In this document: piece after piece, positions 1 through 42,309 of the stretch
How the letters are laid out: every line of letters starts with the position of its first letter
How positions within the stretch are numbered: the first letter of the stretch is position 1
Origin: Lachnospiraceae bacterium
Lineage (GTDB): Bacteria; Bacillota; Clostridia; Lachnospirales; Lachnospiraceae
Length of the DNA: 42,309 nt
Reading direction: 5' to 3'
NCBI GenBank assembly: GCA_017521605.1
Contig: JAFXCD010000014.1
Location: 1-42,309 of the forward strand
The notes under the pieces: generated by a model
Told to the model about the DNA's origin: nothing
The model's database searches: none
Seen by the model: only the letters and a program-made list of their open reading frames with translations
Position numbers and translations under genes: made by a program

Positions 1-89
1 AAATTCTGGAAGGTAAGCATGATGATATACCTGAAGGTTACTTCTTAAATGCAGGAAGCATCGATGATGTTTTGGCAAAGGTTAAATAA
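1..89 (+). CDS. atpD: F1Fo ATP synthase beta subunit, C-terminal end (partial)
   Basis: The open frame enters from the left edge (first full codon at 3) and ends at TAA 87-89. It encodes 28 residues containing the EGKHDDIPE and GSIDDVLAK segments typical of the extreme C-terminus of the catalytic beta subunit of F-type ATP synthase. An epsilon subunit gene follows 14 nt later, which matches the usual atp operon order. Only the tail is visible, so catalytic motifs cannot be checked. Confidence 0.9.
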   Translation, partial: ILEGKHDDIPEGYFLNAGSIDDVLAKVK

Positions 90-103
90 AGGAGTAGATT
101 CCT

Positions 104-508
104 ATGGCAGAAAGTAGCTTTGAATTAAAGATTATAACACCCGACAGAGTGTTCTTTGAAGGTGTGGTTGACATGCTGGAAATGAATACTACAGAGGGAG
201 AAATCGGTATATTGCCGGGACATATTCCCATGACAGTTATTATCAAGCCGGGCGTTGCCAAGATTTATGAGGTAAACGGTGAGACTAAAGAGGCTGCCAT
301 TCATGCCGGTTTCTTAGAGATTCTGCCGGATAAGGTGACAGTTCTGGCAGAAATTGCCGAGTGGCCGGGAGAAATCGATATATCGAGAGCAGAAGCTGCA
401 CGTGCTCGTGCAGAGGCCCGTCTACAGGAGAAGGATCCTGATATGGACATGGCAAGAGCAGAAATCGCTCTGCTTCGTGCTTTGACCCGTATCAATGTGA
501 TTCGCTAA
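104..508 (+). CDS. atpC: F1Fo ATP synthase epsilon subunit
   Basis: This 134-residue protein is the regulatory and central-stalk subunit of the F1 sector; it couples rotation to catalysis and can inhibit ATP hydrolysis. The N-terminal beta-sandwich is clear (FELKIITPDRVFF, TTEGEIGILPGH, residues about 5-85), followed by the helical hairpin rich in Ala, Arg and Glu (about 90-134). The length is normal for the family. The ATG lies just after an AAAGGAG ribosome site and 14 nt after the atpD stop. It is the last gene of the atp operon because a strong hairpin terminator follows. Confidence 0.96.
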   Translation: MAESSFELKIITPDRVFFEGVVDMLEMNTTEGEIGILPGHIPMTVIIKPGVAKIYEVNGETKEAAIHAGFLEILPDKVTVLAEIAEWPGEIDISRAEAARARAEARLQEKDPDMDMARAEIALLRALTRINVIR

Positions 509-524
509 TTAATAAAGTGTATAG

Positions 525-558
525 AAGAGGTGGTTCAGACAACAGAACCGCCTCTTTT
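525..558 (+). terminator. Rho-independent terminator of the atp operon
   Basis: The arms AAGAGGTGGTTC (525-536) and GAACCGCCTCTT (545-556) form a 12-bp stem with one G-T pair and an 8-nt loop. A short T run follows. It lies 17 nt after the atpC stop. Confidence 0.85.
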
Positions 559-593
559 GCATATGATAAAGAAAAAGATAAAGGATTGAGAGT

Positions 594-995
594 ATGGACT
601 TTCGGCATCGTATTCTGCCATTTTATATGACTTATCCGGAAGTTACAGGTCGTTTTAATGAACGAGACCGTGACGCTATGAAGGATTTAGAATACCTACA
701 GCAATTGTATCCTTTGGAGGTTAGATATTTCCAAAAGAGAGTAGGTGAAATTTTAGACAGGATGGATTATGAGGGGAGCATCATTTATGATGAATATCCT
801 GACAGATATGGTCTTGAAAGACTTTTGGAGAGTATCTGGACTATTATTAAGAAGGAAGAACAGGACGGGGAATCGGACATTTCTGATAGTGCGGAAACCT
901 GGGAATGGATTAAGGCGCTACTTTTTGTGTTGCTGAATAACGAAATCTACAAACGCAGGAATGGTAATAGGAGACAATTTCCCAGATTATATTAA
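594..995 (+). CDS. Hypothetical protein, 133 aa
   Basis: I do not recognise this protein. It is soluble, acidic in the middle and basic at the C-terminus (YKRRNGNRRQFPRLY), and looks mainly helical. Seen features are an N-terminal FRHRILPFYMTYP segment, a charged run DEYPDRYGLERLLESIW (about residues 63-80) and a hydrophobic helix ALLFVLLNNEIY (about 108-119). It has no signal peptide or Cys motif. The ATG at 594 follows an AAAGGATTGAGAG ribosome site. It stands alone between the atp terminator and a bidirectional terminator, so it probably has its own promoter. Confidence 0.75.
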   Translation: MDFRHRILPFYMTYPEVTGRFNERDRDAMKDLEYLQQLYPLEVRYFQKRVGEILDRMDYEGSIIYDEYPDRYGLERLLESIWTIIKKEEQDGESDISDSAETWEWIKALLFVLLNNEIYKRRNGNRRQFPRLY

Positions 996-1008
996 TAGAG
1001 TTTATAGT

Positions 1009-1047
1009 AAAAAAGATGCAAATCATCAGGAGATTTGCATCTTTTTT
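1009..1047. terminator. Bidirectional terminator between convergent genes
   Basis: The arms AAAAAAGATGCAAATC (1009-1024) and GATTTGCATCTTTTTT (1032-1047) form a 16-bp perfect stem with a 7-nt loop. An A run on one side and a T run on the other let it work on both strands. It separates the 594-995 gene from the convergent aldolase gene. Confidence 0.9.
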
Positions 1048-1058
1048 AAATATATGAA

Positions 1059-2018
1059 TTATTTAATACCATAATATTCAGCCATAAACAGAATTTTTCT
1101 GGCCCAATTATGATGGGTTTTATATTCATTCATTCTTTCGCGGGAGGAACTGCCGGAAACAAGCTTGTTGCTTTCTTCACTCCAGTTTAAAATTGCCTTG
1201 GCGTCTTCATAGTCGTTGCGTGATACTTTATAGGCTTCGTTAATAATGGCAATCTGGTTGGGGTGAATGGCTGTTTTGCCCAGGAAGCCACAGAGCTGGT
1301 CTTCTTTTAGTTCGTTAGCCAGGCCGGTATCCCAACCGTCACCGCTATAGTATTCCCAAACAGGACCGGAAACAACATAATCCATACCAAATACAGTAAT
1401 AATATCCGAAAAAATATTATCAATAGGTTTGATGGAATGTATGGATTCATCCTTTTGTCTACGGAAACCAAATGTATGACATAAATCATTGCCACCTACG
1501 CGGATATTCAAAACATATGGTGCAATAGTATCCAGTTTTTCTTTTAAAGCATATAATATATGTGCCCTATGCTGCAGATGAATAATAGTCGGACTTTCGA
1601 AAATGGGCATCATATAAACAGGATTATTGGAAATGTTGTTTAGTTTTTCAATTGCTCCTATGTATGCATCCGCATTATCCAGTGCAAATTTTGGAATAAT
1701 AAATCCTGTAATAAGAGTACTTGCAGCTTCCAACTGATCAAATAGAAGTGGAATTTGCTCCGGATTTCTGACACGGATAAAAATTTTAGGTATATAAAAA
1801 TTTTGTGAAAGAGAAGCCTCGTGGATGCATTGCAAGGCGGTAATCAGCTTGCATTCAGCTTCCTGTACGCAATCGTCTTTGATAGTATCCTCCAGACACA
1901 ATGCCAGAGAGTATTTGTTGCCAAAACGTTCCTGTATTATGGACTTGGCAATGGATTCGTTATTGGCAGGGCAATATAATAACGCACCTACAGTGTAATA
2001 AATGGATAAATCTTTCAT
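1059..2018 (-). CDS. HpcH/HpaI aldolase / citrate lyase beta (CitE)-like protein of the Ter metabolite module
   Basis: This 319-residue protein resembles the CitE-like TIM-barrel aldolases that cleave or form C-C bonds on acyl substrates with Mg2+. In Ter loci such a gene recurs with two PRTases, an ATP-grasp enzyme and a HAD phosphatase; all of these lie within 17 kb here. Visible segments are VGALLYCPANNES near the N-terminus, KIFIRVRNPEQIP, PYVLNIRVGGNDL (metal-site region) and GFLGKTAIHPNQI near the C-terminus, the last being typical of CitE. I chose the ATG at 2018 because GAGGAC precedes it and homology begins there. The frame runs upstream to 2255, but that stretch is low-complexity and overlaps the divergent gene. 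The substrate is unknown. Confidence 0.85.
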   Translation of the reverse strand: MKDLSIYYTVGALLYCPANNESIAKSIIQERFGNKYSLALCLEDTIKDDCVQEAECKLITALQCIHEASLSQNFYIPKIFIRVRNPEQIPLLFDQLEAASTLITGFIIPKFALDNADAYIGAIEKLNNISNNPVYMMPIFESPTIIHLQHRAHILYALKEKLDTIAPYVLNIRVGGNDLCHTFGFRRQKDESIHSIKPIDNIFSDIITVFGMDYVVSGPVWEYYSGDGWDTGLANELKEDQLCGFLGKTAIHPNQIAIINEAYKVSRNDYEDAKAILNWSEESNKLVSGSSSRERMNEYKTHHNWARKILFMAEYYGIK

Positions 2019-2175
2019 AAAATAGTCCTCATATGAAAATAAATATAAACAATCTTTATCAATATAGCATATTATGCATAAAAATGGTAGATAAAAAAAT
2101 AAAAAAGTGATAAAATAATATAAATATATCATTAAATTTGGGGGATGAAAATATTTCAATATAAAAGGTGACAAA
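2019..2175. promoter_or_regulatory. Divergent AT-rich intergenic region of the Ter locus
   Basis: These 157 bases separate the aldolase (-) and the protease (+), so both promoters should lie here. The sequence is extremely AT-rich. On the minus strand an extended -10 (TGCTATATT) is visible near 2062-2070 without a good -35. The plus strand has several TATAAA-like sites that cannot be told apart by eye. A small palindrome GCATATTATGC sits at about 2067-2077. Confidence 0.4.
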
Positions 2176-3762
2176 ATGGAGAGCATTATAAACATACAAT
2201 ACAATAAAACAAAAATAACAGACATTGCTTCCTTTATTGGATTTAAAGGATTCACACAAGGTGAAACTAAGGAAGTATGCTTTGTCAGAGGTATAGGTGT
2301 TCATGGAGACTATATTTCTGAGATTGAAAGAATGGATAGTACACTCATGACGGAAATGAATCAGGGGAAGGGACTATATAGCCGCATAGAGGCTTTGCCG
2401 GTAATGAAAAGTGCAGAAGATATCAGCTTTTATTCTAACGCATATGACGATTGGGTGAAAACAGGAAAGAAAGAAATGAGAATTCACTCAACACGTGAAG
2501 AGGAAGGAAGAGCTGCAAGACTTTCAAAAGTTTGTCAGAGTATGGAGGACATATTTTTACAGGATAAAAAACAGGCAACGGACACTATGCTGAAAAATTT
2601 TCTGGTAAAGCTACTCTTTTGGTATGAAAGTGTTTTCAACCAAAATTGTTTTTTTTGGGATGACACAAAAATAATGAAGTTAGTGGCATTTAATATTGAA
2701 AAGAGACAAGAGTATTTATTTTTTTACATGGTAAGCTTGTTGGGGATTAATGTTCTTTTGCTTCAGAGTAAAGTAGATATTGGAGCAGAGGAAGAAAAGC
2801 TTGACTATTCTCAAAGATTTGTACTGGGTGAATTTAAAGAGATAAAGGTTCCGGTGTATCAATGGAAAGAATGTGTTGTGACGAGACAGGTAACACCACA
2901 AATTGCATCAAATCAAAATGATCTGAATAGTAATGGAAGGATTACAGTGAAGATTCCGGAAAGAAATCGCCCCAGCAGGCATCCGGCTTCTGATGTACAA
3001 AGGCAACAGAGTAATACACAGGAACAGAATGTTTCTGGTGGAAACAATTCTCAGCAGGGCAATCCCAGATTGGTTATTCCACCCAGACCGGGTGCATCCG
3101 ATACAAAAGCAGTAAAGTCAGGCAGACAGGTAAGTATAACCACACCTACACGTCCCGCGGTTACCAATAGTGGCGATCAAAGAGAGGAAAAAAGCTTTGA
3201 AGAGTTGGCTTTACTGGCTTCATCAATAGTGTTAATTACAGTATTTGACGCAAAAGGAGAAAGATTGGGTAGTGGTTCAGGTATAATGATAGGTAAAGAT
3301 GGATATATCCTCACTAACAATCATGTAGCCGCAGGAGGGAGAAGCTTTTCCGTACGGATAGAGGATGATGAGAAGGAGTATCTGACAGACGAGATTATAA
3401 AGTATCATTCGCTACTGGATCTGGCAATCATTCGAATTCAAAGACGATTAAATCCTATTCCTGTTTATAGAGGGAATAAGCCATTGGTAAGAGGACAGAA
3501 GGTGGTGGCTATTGGTAGTCCGCTGGGGTTGTTTAATTCGGTATCCAATGGAATTATTTCCGGCTTCCGTAAAATAGATGATGTGGATATGATTCAGTTT
3601 ACAGCACCAATTTCAAGAGGAAGCTCCGGAGGAGCGGTTCTTAATATGCAGGGTGAGGTTGTGGGAATCAGTACTGCCGGGATCGATGAAGGACAAAATA
3701 TTAATCTTGCCATGGGATATGAATGTATCAACATGTTTATACGAGGTTTTATACAAAATTAA
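2176..3762 (+). CDS. Trypsin-like serine protease with N-terminal YceG-like domain
   Basis: This 528-residue protein has three parts. Residues 1-230 form a globular domain; residues 138-226 align by eye with YceG 124-210 encoded next door (shared MLKN, VxLLQ and LDxxxR). Residues about 240-335 form a Pro/Gln/Asn/Ser-rich linker. Residues 340-528 are a chymotrypsin-fold protease of HtrA type with the complete triad: His383 (TNNHVAA), Asp415 (LLDLAII) and Ser484 (GSSGG), plus the GSPLGL strand. There is no signal peptide, transmembrane segment or PDZ domain, so it is probably cytoplasmic. GGTGAC precedes the ATG. Its place at the head of the Ter operon suggests processing of a Ter component, which is inference. 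Confidence 0.88.
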   Translation: MESIINIQYNKTKITDIASFIGFKGFTQGETKEVCFVRGIGVHGDYISEIERMDSTLMTEMNQGKGLYSRIEALPVMKSAEDISFYSNAYDDWVKTGKKEMRIHSTREEEGRAARLSKVCQSMEDIFLQDKKQATDTMLKNFLVKLLFWYESVFNQNCFFWDDTKIMKLVAFNIEKRQEYLFFYMVSLLGINVLLLQSKVDIGAEEEKLDYSQRFVLGEFKEIKVPVYQWKECVVTRQVTPQIASNQNDLNSNGRITVKIPERNRPSRHPASDVQRQQSNTQEQNVSGGNNSQQGNPRLVIPPRPGASDTKAVKSGRQVSITTPTRPAVTNSGDQREEKSFEELALLASSIVLITVFDAKGERLGSGSGIMIGKDGYILTNNHVAAGGRSFSVRIEDDEKEYLTDEIIKYHSLLDLAIIRIQRRLNPIPVYRGNKPLVRGQKVVAIGSPLGLFNSVSNGIISGFRKIDDVDMIQFTAPISRGSSGGAVLNMQGEVVGISTAGIDEGQNINLAMGYECINMFIRGFIQN

Positions 3763-3912
3763 TTGAATAGTAGAAATAAAGATGATATAATAGTAGAAAC
3801 TGCTTGAATACAGTAATTGATTAAAGCGGTTTTGGATATGATTATAATTATTTACATAAAAAGATTAATTGAAGTTAAGTTGACAGAGTGATAAGAAAGT
3901 AGTCCGGTATTT
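3763..3912 (+). other. Intergenic gap between protease and yceG
   Basis: This 150-nt AT-rich spacer contains TATAAT-like sequences (near 3787 and 3844) but no convincing -35/-10 pair or terminator. An internal promoter is possible but not demonstrated by the sequence. Confidence 0.3.
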
Positions 3913-6192
3913 ATGTTTGAACATGTAAAAATTCAGAATTTGGATGATTATTTCAAGGAACTAAGTAGCAGAAGTAATCAGGGAGTTTATTTTTATCGTA
4001 TTAATGCATATACTGACCAGGTTAGGGATTTTGTGGTGAAATATTATGAGGCGGCCAGAACTACCGGAGTAGTTATTGAAGGAAGGATTCCTAACCCGGA
4101 TGAAAAGAATTTGGCATATTATAATGAGATCATGGGAAATTCCTTTCAGGTGAGTAAACAATTTCTTGATGTAAGTTTGAGAAAATGGTTACCCAGGATG
4201 AGTGATTATCAGAGAAATACAGTAGCCGGTTCAATATATGACACGCTTGTATCCTTGCAAAATAGCGGAAAGAATGAAAATATGCTGAAAAATGCATATA
4301 TAAAGTTCATGTGCTGGCTGTATTATAAATTTGAAAGAGTAGTCAATCAATTGGGTAATGAGAAGATTCCTAAGATTCTATATGAAGGTAGTATCAGTAA
4401 TTATGAATTGATGTTGATAGAAATATTGGCAAATGCAGGTTGTGATGTGGTTCTCCTGCAATATGGCGGAGATGCGAATTATTTAAAGCTTGATTCTCAA
4501 TCCAGAGTATCAGATAATTTGACATTACCCAATATGAAGCCATTTCCTTCAGAGTTTAACTTGAAATGGGTTAGAGATGAAATTAAGAATAAATTAAATA
4601 GAGAGAGACTTTATGGCAAGAAACCTGAGGTGATGAACTGTACAAATGCTTGGATTCAAGGAAAAGGATTGGCAGATTTGAAAGTACCGATTCAGAACCG
4701 GGGAAATGATCCTAAATTGTTCTATAATTGCTTTTTGCGTATAACCGGTGTGGAAGACAAACTGACTTATATGAATGATCTGTATCAGTTGCAATTAGAA
4801 CTTAAAAACAGTGGAAGAAAACTTGTCATTGTGGATAAAGAGATAATGAATCCTGATGCTAATGAGATCAATAGCATTCAAAGAAAGAATTATTCCCGTC
4901 AGGAAGATATGATAATGGATTTATCCACAAATATCCGTTATACGTCTAATGCTGAATTGCAAAGAGTCATGATAAAGGCCTTTGTGGATGCTATATTGGA
5001 GGAGGGTAAGCAACCCGGTATCTCCTTAAATAAATTAACAAATAAAGCAGTTATACTGCTTTGTTGGCTGAAACGATATCAGGATAAATTGTTCCATAAT
5101 TGGAAGATGCCTGAAATAGGTGTTTTCATATATATGGGTGGATGTAAAAATGAAAATGAGGCGATGTTTTTAAGATATTTATCCAGGTTGCCTCTGGATG
5201 TGGCAATATTTGTGCCTAATCTTAATACCGCCTGTTGTTTGCAGGATAATTTGTTGTTTGAATTGAAGTATTCGAATAGCTTGATGATTCAGGAATTTCC
5301 GCAGGAAAGCACTGATATACATGTGGGGACGGCTGCATATCATGCAGAAAGAGAACTGGATACTATCATGTATAATGATTCCGGTATGTATCGGAATCAG
5401 CAATATAGTAAAGCAACAACTGTTATTTTACAGACTATGTGTGAAGAAATCAGTATTTTATGGCCACAGGAAGTGAAGTACAGGCATAATTTCAGTACAG
5501 TAAATGATATGGTTACCATACCTGTTATTTTTGCCAAGGTATCCGGTGTCAAGGATGGTGATGTAACAAAGTATTGGCAGGGGATTAAGGCATTGCTTAC
5601 ACAGGATACATTTTTGATTCAGCAGGTTCCTTTCTTACGAACTACCGATGAAAATCCTTTTAAGCAATATGCTACAGAGTTTTTTAAAAACGGAAAGCTC
5701 CAGAAAGCAAAGATAAAAGCACATCCTTCATATCAATATGGTGTATTGAGGGAAGAAATACAAGAACATATTTTAGACAAATTACAGCTTCTGATAGATC
5801 AGAAGATTATAAAAGGAACTTTTGAAAATGGTACGGAGTACACAATTATAGCAACTATATTGAATTTGCAAAAAGAGTTAATACGCATGATTCAAAAGTT
5901 TGATTTTACCAAAATGAATCCTAAGATTGTGTATATAAATACCACAGAAACTCCAATTTCCCTGGAGGATTCCATTTTGATAGCTTTTTTAAGCTTGGTG
6001 GGATTTGATATTGTATTCTTTGTTCCTACGGGATATCAAAGTATAGAGAAACACTTTAACAAAAAGCTGATGGAGGAGCATCAGGCCGGAGATTATGTAT
6101 ATGATCTGCAAGTGCCAAACTTTAATACTATCTCCGCAGCGACAAAAGGCCGTCAATCCTGGCGGGAAAAAATTTTCAAGAGAGGGAGTTAA
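3913..6192 (+). CDS. yceG: YceG-family protein of Ter loci (putative biosynthetic-module component)
   Basis: This 759-residue protein belongs by sequence and context to the YceG group found beside TelA and TerD genes in Bacillus and other Firmicutes; the biochemical function is unknown. I see a repeated unit: a helix with a CWL-like motif, then a Rossmann-like strand-helix-strand. It occurs around residues 124-210 (KILYEGS, CDVVLLQYGGD), 375-450 (GVFIYMGG, LDVAIFVPN) and 640-740 (KIVYINTT, FDIVFFVPTG). A second segment also repeats (FLRITGVEDK near 278; FAKVSGVKDG near 540). No membrane segment or signal peptide is visible. The stop is 2 nt before the telA start, so the genes are probably co-transcribed. 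The Bacillus protein is shorter as I recall it. Confidence 0.8.
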   Translation: MFEHVKIQNLDDYFKELSSRSNQGVYFYRINAYTDQVRDFVVKYYEAARTTGVVIEGRIPNPDEKNLAYYNEIMGNSFQVSKQFLDVSLRKWLPRMSDYQRNTVAGSIYDTLVSLQNSGKNENMLKNAYIKFMCWLYYKFERVVNQLGNEKIPKILYEGSISNYELMLIEILANAGCDVVLLQYGGDANYLKLDSQSRVSDNLTLPNMKPFPSEFNLKWVRDEIKNKLNRERLYGKKPEVMNCTNAWIQGKGLADLKVPIQNRGNDPKLFYNCFLRITGVEDKLTYMNDLYQLQLELKNSGRKLVIVDKEIMNPDANEINSIQRKNYSRQEDMIMDLSTNIRYTSNAELQRVMIKAFVDAILEEGKQPGISLNKLTNKAVILLCWLKRYQDKLFHNWKMPEIGVFIYMGGCKNENEAMFLRYLSRLPLDVAIFVPNLNTACCLQDNLLFELKYSNSLMIQEFPQESTDIHVGTAAYHAERELDTIMYNDSGMYRNQQYSKATTVILQTMCEEISILWPQEVKYRHNFSTVNDMVTIPVIFAKVSGVKDGDVTKYWQGIKALLTQDTFLIQQVPFLRTTDENPFKQYATEFFKNGKLQKAKIKAHPSYQYGVLREEIQEHILDKLQLLIDQKIIKGTFENGTEYTIIATILNLQKELIRMIQKFDFTKMNPKIVYINTTETPISLEDSILIAFLSLVGFDIVFFVPTGYQSIEKHFNKKLMEEHQAGDYVYDLQVPNFNTISAATKGRQSWREKIFKRGS

Positions 6193-6194
6193 CT

Positions 6195-7343
6195 ATGGGA
6201 CTTGATTTTAGTAAAACCAATACCCAACAGCAACAGGCTACACAGGTGGAAGAACCCAAGAAAGAAGTTGACGTAGTAGAAACCTATGATATTGTTGCGG
6301 ACAGACAGCAGTTAAACCAGGTGTTAGTAAATTCACCGGAAGTTGATGCTATCGTAAGCACTATTGAAATCGATAATATGGAATCTATCGTAACCTTTGG
6401 TGCAACAGCTGCGGAAGAAATTTCCAAAGCGTCAGATGTTATCTTGAATAATGTTAATATGTCACAGCTGGATAGTTCCAGCGAGATGCTTACTACATTG
6501 GCAAAGATAATGAACAAATTCGATATTGAAGAAATCCAGGATAATCCAAGCTTTTTAGGCAAGCTTTTTGGTGGTATGAAGAAGCAATTGGATAAAATAC
6601 TTGCCAAGTATCATACCATGGGGGAAGAAGTGGACAAGATTTATGTTCAGTTGAAGCAGTATGAAGCGGAGATTAAACAGTCCAACCGTAAACTGGATGA
6701 GATGTTTGATGTTAATGTGAGATATTACCATGAACTGGTTAAGTATATTCTGGCCGGTGAACAGGGTTGTCGTGAAATTGAGGCATATATTGCTCAGAGA
6801 CAGGCTGATATGGATGCTACCGGAGATAATGCCATTATGTTTGAAATTCAGTCACTTCAGCAGGCACTGATGATGCTGGAGCAGAGGACACAGGATTTGA
6901 GAACGGCAGAAAATGTTGCAATGCAGTCCATTCCTATGATTAAGACCATGGAATTCTCAAATATGAATCTGGTTAGAAAGATTAATTCAGCATTCATTAT
7001 TACGTTACCTGTATTTAAACAGGCACTGGCTCAGGCAATTATGTTGAAGCGTCAGCGTATCCAGGCAGAAGCAATTTCTGCATTGGATGAAAAGACCAAT
7101 GAAATGTTGATTAAGAATGCCAGAAATGCTGCTGAGCAGTCTAAGATGACTGCAAGACTGGCTTCAGGAAGTTCAATTAAGATTGAGACTTTGGAGACAA
7201 CATGGAGAACCATTGTGGATGGTATTGATGAGACGAAGCAGATTCAGGAAGATGCTCGTAAGCAAAGATTGGACGATCAAGCCAGACTGGCAAGTATTAA
7301 AGCTGAGTTTGACAAGATGTATAATATGCCCAAAACTAATTAA
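6195..7343 (+). CDS. telA: Toxic anion resistance protein, TelA/KlaA family
   Basis: This 382-residue, almost entirely helical and Gln/Glu-rich protein matches the TelA family (Bacillus YceH type), found with TerD proteins in tellurite and stress loci. Family landmarks are the [13 protein letters not shown] segment with [11 protein letters not shown] (about residues 115-135), the YHELVKYI and [17 protein letters not shown] region, and the C-terminal [22 protein letters not shown] segment. No transmembrane segment is present. It may be a coiled-coil scaffold, but the molecular role is not settled for the family. The start is 2 nt after the yceG stop behind AGAGGGAG. An 18-nt gap with AAAGGAGG leads into terD1. 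Confidence 0.93.
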
Positions 7344-7360
7344 CAAAGGAGGAACAAGTT

Positions 7361-7942
7361 ATGCCAATTAATTTGTCAAAAGGACAGAAAGTAGATTTAA
7401 CAAAAGGAAATCCCGGATTAAAGAGTATCATGGTGGGTCTTGGATGGGATGTAAATGCATTCGATTCAGGTGCAGATTTTGACTTGGATGCTGCATGCTT
7501 TATGCTTGGTGCCAGTGGAAAGTGTCCTACAGAAAAGGAATTTGTTTTCTATGGTAACCTGGAGCATACCAGTGCTTCTGTAAAGCATATGGGTGATAAT
7601 CTGACCGGTGACGGCGATGGAGATGATGAGCAGATTTTTGTTGATTTAACCAAGATTCCTGCAGATATCGAGAAAATTGCATTTACTGTTACCATTTATG
7701 ATGCAGAAACCAGACGTCAGAATTTCGGACAGGTATCCAATGCATTTATCAGAATTGTAGATGATGCAACAGGTACAGAACTGATTCGTTATGATTTGGG
7801 AGAGGATTTCTCAATTGAAACAGCTGTTGTAGTCGGAGAATTATATAGACACAGCGGAGAATGGAAGTTTAATGCAATTGGTAGTGGTTTCCAGGGTGGT
7901 CTGGCAGCATTGTGTGGTCACTATGGTATTGATGTAGCGTAA
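7361..7942 (+). CDS. terD: TerD-domain protein, copy 1
   Basis: This 193-residue single-domain TerD protein belongs to a Ca2+-binding beta-sandwich family implicated in tellurite, phage, metal and envelope stress. Likely ligands are visible: GLGWD with Asp30, DFDLDA (Asp39-Asp43) and the acidic loop DGDGDDEQ (residues 84-91). The MGDNLTG and [14 protein letters not shown] segments are also standard. ATG 7361 follows an ideal AAAGGAGG. It is the first of three tandem copies and is most like copy 2. Confidence 0.95.
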
Positions 7943-7956
7943 AGGGGGAAAAAAGA

Positions 7957-8538
7957 ATGCCGGTTAGTTTACAAAAAGGACAGAAAGTTAGTTTAACAAA
8001 GGGAAATCCCGGACTTAAGAACGTAGTGGTTGGTCTTGGATGGGATGTAAATGCATTTGATACAGGCGGAAGCTTTGACTTGGATACCGCAGCATTTTTG
8101 CTGGCAGATTCAGGTAAGGTTGCAAGCTCTGATGATTTCGTATTTTTCGGTAATTTGAAGCATGTTTCCGGTAGTGTACAACATATGGGTGATAACACAA
8201 CCGGTGAAGGTGATGGAGACGACGAACAGATTAAGATTGATTTGTCTTTAGTACCTGCCAGTGTTACAAAGATTGCTTTTTCTGTTACCATTTATGAGGC
8301 AGAAGCAAGACATCAGAACTTTGGACAGGTAACCAATGCATATATTAGAATTTATAATGAAGCAAATGGCGAAGAGCTGTTAAGATATGATTTGGGAGAA
8401 GATTTCTCAATTGAAACAGCTGCTGTATTTGGTGAATTATATAAGAATGGCGATGAGTGGAAATTCAATGCTATCGGAAGCGGCTATCAGGGTGGCTTAG
8501 CAGCACTTTGCGATAATTTTGGTGTAGAAGTTGGTTAA
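7957..8538 (+). CDS. terD: TerD-domain protein, copy 2
   Basis: This is a second 193-residue TerD protein, colinear with copy 1 without gaps and clearly a tandem duplicate. It keeps Asp30 in [14 protein letters not shown] (Asp41, Asp43) and the EGDGDDEQ loop (84-91). The C-terminus ([16 protein letters not shown]) is nearly the same as in copy 1. Divergence between the copies is spread over the whole length, so the duplication is not very recent. A 14-nt gap with AAAGGGGG leads to ATG 7957. It was probably retained because related TerD proteins work together in larger assemblies, which is inference. Confidence 0.95.
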
Positions 8539-8551
8539 GGAGGAGATTAAG

Positions 8552-9142
8552 ATGTCTATTAGTTTACAAAAAGGACAGAAGGTTAGCTTATCAAAGGATA
8601 ATGCAGGACTTGGAAAGGTTATTATTGGTTTGGGATGGGATGAAGTGCAGCAACCGAAGAAAGGCTTTTTCGCTCCTAAGCCGGCACCTATTGATTGTGA
8701 TGCATCTGCTATTTTATTACAGAACGGACATGTGGTTGATAAAGCAGATATTGTTTATTTCGGAAATTTGAGACATAATTCCGGTACTGTACAGCATATG
8801 GGAGATAACCTGACCGGTGCAGGCGATGGAGATGATGAGCAGATTGTTGTAGATTTATCACGTATTCCTCAGCAGTATGATAAGATTGTAGTTGTAGTTA
8901 ATATTTATCAGGCAGTACAGAGACAGCAGCATTTCGGATTAATTCAGAACGCATTTATCAGATTGGTAGATGGCAGAAATAATAGTGAGATGTGCAAGTA
9001 TAATTTAACAGATAATTATTCCGGTATGACAGCTATGATTTTTGGTGAAGTTTACAGACATAATGGAGAGTGGAAATTCACAGCTATTGGACAAGGAACC
9101 AATGATCCTGGTTTAGGTGAACTTGTAAACAGATTCAGATAA
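8552..9142 (+). CDS. terD: TerD-domain protein, copy 3 (diverged)
   Basis: This is a 196-residue TerD protein. I place the start at ATG 8552, behind AAGGAGGAG and giving [11 protein letters not shown], which aligns with copies 1 and 2; an upstream TTG at 8531 would only add seven residues. The metal-site strand differs: after GLGWD there is an insertion EVQQPKKGFFAPKPAP, followed by IDCDASA in place of DFDLDA. The AGDGDDEQ loop is intact. It may bind Ca2+ with altered affinity. The C-terminus ends with TNDPGLGELVNRFR, unlike the other copies. A hairpin follows the stop. Confidence 0.94.
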   Translation: MSISLQKGQKVSLSKDNAGLGKVIIGLGWDEVQQPKKGFFAPKPAPIDCDASAILLQNGHVVDKADIVYFGNLRHNSGTVQHMGDNLTGAGDGDDEQIVVDLSRIPQQYDKIVVVVNIYQAVQRQQHFGLIQNAFIRLVDGRNNSEMCKYNLTDNYSGMTAMIFGEVYRHNGEWKFTAIGQGTNDPGLGELVNRFR

Positions 9143-9158
9143 GAATAACAGTTTAAGC

Positions 9159-9189
9159 GAAGGAGAAACTAAATTAGGGTTTCTCCTTC
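9159..9189 (+). terminator. Hairpin after the terD cluster (weak terminator or attenuator)
   Basis: GAAGGAGAAAC (9159-9169) pairs perfectly with GTTTCTCCTTC (9179-9189) across a 9-nt loop. The downstream T run is poor (TGTGCTGTG), so partial read-through into the ATPase gene is likely. Confidence 0.55.
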
Positions 9190-9277
9190 TGTGCTGTGAA
9201 ATTTTAGGTCTATATAGTGATTTATATTAGGGTAATACCTTGGTGTAAGAATGATAAAAGTTAAGAGGAGATGAAAT

Positions 9278-11950
9278 ATGAAATTTAATGGTTTGACCGA
9301 CAAAGAGGTGGAAGAGTCGAGAGCCAAATATGGTTCCAATGAGATACCCGATTCGGAACCCACTACTTTCTGGGAGGAATTCAAAGAAACCTTTGGAGAT
9401 CCCATGATTAAGATTTTGTTGGCTATTGCAGCAATAATGATTGTAATGTTTTTCCTGGGCTATGCAGAGATTTATGAACCCCTGGGAACTATTGTAGCTA
9501 TTTTAGTGGTAGCATTTGTTTCAGCAAAAACAGGTGTTGCCAGTGATACAAAGTATAGAGAATTAAAAGATAGTACCAAGAAAGACCAGTGTAAGGTACA
9601 TAGAAATGGTCTGGTTACTGTTATTGATGTAGATGATGTAGTAGTTGGAGATAAAATATTACTTCAGTCCGGAGATAAGATTCCGGCAGATGGTATTTTG
9701 GTATCCGGTTCCTTGAGAGTAGATAACTCTGCTCTGAATGGAGAAGCTGAGGAATGTAAAAAGTTTGAAACAACTCCGGATTTCCAACTGCCGGATGATA
9801 TTACTGGGGATACTTTCGTGGACAAACATTCTTTGTTCAGAGGCGCAGTTGTGTTTGATGGCGAAGGGGTTTTGGATGTTCGTAAAGTCGGATTAAAGAC
9901 TATGATGGGTAAGATGGCAGAGGAAATGCAGGAGGACGAGCCTGATTCACCTCTGAAGGTTAAGCTTGGAAAGCTTGCAGGACAGATTTCTACCTTTGGT
10001 TATATTGGAGCGATTGTGATTGCTGTATTGTATATGGCTTATTTCATAGTTTCAGCAGGCGGCTTTTCTGAGTATTTTGCTATAGGTGGTGCTGAGATTT
10101 TTAAGGATGTTATTGAAGCAGTAACATTGGCAATTGTTATTATAGTTTGTGCAGTTCCGGAAGGCCTTCCTTTGATGATATCACTGGTATTGATGCAGAA
10201 TACCTCCAAGATGCTTGATCATAACGTATTGGTTAGAAAAGCGGAAGGTATCGAAACAGCAGGTTCCTTAAACATTTTATTCAGTGATAAGACAGGTACT
10301 ATTACTAAGGGTATGCTGGAAGTAGTTGATTTCTTTACTGCTGATGGTAATTCAATTGATATACCGGATTTGAGTAAGCATAGTAAGGTAAAGGGATATA
10401 TTGATTTGGCAATTGGTAAGAATACACAGTCTATGTTCGATGCTTCTCATAAGGTAATTGGTGGTAATGCAACTGACCAGGCTTTGATGAAATTTATTGG
10501 TGAAGCAACTTTCACTACTTTGCAGACGAACAAAGAGTATGTAGTAACAGCAAGTCAGGGATTCAACTCTACAAATAAGTTTAGCCAGGCAAGAATTGAC
10601 AATTTAGGTAAGACCTTTTATAAAGGTGCACCGGAAAGACTGTTAGCAAATGCTACCCGGTATTTAAATGCTGATGGTGATGTAAAGAGCATTGATAAGG
10701 CAGTATTAGACAGAAAGATTGACGAACTTGCTTCCAAGGCTATGCGTGTATTAGCATTTGGTTATTCTGAAAAGGAGATGGTAGAAGATACCATCAATGA
10801 TGATGTAGTAATTATTGGTTTGGTAGGTATTAGAGACGATGTGCGTGCAGAAGCAAAGGAAGCTATTGAAGAGGTGCAGAAAGCAGGTATTCAAGTAGTT
10901 ATGATTACCGGTGACCGTCTTGAAACAGCAATAGCTATTGCGAAGGATGCCGGATTATTGAAGAGCAATTCAGATAAGGCTTTGTCATCTGCACAGTTGA
11001 ATGAAATGAGCGATGAAGAGGTTAAGAAGATTATTCCTAATATCAGAGTGATTGCAAGAGCATTGCCTACTGATAAGTCCAGAATGGTACGTTTGTGTCA
11101 GGAAATGAACCTGGTAGTTGGTATGACAGGTGATGGTGTAAACGACTCTCCTGCTTTGAAGCGTGCGGATGTTGGTTTTGCTATGGGTAGTGGTACGGAG
11201 GCTGCCAAGGAAGCAGGTAAGATTGTTATCCTGGATGATAACTTTAAGTCCATTAAGGATGCTATCTGGTATGGTAGAACCATTTACCATAACATTTTGA
11301 AGTTCTGTAAGTTCCAGCTGGTAATTAATGTGGCTGCGGTAGTAGTAAGTGCTATTGCACCTTTCTTCGGTGTAGAAGAGCCTTTAAAGGTTACCCATTT
11401 ATTGTTTGTTAACTTAGTAATGGATAGTTTGGGTGCTATCATGCTTGGTAATGAGCCGGCACAGAAGAAGTACATGACAGAAGCACCTCGTAGAAGAGAT
11501 GAGAGTATTGTAAGCAAGAAGATGATGGCTCAGATTATTACCATGGGTGCATGGTTAACTGCAATCAGCTTCCTTTACTTAAAGCATCCATTCTTTATTG
11601 GTCTGTTTGAAACAGAGGAACAGCATTTAACCGGTTATTTTGTTCTCTTTATTGTGAGTGCTTTGTTTAACGGTTTCAACGTAAGGGATGATCGCTTCGG
11701 TATCTTCAAGGGATTAAACGAAAATACTGGATTCTTGAAGGTATTTTTTGCAATCATTGCTATTCAGGCTTTGATTGTGAATGCGGCTTTGATTCCTGTT
11801 GTAGTATTTACATGGATTGGTAACATGTTCAGCTGTGTACCTTTTGGTGTAATTGGCTGGGTTGCAGTAGTGCTTTTGGCAGTAACCATGATTCCGGTAG
11901 ATTTACTGAGAAAGGTTGTTGTAAATAGTAAGAATAATGGTAGTGTTTAA
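9278..11950 (+). CDS. Calcium-translocating P-type ATPase (PMCA/SERCA type)
   Basis: This 890-residue type II P-type ATPase most likely exports Ca2+ across the cytoplasmic membrane at the cost of ATP. Seen are the actuator motif LNGEAEE (about 147-153), PEGLP in transmembrane helix 4 (the Ca2+ site), the phosphorylated Asp337 in SDKTGT, the hinge TGDGVNDSPAL and the helix 5/6 ligands QLVIN and NLVMDSLG. About ten membrane segments fit the family, and the length is normal. RBS AAGAGGAGATG precedes ATG 9278. Its end overlaps the HAD gene by 14 nt. Its position among predicted Ca2+-binding TerD genes links Ca2+ balance to the Ter response. Ca2+ rather than Na+/K+ specificity is inferred from motifs. 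Confidence 0.93.
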   Translation: MKFNGLTDKEVEESRAKYGSNEIPDSEPTTFWEEFKETFGDPMIKILLAIAAIMIVMFFLGYAEIYEPLGTIVAILVVAFVSAKTGVASDTKYRELKDSTKKDQCKVHRNGLVTVIDVDDVVVGDKILLQSGDKIPADGILVSGSLRVDNSALNGEAEECKKFETTPDFQLPDDITGDTFVDKHSLFRGAVVFDGEGVLDVRKVGLKTMMGKMAEEMQEDEPDSPLKVKLGKLAGQISTFGYIGAIVIAVLYMAYFIVSAGGFSEYFAIGGAEIFKDVIEAVTLAIVIIVCAVPEGLPLMISLVLMQNTSKMLDHNVLVRKAEGIETAGSLNILFSDKTGTITKGMLEVVDFFTADGNSIDIPDLSKHSKVKGYIDLAIGKNTQSMFDASHKVIGGNATDQALMKFIGEATFTTLQTNKEYVVTASQGFNSTNKFSQARIDNLGKTFYKGAPERLLANATRYLNADGDVKSIDKAVLDRKIDELASKAMRVLAFGYSEKEMVEDTINDDVVIIGLVGIRDDVRAEAKEAIEEVQKAGIQVVMITGDRLETAIAIAKDAGLLKSNSDKALSSAQLNEMSDEEVKKIIPNIRVIARALPTDKSRMVRLCQEMNLVVGMTGDGVNDSPALKRADVGFAMGSGTEAAKEAGKIVILDDNFKSIKDAIWYGRTIYHNILKFCKFQLVINVAAVVVSAIAPFFGVEEPLKVTHLLFVNLVMDSLGAIMLGNEPAQKKYMTEAPRRRDESIVSKKMMAQIITMGAWLTAISFLYLKHPFFIGLFETEEQHLTGYFVLFIVSALFNGFNVRDDRFGIFKGLNENTGFLKVFFAIIAIQALIVNAALIPVVVFTWIGNMFSCVPFGVIGWVAVVLLAVTMIPVDLLRKVVVNSKNNGSV

Positions 11951-12689
11951 TGTAGATATGGATAATACACTTATCTATTCCTATAAGCATGATATCGGAG
12001 AAGATAAGTACTGTGCAGAGATTTACCAGGAACGCGAAATTTCTTTTATGACACATAAGACCGGCAGGCTTCTAAAGGAGCTTGCCGGCAAAATATTGAT
12101 TGTTCCGACAACAACCAGAACTCGTGAGCAATATGAACGAATCAATTTGGGAATAGGTAAAATACCATATGCGTTGGTTTGTAATGGTGGAGTACTTATC
12201 CGAGACGGAATAGAGGATGAAGATTGGTATGCCACATCACGTCAGATGATTGAAGATTGTAAAGAGGAGCTGGAGCTGGGAAGAAAACTATTGGAGGAAG
12301 ATGAAGACAGGTGTTTTGAAGTCAGGTTTATTAAGGAATTGTTCCTTTTTAGTAAGAGTGACCAGCCGGAGCGGACAATTAAAAGATTGTCAGAAAAATT
12401 GAACCTTGCATTGGTAAATGTTTTCAGTAATGGAACGAAAGTATATGTGGTACCGGTGAAGCTAAACAAGGGTACAGCATTACAGAGGTTTAAAGAATGG
12501 ATTCAAGCGGATACGACTATCGCAGCAGGGGATAGTGAGTTTGATGTTCCTATGCTGGCATGTGCAGATATTGGATTAGCACCACAGACTTTAGAAATGA
12601 ATAAGAAGATAAGTGGTGAATTAATAAAGATTCCGGAAAAAGTTTTATTTTCGGAAGGGATTGTGGAGTATTTATATAAAAGAGTTTAA
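11937..12689 (+). CDS. HAD-family phosphatase of the Ter metabolite module
   Basis: This is a 250-residue haloacid dehalogenase-type phosphohydrolase. Motif I is VDMDNTL (nucleophile Asp7, acid Asp9), motif II is in IVPTTTRT, the conserved Lys is in NKGTALQRF, and motif IV is AAGDSEFDVPML. A Cof-like cap lies between motifs II and III. In Ter systems a HAD enzyme accompanies the PRTase/ATP-grasp pathway and is proposed to dephosphorylate an intermediate. Its ATG overlaps the ATPase 3' end by 14 nt, so translation is probably coupled. No strong ribosome site is visible. A bidirectional terminator follows at once. Confidence 0.88.
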   Translation: MVVFNVDMDNTLIYSYKHDIGEDKYCAEIYQEREISFMTHKTGRLLKELAGKILIVPTTTRTREQYERINLGIGKIPYALVCNGGVLIRDGIEDEDWYATSRQMIEDCKEELELGRKLLEEDEDRCFEVRFIKELFLFSKSDQPERTIKRLSEKLNLALVNVFSNGTKVYVVPVKLNKGTALQRFKEWIQADTTIAAGDSEFDVPMLACADIGLAPQTLEMNKKISGELIKIPEKVLFSEGIVEYLYKRV

Positions 12690-12690
12690 T

Positions 12691-12714
12691 AAAAGCGCCC
12701 CGGAGGGCGCTTTT
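12691..12714. terminator. Bidirectional terminator
   Basis: AAAAGCGCCC (12691-12700) pairs with GGGCGCTTTT (12705-12714) around a CGGA tetraloop. Perfect 10-bp stem with A and T runs on both sides, between the convergent HAD and AIM24-like genes. Confidence 0.93.
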
Positions 12715-12730
12715 ATTGAGTATAAAAATA

Positions 12731-13486
12731 TTAGTCAATACCAATATGAATACCTGAACCATGTCGGGAATAAGATGTATTCGAACTGTTGGCAGTAGGG
12801 ACACCGGCACGCTCTGTGGGTTGAATAATAACGGTAACAGGTTGGTGACTGCTCCATTCAAAGGAATAGGATTCTCCGGAGGATTGTCCAATGAAGGTTT
12901 TCCAAGAGACATCTGCTTTTACCTGAGGATCACAATAGTCATGTTCAGACATCCAGCAAACAACCGCATCAGGGTCAACAGAAATAGTGCTACCATTTTT
13001 TGTATTACTAAGAACAATGGGATTACCATCGCAAAGAACTGCTACATAAGCATTGTGGCCTATCCCTGTTAAGGTTGAAGTAGCAAGACCTCTCTGTGAC
13101 AAAATACCAACACCGATAAAACGAACATCATATTTACAATCCTGTGTAAAGGCCAGGATGTTTTCGGACTCCACGGAAATAACTTCACCCATACCTAATT
13201 TATAGATAACTACATGTCTGCCATAGCTTGCAAAATATGTAACAGAGTCACCATTATACATTACTTTCATCAAGGGGATGTTTTCGCCGGTTACACGACG
13301 AACTATTGAGCCTAATATGGCTTGCCCCACATTTTGCTGTGGTCCAAATAATACCTTATCAAAGGTATAGTTTTTACCACCCATATTTTCACCTGCAACA
13401 AAAGCGCCGGCTTTGGTAAAAAGTACATCACTGCCACTGCAGGTTACTTTTAATGTTAATTCATTTACTGTTTCAAAAGTCAACAT
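12731..13486 (-). CDS. AIM24/TIGR00266-like beta-rich protein in the Ter locus
   Basis: This 251-residue protein resembles the AIM24 (TIGR00266) family of beta-roll proteins of unclear function. Diagnostic-looking segments are FGPQQNVGQAILGSIVRRVTGENIPLM in pieces (about 48-75), SVESENILAF, GVGILSQRGLAT and VDPDAVVCW. The last 20 or so residues are Ser/Asn/Gly-rich and end in GIHIGID. ATG 13486 follows a strong AAGGAGGAAT. It lies 17 nt after the TerD-like gene on the same strand, so the two form a small operon inverted relative to the main Ter genes. AIM24-like domains are often seen near TerD genes, supporting a shared role. Confidence 0.75.
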   Translation of the reverse strand: MLTFETVNELTLKVTCSGSDVLFTKAGAFVAGENMGGKNYTFDKVLFGPQQNVGQAILGSIVRRVTGENIPLMKVMYNGDSVTYFASYGRHVVIYKLGMGEVISVESENILAFTQDCKYDVRFIGVGILSQRGLATSTLTGIGHNAYVAVLCDGNPIVLSNTKNGSTISVDPDAVVCWMSEHDYCDPQVKADVSWKTFIGQSSGESYSFEWSSHQPVTVIIQPTERAGVPTANSSNTSYSRHGSGIHIGID

Positions 13487-13503
13487 AATTATTCCTCCTT
13501 ATA

Positions 13504-14328
13504 CTAATCCAGTACTTGTACACCATATAATTCGCATAAACCATTCAGGTCTTTTGCAACACCATTTCCAACAGCATTAAACTTCCATGCTCCATTGTGT
13601 TGATAAACTTCACCAATCATCATAGAGATAACATTGTTGTAATAATCGGTCATTTGAAAGCTTACCAGTTCAGTGTTGGTTTGTGGATTTAGGATACGTA
13701 CATAGGCATCCTTCATCATAGCAAAATGTAAACGTTTTTCCATAGCCTCGTTGATGGTTAGAACGAATACAATCTTTTTGACAGCAGGATTTAGTGTTTG
13801 CAGATTAATATCAATTATTTCTCTGTCTATGCCATTATCCATACGAAAAACAGTACTGTTGTCGGGACTGTTAGTCTGTCCATAGAAAACAAACCATTCA
13901 TCTCCTAATACCTTACCATCCTGTCCCAGCAAAAACGCTGAAACATCCACATCGCATTCAGCATTGGTAGAATTCCAACCGAAGCATGCTTTCAGATTGG
14001 TGAGAGGAGCACCATCCATAGTCACTTTTTGACCTTTCTGCACAGGTTTTATTAATTGTGGAATAGGTTTCTGCACAGGCATGGTAGTCGCTGATGATGT
14101 AACCGGTGCCGGGTGCGGAGTAACAGGAACTGTGGAGACAGGAGTAGAAATATTCTGTCTGGGGGCAGTAGAATTCTGGGGTTGGCTTTGTACAGAATTC
14201 GATGTTTTCCAAGTGTTGATAGATTCCACATTCTGGGCTGAAACAGAACCATGTGTGACTGCATCGTTGATGGAGGAAACATTGGTACGGTCAAAGGGGG
14301 CCTTTGACTTCATTGGTATATTAATCAT
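13504..14328 (-). CDS. TerD-domain protein with long Pro/Ser/Thr-rich N-terminal extension
   Basis: This 274-residue protein has a disordered N-terminus (residues 1-95, rich in Ser, Thr, Pro, Val and Gln) followed by a TerD domain (96-274) starting VQKGQKVTM. The metal-site features have drifted: GLGWD is CFGWN (118-119), CDVDVSAF (125-132) resembles the DxD strand, and the DGDGDDEQ loop is replaced by MDNGIDREI. The domain may have weak or no Ca2+ binding and may instead be an adaptor. I chose ATG 14328, preceded by AGGGAGGG, over an upstream in-frame start at 14367 that lies inside a 16-bp inverted repeat. First gene of the AIM24 operon. Confidence 0.88.
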   Translation of the reverse strand: MINIPMKSKAPFDRTNVSSINDAVTHGSVSAQNVESINTWKTSNSVQSQPQNSTAPRQNISTPVSTVPVTPHPAPVTSSATTMPVQKPIPQLIKPVQKGQKVTMDGAPLTNLKACFGWNSTNAECDVDVSAFLLGQDGKVLGDEWFVFYGQTNSPDNSTVFRMDNGIDREIIDINLQTLNPAVKKIVFVLTINEAMEKRLHFAMMKDAYVRILNPQTNTELVSFQMTDYYNNVISMMIGEVYQHNGAWKFNAVGNGVAKDLNGLCELYGVQVLD

Positions 14329-14344
14329 CTTACCCTCCCTAAAT

Positions 14345-14389
14345 ATAGATATAATCAGAAAGCGCATTAAAAATTCTGATTATATCTAT
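14345..14389 (-). promoter_or_regulatory. 16-bp perfect inverted repeat in the leader/operator of the TerD-AIM24 operon
   Basis: ATAGATATAATCAGAA (14345-14360) and TTCTGATTATATCTAT (14374-14389) are exact inverted copies 13 nt apart. A minus-strand TATAAT (14388-14393) overlaps the outer end, placing the likely start of transcription within the repeat. It could be an operator or a 5' mRNA hairpin ending 16 nt before the start codon. Confidence 0.6.
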
Positions 14390-14441
14390 TATACTATAAA
14401 ATACAAATAAAGGAAATAAAGAAAATAGGAATTTTAAATAA

Positions 14442-14470
14442 TTGACAGTAATCTAAACAAAGTCTATACT
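14442..14470 (+). promoter_or_regulatory. Sigma-A promoter of the PRTase/ATP-grasp operon
   Basis: TTGACA (14442-14447), a 17-nt spacer and TATACT (14465-14470) form a near-consensus promoter. A small inverted repeat, AATGGT-GTGA-ACCATT (14473-14488), spans the expected start site and could be an operator. A second stem (14494-14512) lies in the leader before the AAGGAG ribosome site. Confidence 0.8.
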
Positions 14471-14545
14471 TGAATGGTGTGAACCATTAACAGAATGCTT
14501 GTATAAGGCATTTGCATTACATATTTAATTAAGGAGATAAAGGGG

Positions 14546-15655
14546 ATGTATTCAGAGGCAGATTTGGTGGGGATTGCTAAGAGAGAGAATAATAATAAAA
14601 GAAATTATCTGGTGGTGAATAAATTACAGGGAAAACATGTACCGGTTGGTCCCGCAGAAGCTATGGGAATGTTTAAGGAATTAGCCGGTACTATAAAAGG
14701 AGTTTATGAAAAAGAAAGACTCTTACTGGTGGGATTCGCAGAAACAGCTACTGCAATAGGTGCAGCGGTGGCAATTGAGCTGGGAACAAAATATATACAA
14801 ACAACAAGGGAAATTATACCCGGAGTGGAGTATATATTTTTTTCTGAGGAGCATAGTCATGCTACAGAACAGAAACTGGTAAAGGATGATATAGATAGTT
14901 GTATAGGACAGATTGACCGTATTGTTTTTATTGAGGATGAAGTGACTACAGGAAAGACGATTTTAAATATCATCACATTGTTAGAAAAACAATATTCGTA
15001 TCCATTAAAGTTTGCGGTAGCTTCTATATTAAATGGTATGGATGAGGTGGCACTACAAACATATGCCAAGAAGGAGATTTCACTGCATTATCTGGTGAAA
15101 ACCAATCATGATGCTTATACTGCAGTAGCAGATGGTTATGCAGGCGACGGTTTATATGTAAGCTGTGATATGGGTGAAGACGTGGATAGAGTCTCTTTTG
15201 TCTCTAAAATAGAAATAGAAGGGATGAAGAATGCACGCAGATTGGTAGATGCTTTGGAATATCAGAAGGCGTGTGAAGGGCTTAGTAACAAAATATTGGA
15301 TGAGTTGGAGCAAGATATAAAAGGAAAAGTATTGGTGCTTGGAACAGAAGAATTTATGTATCCGGCTCTTTATGTGGCCGGACAATTAGAGAATAGAGGT
15401 ATGGCGGTTAAGAATCATGCAACCACCAGAAGTCCCATAGCTGTTAGTACAGAACTTCAATATCCTCTGCATGAGAGATATGAATTGCGAAGTTTATATG
15501 ATAGAAACAGAGTGACATATGTTTATGATATAGGTTCTTATGATCTGGTGTTAGTAATAACAGATGCCAAAGGAGAAGACAAGGAAGGTTTTCATTCTTT
15601 GATAAATGCATTACAAAAGAAAAATTCTAAAATAGTTTACGTAAGGTGGTATTAA
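14546..15655 (+). CDS. Phosphoribosyltransferase with C-terminal TRSP domain (Ter metabolite module)
   Basis: This 369-residue protein has an N-terminal PRTase fold with the PRPP-binding loop FIEDEVTTGKT (residues 128-138) after two acidic residues, and a C-terminal TRSP domain containing the name-giving Thr-Arg-Ser-Pro at 294-297 and the VYDIGSYDLVLVITDA segment. In Ter loci this protein is paired with a PELOTA-containing PRTase, an ATP-grasp enzyme and a HAD phosphatase, and is proposed to build a ribosylated metabolite; the substrate is unknown. It is first in its operon, directly under a strong promoter, with AAGGAG before ATG 14546. The next start is 1 nt after its stop. Confidence 0.9.
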   Translation: MYSEADLVGIAKRENNNKRNYLVVNKLQGKHVPVGPAEAMGMFKELAGTIKGVYEKERLLLVGFAETATAIGAAVAIELGTKYIQTTREIIPGVEYIFFSEEHSHATEQKLVKDDIDSCIGQIDRIVFIEDEVTTGKTILNIITLLEKQYSYPLKFAVASILNGMDEVALQTYAKKEISLHYLVKTNHDAYTAVADGYAGDGLYVSCDMGEDVDRVSFVSKIEIEGMKNARRLVDALEYQKACEGLSNKILDELEQDIKGKVLVLGTEEFMYPALYVAGQLENRGMAVKNHATTRSPIAVSTELQYPLHERYELRSLYDRNRVTYVYDIGSYDLVLVITDAKGEDKEGFHSLINALQKKNSKIVYVRWY

Positions 15656-15656
15656 G

Positions 15657-16706
15657 TTGAGAAGTTCGTATAGTGAAGAGGATGTTGTTTTATTATTAAA
15701 GGATATTACAGGGTTGGTACAACCACAGTCAACAGAAGAGAGAGAAAAAAAGATTCAGGCAGGTACTCACTACTGTGAAATGCTTCCTATTGAATATGTG
15801 CCGACTCAGAAATATATGGAGGTATATGAAGAAGCGCTTGAACAGTTTGCTGAGCCAACCGCTCATGCAGTAGCAAGATTATCTGATAAAATAATAGAGA
15901 AAAAAGGCAATGATGTAGTGTTGGTATCTTTAGCAAGAGCAGGAATCCCAATTGGTATTTTAGTAAAGCGCTATTTGAAGCAGAAATACCGTATAAATGT
16001 ACCACATTATGCTATATCAATTATCAGAGGAAAAGGTATTGATGATAATGCAATGAAATATTTGCTAAAGCAATATCAGCCGGAGCAATTGTTATTTGTA
16101 GATGGCTGGGTGGGCAAAGGTGCTATCCTGAATGAACTTAAAAAAGATATGGAGGCATATGAGGATGTTTCGGCAGATATTGCAGTTATTGCAGATCCGG
16201 CAAATGTCACAGAGCTTTGTGGAACCCATGAGGATATTTTGATCCCCAGTTCATGCTTAAATAGTACTGTTTCCGGATTGGTTAGTCGTACATTTCTAAG
16301 GGACGACATAATTGGTGCTGATGATTTTCACGGAGCGGTATATTATGGAGAATTAAAGGAGTCAGATTTATCTTATGAATTTATTGAGGCTATAGAAAAA
16401 TACTTTATTTCAGATGTACCGGAAGAAGGAAAACTTGTAGAAGGTAAGGGTATAGATGAGGTATGTGCTATAGCAGAAAAATTCGGAATAGAAGATATTA
16501 ATCTTGTGAAACCCGGAATTGGAGAGACAACCAGAGTATTACTTAGGAGAGTACCCTGGAAGGTATTGATAGATGAAAAACATAAGCAGGATGACTCCTT
16601 GCGCCATGTTTTACGTTTGGCACAGGAAAAGGGCGTACCGATAGAATACTATCCTTTACGCCATTATAAATGTTGTGGAATGATAAAAAAATTGGCGGAT
16701 GCATAG
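15657..16706 (+). CDS. PRTase-like enzyme with C-terminal PELOTA RNA-binding-type domain (StiP family)
   Basis: The 349-residue product has an N-terminal PRTase-like domain: VVLVSLARAGIPIG (87-100), YAISIIRGKGID (118-129) and the probable PRPP loop LLFVDGWVGKGAI (145-157). Its C-terminal domain of about 95 residues (255-349) is of PELOTA/L7Ae type, with VKPGIGETTRVLLRR and the YPLRHYKCCGMIKKL end. Databases name this family cysteine protease StiP, but the visible motifs fit a phosphoribosyltransferase better. The start is TTG 15657, supported by AAGGTGG at 15642-15648 and by the 1-nt gap to the previous stop. It is the partner of the TRSP PRTase. Confidence 0.87.
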   Translation: MRSSYSEEDVVLLLKDITGLVQPQSTEEREKKIQAGTHYCEMLPIEYVPTQKYMEVYEEALEQFAEPTAHAVARLSDKIIEKKGNDVVLVSLARAGIPIGILVKRYLKQKYRINVPHYAISIIRGKGIDDNAMKYLLKQYQPEQLLFVDGWVGKGAILNELKKDMEAYEDVSADIAVIADPANVTELCGTHEDILIPSSCLNSTVSGLVSRTFLRDDIIGADDFHGAVYYGELKESDLSYEFIEAIEKYFISDVPEEGKLVEGKGIDEVCAIAEKFGIEDINLVKPGIGETTRVLLRRVPWKVLIDEKHKQDDSLRHVLRLAQEKGVPIEYYPLRHYKCCGMIKKLADA

Positions 16707-16756
16707 GTAGTTAGAATTAACATAGAAAAGATGGAAGGTTTTAGGTGGAAAAAAAG

Positions 16757-17773
16757 ATGGTCAGAGTATGGTTTAATCATTGGTTCAGTACTTCTTATCG
16801 ATTAATTGAGTTGATGAAGAAGGATGTAAATGAACAGGTATATGTAATAGGAAGTAATAAACAGGTACATTCTATTATTCAGGAGGTATGTGATGAATGG
16901 TATGAGGAGCCTGATATTGGGGGAGAAGAGTATATTGAGTACTGTTTGAACTTTTGTAAAGAACATAATGTAGAGGTGTTCGTGCCACGAAGACTTATGG
17001 TACTGATTAGTCAGAATAGGGAACGTTTTGAGTCCTTAGGAGTAAAATTGATGGTAGATGATTATCAGGTAATCTCCTTTTTAAATGATAAGGCAGCTAC
17101 CTATGAATTCTTCAGTAAATATAGTGGATTGTATATTCCAGATTATTTTATTGTAAAGACAGCTGAACAGCTCACAGAGGCTTACAATACCCTCAAAGAA
17201 AAATACGGAAGATGCTGTATGAAATTTGTAAAAGATGAAGGTGGCATGAGTTTCCGTAAAATAGTGGATAAAGTTGATCAATTTGCAGGTTTGCGTATGT
17301 ATCCGGGTAATGAAATTGCATTCGATTCATTAATGGATACTTTAAGCATGGTAGAAGAGTTTGATGATTTAATGATTATGCCGTATTTGCCGGGATATGA
17401 AATCAGTGTAGATTGTTTACAGACAGAAGATAGTCTTATTGCGATACCGAGAAAAAAGGGTCATGGGCGTCATGAAAAGGTAGAATATTCTCAACAGATT
17501 ATGGATATGGTGAAGATTATTATGGCAGAAATCAAACTGCAATATCCTTGCAATATTCAATTTAAAATTAAAGATGATATTCCCTATTTACTCGAAATCA
17601 ATACAAGAATGTCCGGTGGTTTACAAATGAGTTGTTTGGCAACAGGTGTGAATATTCCCAATATTGCATTGAATAAGTTACTGGGTAGAAATGTGAAATG
17701 GAGCATGGATACTAAGGAGAAGATAGTTTCTTATATTGAAATTCCCAGAATTGTACAAGAGTATGAGGAATAG
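16757..17773 (+). CDS. ATP-grasp enzyme of the Ter metabolite module
   Basis: This 338-residue ATP-grasp ligase is expected to join a carboxylate to an amine or thiol via an acyl-phosphate. Visible are the N-terminal MVRVWFNHWFS strand, the nucleotide-binding region CCMKFVKDEGGMSFR, the P-loop-like PYLPGYEISVD, the RKKGHGRH turn and the Mg2+ ligands Glu280 and Asn282 in LEINTRMSGG. AGGTGG lies 8 nt before ATG 16757; an in-frame GTG at 16745 behind GGAAGG would add four residues and cannot be excluded. It follows the PELOTA gene by 50 nt with no terminator, so it belongs to the same operon. The substrate is unknown. Confidence 0.88.
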   Translation: MVRVWFNHWFSTSYRLIELMKKDVNEQVYVIGSNKQVHSIIQEVCDEWYEEPDIGGEEYIEYCLNFCKEHNVEVFVPRRLMVLISQNRERFESLGVKLMVDDYQVISFLNDKAATYEFFSKYSGLYIPDYFIVKTAEQLTEAYNTLKEKYGRCCMKFVKDEGGMSFRKIVDKVDQFAGLRMYPGNEIAFDSLMDTLSMVEEFDDLMIMPYLPGYEISVDCLQTEDSLIAIPRKKGHGRHEKVEYSQQIMDMVKIIMAEIKLQYPCNIQFKIKDDIPYLLEINTRMSGGLQMSCLATGVNIPNIALNKLLGRNVKWSMDTKEKIVSYIEIPRIVQEYEE

Positions 17774-17811
17774 TACTATAAGTTTGACCTGTAATGTGTA
17801 TGAGGATTGGT

Positions 17812-18960
17812 ATGATAACATTAGAAGAATTATTGACAAAGATTCTGAATAGGGATTTGGTACAAATAATATTAAGTGATTCACAGGATAAAGAGTTTGG
17901 GCACAAGATAAAGATTCGTCCGGTTCTTATGAAGGGTGAATTGCTTTTTCAAGAAACACTATATCGTGGTACTCAGGTTTTTCATGAGAATTATACTGCA
18001 GCTGCCTTGAAGGAACGTGTGCAAGCATTATTAGCAGAAGTGTTCCGCCAGGGAGAGTTTCAGGGTAGTTCTTTATGGGGAAATGTATTGGTCAGTAAAA
18101 AAGGGAAGATGACTATAAAAACCAAGCAGATACAGGGTAAACAAGAAGTAAGGGAGCTGGCTCATAATAGAGAAAAACAGTATATATTAAGGGAGGGAAG
18201 TCCGGTTGATTTTTTAGTAGGACTTGGTGTTCAGACTCCGGAAGGCAAAATTACAAAGAATCGTTATGATAAGTTTCGTCAGATAAACAGGTATCTGGAA
18301 TTTATTGAAGATGTTTTGGATAATCTGCCTACAGACAGAACAATTCAAATTATTGATTTTGGATGTGGTAAATCGTATTTGACTTTTGCAATGTATTATT
18401 ATTTACATGAACTACAAAAAAGAGACATTAGAGTAACCGGTCTGGATTTAAAAAGAGATGTGATTGAACATTGTAATGACCTGGCAAGATCGTGCGGATA
18501 TGAATATCTGAGCTTTGAGGTAGGTGATATCAGTACCTATCAAAGTAATAAGACTGTTGATATGGTGGTTTCCCTTCATGCTTGTGATACAGCAACAGAT
18601 TATGCAATAGATAAGGCTGTAAAATGGGGCGCCAGCGTAATTATGACAGTGCCTTGTTGCCAGCATGAGCTTAACAAACAGATATCATGTAAGGAATTAC
18701 AATCCATATTAAAATATGGGTTAATTAAAGAACGGATTTCGGCACTTGTAACGGATGCTATAAGAGCTAATTTGTTGGAGGAACAGGGCTATGATACTCA
18801 GATTTTAGAATTTATTGACATGGAGCATACGCCAAAGAATATGCTAATTCGTGCAGTAAAGCGAAGTGGCAACGCAAAAATGGGTAAGAAGAATAATGTA
18901 GTTGAAACCATAGAATTTCTACATGTGGAACCAACACTTAAAAGTTTGTTAGATAAGTAA
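17812..18960 (+). CDS. Class I SAM-dependent methyltransferase, last gene of the Ter metabolite operon
   Basis: This 382-residue protein has an N-terminal domain of about 145 residues that I do not recognise, a middle segment REGSPVDFLVGLG, then a Rossmann methyltransferase domain. The SAM-binding motif I is IIDFGCGKSYLTF (Asp182-Lys187), and later segments are VTGLDLKRDVI, VVSLHACDTATDYA and MTVPCCQHEL. The pattern fits the Methyltransf_32-like group; the target could be RNA, protein or a small molecule. ATG 17812 has GAGG 6 nt upstream; in-frame ATGs at 17794 and 17800 lack ribosome sites. It is 38 nt after the ATP-grasp gene with no terminator between, so it is probably co-transcribed. Confidence 0.82.
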   Translation: MITLEELLTKILNRDLVQIILSDSQDKEFGHKIKIRPVLMKGELLFQETLYRGTQVFHENYTAAALKERVQALLAEVFRQGEFQGSSLWGNVLVSKKGKMTIKTKQIQGKQEVRELAHNREKQYILREGSPVDFLVGLGVQTPEGKITKNRYDKFRQINRYLEFIEDVLDNLPTDRTIQIIDFGCGKSYLTFAMYYYLHELQKRDIRVTGLDLKRDVIEHCNDLARSCGYEYLSFEVGDISTYQSNKTVDMVVSLHACDTATDYAIDKAVKWGASVIMTVPCCQHELNKQISCKELQSILKYGLIKERISALVTDAIRANLLEEQGYDTQILEFIDMEHTPKNMLIRAVKRSGNAKMGKKNNVVETIEFLHVEPTLKSLLDK

Positions 18961-18977
18961 CTGTTTCTAAAACCTGT

Positions 18978-18983
18978 TATAAT
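18978..18983 (+). promoter_or_regulatory. Extended -10 element before the 19072 gene
   Basis: TATAAT preceded by TG (TGTTATAAT), located just after the methyltransferase stop and 89 nt before the next start. No good -35 is present. A weak A/T hairpin (GTGAAAAA/TTTTTCAC, about 18996-19018) follows and could be the operon terminator or part of the new leader. Confidence 0.4.
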
Positions 18984-19071
18984 ATGAGGTATAGTGTGAA
19001 AAAACAAAGATTTTTCACTTTCTATTTTGGCAGTATCACAAGCGTTGCTTGCGATATGCATGGGGTGCAAT

Positions 19072-21582
19072 ATGAAAAAATTGATTTTTAAGTCGCTTGT
19101 ATTTATTATAGTCTTTCTGAGTGCATTGCTTATTATCAGTAAAATAATGAATCGTGATAATAACAGTATGACCAAGGAAATGGCCCCGCCCTCCTTGCCG
19201 ATTGTTTATATGCAGACCGAAGGTGTGCAATACAATGAACTCCATGGTTTGGTAGAGGATACAGAACCACCATTTCAGCGTGATACCATGACTGTGCTAG
19301 GAGAAGACAGAAAATTGGATTTTCAAGTGGAACTGTTCGATTCCCACATTAGTAAGCTGGCAATAGAAGTACGTAGTTGTGATGGAAAGCGTTTGGTTGA
19401 AAATACAGAAATCCGGAATTATCAATTAACAAAGAATACTGTGCAGGTTCGCACCAATGTAAAGGATTTGATAGAGCCTGATACAGAATATGAATTGATT
19501 ATAGTGATTACAGATGAAAATGACAGGGAGATCCGTTATTACACCCGAATGATCTGGAATGAGGAGTTATATGTTACAGAGAAGCTTTCCTTTGTAAAGG
19601 AGTTTCATGAAAAGACTTTTGACCCAGTAGCCATCAATGATTTGGTAAAGTATATGGAGAGTAATTCCCAAGGTAATAATACCACTCTTCATAAAGTCAA
19701 TATTCACAGTAGCCTGGCTCAACTGGGATGGGGTGAACTGGATGTAAAGCCTATTGGAGAACCAAGCTTGAGTCTAAAGGATATCAATGGTCAGACAGCT
19801 TCAGTACAGCTTCGGAGAATGGTGTTTACAGGCAGTGGAAAGAAAAAAGCGTATTATTTTGTAGAGGAAGTTTATCGTATCCGTTATACAACAGACAGAG
19901 TGTACCTGTTGGATTTTGATCGTACTATGACGCAGATACCTGATGTCAGAAGTGATGTTTATAGCAATAATAAGATCTATCTGGGGATTGTGCCTGAGAA
20001 TATTCCACTAATGGAAAGTGAGGATGGTAATGTGGTAGTGTTTGAGGTAGCAAACCGCCTTTGCAGCTATAACATTACTACAAATAAGCTGGCTGTGATT
20101 TTCAGCTTTTATGATGAAGAGCATGGAGATGCCCGTAGCATATATTTACAACACAATATTCAGATTTTAGATGTAAATGAAGCGGGTAATGTGCAGTTTG
20201 CAGTATATGGTTATATGAATAGAGGCCGACACGAAGGAGAGGTGGGAATTCAGCTGTATACTTATGATAGTGGTAAAAATACCATTGAGGAAAGTGCTTA
20301 TATTCCATATCATAAAACCTTCGAAATAATGGATTGTGAGATACAGAATCTCCTGTATTGGAGCCGTGAAGGCATATTGTACTTGTATCTGAATCATACA
20401 ATATATGGTGTAGATACCATTAACCAAACAATAAGTAAGCTGGCAGTGATGGAAAATGATGAATCTGTAAATATTTCGGATAATCATAAAATAGCTGCAT
20501 GGTATGAGGGAAATAACCTCAAATTAATGAATTTGGGTTTACAAAAGCAGGTAACAATATATGCAGAAGCGGGAGAACAATTATATGCTCTGGGCTTCAT
20601 GAATGAAGATTTGATTTATGGAGTGGCAAGGAATGAAGATATAGCAAAGGATTCTTCGGGAAGAATCAAGGTGCCCATGTATAAGGTTTGTATTTGTGAT
20701 TCCACAGGTAATATTTTGAAAAAATATGAACAGGAAAATATTTATATTACGGATTGCAAAGTGACAGGAAATCAAATCACATTGGAACGGGTAGAGAAAA
20801 AAGAAAATGGTGATTATAAGACGATTAATCAAGAGCATATTATGAATAATACCAAGCTGGAAGAAGGGAAGAATAGACTGATAGTAGCTGCTATTGAGGG
20901 GTACGAGAGAGTGGTACAGATAGAGGTTAGAAGTACCATTGATTCCAGAAGTCTGCAGGTATTGACACCAAAGGAAGTGGTATTTGAGGGCGCCAGAAAT
21001 ATGCAACTGGATTTGGAGCGGTTTGACAAAGGTTTCTATGTGTTTGACAGATATGGTGTAACAGGTGTATTTATGAATCCGGCAGAAGCATTTCGTCAGG
21101 CATATGAGAATTCCGGAGTTGTAGTAGATGAAAGAGGAAGTACTATTTGGATAAAAGGAAACCGAGTGGCTAAGAACCAGATTATGGCCATTAAGGAGCA
21201 GCAACCTGTCAAAGATAAAAATAGTTTGGCGGTATGTCTGGATACTCTGTTAAAATATAAAGGTGTAACAGTAAGTACAGAAGAATTATTAGAAGGTGGC
21301 AAAAGTGCTTTTCAGATTATGCAGGAAAACCTGACGGGAAATCGGGTAATGGATTTAACAGGATGTAACTTGGATACCGTACTCTATTTTACAAATCGGG
21401 ATATACCGGTAGTAGCCATATTGGAAGATGGTGAAGCAGTATTGATTGTGGGCTTTAACCAGTACAATATAGTTATCCTGGAACCTAAAACCGGAAAACT
21501 GGTGAAAAAGGGCATAAATGATTCTAGCCAGTGGTTCGAAAAAAATGGAAACCGATTCTTGACCTATTATCCGGTTGAATAA
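19072..21582 (+). CDS. Large membrane-anchored protein with degenerate C39-like C-terminal domain
   Basis: This 836-residue protein has one N-terminal membrane anchor (KSLVFIIVFLSALLIIS, about residues 6-22) and then an extracytoplasmic beta-rich region, including a probable Ig-like segment (about 75-170) and a long propeller-like region (about 260-620). The last 120 residues resemble a papain-fold C39-like domain: Cys722 in AVCLDTLLKYKGV, a helical segment, and paired strands EAVLIVGFNQYNIVILEPKTG in pieces. Where active C39 enzymes have His and Asp, Glu788/Ala789 and Glu804 are found, so it is probably not catalytic. ATG 19072 follows GGGGTG; the frame is open upstream to 19027. The function is unknown, possibly cell-surface binding. 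Confidence 0.7.
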   Translation: MKKLIFKSLVFIIVFLSALLIISKIMNRDNNSMTKEMAPPSLPIVYMQTEGVQYNELHGLVEDTEPPFQRDTMTVLGEDRKLDFQVELFDSHISKLAIEVRSCDGKRLVENTEIRNYQLTKNTVQVRTNVKDLIEPDTEYELIIVITDENDREIRYYTRMIWNEELYVTEKLSFVKEFHEKTFDPVAINDLVKYMESNSQGNNTTLHKVNIHSSLAQLGWGELDVKPIGEPSLSLKDINGQTASVQLRRMVFTGSGKKKAYYFVEEVYRIRYTTDRVYLLDFDRTMTQIPDVRSDVYSNNKIYLGIVPENIPLMESEDGNVVVFEVANRLCSYNITTNKLAVIFSFYDEEHGDARSIYLQHNIQILDVNEAGNVQFAVYGYMNRGRHEGEVGIQLYTYDSGKNTIEESAYIPYHKTFEIMDCEIQNLLYWSREGILYLYLNHTIYGVDTINQTISKLAVMENDESVNISDNHKIAAWYEGNNLKLMNLGLQKQVTIYAEAGEQLYALGFMNEDLIYGVARNEDIAKDSSGRIKVPMYKVCICDSTGNILKKYEQENIYITDCKVTGNQITLERVEKKENGDYKTINQEHIMNNTKLEEGKNRLIVAAIEGYERVVQIEVRSTIDSRSLQVLTPKEVVFEGARNMQLDLERFDKGFYVFDRYGVTGVFMNPAEAFRQAYENSGVVVDERGSTIWIKGNRVAKNQIMAIKEQQPVKDKNSLAVCLDTLLKYKGVTVSTEELLEGGKSAFQIMQENLTGNRVMDLTGCNLDTVLYFTNRDIPVVAILEDGEAVLIVGFNQYNIVILEPKTGKLVKKGINDSSQWFEKNGNRFLTYYPVE

Positions 21583-21617
21583 GCGAGGAATAAAAATCCT
21601 GGGATTGCCAGCCTATA

Positions 21618-22109
21618 TCAACTCCCAAACAGTTGCTTACGGTATTTGAATAAGGTGAAGTATAGGAGCATTCCCAGAACTCCACAGGACAGTACTTCAC
21701 CGATTCCTACGGTTAGCATAAAGTAGGGTAATGAGCCTTCAAATTTATAGGCATAGGACAGAATAAACGGAATAATTAGTGTATTGGCAAGAATGGGTGG
21801 CAGTGGTGCCGCCCATTTGCATTTCCTGCATAAATAGCGTGTGCCCAAAGCACCTAAAAGAGTGGCTAATGGGCCGAAAATAATATCCCAGACAATACAG
21901 CCAGTGAGAATATTGCTTATTAGGCAACCAGCATAAAGCCCGGGTATGGCAGTTGCTGTAAATAAAGGCAATATGGTTAAGGCTTCGGAAAAACGGACTT
22001 GAATAGCATAATTTGCCAGTCCCAGAATATTGGATAACAATGTGAGTACCACATAAAGGGCTGCAATGGCTGCAGCCTGTGTAAGATGAGTGATTTTTTT
22101 GTTTTGCAT
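21618..22109 (-). CDS. queT: Queuosine-precursor ECF transporter S component QueT
   Basis: This 163-residue, very hydrophobic protein has about five to six membrane segments and matches QueT, the substrate-binding component of an energy-coupling-factor transporter for queuosine precursors (preQ1/preQ0 or queuine). Family-like segments are THLTQAAAIAALYVVLT, AIQVRFSEALTILPLF (the conserved RxSE), GCIVWDIIFGPLATLLGALG and LANTLIIPFILSYAY. I place the start at ATG 22109 behind AGGAG; the frame is open to 22142, but no ribosome site lies there. No ECF ATPase or T subunit genes are in the window, so it must use a shared module encoded elsewhere. Confidence 0.9.
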   Translation of the reverse strand: MQNKKITHLTQAAAIAALYVVLTLLSNILGLANYAIQVRFSEALTILPLFTATAIPGLYAGCLISNILTGCIVWDIIFGPLATLLGALGTRYLCRKCKWAAPLPPILANTLIIPFILSYAYKFEGSLPYFMLTVGIGEVLSCGVLGMLLYFTLFKYRKQLFGS

Positions 22110-22114
22110 GATTG

Positions 22115-22200
22115 TGCTCCTGTAGTTTTGTTTTTTCACCATTAAAAGGTTAGGTCAGGAAGGTTTCGAACTGACCGGAAAAGTAAAGCTTACTTCTGAT
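22115..22200 (-). promoter_or_regulatory. Structured leader of queT, possible riboswitch of undetermined class
   Basis: On the minus strand the leader contains a stem AAGTAA-GCT-TTACTT, a stem GGTCAG (loop about 12 nt) CTGACC, an A-rich tail GAAAAAACAAAACTA and the ribosome site CAGGAG. TCCTG at the base of the second stem can instead pair with CAGGA of the ribosome site, giving mutually exclusive folds. queT genes are often controlled by preQ1 riboswitches. I cannot match this leader confidently to any known preQ1 class by eye. Confidence 0.4.
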
Positions 22201-22311
22201 TGAGTTTATCATAGGTTGTATATAGATGCAATGGAAAAAAGTGAAATGGGCAAGTTGAACAAAAAATATGTAAAAAGTGTTAATGGTTTGTTAATTTTTA
22301 CGAATAACCAC

Positions 22312-22338
22312 TTGATAATTTATTTATGCTGGTATAAA
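22312..22338 (+). promoter_or_regulatory. Candidate promoter of the chemotaxis receptor gene
   Basis: TTGATA (22312-22317) and TATAAA (22333-22338) are 15 nt apart, with TG one base before the -10 (TGGTATAAA). The spacer is short, but the extended -10 compensates. It lies 86 nt before the likely GTG start in the divergent queT/MCP region. Confidence 0.4.
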
Positions 22339-22423
22339 ATGTAAATTGTAGAGTCAATTCGTGTGTGGAAGGAGATTTAACTATCAATTTGGGGATTATT
22401 ATAGGATAAGAGAGGGTGTTAAA

Positions 22424-23896
22424 GTGAGTACACAACAGAAAAAAGAAAAAGAACCCATGTCACAGGCGGCCATTTATCGTTTGATGTTAATCTTGGTATT
22501 TGGAGTATCAGCAGTATTTTTCCTTAAGAACGTATTTAGTAAAGACATGATTGCTATGATTGTCATTGGGGCATGTCTGCTTGTGTTTGCTATTGCGGTG
22601 TTTGTTTTGCACAAAGTAAATACTCGAGCGGTGGTGCGGCAGACATTTGTTTCTATGTCCATTATTGGAGTGGTCTTTATTATTTCCCTGTTCAGCGGGA
22701 AAGCTTTTAGTGATGACTTTTCATTGTATTTGGCGGTTATTGGTCTTTCCGGTTTGTTTTTAAAGCCTAAGTTGACATTGTTACAGCTGATAACGGCAGA
22801 TATAGCCTTAATAGTTGCAGCTTTGATTCGCCCGGAGAAAACAGGCGGAACTGGCCAGTATGTTCTATGTTTGGCAACATTTACATTGGCGGCAGTACTG
22901 GTATATCTGGTAATTAAGCGAGGAAGTGCTTATATTGCCATAAGTGATATGCGTGCAGAGGAAGCGGAAGAATTGATTTCTTCTTTGACCAAAATTGGTG
23001 AAGAAATACGTAATAATCTGGAAAAATCAACTACAGCATTTGAAGGATTAAATACAGTTAACAAACGTCTGGAAGAAACTGCTGAAGGTTTACAGGTGGG
23101 TTCAGACAGTATTATTAATGGTACAGCAAAAGTGGCGGAAGTTTGTGATGATATGAGAGAAAAGATTATCACCACCGGAAATCATATCAGTTCGCTGAAT
23201 CAGGATGTAAATCGTTTTGAAAAGTCATTGTCTGACAATCACAAAAACATGGAAGATATGACAACCAAAATGATTTATGTACAGAAATCCATGAAGGAAA
23301 CTAGTAAAGTATTCCAGCGTCTGGAAGAACAAATGTTGCAGATTACAGAGGTAACTAATCAGCTAAATAAAATTGCATCAAGTACCACCATGCTGGCACT
23401 TAACGCTTCAATTGAGGCAGCTCGTGCAGGTAAAATGGGCGAAGGCTTTGCAGTAGTTGCTTCGAAGGTACAGGATTTGGCTGTGGATAGCAATAAATGC
23501 TCTGCACAGGTGGCAGAAGTTGTAAAGACTATCATGAAGCAGTTGCAGAATACGACTCTGGAAATGAAAGAAAGTGAAGAAGCTATCCAAAGCTCTTTGG
23601 ATGCATTGTCTGATTTAGAGACGGGATGTACACAGCTTACCAGCGGTTTCTCCGCCTTGTATATGAATATTGCAGCACAGAATGATAATGTTGGAGCCAT
23701 TGATGTGGAGTTTGAACAATTAAAGAATAAGGTTTCCGAGATGTCGACATTTTCAATGATAAATCAAAAATCCGTGGAATCCATTACTGAAGCAATTGTA
23801 GCATATAAAGAAAATATGCAGAAGGTAATTGATGATAGTACACATATGAGTGATGTATCAAAGCAAATGCTTTCAGCTGTCATAGTATCAAAATAA
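22424..23896 (+). CDS. Methyl-accepting chemotaxis-type signalling protein with six N-terminal membrane segments
   Basis: This 490-residue protein has six closely packed hydrophobic segments (residues about 15-185) without a large extracellular sensor, followed by a long coiled coil (190-490) with the conserved MCP hairpin STTMLALNASIEAARAG and GEGFAVVASKVQDLA. It probably signals through CheA/CheW, and the compact membrane domain may sense a membrane or cytoplasmic cue. I choose GTG 22424 behind GAGAGGG; the open frame starts at GTG 22361, but that region has no ribosome site. No other chemotaxis genes are in the window. A strong bidirectional terminator follows. Confidence 0.9.
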   Translation: MSTQQKKEKEPMSQAAIYRLMLILVFGVSAVFFLKNVFSKDMIAMIVIGACLLVFAIAVFVLHKVNTRAVVRQTFVSMSIIGVVFIISLFSGKAFSDDFSLYLAVIGLSGLFLKPKLTLLQLITADIALIVAALIRPEKTGGTGQYVLCLATFTLAAVLVYLVIKRGSAYIAISDMRAEEAEELISSLTKIGEEIRNNLEKSTTAFEGLNTVNKRLEETAEGLQVGSDSIINGTAKVAEVCDDMREKIITTGNHISSLNQDVNRFEKSLSDNHKNMEDMTTKMIYVQKSMKETSKVFQRLEEQMLQITEVTNQLNKIASSTTMLALNASIEAARAGKMGEGFAVVASKVQDLAVDSNKCSAQVAEVVKTIMKQLQNTTLEMKESEEAIQSSLDALSDLETGCTQLTSGFSALYMNIAAQNDNVGAIDVEFEQLKNKVSEMSTFSMINQKSVESITEAIVAYKENMQKVIDDSTHMSDVSKQMLSAVIVSK

Positions 23897-23900
23897 AATT

Positions 23901-23929
23901 AAGAAGAGTAGATTTTCTACTCTTCTTTT
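23901..23929. terminator. Bidirectional terminator between MCP and bioY
   Basis: AAGAAGAGTAGA (23901-23912) and TCTACTCTTCTT (23916-23927) form a 12-bp perfect stem with a TTT loop, with T/A runs outside. It ends both convergent transcripts. Confidence 0.9.
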
Positions 23930-23945
23930 AATTGATTGCAACAAA

Positions 23946-24497
23946 TTAATAAAGTCCCGCTTTAGTTAATCGCTTACAAACGGATTTAGAAAGAAAATAC
24001 GCCATAAACAGCTTGACTATATCAAATGGTATATATGGCATGGTACCAATCAGGAATGCTTCTCCAAAGGTTAGGTCAAGCTGATAACTCAACCAAAAAG
24101 TACCACACAAATAGCAGAATAATAATCCCGATAGGAGGCCCGGAAGTATTTTCCAGAGCTTAGAAGTCATATAATTCCTAAAAGGGAGGCAACATACCGG
24201 AATAAACAGATAGCCTAACAGATATCCACCGCTCGGTCCTAAGGGTACTGCGATGCCTCCCGTAAAACCGGAAAATACAGGTACTCCAACAATTCCAACC
24301 AATAAATAGATTAAACAGCTTATGGTGCCTAGGCGTGGACCCAAAAGAAAAGTGGAGAAGAATATACCTAAAAGCCCCAGAGTAAAGGGAATGGGACTAA
24401 AAGGGAGGGCAAATGAAAATGGTCCCAATATACAAGTCACTGCCGTAGTAAGCGCCACCAATGTCAATTCCTTTGGTTTCAATTTATAATTCACCAT
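23946..24497 (-). CDS. bioY: Biotin ECF transporter S component BioY
   Basis: This 183-residue integral membrane protein with about six segments binds biotin for an energy-coupling-factor transporter. Family signatures are LGPFSFALPFSPIPFTLG, FLLGPRLGTISCLIYLLVG, GGIAVPLGPSGGYLLGYL and TFWLSYQLDLTFGEAFLIG. The length is normal. Its ATG at 24497 overlaps the end of the upstream prs gene by 14 nt, so the two are translationally coupled. No biotin (BirA) operator is recognisable in front of it. The prs-bioY pairing is unusual and might just reflect read-through expression. Confidence 0.93.
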   Translation of the reverse strand: MVNYKLKPKELTLVALTTAVTCILGPFSFALPFSPIPFTLGLLGIFFSTFLLGPRLGTISCLIYLLVGIVGVPVFSGFTGGIAVPLGPSGGYLLGYLFIPVCCLPFRNYMTSKLWKILPGLLSGLLFCYLCGTFWLSYQLDLTFGEAFLIGTMPYIPFDIVKLFMAYFLSKSVCKRLTKAGLY

Positions 24498-25668
24498 TTT
24501 TATATTTTGCTACAATATTATGGATTCTTTCACTGGGACTTAATAAGTCGCTGATAGAAGAATCGTGATTTAAGGTGTCGATAATATAAGCAATATATTT
24601 GCTCATATCGCAGTTAATATACCATTCGCGATTTAATAATTCTTCGGTCTGATAAATCAGGTTAGTGGTTAATATACGAGAAATTAATCCGCATTCATAA
24701 GCCTTATCAAATTTCTCCAAACCATTGGTGAAAAGACCAAAAGTAGAGAATACGAAAATACGATTTGCTTTTCTTGCTTTTAAGGCTTCCGCAGTTTCAA
24801 TAATACTGTCGCCGGAGGAAATCATATCATCTATGATAATCACATCCTTGCCTTCCACGCTGGAGCCTAAGAATTCATGAGCCACAATGGGGTTTCGTCC
24901 ATTTTCAATGCGTGTATAGTCACGTCTTTTATAGAACATACCCATATCCAGACCTAACACATTGGCAATATAAATGGCTCTCTTCATGCCACCCTCATCA
25001 GGGCTGATTACCATCATATGTTCATTGTCAATCTGCAATTCCTTTACATTCTTTAACAGACCTTTAATAAATTGATATGCAGGCTGTACGGTTTCAAAGC
25101 CGTGCAGAGGAATGGCATTCTGAACACGGGGATCATGAGCATCAAAGGTAATAATATTATCTACGCCCATCTGAACCAATTCCTGAAGTGCTAAAGCGCA
25201 ATCCAGGGATTCGCGGGAGCTTCTTTTGTGCTGACGGCTTTCATAAAGGAAGGGCATAATAACCGTAATACGTCGAGCCTTTCCACCTACAGCAGCTATA
25301 ATTCTTTTTAAATCCTGAAAATGGTCATCAGGAGACATATGATTTTCATGACCACATAGGGAATAAGTCAGACTATAATTACAAACATCTACCAGAAGGT
25401 AAAGATCTGTACCACGTACAGACTGTAAAATCATGCCCTTTGCTTCACCGGAACCAAAACGGGGTACCTTTGCGCTCAGTAAATAGGAATCTCTCTGATA
25501 ACCGGAAAAGGCAAGGGAGTCTTTGTGCTCGCTTTCTCTTTCGGTTCTCCATTTCACCAGATACTTATCAATCTTATCACCAAGAACTTTACAGCCTTCC
25601 AGAGATATAATACCCAGCGAACCTACAGGTATTGTCTCTAAATTACGCTTTTCTTCACGATTTGGCAT
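24484..25668 (-). CDS. prs: Ribose-phosphate pyrophosphokinase (PRPP synthetase), long form
   Basis: This enzyme converts ribose-5-phosphate and ATP to PRPP, the substrate of nucleotide, His and Trp synthesis. At 394 residues it is longer than the usual 310-320, as in some clostridial forms, because of an N-terminal extension and insertions. The flexible catalytic loop YESRQHKRSSRES (142-154), FDAHDP (175-180), SPDEGG (222-227) and the PRPP loop DVIIIDDMISSGDS (275-288) are clear. ATG 25668 follows GAGGAT. It also supplies the cosubstrate that the two Ter PRTases would need, but the distance (8 kb) and strand give no evidence of co-regulation. Confidence 0.92.
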   Translation of the reverse strand: MPNREEKRNLETIPVGSLGIISLEGCKVLGDKIDKYLVKWRTERESEHKDSLAFSGYQRDSYLLSAKVPRFGSGEAKGMILQSVRGTDLYLLVDVCNYSLTYSLCGHENHMSPDDHFQDLKRIIAAVGGKARRITVIMPFLYESRQHKRSSRESLDCALALQELVQMGVDNIITFDAHDPRVQNAIPLHGFETVQPAYQFIKGLLKNVKELQIDNEHMMVISPDEGGMKRAIYIANVLGLDMGMFYKRRDYTRIENGRNPIVAHEFLGSSVEGKDVIIIDDMISSGDSIIETAEALKARKANRIFVFSTFGLFTNGLEKFDKAYECGLISRILTTNLIYQTEELLNREWYINCDMSKYIAYIIDTLNHDSSISDLLSPSERIHNIVAKYKNGEL

Positions 25669-25738
25669 GAAATAATCCTCACTTTCTTAGGGTGCTTTAT
25701 TATAGGGAATTGTGTGAGCACAGTACGGTGCGCTGAAA

Positions 25739-25757
25739 AGAATTGTTAAGCAATTCT
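25739..25757 (-). terminator. Probable terminator of the dnaD-dnaI operon
   Basis: AGAATTG (25739-25745) and CAATTCT (25751-25757) form a 7-bp stem with a TTAAG loop; on the minus strand TTTTC follows. A GC-richer stem (ATTGTAGCCGTCGGGCGACAAT region, about 25763-25785) lies just upstream on that strand. Modest stability. Confidence 0.45.
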
Positions 25758-25776
25758 TCTAATTGTCGCCCGACGG

Positions 25777-26763
25777 CTACAATTTTTTATGCGGGAATAA
25801 TTTCCCGGATAATTTTTTTTGAATGCGGATGTCCTGACCGGTTAACTTACAAACGGAATAATTGCTGGTAATACGTGAAAAAACACGGTCAGAGTAGCGG
25901 TCACGTAATTCTTCCAGACTTAAATTAGTGGAAATAATAGTGGACTTCTGGCGCAAGTGCCGCTCATTCAATAACCCAAACAATTGGGAGGTGACAAAGG
26001 AGTTGGTTACCTCCGTGCCCAAATCATCGACAATCACCAAATCACAATTGTATAGGTCTTTGTAGAAATTGTAAAGAGAATCTTTTGATTTTATATCAAA
26101 TGAATATCTTGATAAGGTTTCGAATAAGTTGTTGGCACTAAAATAAATCACAGAATAGCTTTGTGAAAGTAGTTCTTTTGCAATACAACCGGATAAGAAG
26201 CTTTTACCGGTTCCTACCGTGCCATAGAAAAATAAATTTTGATAATGAGTGTCAAAGCCGGCAATGAAATCCTTGCTTACATTAACCGCATTCTGAAAAC
26301 GGATTAAATCCTCTCCTTTATAATATTCGTAAGAAAGAGTAGAAAAATTCTCCTTTTCAATCATTTCCTGAATATTTGACTGTTCATAGAGAATCGTGAT
26401 TTCCTGTTTGCGGAAGCAGTGGCATTTTTCGCTGTGGATATAACCGGTATCCTGACAATCAGGGCAAGTATAAATTGGTTCCAGATAATTCTCCGGTAAA
26501 TTGTGTTCTGCCAACAAAGTAGCTCTATGTGAGGCATTTTCTGCAATTTTTTGACGGTACTCCTTTAAACCGGTTTCGTCCCCATCAATCAACATACGTG
26601 CACGAGCTACGGAAGCGGAGGCTACTTCATCCTCCAAAAGCTTATACTCGGGAATCAGGGTATATACACGCTGTTTGCGTTTGTTCAATTGGTGGTAATT
26701 TTTCAATCTGCGCTCTTCAAACATGCGCATAATAAAATCATGTTGTTCTTTGGAAAGGGACAT
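25777..26763 (-). CDS. dnaI: DnaI/DnaC-like helicase loader, AAA+ ATPase
   Basis: This 328-residue protein loads the replicative helicase during initiation and restart. It has an N-terminal helical domain, a Cys cluster (Cys100, Cys103, Cys114, Cys116) typical of the zinc-binding module of DnaI, then an AAA+ domain with Walker A GTVGTGKS (181-188) and Walker B LVIVDDLG (Asp246, Asp247). STNLSLEELRDRYSDRV is the sensor/arginine-finger region. ATG 26763 follows AAGGAGGAC. It lies 15 nt after the DnaD-like gene, so both form a primosome operon. PGAP-type names may be ATP-binding protein or DnaC. Confidence 0.92.
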   Translation of the reverse strand: MSLSKEQHDFIMRMFEERRLKNYHQLNKRKQRVYTLIPEYKLLEDEVASASVARARMLIDGDETGLKEYRQKIAENASHRATLLAEHNLPENYLEPIYTCPDCQDTGYIHSEKCHCFRKQEITILYEQSNIQEMIEKENFSTLSYEYYKGEDLIRFQNAVNVSKDFIAGFDTHYQNLFFYGTVGTGKSFLSGCIAKELLSQSYSVIYFSANNLFETLSRYSFDIKSKDSLYNFYKDLYNCDLVIVDDLGTEVTNSFVTSQLFGLLNERHLRQKSTIISTNLSLEELRDRYSDRVFSRITSNYSVCKLTGQDIRIQKKLSGKLFPHKKL

Positions 26764-26778
26764 AAGGAGTCCTCCTTA

Positions 26779-27885
26779 TTAATTGCTAAGTAATTCCTTT
26801 TCTAATTCTGCAAAATCATATGTATTCTGTGTAAACTGGTTGAAACGATTGGCAGTTGCAGGCTTGGTAGCTGTTTGTTTCTGCTTCTGCTGATAATGGT
26901 TGTCCAATTTGGTTATATCACTCTTATGATGCACACCATCGCGTTTCCAACTGTTTAAGATGCCTTCCGTATATTCAAAACGATGTTTGTCTGTTGCTAA
27001 AACAGTACGATCGCAGGCTTCTAAAATAATGTCATTGGTAAAGCCGTATTCGTTGGTCCAACGGCGGATGAATTCCAATTCCTTGGTAGTAGGTGTGCCG
27101 GTTTTGCCCAAAGCATTCATTATAGTATATACAGACTTGTCATATTTGGAGGTTGCTTTTTCTGCCTGCTTAGGTGTGGTAATTCCTTCCTCTGCCCAAT
27201 TGATGGCTACCTTCTCCATATAACGGAAATCCTTTTTGCCGCGTTCCACACAATACTGAATCAGGTAATCTATAAGGTCATCTGAAAAATGAAGCACATC
27301 GCACATATAATAAATGGTTTTTACATCTGCTACAGATAAGGGTTTGCCTACATAAGCCTGTGCAACATATAGCAATTGAGCAGTGTTTTCCTGATCCTTA
27401 AACCTACGTAACTGGTCGGCAGTGTAGGTAGGTTTGGCATACTTGGAAACCGGCTCGGATTTTTCCTCTAAAACAGGTGCTACCAACGAAAAAGGAGTAA
27501 CTACAGTTGCACTAGACTTTTCCATCGGTATAGACATTTTATCTGCAATAGGAGTAGCGGAAGCAATATGAATGGTTTCCGTTGCAGGAACCGGTATGCT
27601 GTGAAAATAAATACCGGTAAGATTTTTATCGGAGTCCAATTCCAGTGTAAGAAGTTTTTGCAACTCCCAATATTTCAGGGCACGCAGAACCTCCTTCTCA
27701 GAATGCTTAAACTTGGCAACAATATCTGCCACACTGACCGGCAGATTGGCAGATATCATGCGTAATAAATAAAGATAGACCTGAAGCTGAGCTTCGTTGG
27801 CATCCTCCATATAATGATCAATAAAGTAATTGGAAATGGTAGTATATTCACTTAATTGTTCCTTATATATGTTCAAACTGCTCAT
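26779..27885 (-). CDS. DnaD/DnaB-type primosomal replication initiation protein with two DnaD domains
   Basis: This 368-residue protein combines an N-terminal winged-helix-like region (YLYLLRMISANLPVSVADI..., in pieces, about residues 30-80), a linker, and two DnaD-like (DnaB_2) helical domains: about 165-240 (YVGKPLSVADVKTIYYMCD, YCVERGKKDFRYMEKVA) and about 255-340 (MNALGKTGTPTTKELEFIRRW, EGILNSWKRDGV). It acts with DnaI in helicase loading. Two tandem domains recall Bacillus DnaB more than DnaD. ATG 27885 follows AAAGGA; the frame extends to 27918 without a better site. A DnaA-box cluster lies upstream. Confidence 0.9.
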   Translation of the reverse strand: MSSLNIYKEQLSEYTTISNYFIDHYMEDANEAQLQVYLYLLRMISANLPVSVADIVAKFKHSEKEVLRALKYWELQKLLTLELDSDKNLTGIYFHSIPVPATETIHIASATPIADKMSIPMEKSSATVVTPFSLVAPVLEEKSEPVSKYAKPTYTADQLRRFKDQENTAQLLYVAQAYVGKPLSVADVKTIYYMCDVLHFSDDLIDYLIQYCVERGKKDFRYMEKVAINWAEEGITTPKQAEKATSKYDKSVYTIMNALGKTGTPTTKELEFIRRWTNEYGFTNDIILEACDRTVLATDKHRFEYTEGILNSWKRDGVHHKSDITKLDNHYQQKQKQTATKPATANRFNQFTQNTYDFAELEKELLSN

Positions 27886-27969
27886 TGCATCAAGTCCTTT
27901 CGTGTACCCTTTTCCCATGTATCCATTGCTCTAAAAGGGGGATGTTTGGATATGGGGGAAAGCAAAAAA

Positions 27970-27975
27970 ATTATA
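27970..27975 (-). promoter_or_regulatory. -10 element of the dnaD-dnaI operon
   Basis: Minus-strand TATAAT preceded by TGC (TGCTATAAT), an extended -10 about 85 nt upstream of ATG 27885. The -35 region is weak. The DnaA-box cluster begins about 70 nt upstream of it. Confidence 0.55.
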
Positions 27976-28045
27976 GCATAAGCAATTTTAAAAAGAAATA
28001 GGCGAAATGCCGAAAAGGTTTAAGTTAAGGAAAACCACAGTAAAC

Positions 28046-28219
28046 TGTGGATAATGTGGAAATTGTGGATGGAAGTATAAGAATTTACAAGGATAACAGA
28101 GAGAAAGCTTATAAAAATATATATGTAAATGCTTCCAAAGTTTTCCACAAGCTGTAAAAAAGATATCCACAGGTTCTTTTTAAACTCAAAGGAAAAAGAA
28201 CTGTGGATATTGTGGATAA
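28046..28219. promoter_or_regulatory. DnaA-box cluster between murC and dnaD-dnaI
   Basis: Seven DnaA-box-like 9-mers (consensus TTATCCACA) lie in 174 bp. Three are head-to-tail: 28046-28054 (perfect), 28055-28063 and 28064-28072 (two mismatches each). Two face the other way: 28141-28149 (TTTTCCACA) and 28163-28171 (ATATCCACA). Two more are head-to-tail at 28202-28210 (one mismatch) and 28211-28219 (perfect), touching the murC stop. An AT-rich stretch separates the groups. A hairpin CCACAG-TAAA-CTGTGG overlaps the first box (28035-28050). This accounts for most of the 334-nt gap upstream of dnaD. Confidence 0.8.
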
Positions 28220-29596
28220 TTAATTCCCGAGTAGGGTTTCACCGATTTTATACACATCTCCGGCGCCCATAGTTATCAACATGTCATCTTTTATACAATT
28301 TTCCAGTAAGAAATTTTCAACTTCATCAAAAGTTGAAAAATAGAAACATTCCTTCCCCAAATCCTGAATACATTTCTGCAAATCTCTGGAACTGATACCC
28401 AGGGTATCTTTTTCGCGGGCCGCGTAAATATCCGTCAGAACAATGCAGTCTGCCAGTGTGAGAGCTTTAGCAAAATCAGCCATAAGGGCCCTGGTGCGGG
28501 TATAGGTATGAGGCTGGAATACACACCAAAGGGTATGGTGCGGGTATTTTTGTGCAGCCTCCAAGGTGGTAGCAATCTCTGTGGGATGATGAGCGTAGTC
28601 ATCAATTATGGTTATGCCACCAATGGTTCCTTTGTGTTCAAAGCGCCTGTTGGTGCCATGGAAATTCTGCAAAGATTCTATGGTAATGTCTGTATCAATA
28701 TTCAGAACATCTGCAAGAGCCAAAGCTGCCAAGGCATTCATTACATTGTGCTCGCCGGGTACCTGTAGTGCTAAATGACGTATCCCCCCGGGGGTACGTA
28801 CGGTAAATTCAGGATACCCATCCTTTGTATACTGTAAAGATTCCAAAGCATAGGTACAAGCCTCGTTATGGCCAAAGGTGATTACCTTGCAAGGCAGGTT
28901 ATTAGTGATTTCTTCATAATTTGCGATATCTCCATTAATAATTAAGCAGCCGTCAGCGGGCAAAAGAAGCGCAAATTTGCGGAAGGAGCTACGGATGTCT
29001 GCCAAATCCTTAAAGAAATCCAAATGGTCCTCTTCAATATTTAATATCAATGAATATTTAGGGAAAAAACTTAAAAAGCTGTTGGTATATTCACAAGCCT
29101 CTGTTACAAAATAGTCAGAGCTGCCAATACGCATATTACCACCAATGGTTTTCAGAATACCCCCTATGGACAGGGTGGGATCCGTATCTGCTTGTAATAA
29201 TATTTCGGAAACCATGGAAGTGGTTGTTGTTTTGCCATGAGTTCCACTGATAGCTATGGGCATGCCGAAGTTTTTCATGATCTGACCCAGCAAATCAGCT
29301 CTTAGCATATAGGGAATCTCCTTGGCCTTAACAGCCTGGAATTCCACATTGCTGTCCTGCACTGCACTGGTGAGTACTGCACAATCAATATCATCGCCGA
29401 TGTGAGAGGCACTTTCACCATATTGAATAGAAATCCCCATATCTTCCAGCCGCTTGGTAATGGGGGAGGCATGCCAGTCGGAACCGGATATGCGAAAGCC
29501 CTTGGTCAGTAATAACTCTGCAAGTCCGCTCATGCTGATGCCGCCAATACCTATGAAGTAAATATGGCAGGGGTTGTTGAAATCTATTGTATACAT
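28220..29596 (-). CDS. murC: UDP-N-acetylmuramate--L-alanine ligase
   Basis: This 458-residue cytoplasmic Mur ligase adds L-Ala to UDP-MurNAc in peptidoglycan synthesis, using ATP. It has the N-terminal UDP-binding motif IYFIGIGGISMSGLAELL (12-29), the ATP loop SGTHGKTTTTSM (117-128), EACEYTNSFL, IEEDHLDFF and the C-terminal IDDYAHHPTEI and FQPHTYTRT segments. ATG 29596 has GGAGG 8 nt upstream; the open frame goes to 29656 without homology. It appears to be monocistronic, with the DnaA-box cluster immediately downstream. Confidence 0.97.
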   Translation of the reverse strand: MYTIDFNNPCHIYFIGIGGISMSGLAELLLTKGFRISGSDWHASPITKRLEDMGISIQYGESASHIGDDIDCAVLTSAVQDSNVEFQAVKAKEIPYMLRADLLGQIMKNFGMPIAISGTHGKTTTTSMVSEILLQADTDPTLSIGGILKTIGGNMRIGSSDYFVTEACEYTNSFLSFFPKYSLILNIEEDHLDFFKDLADIRSSFRKFALLLPADGCLIINGDIANYEEITNNLPCKVITFGHNEACTYALESLQYTKDGYPEFTVRTPGGIRHLALQVPGEHNVMNALAALALADVLNIDTDITIESLQNFHGTNRRFEHKGTIGGITIIDDYAHHPTEIATTLEAAQKYPHHTLWCVFQPHTYTRTRALMADFAKALTLADCIVLTDIYAAREKDTLGISSRDLQKCIQDLGKECFYFSTFDEVENFLLENCIKDDMLITMGAGDVYKIGETLLGN

Positions 29597-29644
29597 ATTG
29601 TTTCCTCCGGGAAAAGCAAATTTATATATCTTCCTAACATATTC

Positions 29645-29673
29645 AGCATACCACAAGTTATGAGGATTGCCAA
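29645..29673 (-). promoter_or_regulatory. Sigma-A promoter of murC
   Basis: On the minus strand TTGGCA (29668-29673), a 17-nt spacer and TATGCT (29645-29650), with TG one base before the -10. It lies 49 nt upstream of the murC ATG in the 327-nt divergent murC/glgC gap. The remaining middle of the gap (about 29675-29830) shows no other clear element. Confidence 0.65.
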
Positions 29674-29833
29674 AGCTTTTTTTACGAGCAAATCAGTGAA
29701 AATACAACATATGCAAGGGGATACTTTGTAGAAATTGAATGAACAATGGCGGAAAGAGGAAAATAATTGCATAAATTTATGTGTAAAATCCATAAAAAAG
29801 TGTGGAAATCCTTTTCTTTTTTGGTAAAAATCA

Positions 29834-29862
29834 TTCACTTTCCCACATTCTTGTGATATAAT
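29834..29862 (+). promoter_or_regulatory. Sigma-A promoter of glgC-glgD
   Basis: TTCACT (29834-29839), a 17-nt spacer and TATAAT (29857-29862), with an extended TG. It is 61 nt before ATG 29924. Confidence 0.7.
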
Positions 29863-29923
29863 CAAGCTACCAAAGACAAACTCCCTTTGGGGAACCTATA
29901 GAAGACTAGATTGAGGTGATGAC

Positions 29924-31192
29924 ATGATAAAGAAAGAAATGATTGCCATGCTGCTGGCAGGAGGACAGGGGAGCCGTCTGGGTGTACTGACTTCCAAGGT
30001 GGCAAAGCCGGCAGTTGCTTTTGGTGGGAAATATCGTATTATTGATTTTCCTTTAAGCAATTGTATCAATTCAGGAGTAGATACGGTAGGCGTATTGACT
30101 CAGTATCAGCCACTGCGACTGAACACACATATAGGTATTGGTATTCCGTGGGATTTGGATAGAAATATCGGTGGAGTGACGGTATTACCTCCTTATGAGA
30201 AGAGTAGTAATAGTGAATGGTATACAGGTACTGCTAATGCAATTTATCAAAACCTGGATTATATGGAAACCTATAACCCGGAATATGTTTTGATTTTGTC
30301 CGGTGACCATATTTACAAAATGGATTATGAAGTAATGTTGGATTTCCATAAAAAGAATGGGGCAGAGGTTACCATTGCTGTTATGCCGGTTCCTATGGAA
30401 GAAGCCAGCCGTTTTGGTATTATGATTACGGATGAAAATCGTCGTATCGTGGATTTTGAGGAGAAGCCGGTCCAACCCAGAAGTAATCTGGCAAGTATGG
30501 GTATTTATATATTTAACTGGAAAACCTTGAAAGAGGCGTTGCTTGCCTTGGTAGATCAACCGGCACTGGATTTTGGTAAGCATATTATTCCCTTTTGTCA
30601 TGAGAATGGAGCGCCCCTTTATGCTTATGAATTTAACGGTTATTGGAAGGATGTAGGAACACTGAATTCTTACTGGGAAGCCAATATGGAGCTGATTGAT
30701 ATTGTGCCGGAATTCAATCTGTATGAGGAATATTGGAAGATTTATACCAAGAGCGATGCATTACCACCACAGTATATTTCCGCAGACAGCGTGGTAGAGC
30801 GTAGCATTATTGGCGAAGGTACGGAAATTTATGGTAAGGTTTATAATTCCGTAATCGGACGAGGTATCGTGATTGGAAAAGATACGGTGGTTCGCGACTC
30901 CATTATTATGAATGATACAGTGATTGGTGATAACTGTGAATTGAATAAGGCTATTATTGCTGAAAATGTTGTGATTGGTAATGCTGTGAAGCTGGGAGTG
31001 GGCGACTCCGTTCCCAATATATTCGCACCGCATATTTACAGCCATGATATTGTAACCATTGGCGAGAAGAGTGTGATACCTGACAATGTTTCTGTAGGTA
31101 AGAATACCGTTATTTTCGGTGAGACCTCAGAGAACGACTATGACAATGCTTATCTGGCAAGTGGCAAAACATTAATTAAGGCAGGTGAATAA
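29924..31192 (+). CDS. glgC: Glucose-1-phosphate adenylyltransferase
   Basis: This 422-residue enzyme makes ADP-glucose from ATP and glucose-1-phosphate, the committed step of glycogen synthesis. It has the nucleotide-binding N-terminus [16 protein letters not shown] (8-23), [15 protein letters not shown], the GTANAIYQN loop, [10 protein letters not shown] and EEKP (substrate binding), and a C-terminal left-handed beta-helix with repeated isoleucine-rich turns ([14 protein letters not shown] and similar). The start follows GAGGTGATGAC. The glgD gene begins 2 nt after its stop, so the two are coupled and probably form a heteromer. Confidence 0.96.
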
Positions 31193-31194
31193 TA

Positions 31195-32313
31195 GTGAAG
31201 GCAATAGGAATTGTTTTAGCGGGCGGTAATAATTACCGGATGAAGGAGCTGTCGCAGAAGCGTGCCGTATGTGCCATGCCTGTAGCCGGCAGTTATCGCA
31301 GTATTGATTTTACATTGAGTAATATGTCAAACTCTCACATCCAGAATGTAGCAGTATTGACACAGTATAATGCCAAGAGCTTGAGTGAGCATCTGAGCTC
31401 CTCCAAGTGGTGGGACTTCGGACGTAAGCAGGGAGGACTTTCCGTACTGTCACCGGTAGTGACGCCGGAAAGCAGTAACTGGTACAGAGGTACAGCAGAT
31501 GCTATTTACCAGAATCTGGACTTCTTAAAGAAGAGCCATGAACCCTATGTAGTGATTGCTTCCGGAGATGGTATTTATAAGCTGGATTTCAATAAGGTGC
31601 TGGAGTACCACATTGATAAAAAGGCAGATATTACGGTGGTTTGCCGTGATATGGAGAAGGATATCCATGTGGAGCGTTTCGGAACCTTAAGGATGAATGA
31701 GGAATATCGTATAGAGGAGTTTGAAGAGAAACCCTTAAAGGCCAAGACTAATACGGTATCCTGTGGTATTTATGTAATCCGTCGCCGTCAGCTCATCGAG
31801 ATGATTGAGAAATGCGCGGAAGAGGACAGATATGATTTTGTACGTGATATATTGATTCGTTACAAGGATATGAAGCGAATCTACGGTTATAAGATTAAGG
31901 AGTATTGGAGAAACATTGCTTCCGTAGAGGATTATTTCCATACCAATATGGACTTCCTAAAGCCTGAGGTACGCAATTACTTCTTTAAGCAGTATCCGGA
32001 TATTTACTCCAAGGTGGAGGATTTGCCACCGGCTAAATATAACGTAGGTTCTGCAGTAAAGAACAGTCTGATTTCCAGTGGCTGTATTGTAAATGGTGTG
32101 GTGGAGAATTCCATTGTATTTAAGAAAAGCTATATAGGAAACAATTGTGTAATAAAGAATTCCATTATACTGAACGATGTTTATATTGGGGATAATTCAT
32201 ACATTGAGAATTGTATTGTGGAGAGTAGGGATACCATACGGGAGAACTCACGATTTGTGGGAGAAAATGGTATCAGAATAGTTATCGAAGAAAACGAAAG
32301 ATATGTTTTGTAA
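31195..32313 (+). CDS. glgD: GlgD, noncatalytic/regulatory subunit of ADP-glucose pyrophosphorylase
   Basis: This 372-residue paralogue of GlgC keeps the overall fold (GIVLAGGNNYRMKEL, GTADAIYQN, SGDGIYKLDF, EEKP, C-terminal beta-helix) but has a weakened N-terminal nucleotide loop: GGNNYRM instead of GGQGSRL. In Firmicutes GlgD associates with GlgC and raises its activity. The start is GTG 31195 with AGGTG just upstream, 2 nt after the glgC stop. Normal length for GlgD. Confidence 0.94.
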   Translation: MKAIGIVLAGGNNYRMKELSQKRAVCAMPVAGSYRSIDFTLSNMSNSHIQNVAVLTQYNAKSLSEHLSSSKWWDFGRKQGGLSVLSPVVTPESSNWYRGTADAIYQNLDFLKKSHEPYVVIASGDGIYKLDFNKVLEYHIDKKADITVVCRDMEKDIHVERFGTLRMNEEYRIEEFEEKPLKAKTNTVSCGIYVIRRRQLIEMIEKCAEEDRYDFVRDILIRYKDMKRIYGYKIKEYWRNIASVEDYFHTNMDFLKPEVRNYFFKQYPDIYSKVEDLPPAKYNVGSAVKNSLISSGCIVNGVVENSIVFKKSYIGNNCVIKNSIILNDVYIGDNSYIENCIVESRDTIRENSRFVGENGIRIVIEENERYVL

Positions 32314-32361
32314 ATAACCAAGGGTATCATTGCAAAAAACAATACTAAGGGGGACTTAAGT

Positions 32362-32634
32362 ATGCAGATTACAGATGTACGTGTTCGAAAAATCACAAAA
32401 GAAGGTAAGATGAAAGCAGTTGTTTCTATCACTCTGGATGATGAATTTGTAGTACATGACATTAAGGTGATAGAGGGCGAGAAGGGAATGTTTATAGCAA
32501 TGCCCAGCAAGCCTACTGCAAACGGGGAACACCGGGATACCGCTCATCCCATTAACTCAACGACCAGGGATAATATGCAGAGGATTATCCTGGAAGCTTA
32601 TGAGAAGGCCGTCAGTGAGCCGGAAGCGGAATAG
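32362..32634 (+). CDS. spoVG: SpoVG (septation / RNA- and DNA-binding regulator)
   Basis: This 90-residue protein matches SpoVG, a small nucleic-acid-binding regulator involved in sporulation septation and, in other Firmicutes, in wider gene control. Conserved segments are [11 protein letters not shown] (1-11), [39 protein letters not shown] and the C-terminal AHPIN. The RBS GGGGGA lies before ATG 32362. It stands alone between glgD and the hairpin element upstream of the ABC exporter. Confidence 0.97.
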
Positions 32635-32661
32635 GTATTTTATTTGAAATAATGAATCATG

Positions 32662-32698
32662 TAACGCAGCGTTATGGATTGCTTGTAACGCTGCGTTA
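32662..32698 (+). repeat. Hairpin element, copy A, upstream of the ABC exporter operon
   Basis: TAACGCAGCGTTA (32662-32674) and TAACGCTGCGTTA (32686-32698) form a 13-bp perfect stem with an 11-nt loop containing ATTGCTTG. Each arm is itself nearly palindromic. The stem, loop and bases up to the ribosome site (TGAAAGG) are shared with copy B at 40886-40924. TTGCTT (32679-32684... within the loop) and TATTAT (about 32704-32709) could be a promoter with a 19-nt spacer holding the second arm. Confidence 0.75.
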
Positions 32699-32731
32699 TG
32701 TTGTATTATGGTCATGAAAGGTGGTGGACAT

Positions 32732-33448
32732 ATGCTTAAAATAGAAAATCTAACAAAGCATTATAAAGGAAGCAGTAAAGGGGTAACTGATATTTCCCTG
32801 CATGTGGAGAAGGGGGATATTTATGCATTTATCGGACATAATGGTGCCGGAAAGACTACGCTGCTGAAATGTATTACCGGAATTCATGATTATGAAAAGG
32901 GTGAGATTTTTATTGATGGTGCCAACTTTAAAGAGGAAATGTTGGCATGTAAAAGAAAAATGGCCTATATTCCCGACAATCCGGACTTGTATGAGTATCT
33001 GACAGGCATTCAGTATCTGAATTTTGTGGCAGATGTATTTCAAGTTTCTGTAGAGGAAAGAGAAGACAAAATCCACAAATATGCAGATGCTTTTGAAATT
33101 ACCCAGTCCCTGGGAGATTTAATATCCAGCTATTCCCATGGTATGAAACAGAAGCTGGCAATCATATCTGCATTGGTACATAGTCCTAAGTTGCTGATTT
33201 TAGATGAACCCTTTGTGGGACTGGACCCTAAGGCTTCCATCATACTTAAGAAGATAATGGCTAAGATGTGCGAAGAGGGAGGAGCCATTTTCTTTTCTAC
33301 CCATGTGTTGGATGTGGCAGAGAAGCTTTGTAATAAGGTGGCCATTATTAAGGATGGTGCAATCGTGGCCAGTGGTGATATGAAGCAGGTGATTCAGTCG
33401 GGAGAATCTCTGGAATCCATGTTTATGGAGGTGCTGGAGAATGCTTAG
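32732..33448 (+). CDS. ABC transporter ATP-binding protein
   Basis: This 238-residue ABC ATPase probably drives export by the permease that follows. Walker A is GHNGAGKTT (about 34-42), the signature region is SYSHGMKQKL, Walker B is LLILDEPFVGLDP and the switch His is in STHVLDVAEKL. It resembles the CcmA/multidrug type. I place the start at ATG 32732 (MLKIENLTKHYKG) behind GGTGG; an ATG at 32708 would add eight residues including the ribosome site itself. Its last codons overlap the permease start by 8 nt. The substrate cannot be told. Confidence 0.93.
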   Translation: MLKIENLTKHYKGSSKGVTDISLHVEKGDIYAFIGHNGAGKTTLLKCITGIHDYEKGEIFIDGANFKEEMLACKRKMAYIPDNPDLYEYLTGIQYLNFVADVFQVSVEEREDKIHKYADAFEITQSLGDLISSYSHGMKQKLAIISALVHSPKLLILDEPFVGLDPKASIILKKIMAKMCEEGGAIFFSTHVLDVAEKLCNKVAIIKDGAIVASGDMKQVIQSGESLESMFMEVLENA

Positions 33449-35009
33449 ACAGATATGGCTGCTTACAAAGCTGGAAATGCATAATTTCTGGGGAATCAAT
33501 GTTTGGCTGCATACAGCAGATAAAAAGGCAAAACGAAAAGGTATACTCATGGCACTTGCCTATGTTTTTGTGGCAGTGGTGATAGCAATCTATGTGTGTG
33601 GTCTTTGTTATAGTATGGTGACCATGGAGGCTACAAAGGTTATCCCTGCGTATTTAATTACCATAACGACTGTACTGACTTTGGTTTTCAGCGTGCTGAA
33701 AGCAGGAGGAACCTTGTTTCGAAAACAAGGGTATGAGATGTTATCCGCCATGCCAATTGGTAATACGGCAGTGGTATGTAGCCGGTTCTTACGTTTGTAT
33801 CTGGAGAGCCTCATATTTACAGCATTAGTGATGGTTTCCGGATTAGTGATGTATGGTTATTATGGTACTCCCGGATTTCGGGCATTGTTTGTGGGAAGTT
33901 TGTCCATATTTATAATACCCTTGGTGCCGGTGGCCATTTCTGCAGGAGTGGGAATGTTAATAACCGGTATATCTTCTCGTATGAAGCATAAAGCCTGGGT
34001 AGAAGCGGGATTGGTTATTTTGCTTGTGGGCGGGTTTATGCTAGTGCCATCTTTTTTAGTGGGAGAAGAGGAAATTCCGCCGGAAATACTCAAAAGCTAT
34101 GGGGATGTAGTGCTGGTTATATTGGGTAAGGTGTATCCGCCTGCAGTATTACTGGGTGATGCTATTGTGGAAGGAAGTATCGGTAAGCTGCTTCTGGCAT
34201 TGGCAGGTACTCTTGCTTTTTTTGGAGTTGTAATTGGAATTGTAGCAGTCAGCTTTCATAGAATTTGTGCGTTTCTTTTCAGTACTACGGCAAAACATGA
34301 TTATCAGAAAGAGAGATTACATAAAACATCGTTGATTAAGGCATTGGTAATACGGGAGAGCAGGAGGTATTTTGCTTCCGGTGTTTATGTGACCAATACC
34401 ATTATGGGACCTGTAATGGCAGTAATCTTAAGTATCAGTTTTTTCTTTCTGGATATGGGAGAGATGATGGGGGATGTTTCTGCAGGAATGAATATGAGGG
34501 CAGCAATTCCCTTTATGCTGGGTGCAACATTTGCTATCATGCCCATAACAGCGGTATCTATATCTATGGAAGGAAAAGAGGCGTGGATTTTAAAGAGCCT
34601 GCCTCTTGGCAGAAAAGAAATCTTAGATGGCAAGATACTGTTTCAGTTATGTTTAATGGCCCCTTTTTATGTGGCTGCAGTGATTATTAGCAGTATGGCT
34701 TTGCGACTTGACGTATTAGAAGTATTTGGTATGGTAGCGATACCGGTTATATTAATTCTTTTTTCATCTGTGTTTGGCATTGCAATCAATTTATGGTTAC
34801 CCAAAATGCAATGGGACAGTGAGGTGGCGGTGGTGAAACAGAGTGCTTCCGCCATGATAGGCGGTTTGGTTCCTGCGTTTATCAGTGGTATTTGTGCCCT
34901 TGCTGTAATGGCCATACCACAGGCATATACATGGATTGGCTATGTGGTAATTGGGCTGGTGCTTGTTACAGTAACAGGGGTGTTGTATAATAGGAATGTT
35001 AGAGAGTGA
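33441..35009 (+). CDS. ABC transporter permease, about twelve membrane segments
   Basis: This 522-residue membrane protein has hydrophobic segments across its length (for example ALAYVFVAVVIAIYVCGL, AYLITITTVLTLVFSVL, VVISSMALRLD-type helices and the C-terminal YTWIGYVVIGLVLVTVTG). It lacks a large extracellular loop. Its ATG 33441 overlaps the ATPase gene by 8 nt, so the two form one exporter. It resembles putative ABC-2-like permeases of Clostridia whose substrates are unknown. The sequence gives no hint of a bacteriocin or drug specificity. Only 6 nt separate it from the following unknown gene. Confidence 0.88.
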   Translation: MLRQIWLLTKLEMHNFWGINVWLHTADKKAKRKGILMALAYVFVAVVIAIYVCGLCYSMVTMEATKVIPAYLITITTVLTLVFSVLKAGGTLFRKQGYEMLSAMPIGNTAVVCSRFLRLYLESLIFTALVMVSGLVMYGYYGTPGFRALFVGSLSIFIIPLVPVAISAGVGMLITGISSRMKHKAWVEAGLVILLVGGFMLVPSFLVGEEEIPPEILKSYGDVVLVILGKVYPPAVLLGDAIVEGSIGKLLLALAGTLAFFGVVIGIVAVSFHRICAFLFSTTAKHDYQKERLHKTSLIKALVIRESRRYFASGVYVTNTIMGPVMAVILSISFFFLDMGEMMGDVSAGMNMRAAIPFMLGATFAIMPITAVSISMEGKEAWILKSLPLGRKEILDGKILFQLCLMAPFYVAAVIISSMALRLDVLEVFGMVAIPVILILFSSVFGIAINLWLPKMQWDSEVAVVKQSASAMIGGLVPAFISGICALAVMAIPQAYTWIGYVVIGLVLVTVTGVLYNRNVRE

Positions 35010-35015
35010 GAAATA

Positions 35016-35660
35016 ATGTATAAGATAGTGGGATATTATATTGTTGAAAAAATAACAGCACCTGATTATTTGGAAATAGAGTGCGACGAGATGATAACGG
35101 TAAGTGAATGCTTTTCAGAGATACATCCGGATTTGACTTATTGTTATTTTAGTAATAATCGGAAAAAGGAACGAGTGGAATATTGTAAAAAATGGAATAT
35201 AGATGAAGATAAAGCACTCAAATTGCAAGAGGATATAGATCTTATGTTTCAGAATCGTATAGCAATTGATGGTCGCTTTCTGAGACTTGAGGATGCAAAA
35301 CGAATTTGCAAAGAGTATTTTGATTCCGAGAGATGTGTTATTGTAAGCGTATCAACAACAGAAGAATATTATCAGAAGATAACAGATGATATTATGGAAA
35401 ATTCAAATTCTATAAACGATTTCTTCACAGGTATTTTAGATGAGAATGAGTTTCTTGGTTACGATATATTGGGTTGGGATTGTGGTGGTTTTCATACATT
35501 TCTGTGTAATAGTCTGCATAAAAACGAGGAATTGCTGAAGTTTAACAAGTATTGTTTGTTAGAGAATGATTTTGGATTTGTAGAAGATTTTGCAAAGCAG
35601 ATACAGGGTAAAGGGGAACCGGTGGAATGGATTCCTTGTAGGATTGGGAAGTGTGAATGA
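35016..35660 (+). CDS. Unknown soluble protein, 214 aa
   Basis: I do not recognise this protein. It is acidic, soluble and without a signal peptide or membrane segments. Seen features are an N-terminal MYKIVGYYIVEKI strand, a charged helical middle, and an aromatic/Gly segment FLGYDILGWDCGGFHTFLC (about residues 147-165) with GFVEDFAKQI near the end. The size, acidity and single-domain look recall immunity proteins of polymorphic toxin systems, but no toxin gene is next to it. It starts 6 nt after the ABC permease stop and could be co-transcribed. Two other unknown soluble genes follow. Confidence 0.7.
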   Translation: MYKIVGYYIVEKITAPDYLEIECDEMITVSECFSEIHPDLTYCYFSNNRKKERVEYCKKWNIDEDKALKLQEDIDLMFQNRIAIDGRFLRLEDAKRICKEYFDSERCVIVSVSTTEEYYQKITDDIMENSNSINDFFTGILDENEFLGYDILGWDCGGFHTFLCNSLHKNEELLKFNKYCLLENDFGFVEDFAKQIQGKGEPVEWIPCRIGKCE

Positions 35661-35697
35661 TGAAGCAATGGAAACTTAAGGGTAATGGAGTGAAGAT

Positions 35698-36306
35698 ATG
35701 AAAAAATCTACAAATGTTGTTTTAAATGATGGTAGGGATATTCTGCTTATGGACGATGAGGATATTTCTATATTGATTAACGGGGAGAAAGTATATACTA
35801 TGCCGTATCCAATGGCAGGATATGGTGGTGGTATACTTATTGTTTCACCTGCTGAAAAATATCTTGTTTTTTCTTATTTTTCCGGTCAATCACAGGAAGC
35901 CTTTATTTTATTCGACATTGCCGAGATGGGTTGGAATATAGTTTATGAACATGCGTATTTTGGGGGTGAAGGCAGCAATTATTTTTTCATAAATGATGAG
36001 AAGATTCTTGTTGAGGCGAAAAGAACAGGTTGGTGGAGTAAGGAAGATTCAGAGACAGATATAGAAGGAAAGTCGTACTATGAATTCGGAGAATTAAATT
36101 TTTTGGATATTAATGATGGTAACTTTACGCTGAATAAGATTTTTGTTTATCCCACTGATAGTTGGGAGGAGAATGTAACAGATAATGGATATATAGACGA
36201 TTTAGAAGTTCTTGGGGAAAATAGCTTTTCTTTAAAATTGCCTTGGGGAGTTGAGGAAATAGAACTTTTGACATCAAATATAATTATTCGGTATTTGGGT
36301 GAGTAA
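35698..36306 (+). CDS. Unknown beta-rich soluble protein, 202 aa
   Basis: I do not recognise this protein. It is strongly acidic and predicted by eye to be mostly beta strands (KNVVLNDGRDILLMDD-like start, KYLVFSYFSG, FILFDIAEMGWNIVYEH, NYFFINDEKILVEAKR). This resembles two to three blades of a propeller or an immunity-type beta fold. No signal peptide or membrane segment is present. GGAGTGAAG precedes ATG 35698. Context: second of three unknown small acidic proteins in a row, followed by gene debris. Confidence 0.7.
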   Translation: MKKSTNVVLNDGRDILLMDDEDISILINGEKVYTMPYPMAGYGGGILIVSPAEKYLVFSYFSGQSQEAFILFDIAEMGWNIVYEHAYFGGEGSNYFFINDEKILVEAKRTGWWSKEDSETDIEGKSYYEFGELNFLDINDGNFTLNKIFVYPTDSWEENVTDNGYIDDLEVLGENSFSLKLPWGVEEIELLTSNIIIRYLGE

Positions 36307-36460
36307 TAAGGTGGAGAATGTAGATTACACAGAACCGGAAAACCAAGTGTATGCTTATGAGGACATTGTAATTCAATGTGGGCGGATATTATGACTCACG
36401 AAATGCGGAAGGAATGTCAGTTCAAAACGGAAGATGAAGTTTTGGGAGAGGTAATAAAGA
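36307..36460 (+). pseudogene. Gene debris: two short overlapping reading frames
   Basis: Two tiny frames (36311-36394, 27 codons from GTG; 36391-36468, 25 codons from ATG) overlap at ATGA. Both have plausible coding-like composition but no recognisable family. The second runs into the next gene start. They look like remnants of one or more small genes of the kind that surround them. Confidence 0.3.
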
Positions 36461-36880
36461 ATGTATGACTATAAACGTTATGATAGGTCGAAATTTATAA
36501 CAGATGAAAGTGAAATTAAGATTTATGATGAATGTTATGTCCCCATATCCGATGAGAATGATTATGATATGGCAATTTATTTAGAGAAGGGGGCATTGGA
36601 GATTGATGATATAGGGAAGTACAAAATGTCGCTGATAGAACATATTTGTGAACTGGACAATATTGTACAAAAGTATAATTCAATCCGTTACCCTCAAGAA
36701 CTGGATTTTCCGTATGAATTGGTAAATATACATATTGATGGATATGAAGATATGCGTTTAGAGTATTGGGGGTGCATTGTGAATACGCAATTTTATGTTG
36801 GATTCAAAAGGATAGAAAATCAGTTTATTTTAAAAAGTTTTGGTATGGTAAACGATATTCCGGAGGATTGGGATAAGTAA
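36461..36880 (+). CDS. Unknown small acidic protein, 139 aa
   Basis: I do not recognise this protein. It is soluble and acidic with segments DECYVPISDENDYDMAIYLE (about 25-44), SLIEHICELDNIVQKY, LVNIHIDGYEDMRLEYWG and a C-terminal GMVNDIPEDWD. The alternating strand-helix pattern and composition are like small immunity or DUF proteins of toxin loci. AGAGGT lies about 9 nt before ATG 36461. It is followed directly by a truncated GNAT gene, so the neighbourhood has been rearranged. Confidence 0.68.
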   Translation: MYDYKRYDRSKFITDESEIKIYDECYVPISDENDYDMAIYLEKGALEIDDIGKYKMSLIEHICELDNIVQKYNSIRYPQELDFPYELVNIHIDGYEDMRLEYWGCIVNTQFYVGFKRIENQFILKSFGMVNDIPEDWDK

Positions 36881-36890
36881 CAGGGAGTTC

Positions 36891-37055
36891 GTGAAGAGAT
36901 TGACAGATGTTTTTCCGTATTTTATTTTAAGAGACAATGAACCGATTGGATTTATCCAGTATTATATACACGATGAAAAATCTATCGGTCTTGATATGTG
37001 GATAGGGGGTCTAAAGGAAAGAACAATGGTTCCCTTTTATGAGACGGAAACTTGA
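36891..37055 (+). pseudogene. GNAT acetyltransferase fragment, AAC(6')-like
   Basis: A 54-codon frame ending at TGA 37053-37055 encodes PYFILRDNEPIGFIQYY, then IGLDMWIGG, which closely recalls the central strands of aminoglycoside 6'-N-acetyltransferase-like GNAT proteins. The N-terminal strands and the acetyl-CoA loop (Q/RxxGxG/A) are missing, and after IGG the frame departs from the family. It is most likely a decayed gene and gives no resistance. Confidence 0.65.
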
Positions 37056-37071
37056 AGTTGAGCATGAACCA

Positions 37072-37091
37072 TACCCACAAAAAAGTGGGTA
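37072..37091 (+). terminator. Hairpin terminator after the GNAT remnant
   Basis: TACCCAC (37072-37078) pairs with GTGGGTA (37085-37091) around AAAAAA, followed by ATTTTC. Short, with a weak T run. Confidence 0.5.
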
Positions 37092-37142
37092 ATTTTCATC
37101 TTCTGAAAAATAAGATATTGTTTTGTCAGGAGGTGGCGAAAG

Positions 37143-37652
37143 ATGAATGAAGAAGCATTATTATTAATCGATATCCAAAATATTTATTTTACACCGGGGC
37201 CGTTGCTTTTGCATAAGTCGAAGGATGCTGCAAAGAAGGCAGCAAGGGTTCTTGAAAAGTTTAGGGAAGAGAAAAAGCCGGTGGTACATGTGCAACATAA
37301 TTTTAAGGCATTTTCGGGCATAAATAATTTGGTAAAACCAACGGAAAGTGAGAAAATTATACATAAGGACTATCCGAGTTCATTTCTTAAAACAGATCTT
37401 CGGGAATACTTGCAGGAGTTGGGAATTACCAAGCTGGTCGTGGCTGGAATGATGTCGCATATGTGTGTTGATACAACGGTTCGGGCATGTCAGGATTACG
37501 GATACGAGGTGACGGTGATAGAGGATGCCTGTACCACAATGGCGTTGAAGTATGATAAAAGAAAGATTGATGCAGAAACTGTACATGCGGTGTATATGGC
37601 GTCGCTGGCTGAAGGTTTTGCAAAGGTTATGAAGGCAGAGGATTTTTTATGA
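37143..37652 (+). CDS. Isochorismatase-like cysteine hydrolase 1
   Basis: This 169-residue protein of the isochorismatase-like (cysteine hydrolase) superfamily has the Asp of ALLLIDIQN near the N-terminus, a likely catalytic Lys in the KPTESEKIIHKDYPSSF stretch and the nucleophile Cys in VAGMMSHMCVDTTVRA. Relatives hydrolyse amide or ether bonds in nicotinamide, N-carbamoyl compounds or isochorismate; the exact substrate cannot be assigned. AGGAGGTGG precedes ATG 37143. It overlaps the HxlR regulator gene by 4 nt (ATGA), so they are coupled. Confidence 0.9.
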   Translation: MNEEALLLIDIQNIYFTPGPLLLHKSKDAAKKAARVLEKFREEKKPVVHVQHNFKAFSGINNLVKPTESEKIIHKDYPSSFLKTDLREYLQELGITKLVVAGMMSHMCVDTTVRACQDYGYEVTVIEDACTTMALKYDKRKIDAETVHAVYMASLAEGFAKVMKAEDFL

Positions 37653-38053
37653 AAATAAGAGATGACTATACTTGTCCGCTTGAAATTGTTCACGATATTA
37701 TAAAAGGAAAATGGAAAACCATTATTTTATACCAAATGAAAGATGGTCCCAAAGGTTTGTCTGAACTTGAACATGAAATTGAAGGAATTACGCAGAAGAT
37801 GCTTTTGGAGCAACTGAGGGAACTTATCCAATTTGGACTGGTGGAAAAGAAAATGTTCGAAGGATATCCGCTTCATGTGGAGTATTCGATTACTGAAAGA
37901 CGCGGACGGAAAATGATTGAAGCAATAACCATCATGCAAATGGTTGGTATAGATTATATGTTGGAAAAGGGAATGTCAGAGACTCTGATTGAGAAAGGTA
38001 TTTTGACAGAAGAGGAAATTAAATCATTAATGACATTTAGAAAAATGATGTAG
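37649..38053 (+). CDS. HxlR-family winged-helix transcriptional regulator
   Basis: This 134-residue DNA-binding protein is of the HxlR/MarR-like type. It has the family N-terminal Cys-Pro-Leu (YTCPLEIVHDIIKGKWKTIIL, in pieces), recognition helix region LSELEHEIEGITQKMLLEQLRELIQFGLV and the wing with YPLHVEYSITERG. The single Cys is often a redox or electrophile sensor in this family. A C-terminal helix of about 35 residues is longer than average. It lies between two isochorismatase-like genes that it probably regulates. Confidence 0.9.
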   Translation: MKIRDDYTCPLEIVHDIIKGKWKTIILYQMKDGPKGLSELEHEIEGITQKMLLEQLRELIQFGLVEKKMFEGYPLHVEYSITERRGRKMIEAITIMQMVGIDYMLEKGMSETLIEKGILTEEEIKSLMTFRKMM

Positions 38054-38072
38054 AAGGAAAGGTATATAAAGG

Positions 38073-38594
38073 ATGGTTCTTTTAGTTGTAGATACACAAA
38101 AAGCTATTACAAATAGTGATTTATATCAGTTTGAACAGTTTGAAACAAATGTTAAGGAATTGATACATAGAGCTCGCCAAAAAGATATAGAAGTTATTTT
38201 TGTTAGACATGATGACGGTGTTGGATGTGAACTAACAAAAGGCAATGTAGGTTTTGAAATATATGAAGGTTTTCAGCCTATTGATGATGAAATGGTTTTT
38301 GATAAAAATGTAAACAGTTCATTTAAAGATACAGGGTTATTGGAATATTTAAGGGAAAAAGAGAAAAGTACCATTATCATCGTAGGGTTGCAAACGGATT
38401 ATTGTATTGATGCAACTATTAAAGCCGGATTTGAGCATGGTTTTAAAATGATAGTTCCTTCTAATACAAATAGCACATTTGATAATAAGTATATGTCTGC
38501 TGAGCAGACTTACAGTTATTATAACGAATTTATGTGGAACAGAAGATATGCGGAATGTATTTCATTTGAAGAAGCTCTTGAACTAATGGGATGA
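38073..38594 (+). CDS. Isochorismatase-like cysteine hydrolase 2
   Basis: This second cysteine hydrolase of 173 residues is quite different from the first one. It shows VLLVVDTQKAI (catalytic Asp), VIFVRHDDGVG, MVFDKNVNSSF (catalytic Lys region) and IVGLQTDYCIDATIKAGF (nucleophile Cys). This subgroup is common in Firmicutes as orphan hydrolases. It starts 19 nt after the HxlR gene behind AAGGAAAGG, so all three genes probably form one operon. The substrate is unknown. Confidence 0.9.
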   Translation: MVLLVVDTQKAITNSDLYQFEQFETNVKELIHRARQKDIEVIFVRHDDGVGCELTKGNVGFEIYEGFQPIDDEMVFDKNVNSSFKDTGLLEYLREKEKSTIIIVGLQTDYCIDATIKAGFEHGFKMIVPSNTNSTFDNKYMSAEQTYSYYNEFMWNRRYAECISFEEALELMG

Positions 38595-38656
38595 CAAATT
38601 TCGACTTTCTAAGAGTTGAAAGCACGCATGAATTTTACGCATAGTACGGAGGGTAT

Positions 38657-38896
38657 ATGATAAGACCAAGAAAGTCTAACGACCATGATTATTCTATATT
38701 GCTAAAAAAGGGTGAACTAAAAACATTATCGCCAGGAATGAAATACGCTATTTATGAGGATGAAGATGGAAATATACATGGGGAAACTTTATGTTCGACA
38801 TTTGATATAGCAAAAACAAGAGAGGATTATGAAAAACTTTCAGAAGAAAAGCTGGAAGATATTATTTATTGTGGAGAAATGTCAATAGCAAGATAA
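38657..38896 (+). CDS. Small hypothetical protein, 79 aa
   Basis: I do not recognise this protein. It is acidic and soluble, with a central hairpin-like segment LKTLSPGMKYAIYEDEDGNIHGET and a C-terminal helix TREDYEKLSEEKLEDIIY. ACGGAGGG precedes ATG 38657. It is followed by the 3' remnant of a PLP enzyme gene. It may be a small domain protein or another fragment. Confidence 0.6.
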   Translation: MIRPRKSNDHDYSILLKKGELKTLSPGMKYAIYEDEDGNIHGETLCSTFDIAKTREDYEKLSEEKLEDIIYCGEMSIAR

Positions 38897-38930
38897 TAAA
38901 GTAAGCAGGATACTATTTCGGAGGTTTTAA

Positions 38931-39035
38931 TATCAATCAGGTATTACTCCGGATTTGACTCGTTTGTCTGTAGGAATCGAAAATATAGAGGATTTGATTG
39001 CTGATTTGGAACAGGCGTTAGTAAAGATAACTTGA
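38931..39035 (+). pseudogene. C-terminal remnant of a Cys/Met-metabolism PLP enzyme
   Basis: A stop-free stretch encodes [19 protein letters not shown] followed by [13 protein letters not shown] and TGA (39033-39035). This is the hallmark C-terminus of cystathionine gamma-synthase/lyase or O-acetylhomoserine sulfhydrylase (usual form SGVTPDLIRLSVGIE). An in-frame TAA at 38928-38930 closes it upstream, and no start or PLP-lysine region is present. It is a fragment left by a deletion or rearrangement. Confidence 0.8.
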
Positions 39036-39206
39036 TGATATGATTCACATTGAAAGCTTTGAAGTAAGGGATGAGAAATAGGATAAGTAAAAGCGAAAAA
39101 ATGACCAAGACACATCTGTCGGGTAAGGAAAATACGGCATCTCTCACTCTCTGTCGTGTTAATTATCCGGAGATATTGCTATTGTTTTCTCAGAAAGGAG
39201 GCCAAT
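39036..39206 (+). other. Non-coding stretch before the XRE regulator
   Basis: These 171 bases contain no convincing gene; a 60-codon frame at 39071-39253 overlaps the regulator gene and has no family features. A promoter for the regulator must lie here, but no -35/-10 pair stands out. Confidence 0.3.
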
Positions 39207-39788
39207 ATGGATCAGAAAAAAATAGGTTCATTTCTAAGAGAATTAAGAAATGAAAAAAACTTATCTCAAGAACAACTTGCGGAAGAGTTTGGTGTTACTT
39301 CAAGATCTATATCCCGATGGGAAAATGGTAACACAATGCCGGATATTAGTATCATTATTGAACTGGCAGATTTTTATGATGTGGATATACGTGAAATAAT
39401 TCACGGAGAAAGGAAGAGTGAGAATATGGATAAAGAATTAAAAGACACTTTAGTGACCGTTGCAGACTATACGAATAATGAAAACGGAAAGATTATGCAG
39501 TCTGCAGTTAACATGGCAATCGTTGCTTCAATTATATTTGGAATAATAACACCTATTATTTCTTATTGTTACCTTATGTCAGAAAGTTTGCTGATGAATG
39601 TAGCAGTATTCGTTATGTCTTTTGGTATGCTTTACGCAGGCCGTAGTATGTTGACCCTTTTTGAGATGAATGAAAAAATTAGTAAAAAATCTCATAAAGT
39701 ATTAGGAATCATCATTGTTTGTGTTGCACTTTTGTTGATGATAGGAGTTCTTTGTAATGCGCTTCTTAAATTGTTTCATCTGATTTAG
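39207..39788 (+). CDS. XRE-type helix-turn-helix regulator with C-terminal membrane domain
   Basis: This 193-residue protein has an N-terminal HTH_3 domain (residues 5-60: IGSFLRELRNEKNLSQEQLAEEFGVTSRSISRWENG, given in pieces) and, after a charged linker, three hydrophobic segments (about 105-128, 132-150 and 165-190). The layout suits a membrane-tethered regulator sensing an envelope signal. ATG 39207 has an ideal AAAGGAGG 7 nt upstream. An alpha/beta hydrolase gene follows by 17 nt, probably in the same operon. Confidence 0.9.
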   Translation: MDQKKIGSFLRELRNEKNLSQEQLAEEFGVTSRSISRWENGNTMPDISIIIELADFYDVDIREIIHGERKSENMDKELKDTLVTVADYTNNENGKIMQSAVNMAIVASIIFGIITPIISYCYLMSESLLMNVAVFVMSFGMLYAGRSMLTLFEMNEKISKKSHKVLGIIIVCVALLLMIGVLCNALLKLFHLI

Positions 39789-39805
39789 GTTGGAGGTGAA
39801 ACAAT

Positions 39806-40765
39806 ATGAAAAAGAGAATAAAGAAATTTCTTGTTGTAATAGCTGTTTTGATGGTTATCATAATTTTGCCGATTAGTGTTATGGCTGTATGGAATAGCAT
39901 TGAAACAAAAAAAGACTTGGAAGTAATTGCAGGTGCAAAGTATGGAGAGTTTTTTACAAACAGCAATGGTGACAGGGTGAACTATACATTGTATGATAGT
40001 AAATCGGAACAAATAGCTGTTATCATTCCGGGATTAGAATCTGTATCAGCACATTACGAATTTGATGCCCTTGCAATTAAGCTGGCTGATAAATACAAGG
40101 TCGTTGTATATGAACCGCCAGGAGTAGGTCTTAGTGATTGGACTGACACAGAAAGAAGTGTTGAGAATTTTACAAAAGAACTTCATGAATTGATGCAACA
40201 TTTGGGGTATGACAGATATACGATAATTGCACATTCCTTTGCCGGCTTATACTCACTGTATTATACCAATCAATATCCGGATGAAGTGGAAGCTTTCATA
40301 GGAATTGATGCAACAGTACCGGCAGAAATAGAAGAAGCAGACCATGAAGCATATGCAAATGCAAAACGTCTACGAACGATAATGATTAAGTCAGGATTGC
40401 TACGCTTGGCAAGTTCTGAAGAAGTAATTAAGGGCCAGTTTCCAACTGCGAAGGCAGATGAGTTAGAATTGTGCAAAGCACTATGGTGTTCAGCACAGTA
40501 CAATGATATAAGGCTGAATGAGTATAAAAGTATGGTTTCGAATGAAGAAAAGTGTATGAATCTTACATTTCCTGATACCGTGCCTGTCTTGTATATACTT
40601 GCAAATGATACCGTAAGCGAAGATGCGAAATGGGAGCAGCTTCACAAGGACGTAATAACGAATGAGGATAGCAAGGTGTCAATCATTTTAGGGGATCATT
40701 ATCTTCATCAATCCAATTTCCGGGGACTTGTAAATGAAATTACCTCATGGGATGTAAGACATTAG
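39806..40765 (+). CDS. Membrane-anchored or secreted alpha/beta hydrolase
   Basis: The protein has 319 residues. An N-terminal hydrophobic anchor or signal (residues about 7-30) is followed by an alpha/beta hydrolase domain: the oxyanion region IIPGLESVSAHYEFD, YEPPGVGLSDW, nucleophile Ser144 in AHSFAGLYS, and the C-terminal His in GDHYLHQ (His298 or His301). An acidic residue of the triad is likely in the ILANDTVSED segment. It probably acts outside the membrane on a small ester or peptide; the substrate is unknown. GGAGGTGAAAC precedes the ATG. It probably shares an operon with the XRE membrane regulator. Confidence 0.88.
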   Translation: MKKRIKKFLVVIAVLMVIIILPISVMAVWNSIETKKDLEVIAGAKYGEFFTNSNGDRVNYTLYDSKSEQIAVIIPGLESVSAHYEFDALAIKLADKYKVVVYEPPGVGLSDWTDTERSVENFTKELHELMQHLGYDRYTIIAHSFAGLYSLYYTNQYPDEVEAFIGIDATVPAEIEEADHEAYANAKRLRTIMIKSGLLRLASSEEVIKGQFPTAKADELELCKALWCSAQYNDIRLNEYKSMVSNEEKCMNLTFPDTVPVLYILANDTVSEDAKWEQLHKDVITNEDSKVSIILGDHYLHQSNFRGLVNEITSWDVRH

Positions 40766-40885
40766 ATGTCACATAAAATAAAACAGGGTATCTCTTAATA
40801 AATAAGGAATTTGCCGGTGGTGAATTTGAGTTTCTCTCGCTGTCTGGGTTGATATAGATATTCGATTATTTGCAAAAAATTAAAA
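40766..40885 (+). other. Intergenic stretch with possible gene remnant
   Basis: A short open stretch ending at TAG (about 40850-40852) encodes FAGGEFEFLSLSGLI preceded by about ten residues. It has no start codon and could be the tail of a lost gene. Nothing else is recognised before hairpin copy B. Confidence 0.25.
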
Positions 40886-40924
40886 ATAACGCTGCGTGAT
40901 ATATTGCTTGTCACGCAGCGTTAT
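40886..40924 (+). repeat. Hairpin element, copy B, upstream of the MerR-fusion/CPBP operon
   Basis: ATAACGCTGCGTGA (40886-40899) and TCACGCAGCGTTAT (40911-40924) form a 14-bp perfect stem around an 11-nt loop TATATTGCTTG. Relative to copy A at 32662-32698 the loop is almost the same and two stem positions differ in a compensatory way. Similarity continues to the ribosome site (ATATGGTTCTTGAAAGGAGG; copy A has a close match). TTGCTT in the loop and TAATAT (about 40929-40934) are 19 nt apart. Confidence 0.78.
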
Positions 40925-40956
40925 ATACTAATATGGTTCTTGAAAGGAGGCAGGAT

Positions 40957-41259
40957 ATGTCATTAGATACAACAGGAGAACTTGCAAAGAAGTGTAATGT
41001 TTCAGTAAGAACGATTCAGTACTATGATGAAAGAGGTATTCTTGTGCCAACGGATTTGACAGAGTGTGCTGTCTTTTTAGCAAACTATTGGTACAAACGG
41101 ATAGAGTATATTTGTCCGGAATGCCATACCAGATTTCAGCCAAAGAAATTAGAAGCATTCTTTGGAAATCATACGCCAAAGATGAGAAAACTGACTTGTC
41201 CTACTTGTAGGAGAAAAATATGGAGTTTGGAAGTGTATAGAAGAGAGGTAGATGTATAA
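40957..41259 (+). CDS. MerR helix-turn-helix fragment fused to a zinc-ribbon domain
   Basis: This 100-residue protein starts as a MerR regulator (TTGELAKKCNVSVRTIQYYD, then ERGILVPTDLTE, residues 5-36), but the family wing and dimerisation helix are missing. After residue 36 it switches to an unrelated zinc-ribbon segment (37-100) with CPEC (53-56), EAFFGNHTP and CPTC (81-84). It looks like an in-frame fusion of the start of a merR gene with the end of a zinc-ribbon gene. ATG 40957 follows AAAGGAGG. Its stop overlaps the CPBP start by one base (TAATG). Whether it still binds DNA is uncertain. Confidence 0.8.
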   Translation: MSLDTTGELAKKCNVSVRTIQYYDERGILVPTDLTECAVFLANYWYKRIEYICPECHTRFQPKKLEAFFGNHTPKMRKLTCPTCRRKIWSLEVYRREVDV

Positions 41260-42134
41260 TGGAAAAAACAAAAATAAGTAAAAAACAAATTGTGATCTAT
41301 ATGATTGTAGCATTTGTGCTGGCTTGGATTTTGGAAATGATAGCAAGCATTTTCAGTAACAATGGTAATCAAATGATATTTACCGTTGTTATGATGATTA
41401 CCATGTTTATGCCGTTTCTTGGTGTACTCGTGGCAAGAATTCCGCTAAAGGGTATGGGATGGGTACCACATTTGAAAGGTAAACTTCGATATGTGTTCTT
41501 TGCACTTTTGATGCCTGCTTTACTAAGTATCCTTGGTGGTGTCTTGTTCTTTGTGATTTTCCCGGATACATTTGACTCTGAGTTTTTGACGTTAAGAAGT
41601 ATTTTAGAGGAAGCGGGAGCGTTGGAACAGTTCGAAGCACAGGGTATACCAATGTATCTGCTGATTACGTCTGTTCAAGCTGTGACAATTGCACCATTTC
41701 TGAATATGTTTGTCGCATTAGGCGAAGAGGTCGGTTGGAGAGGTGCGCTGTATCCATATTTGAAGGAGAAGCTTGGTGTTACTAAGGGTCGAATTTTGGG
41801 TGGTGCAATCTGGGGTGCATGGCACTGGCCGGTGATGATTTTTGCGGGCTATGAATATGGCAAAGAATATATGGGTGCACCGTTACTGGGGCCAATCGTA
41901 TTCTGTATCGCTACTGTTATGATGGGTGTTTTATTTGACTATGTATATGAAAAGACAGAGACCATCTGGTTGCCATCTCTTATACATGGTGCTACTAATG
42001 CATTTACAATCTTTGCATATCTGGCAAAACCTGAATATTCCAATATGGCAATTCTGGGTCCTGCATATATTGGTGTCATTAGTATGATTCCGATGATTAT
42101 TGTAGCAGTCATAATATGCGTAAAGAAAAAATGA
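41259..42134 (+). CDS. CPBP-family intramembrane metalloprotease (Abi/CAAX type)
   Basis: This 291-residue membrane protein has about eight segments. The three CPBP motifs are present: EEVGWRG (Glu156, Glu157, Arg161), GAWHWPVMIF (His189) and HGATNAF (His243, Asn247). Relatives process prenylated or secreted peptides and often give self-immunity to bacteriocins. The start overlaps the MerR-fusion stop, so translation is coupled. The gene is complete and ends 44 nt before a group II intron begins. Confidence 0.92.
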   Translation: MEKTKISKKQIVIYMIVAFVLAWILEMIASIFSNNGNQMIFTVVMMITMFMPFLGVLVARIPLKGMGWVPHLKGKLRYVFFALLMPALLSILGGVLFFVIFPDTFDSEFLTLRSILEEAGALEQFEAQGIPMYLLITSVQAVTIAPFLNMFVALGEEVGWRGALYPYLKEKLGVTKGRILGGAIWGAWHWPVMIFAGYEYGKEYMGAPLLGPIVFCIATVMMGVLFDYVYEKTETIWLPSLIHGATNAFTIFAYLAKPEYSNMAILGPAYIGVISMIPMIIVAVIICVKKK

Positions 42135-42178
42135 ATTGATTATTAAATTAATATTCAATCTCGCCAACAATTTCAGCT

Positions 42179-42309
42179 GTGCGCCCAGCGAAGGGCAATT
42201 AACCAAATGGGTAAAAATCCCGTCTAATTAAGGTCTACCCAACCGATTAGTAGCGAGTCTTGAGTAGCTGTCAGTAATGACAGTTGCTAAGCGTAGACAG
42301 CGAGCAAGT
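42179..42309 (+). mobile_element. Group II intron, 5' end (runs off the window)
   Basis: GTGCGCCC at 42179-42186 is the standard 5' boundary of bacterial group II introns. It is followed by AGCGAAGGGC and AAGGTCTACCCAACCGA, then GC-richer folded sequence with CTGTCAGTAATGACAG, as expected for domain I. Only the first 131 nt are in the window, so the reverse transcriptase/maturase frame and the 3' end are not visible. It is inserted in the plus orientation 44 nt downstream of the CPBP gene stop and interrupts no recognised gene on this side. Confidence 0.8.

Follow-up and report, generated by a model that had tools for sequence, protein, structure and literature searches.

A calcium-pump-like gene next to TerD takes the place of the usual TerC in many gut bacteria and some phages

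The stress system of the tellurite-resistance (Ter) type has, in numerous gut bacteria as well as some phages, a calcium-pump-like gene of its own next to TerD; judged from gene order and domain content, this gene stands in for the usual metal exporter TerC. We studied this arrangement in a 42,309-nucleotide stretch of Lachnospiraceae DNA (hereafter, the window) and in related loci. The reading that we favor, and regard as reasonably probable, is that the window carries a clostridial-type Ter stress or defence block where TerD is accompanied by a dedicated P-type ATPase of the PMCA-like kind instead of the TerC of other Bacillota. The gene content of the block, the juxtaposition of ATPase and TerD, the alternation with TerC, a separate ATPase clade, an empty site and phage-borne versions can all be read from the sequences.

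The Ter system spans positions 1059-17773 of the window, as delimited by Pfam/NCBIfam domain searches, and comprises the five proposed metabolite enzymes, a YceG-trypsin fusion, YceG, TelA, four TerD proteins, an AIM24-like protein and a Ca2+-type P-type ATPase. The five enzymes, reportedly put forward for Ter systems on the basis of comparative genomics, had all been recognized in an initial annotation of the window, and domain models matched each of them. The divergent first gene (1059-2018, minus strand) encodes the CitE-like C-C bond lyase (C-C_Bond_Lyase, PF15617; E = 4.6e-94); its start probably lies near 2018 and not at 2255, because the longer reading frame overruns the divergent protease gene. 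The other four enzymes are encoded on the plus strand: the HAD phosphatase (11937-12689), a PRTase_2 protein with TRSP (14546-15655), a PRTase-like StiP protein with PELOTA (15657-16706) and ATPgrasp_Ter (16745-17773).

Pfam/NCBIfam likewise confirmed the non-enzymatic members and the protease listed in that annotation. A YceG-like domain is fused to an HtrA-type trypsin (2176-3762, plus strand), whose catalytic residues H383, D415 and S484 are identical in 60/60 aligned rows (59 locus frames, some of them copies of one contig, and the window). It is followed on the same strand by YceG (3913-6192; three matched stretches, E = 5.5e-129) and TelA (6195-7343; E = 1.2e-101), and then by three tandem TerD genes, TerD1 (7361-7942), TerD2 (7957-8538) and TerD3 (8552-9142, with 8552 as its probable start), in all of which an acidic GDGDDE segment is kept. 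TerD4 (13504-14367, minus strand) possesses an N-terminal extension and has lost the acidic segment of the other three; all four match with E-values of 9.1e-53 or better. The AIM24-like protein, identified by a domain match, is encoded at 12731-13486 on the minus strand. The ATPase gene (9278-11950, plus strand) overlaps the HAD gene, as had been noted; the two share 14 bp (11937-11950). TerC, the absence of which had also been pointed out, gave 0 matches in the window's own genome (93% complete), and we consequently file the system as a TerC-less variant.

The methyltransferase (PF13679; 17794-18960, plus strand), which had been named in combination with the module, has to be set apart from it: it is a backbone gene at the right edge of the block and not part of the system, it is found in 0/29 genomes' loci and 0/80 named loci, and one same-genus genome has a block-free (empty) site, the methyltransferase belonging to the chromosomal backbone.

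To survey the family, StiP was taken as the marker in place of PF15632 (ATP-grasp), because the latter is unspecific and also matches carbamoyl-phosphate synthases (145/150 genomes), its strong matches numbering five (E = 2.5e-34 or better). The pump adjoins TerD in 27 of the 30 same-family genomes with StiP, own genome included; in the remaining three, the pump is inside the cluster once and the locus breaks at a contig end twice. The initial annotation had named an ATPase not conserved beside Ter genes in relatives as the outcome that would speak against it, and this is not what these genomes display. Among 80 named loci, a set that overlaps with the 30 genomes, 36 were informative, and in 32 of these the pump lies at most 1.5 kb downstream of TerD; L122, L149 and L178 lack a neighboring pump, and L138 has its pump within the cluster, with HAD as the gene that follows TerD. 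The string TelA-TerD-pump occurs, for example, in Lacrimispora xylanisolvens (L170) and Lachnobacterium bovis (L168). These genomes are related, and the counts are not independent events. The comparison supports a conserved place for the pump within the system, beside TerD. Eleven further strings of pump and TerD genes occur in same-family genomes without StiP, the pump is more than 20 kb from StiP or on another contig in 7/30 StiP genomes (a contig-end fragment in G029 counted), and ATP-grasp is present in the fetched loci of 5/29 other StiP genomes. By its genomic distribution, the pump travels together with TerD, not with the complete set of enzymes. The earlier picture of a pump joined to a complete five-enzyme module therefore stands as to the conserved position beside TerD, whereas a tight coupling to all five enzymes is weakened.

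No TerC was found in the 30 same-family StiP genomes, nor in any of 32 genomes searched. Outside the family, within 20 kb of StiP, TerC is present in 9/23 genomes, the pump in 7/23 and both in 0/23 (Fisher p = 0.019; the rows are not independent). TerC adjoins TerD in the nine TerC loci (among genes matched by the queries), and the seven genomes with a pump near StiP have no TerC match anywhere. Two more out-of-family genomes, G669 and G691, lack TerC and carry the pump in a TerD cluster distant from StiP; in another 5/23, neither of the two was seen near StiP, and no TerD cluster held a pump. That TerC alternates with an ATP-driven pump of the Ca2+ type at the place beside TerD suggests a link between the task of TerD and metal export.

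As to its identity, the ATPase passes the PMCA model (TIGR01517; 561.8 bits, cut-off 507.05) and remains well under the cut-off of the PMR1-type model (407.7 versus 798.3). It carries DKTGT, PEGLP in M4, and Asn and Asp in M6, with no Glu in M5; these M4, M5 and M6 residues are important for PMCA-type Ca2+ ATPases. Family models and residues together predict Ca2+ as the transported ion. The PMCA-like M6 residues are also present in the unlinked sister pumps of G720 and G759. The actuator motif TGES is absent from the window ATPase, which has NGEA instead; among the Ter-linked rows of our first tree the Asn occurs in 98% and the Glu is kept in 100%, but the G669 pump, which is also Ter-linked, has TGES. 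Near full-length similarity connects the window pump to LMCA1 of Listeria (6zhf; 376 bits) and to the plant plasma-membrane Ca2+ ATPase ACA8 (8qmp; 382 bits). Both share PEGLP and the M6 Asn and Asp with it; in contrast to the window pump, they have TGE[S] and are not genetically linked to TerD.

In a tree of 110 rows, all 53 Ter-linked pumps, six solo pumps and three phage pumps fall into one clade (support 99), and all 48 unlinked ATPases fall outside it, some of the latter coming from the same genomes as Ter-linked pumps; our trees stem from quick searches and contain long branches. L312 was placed on the opposite side in the first tree, and the label 'unlinked' in the first trees was defined by distance from StiP and 3.5-kb loci. 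As a control, 20 further Ca2+ ATPases were fetched with their surroundings, and no TerD was found around 18 of them; the two exceptions, G669 and G691, are Ter-linked and were counted as such in the 110-row tree.

On our favored reading, the Ter block would be gained or lost as a unit. Envelope or phage stress would render the membrane leaky and let Ca2+ enter, the tandem TerD proteins would bind it, and Ca2+-loaded TerD might then pass Ca2+ to the adjacent pump, or regulate it, for export from the cell; the pump may, as proposed in the initial annotation, set the Ca2+ level that TerD senses. TelA, YceG and the YceG-trypsin protease may work at the membrane, and the module enzymes may produce a nucleotide-like product serving as signal or effector. 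The TerD-pump pair would be the minimal portable unit, with the metabolite module as an optional one. The pump's ion and its regulation are directly measurable. In a broader and more tentative version, which we consider possible but would not bet on, the core machine of Ter systems consists of TerD plus a membrane exporter of metals, a position that TerC and a dedicated P-type Ca2+ pump can fill interchangeably; the TerD-pump pair would be a self-contained unit that phages can mobilize and that handles the Ca2+ surge of an envelope breach or phage entry, with the nucleotide-metabolite module as an add-on.

The pump might alternatively be an ordinary housekeeping Ca2+ pump that simply neighbors the Ter genes. 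It is the sole Cation_ATPase_C gene found in 10/30 StiP genomes, including the window's own, which makes a housekeeping role possible, and six same-family places of the pump clade are solo, the stretches fetched around them being free of Ter genes. Yet divergent genomes retain the position, which is filled by pumps of 63-88% and of 36-37% identity to that of the window, the Ter-linked pumps form a clade apart from other Ca2+ ATPases without free interleaving, and pump and TerD occur together in phages; this explanation is already disfavored, and we rate its chances as slim. Somewhat better placed, albeit still unlikely, is an exporter of Mn2+ (or of Mn2+ and Ca2+) with the task of TerC/MeeF, keeping cytosolic Mn2+ low and aiding the metalation of secreted enzymes at the Sec translocon. 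The alternation with TerC fits this proposal, as does the situation in B. subtilis, whose yceCDE genes we take to be of the TerD type. Excerpts of PMC10550928 describe MeeF (YceF), the TerC protein of the yceCDE-meeF operon, as active in Mn efflux and as participating in exoenzyme metalation during Sec export; in this operon, as in the window, a membrane exporter of metals accompanies TerD-type genes, but that of the operon is a Mn2+-linked TerC (LysE superfamily) protein and not an ATP-driven P-type pump. The reference list of PMC10550928 names a Mn2+/Ca2+ ATPase of Streptococcus controlled by a Mn riboswitch, so that one task can fall to P-type ATPases as well as to TerC. Against a Mn2+ exporter, no Mn riboswitch was matched in the window near the pump, and the pump passes the PMCA model, not the PMR1-type one. 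Furthermore, its M6 sequence is NLVMD, and Ile occupies the site at which Mn2+-carrying Pmr1 presumably has Gln.

Phages furnish the case for a device chiefly concerned with phage exclusion or superinfection, which would counter ion leakage or alter the envelope at phage entry and be carried by phages against rivals. Two jumbo phages carry the pump and three TerD genes contiguously, and a 67.5-kb integrase-bearing phage carries the pump, four TerD genes and the five enzymes beside ResIII and DNA methylase genes; a role of Ter in superinfection competition has been proposed for jumbo phages in excerpts of PMC7824862. A PADLOC scan of 10 window proteins (TerD2-4 and AIM24 left out) speaks against it, with one match, YceG-trypsin through its protease part (RT-Protease_XI, 2.3e-16), and the scanned genes flanking the block (ATP synthase epsilon, QueT, MCP) are not defence genes. 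We find such a primary function improbable; the phage-borne minimal units constitute small operons with which a defence or superinfection role can be tested. The phage records matched (n = 130) and the plasmid records matched (n = 7) are all below 60% identity, and the examined stretch of the Entomospira p98 plasmid is free of Ter genes.

With the Ter-dependent stress response systems (Anantharaman, Iyer and Aravind, 2012, as described in excerpts of PMC7824862), the window shares TerD, TelA, YceG and, on the five-enzyme list of the initial annotation, both PRTases (TRSP, StiP-PELOTA), the CitE-like lyase, HAD and ATP-grasp; it differs from them in three points: TerC is missing, TerD has a dedicated P-type ATPase of the Ca2+ type at its side, and there is a YceG-trypsin fusion. 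The pump as a bacterial Ter partner appears in no title or abstract among the literature matches listed, and the 2012 study may contain it. Jug and other huge phages resemble the phages found here in possessing Ca2+ ATPase and TerD genes; according to excerpts of PMC12363816, a small upstream gene is cotranscribed with their pump and TerD stands beside other genes, whereas here the pump and three to four TerD genes are contiguous.

The interval between TerD3 and the pump contains no strong promoter or terminator, and RNA matches in the loci of seven relatives comprise only M-box, RAGATH-18 and Clostridiales-1 RNA. The HAD and AIM24 genes converge on a terminator-like hairpin of 13 pairs (12688-12717). 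By consensus match only, a candidate sigma-70-like promoter (TTGAAT-17-TATAAT, with TG before the second hexamer; 3763-3791, plus strand) precedes YceG, and a promoter-like site (TTGACA-17-TATACT, 11/12; 14442-14470, plus strand) precedes the PRTase genes.

The five enzymes, YceG, TelA, four TerD domains and the AIM24-like protein named by the initial annotation were all identified by family models, in a Ter block at 1059-17773. The left half runs from a CitE-like lyase (about 2018 down to 1059, minus strand) through a YceG-like/HtrA-type trypsin fusion, YceG, TelA and three TerD genes to the Ca2+-type P-type ATPase (the pump; 9278-11950) and the HAD gene; AIM24 and the fourth TerD gene (both on the minus strand) follow, and then PRTase_2-TRSP, StiP-PELOTA and ATPgrasp_Ter. 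The pump exceeds the cut-off of a PMCA-type model (561.8 versus 507.05 bits), and its predicted overlap with the HAD gene was found to span 14 bp. All 60 aligned rows share the trypsin catalytic residues; some rows are copies of one contig. By consensus matching only, promoter-like sites were found before YceG and before the PRTase genes, along with a 13-pair hairpin after HAD, and no strong promoter or terminator was detected in the 135 bp immediately upstream of the pump gene. The host contig (C84) belongs to a 3.8-Mb genome in 125 contigs (92.9% complete, 6% contaminated) and ends in a group II intron start (RF02005; 42214-42309). Away from the cluster, the same genome carries a second TerD locus (G000:C61:21290-22246; L005, L006), a frame of about 397 amino acids with two TerD domains.

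The methyltransferase, which the initial annotation had listed along with the module, had to be rejected as a Ter component. In a genome of the same genus, G344, the left flank (atpC, orf594) directly abuts the methyltransferase and the genes beyond it, and the whole Ter block is therefore absent there; moreover, the methyltransferase occurs in none of the fetched loci of the 29 other StiP-carrying genomes and in none of 80 named loci. It is a backbone gene, split in G344 by a stop (L315:9999-11157). The other same-genus genome, G022, is likewise without StiP.

Conservation of the ATPase beside Ter genes in relatives, on which the initial annotation had made its proposal depend, is evident within the Lachnospiraceae. 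StiP exceeded the cut-off in 30 of 397 genomes of this family (own included), and the pump adjoins a TerD array in 27 of these 30. They comprise the window, 25 genomes scored by script (same strand, gap of at most 1.5 kb; largest gap 483 bp) and G003, where some 270 bp separate two fetched loci, one with TerD and the other with the pump; in G270, which is among the 27, the order is reversed, pump then TerD. The pump is seen only as a contig-end fragment in G029 and sits inside the cluster, two genes away from TerD, in G169; contig ends interrupt the cluster in G016 and G170. By coordinates, the pump and StiP are no more than 20 kb apart in 22 of the 30 genomes, plus the G029 fragment; the remaining seven have the pump on a different contig or 232 kb from StiP (G185). 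HAD overlaps the pump or lies within 160 bp of it in 17 of the 29 other StiP genomes, as judged from stop-to-stop frames.

A similar picture emerges from the named loci, which are partly the same contigs, so that the two sets overlap. TerD is present in 46 of the 80, and 11 of these were set aside by script as cut before the next gene; since one of them, L138, does show its gene after TerD (HAD, the pump being at a different position in the cluster), 36 loci are informative. The pump follows TerD within 1.5 kb on the same strand in 32 of them, including L147, with HAD in between, and L130 and L146, counted by short fragments of 26-27 bits only; it is not at that place in L122, L149, L178 and L138. 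Searched from the other side, the window pump matched 46 places in 45 of the 397 family genomes at E 1e-130 or better: 37 adjoin TerD (26 where the genome has StiP and 11 where it does not), one lies in a cluster, two fall at contig breaks, and at six no Ter gene is present in the DNA retrieved (of these, G337:C2 is cut on one side). The same position is held by pumps 63-88% and 36-37% identical to that of the window. Within the TerD-pump string of G194, RAGATH-18 and Clostridiales-1 RNAs were found (L217:9243-9317 and 7769-7941).

The claimed absence of TerC also held: none was detected in 32 genomes searched (30 with StiP and the two same-genus genomes without it), and the same search gave matches in 9 of 14 control genomes. 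In a phylum-wide sample, StiP occurs in 24 of 398 genomes, own included, leaving 23 outside the family. Within 20 kb of StiP, nine of these carry TerC and seven the pump (one, G568, with a weak StiP match), none of the 23 carries both, and the seven have no TerC match anywhere in the genome. Two further genomes without TerC, G669 and G691, encode the pump within a TerD cluster that is not near StiP; in the other five, neither was found. The StiP-based counts give a Fisher p of 0.019, to be taken with caution because the rows share ancestry. Among genes matched by our queries, TerC adjoins the TerD array in the nine TerC loci, usually at the end opposite to the one that the pump occupies in these out-of-family genomes. 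In the single-contig genome G669 (L340), the CitE, TRSP, TerD and pump cluster lies more than 1 Mb from StiP. Ter systems and their individual parts are already known; the form that has the pump and lacks TerC is a variant. Among the papers listed in literature searches (titles and abstract beginnings, the defining 2012 paper being outside their scope), no report of it in bacteria appeared.

Phylogenetic trees separate the Ter-linked pumps from other ATPases. In a first tree of 96 ATPases, 50 of 51 Ter-linked pumps fell together with six solo pumps (those lacking a Ter neighbour in the DNA retrieved), opposite 39 unlinked ATPases plus L312; in a second, with ten rows dropped, three phage pumps and an Entomospira plasmid pump sided with the Ter-linked ones. 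The most complete tree has 110 rows, as every omitted sequence was put back and eleven ATPases were added. Here 53 of 53 Ter-linked, six solo and three phage pumps share a single clade with a support of 99, and the 48 unlinked ATPases all lie outside it; this tree was built by a quick method, has flagged long branches and omits a few ATPases that were unfetched or too short. As a control, 18 of 20 other ATPases fetched with their surroundings have no TerD there. Among the ATPases of the first tree, those of the Ter group retain DKTGT, PEGLP and Asn/Asp in M6; the group's M5 position is mostly Ala (84%) versus mostly Glu (85%) in unlinked ATPases, and its actuator motif reads NGE in 98%, with Ala as fourth letter in 63%, versus TGE in 100%. 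Residues 154-157 of the window pump are NGEA where the canonical motif is TGES. Exceptions are the Ter-linked pump of G669, which has TGES, and the unlinked sister pumps of G720 and G759, with PMCA-like M6 residues. With the control ATPases and the 110-row tree, the evidence for the clade became stronger and that for the motif weaker. From these residues, we read the Ter-linked pumps as putative PMCA-like Ca2+ transporters, most of them having a modified actuator loop.

Phages carry the pair as well. Two IMG/VR jumbo-phage contigs of 355 and 308 kb (L319, L320), both encoding a terminase large subunit, possess a 60-61% identical pump with three TerD genes directly after it; the DNA retrieved around them shows no enzyme module. 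A 67.5-kb IMG/VR contig that encodes terminase, portal and integrase (L321, L323, L337, L338) has the pump and four TerD genes beside ResIII and DNA methylase genes; at another place this contig encodes CitE-TRSP-StiP-HAD (HAD match weak, 69 bits), a gene with no match, ATPgrasp and a Macro-domain protein. Huge phages have been reported to carry Ca2+ ATPases and TerD genes (PMC12363816); the passages of that paper with those terms (11 of 11 places) do not describe them as neighbours.

TerD binds Ca2+. TerD1 matches the solved TerD structures 2kxt/2kxv with 243 bits, and an acidic segment is kept in TerD1-3 and missing from TerD4. The association of pump and TerD is well supported; we infer the ion flow and the coupling of the two proteins. 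TerD and a membrane exporter would form a working pair; some Bacillota would use TerC as the exporter, clostridial lineages and phages the pump described here. Ca2+ entering under stress would be bound by TerD and then expelled by the pump, and the enzyme module would make a signal.

Other readings of the pump carry less weight. The TerC proteins MeeF and MeeY are reported to show Mn efflux activity and to contribute to the metalation of secreted enzymes (PMC10550928); that the pump, with its PMCA-like residues, is itself an Mn2+ exporter strikes us as unlikely. A housekeeping pump, for which the solo members of the clade might speak and the recurrent place beside TerD does not, is decidedly improbable. 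We give equally little credence to TerD and pump serving mainly as an anti-phage device, a reading for which the ResIII and methylase neighbours and the presence of the pair in phages themselves would speak. With moderate confidence, we favor a pump that would export Ca2+ in concert with TerD.

Two minor observations concern other components. The best TelA scores per same-family genome form two groups, one around E 1e-125 and the other around 1e-100; the Ter TelA of the window (340.6 bits) falls with the lower-scoring group, and the widespread TelA of the family may therefore be a paralogue separate from Ter TelA. At the enzyme-module place of the 67.5-kb phage, an ADP-ribosylglycohydrolase gene accompanies the Macro-domain gene, a hint that the Ter product may be related to ADP-ribose-like chemistry.
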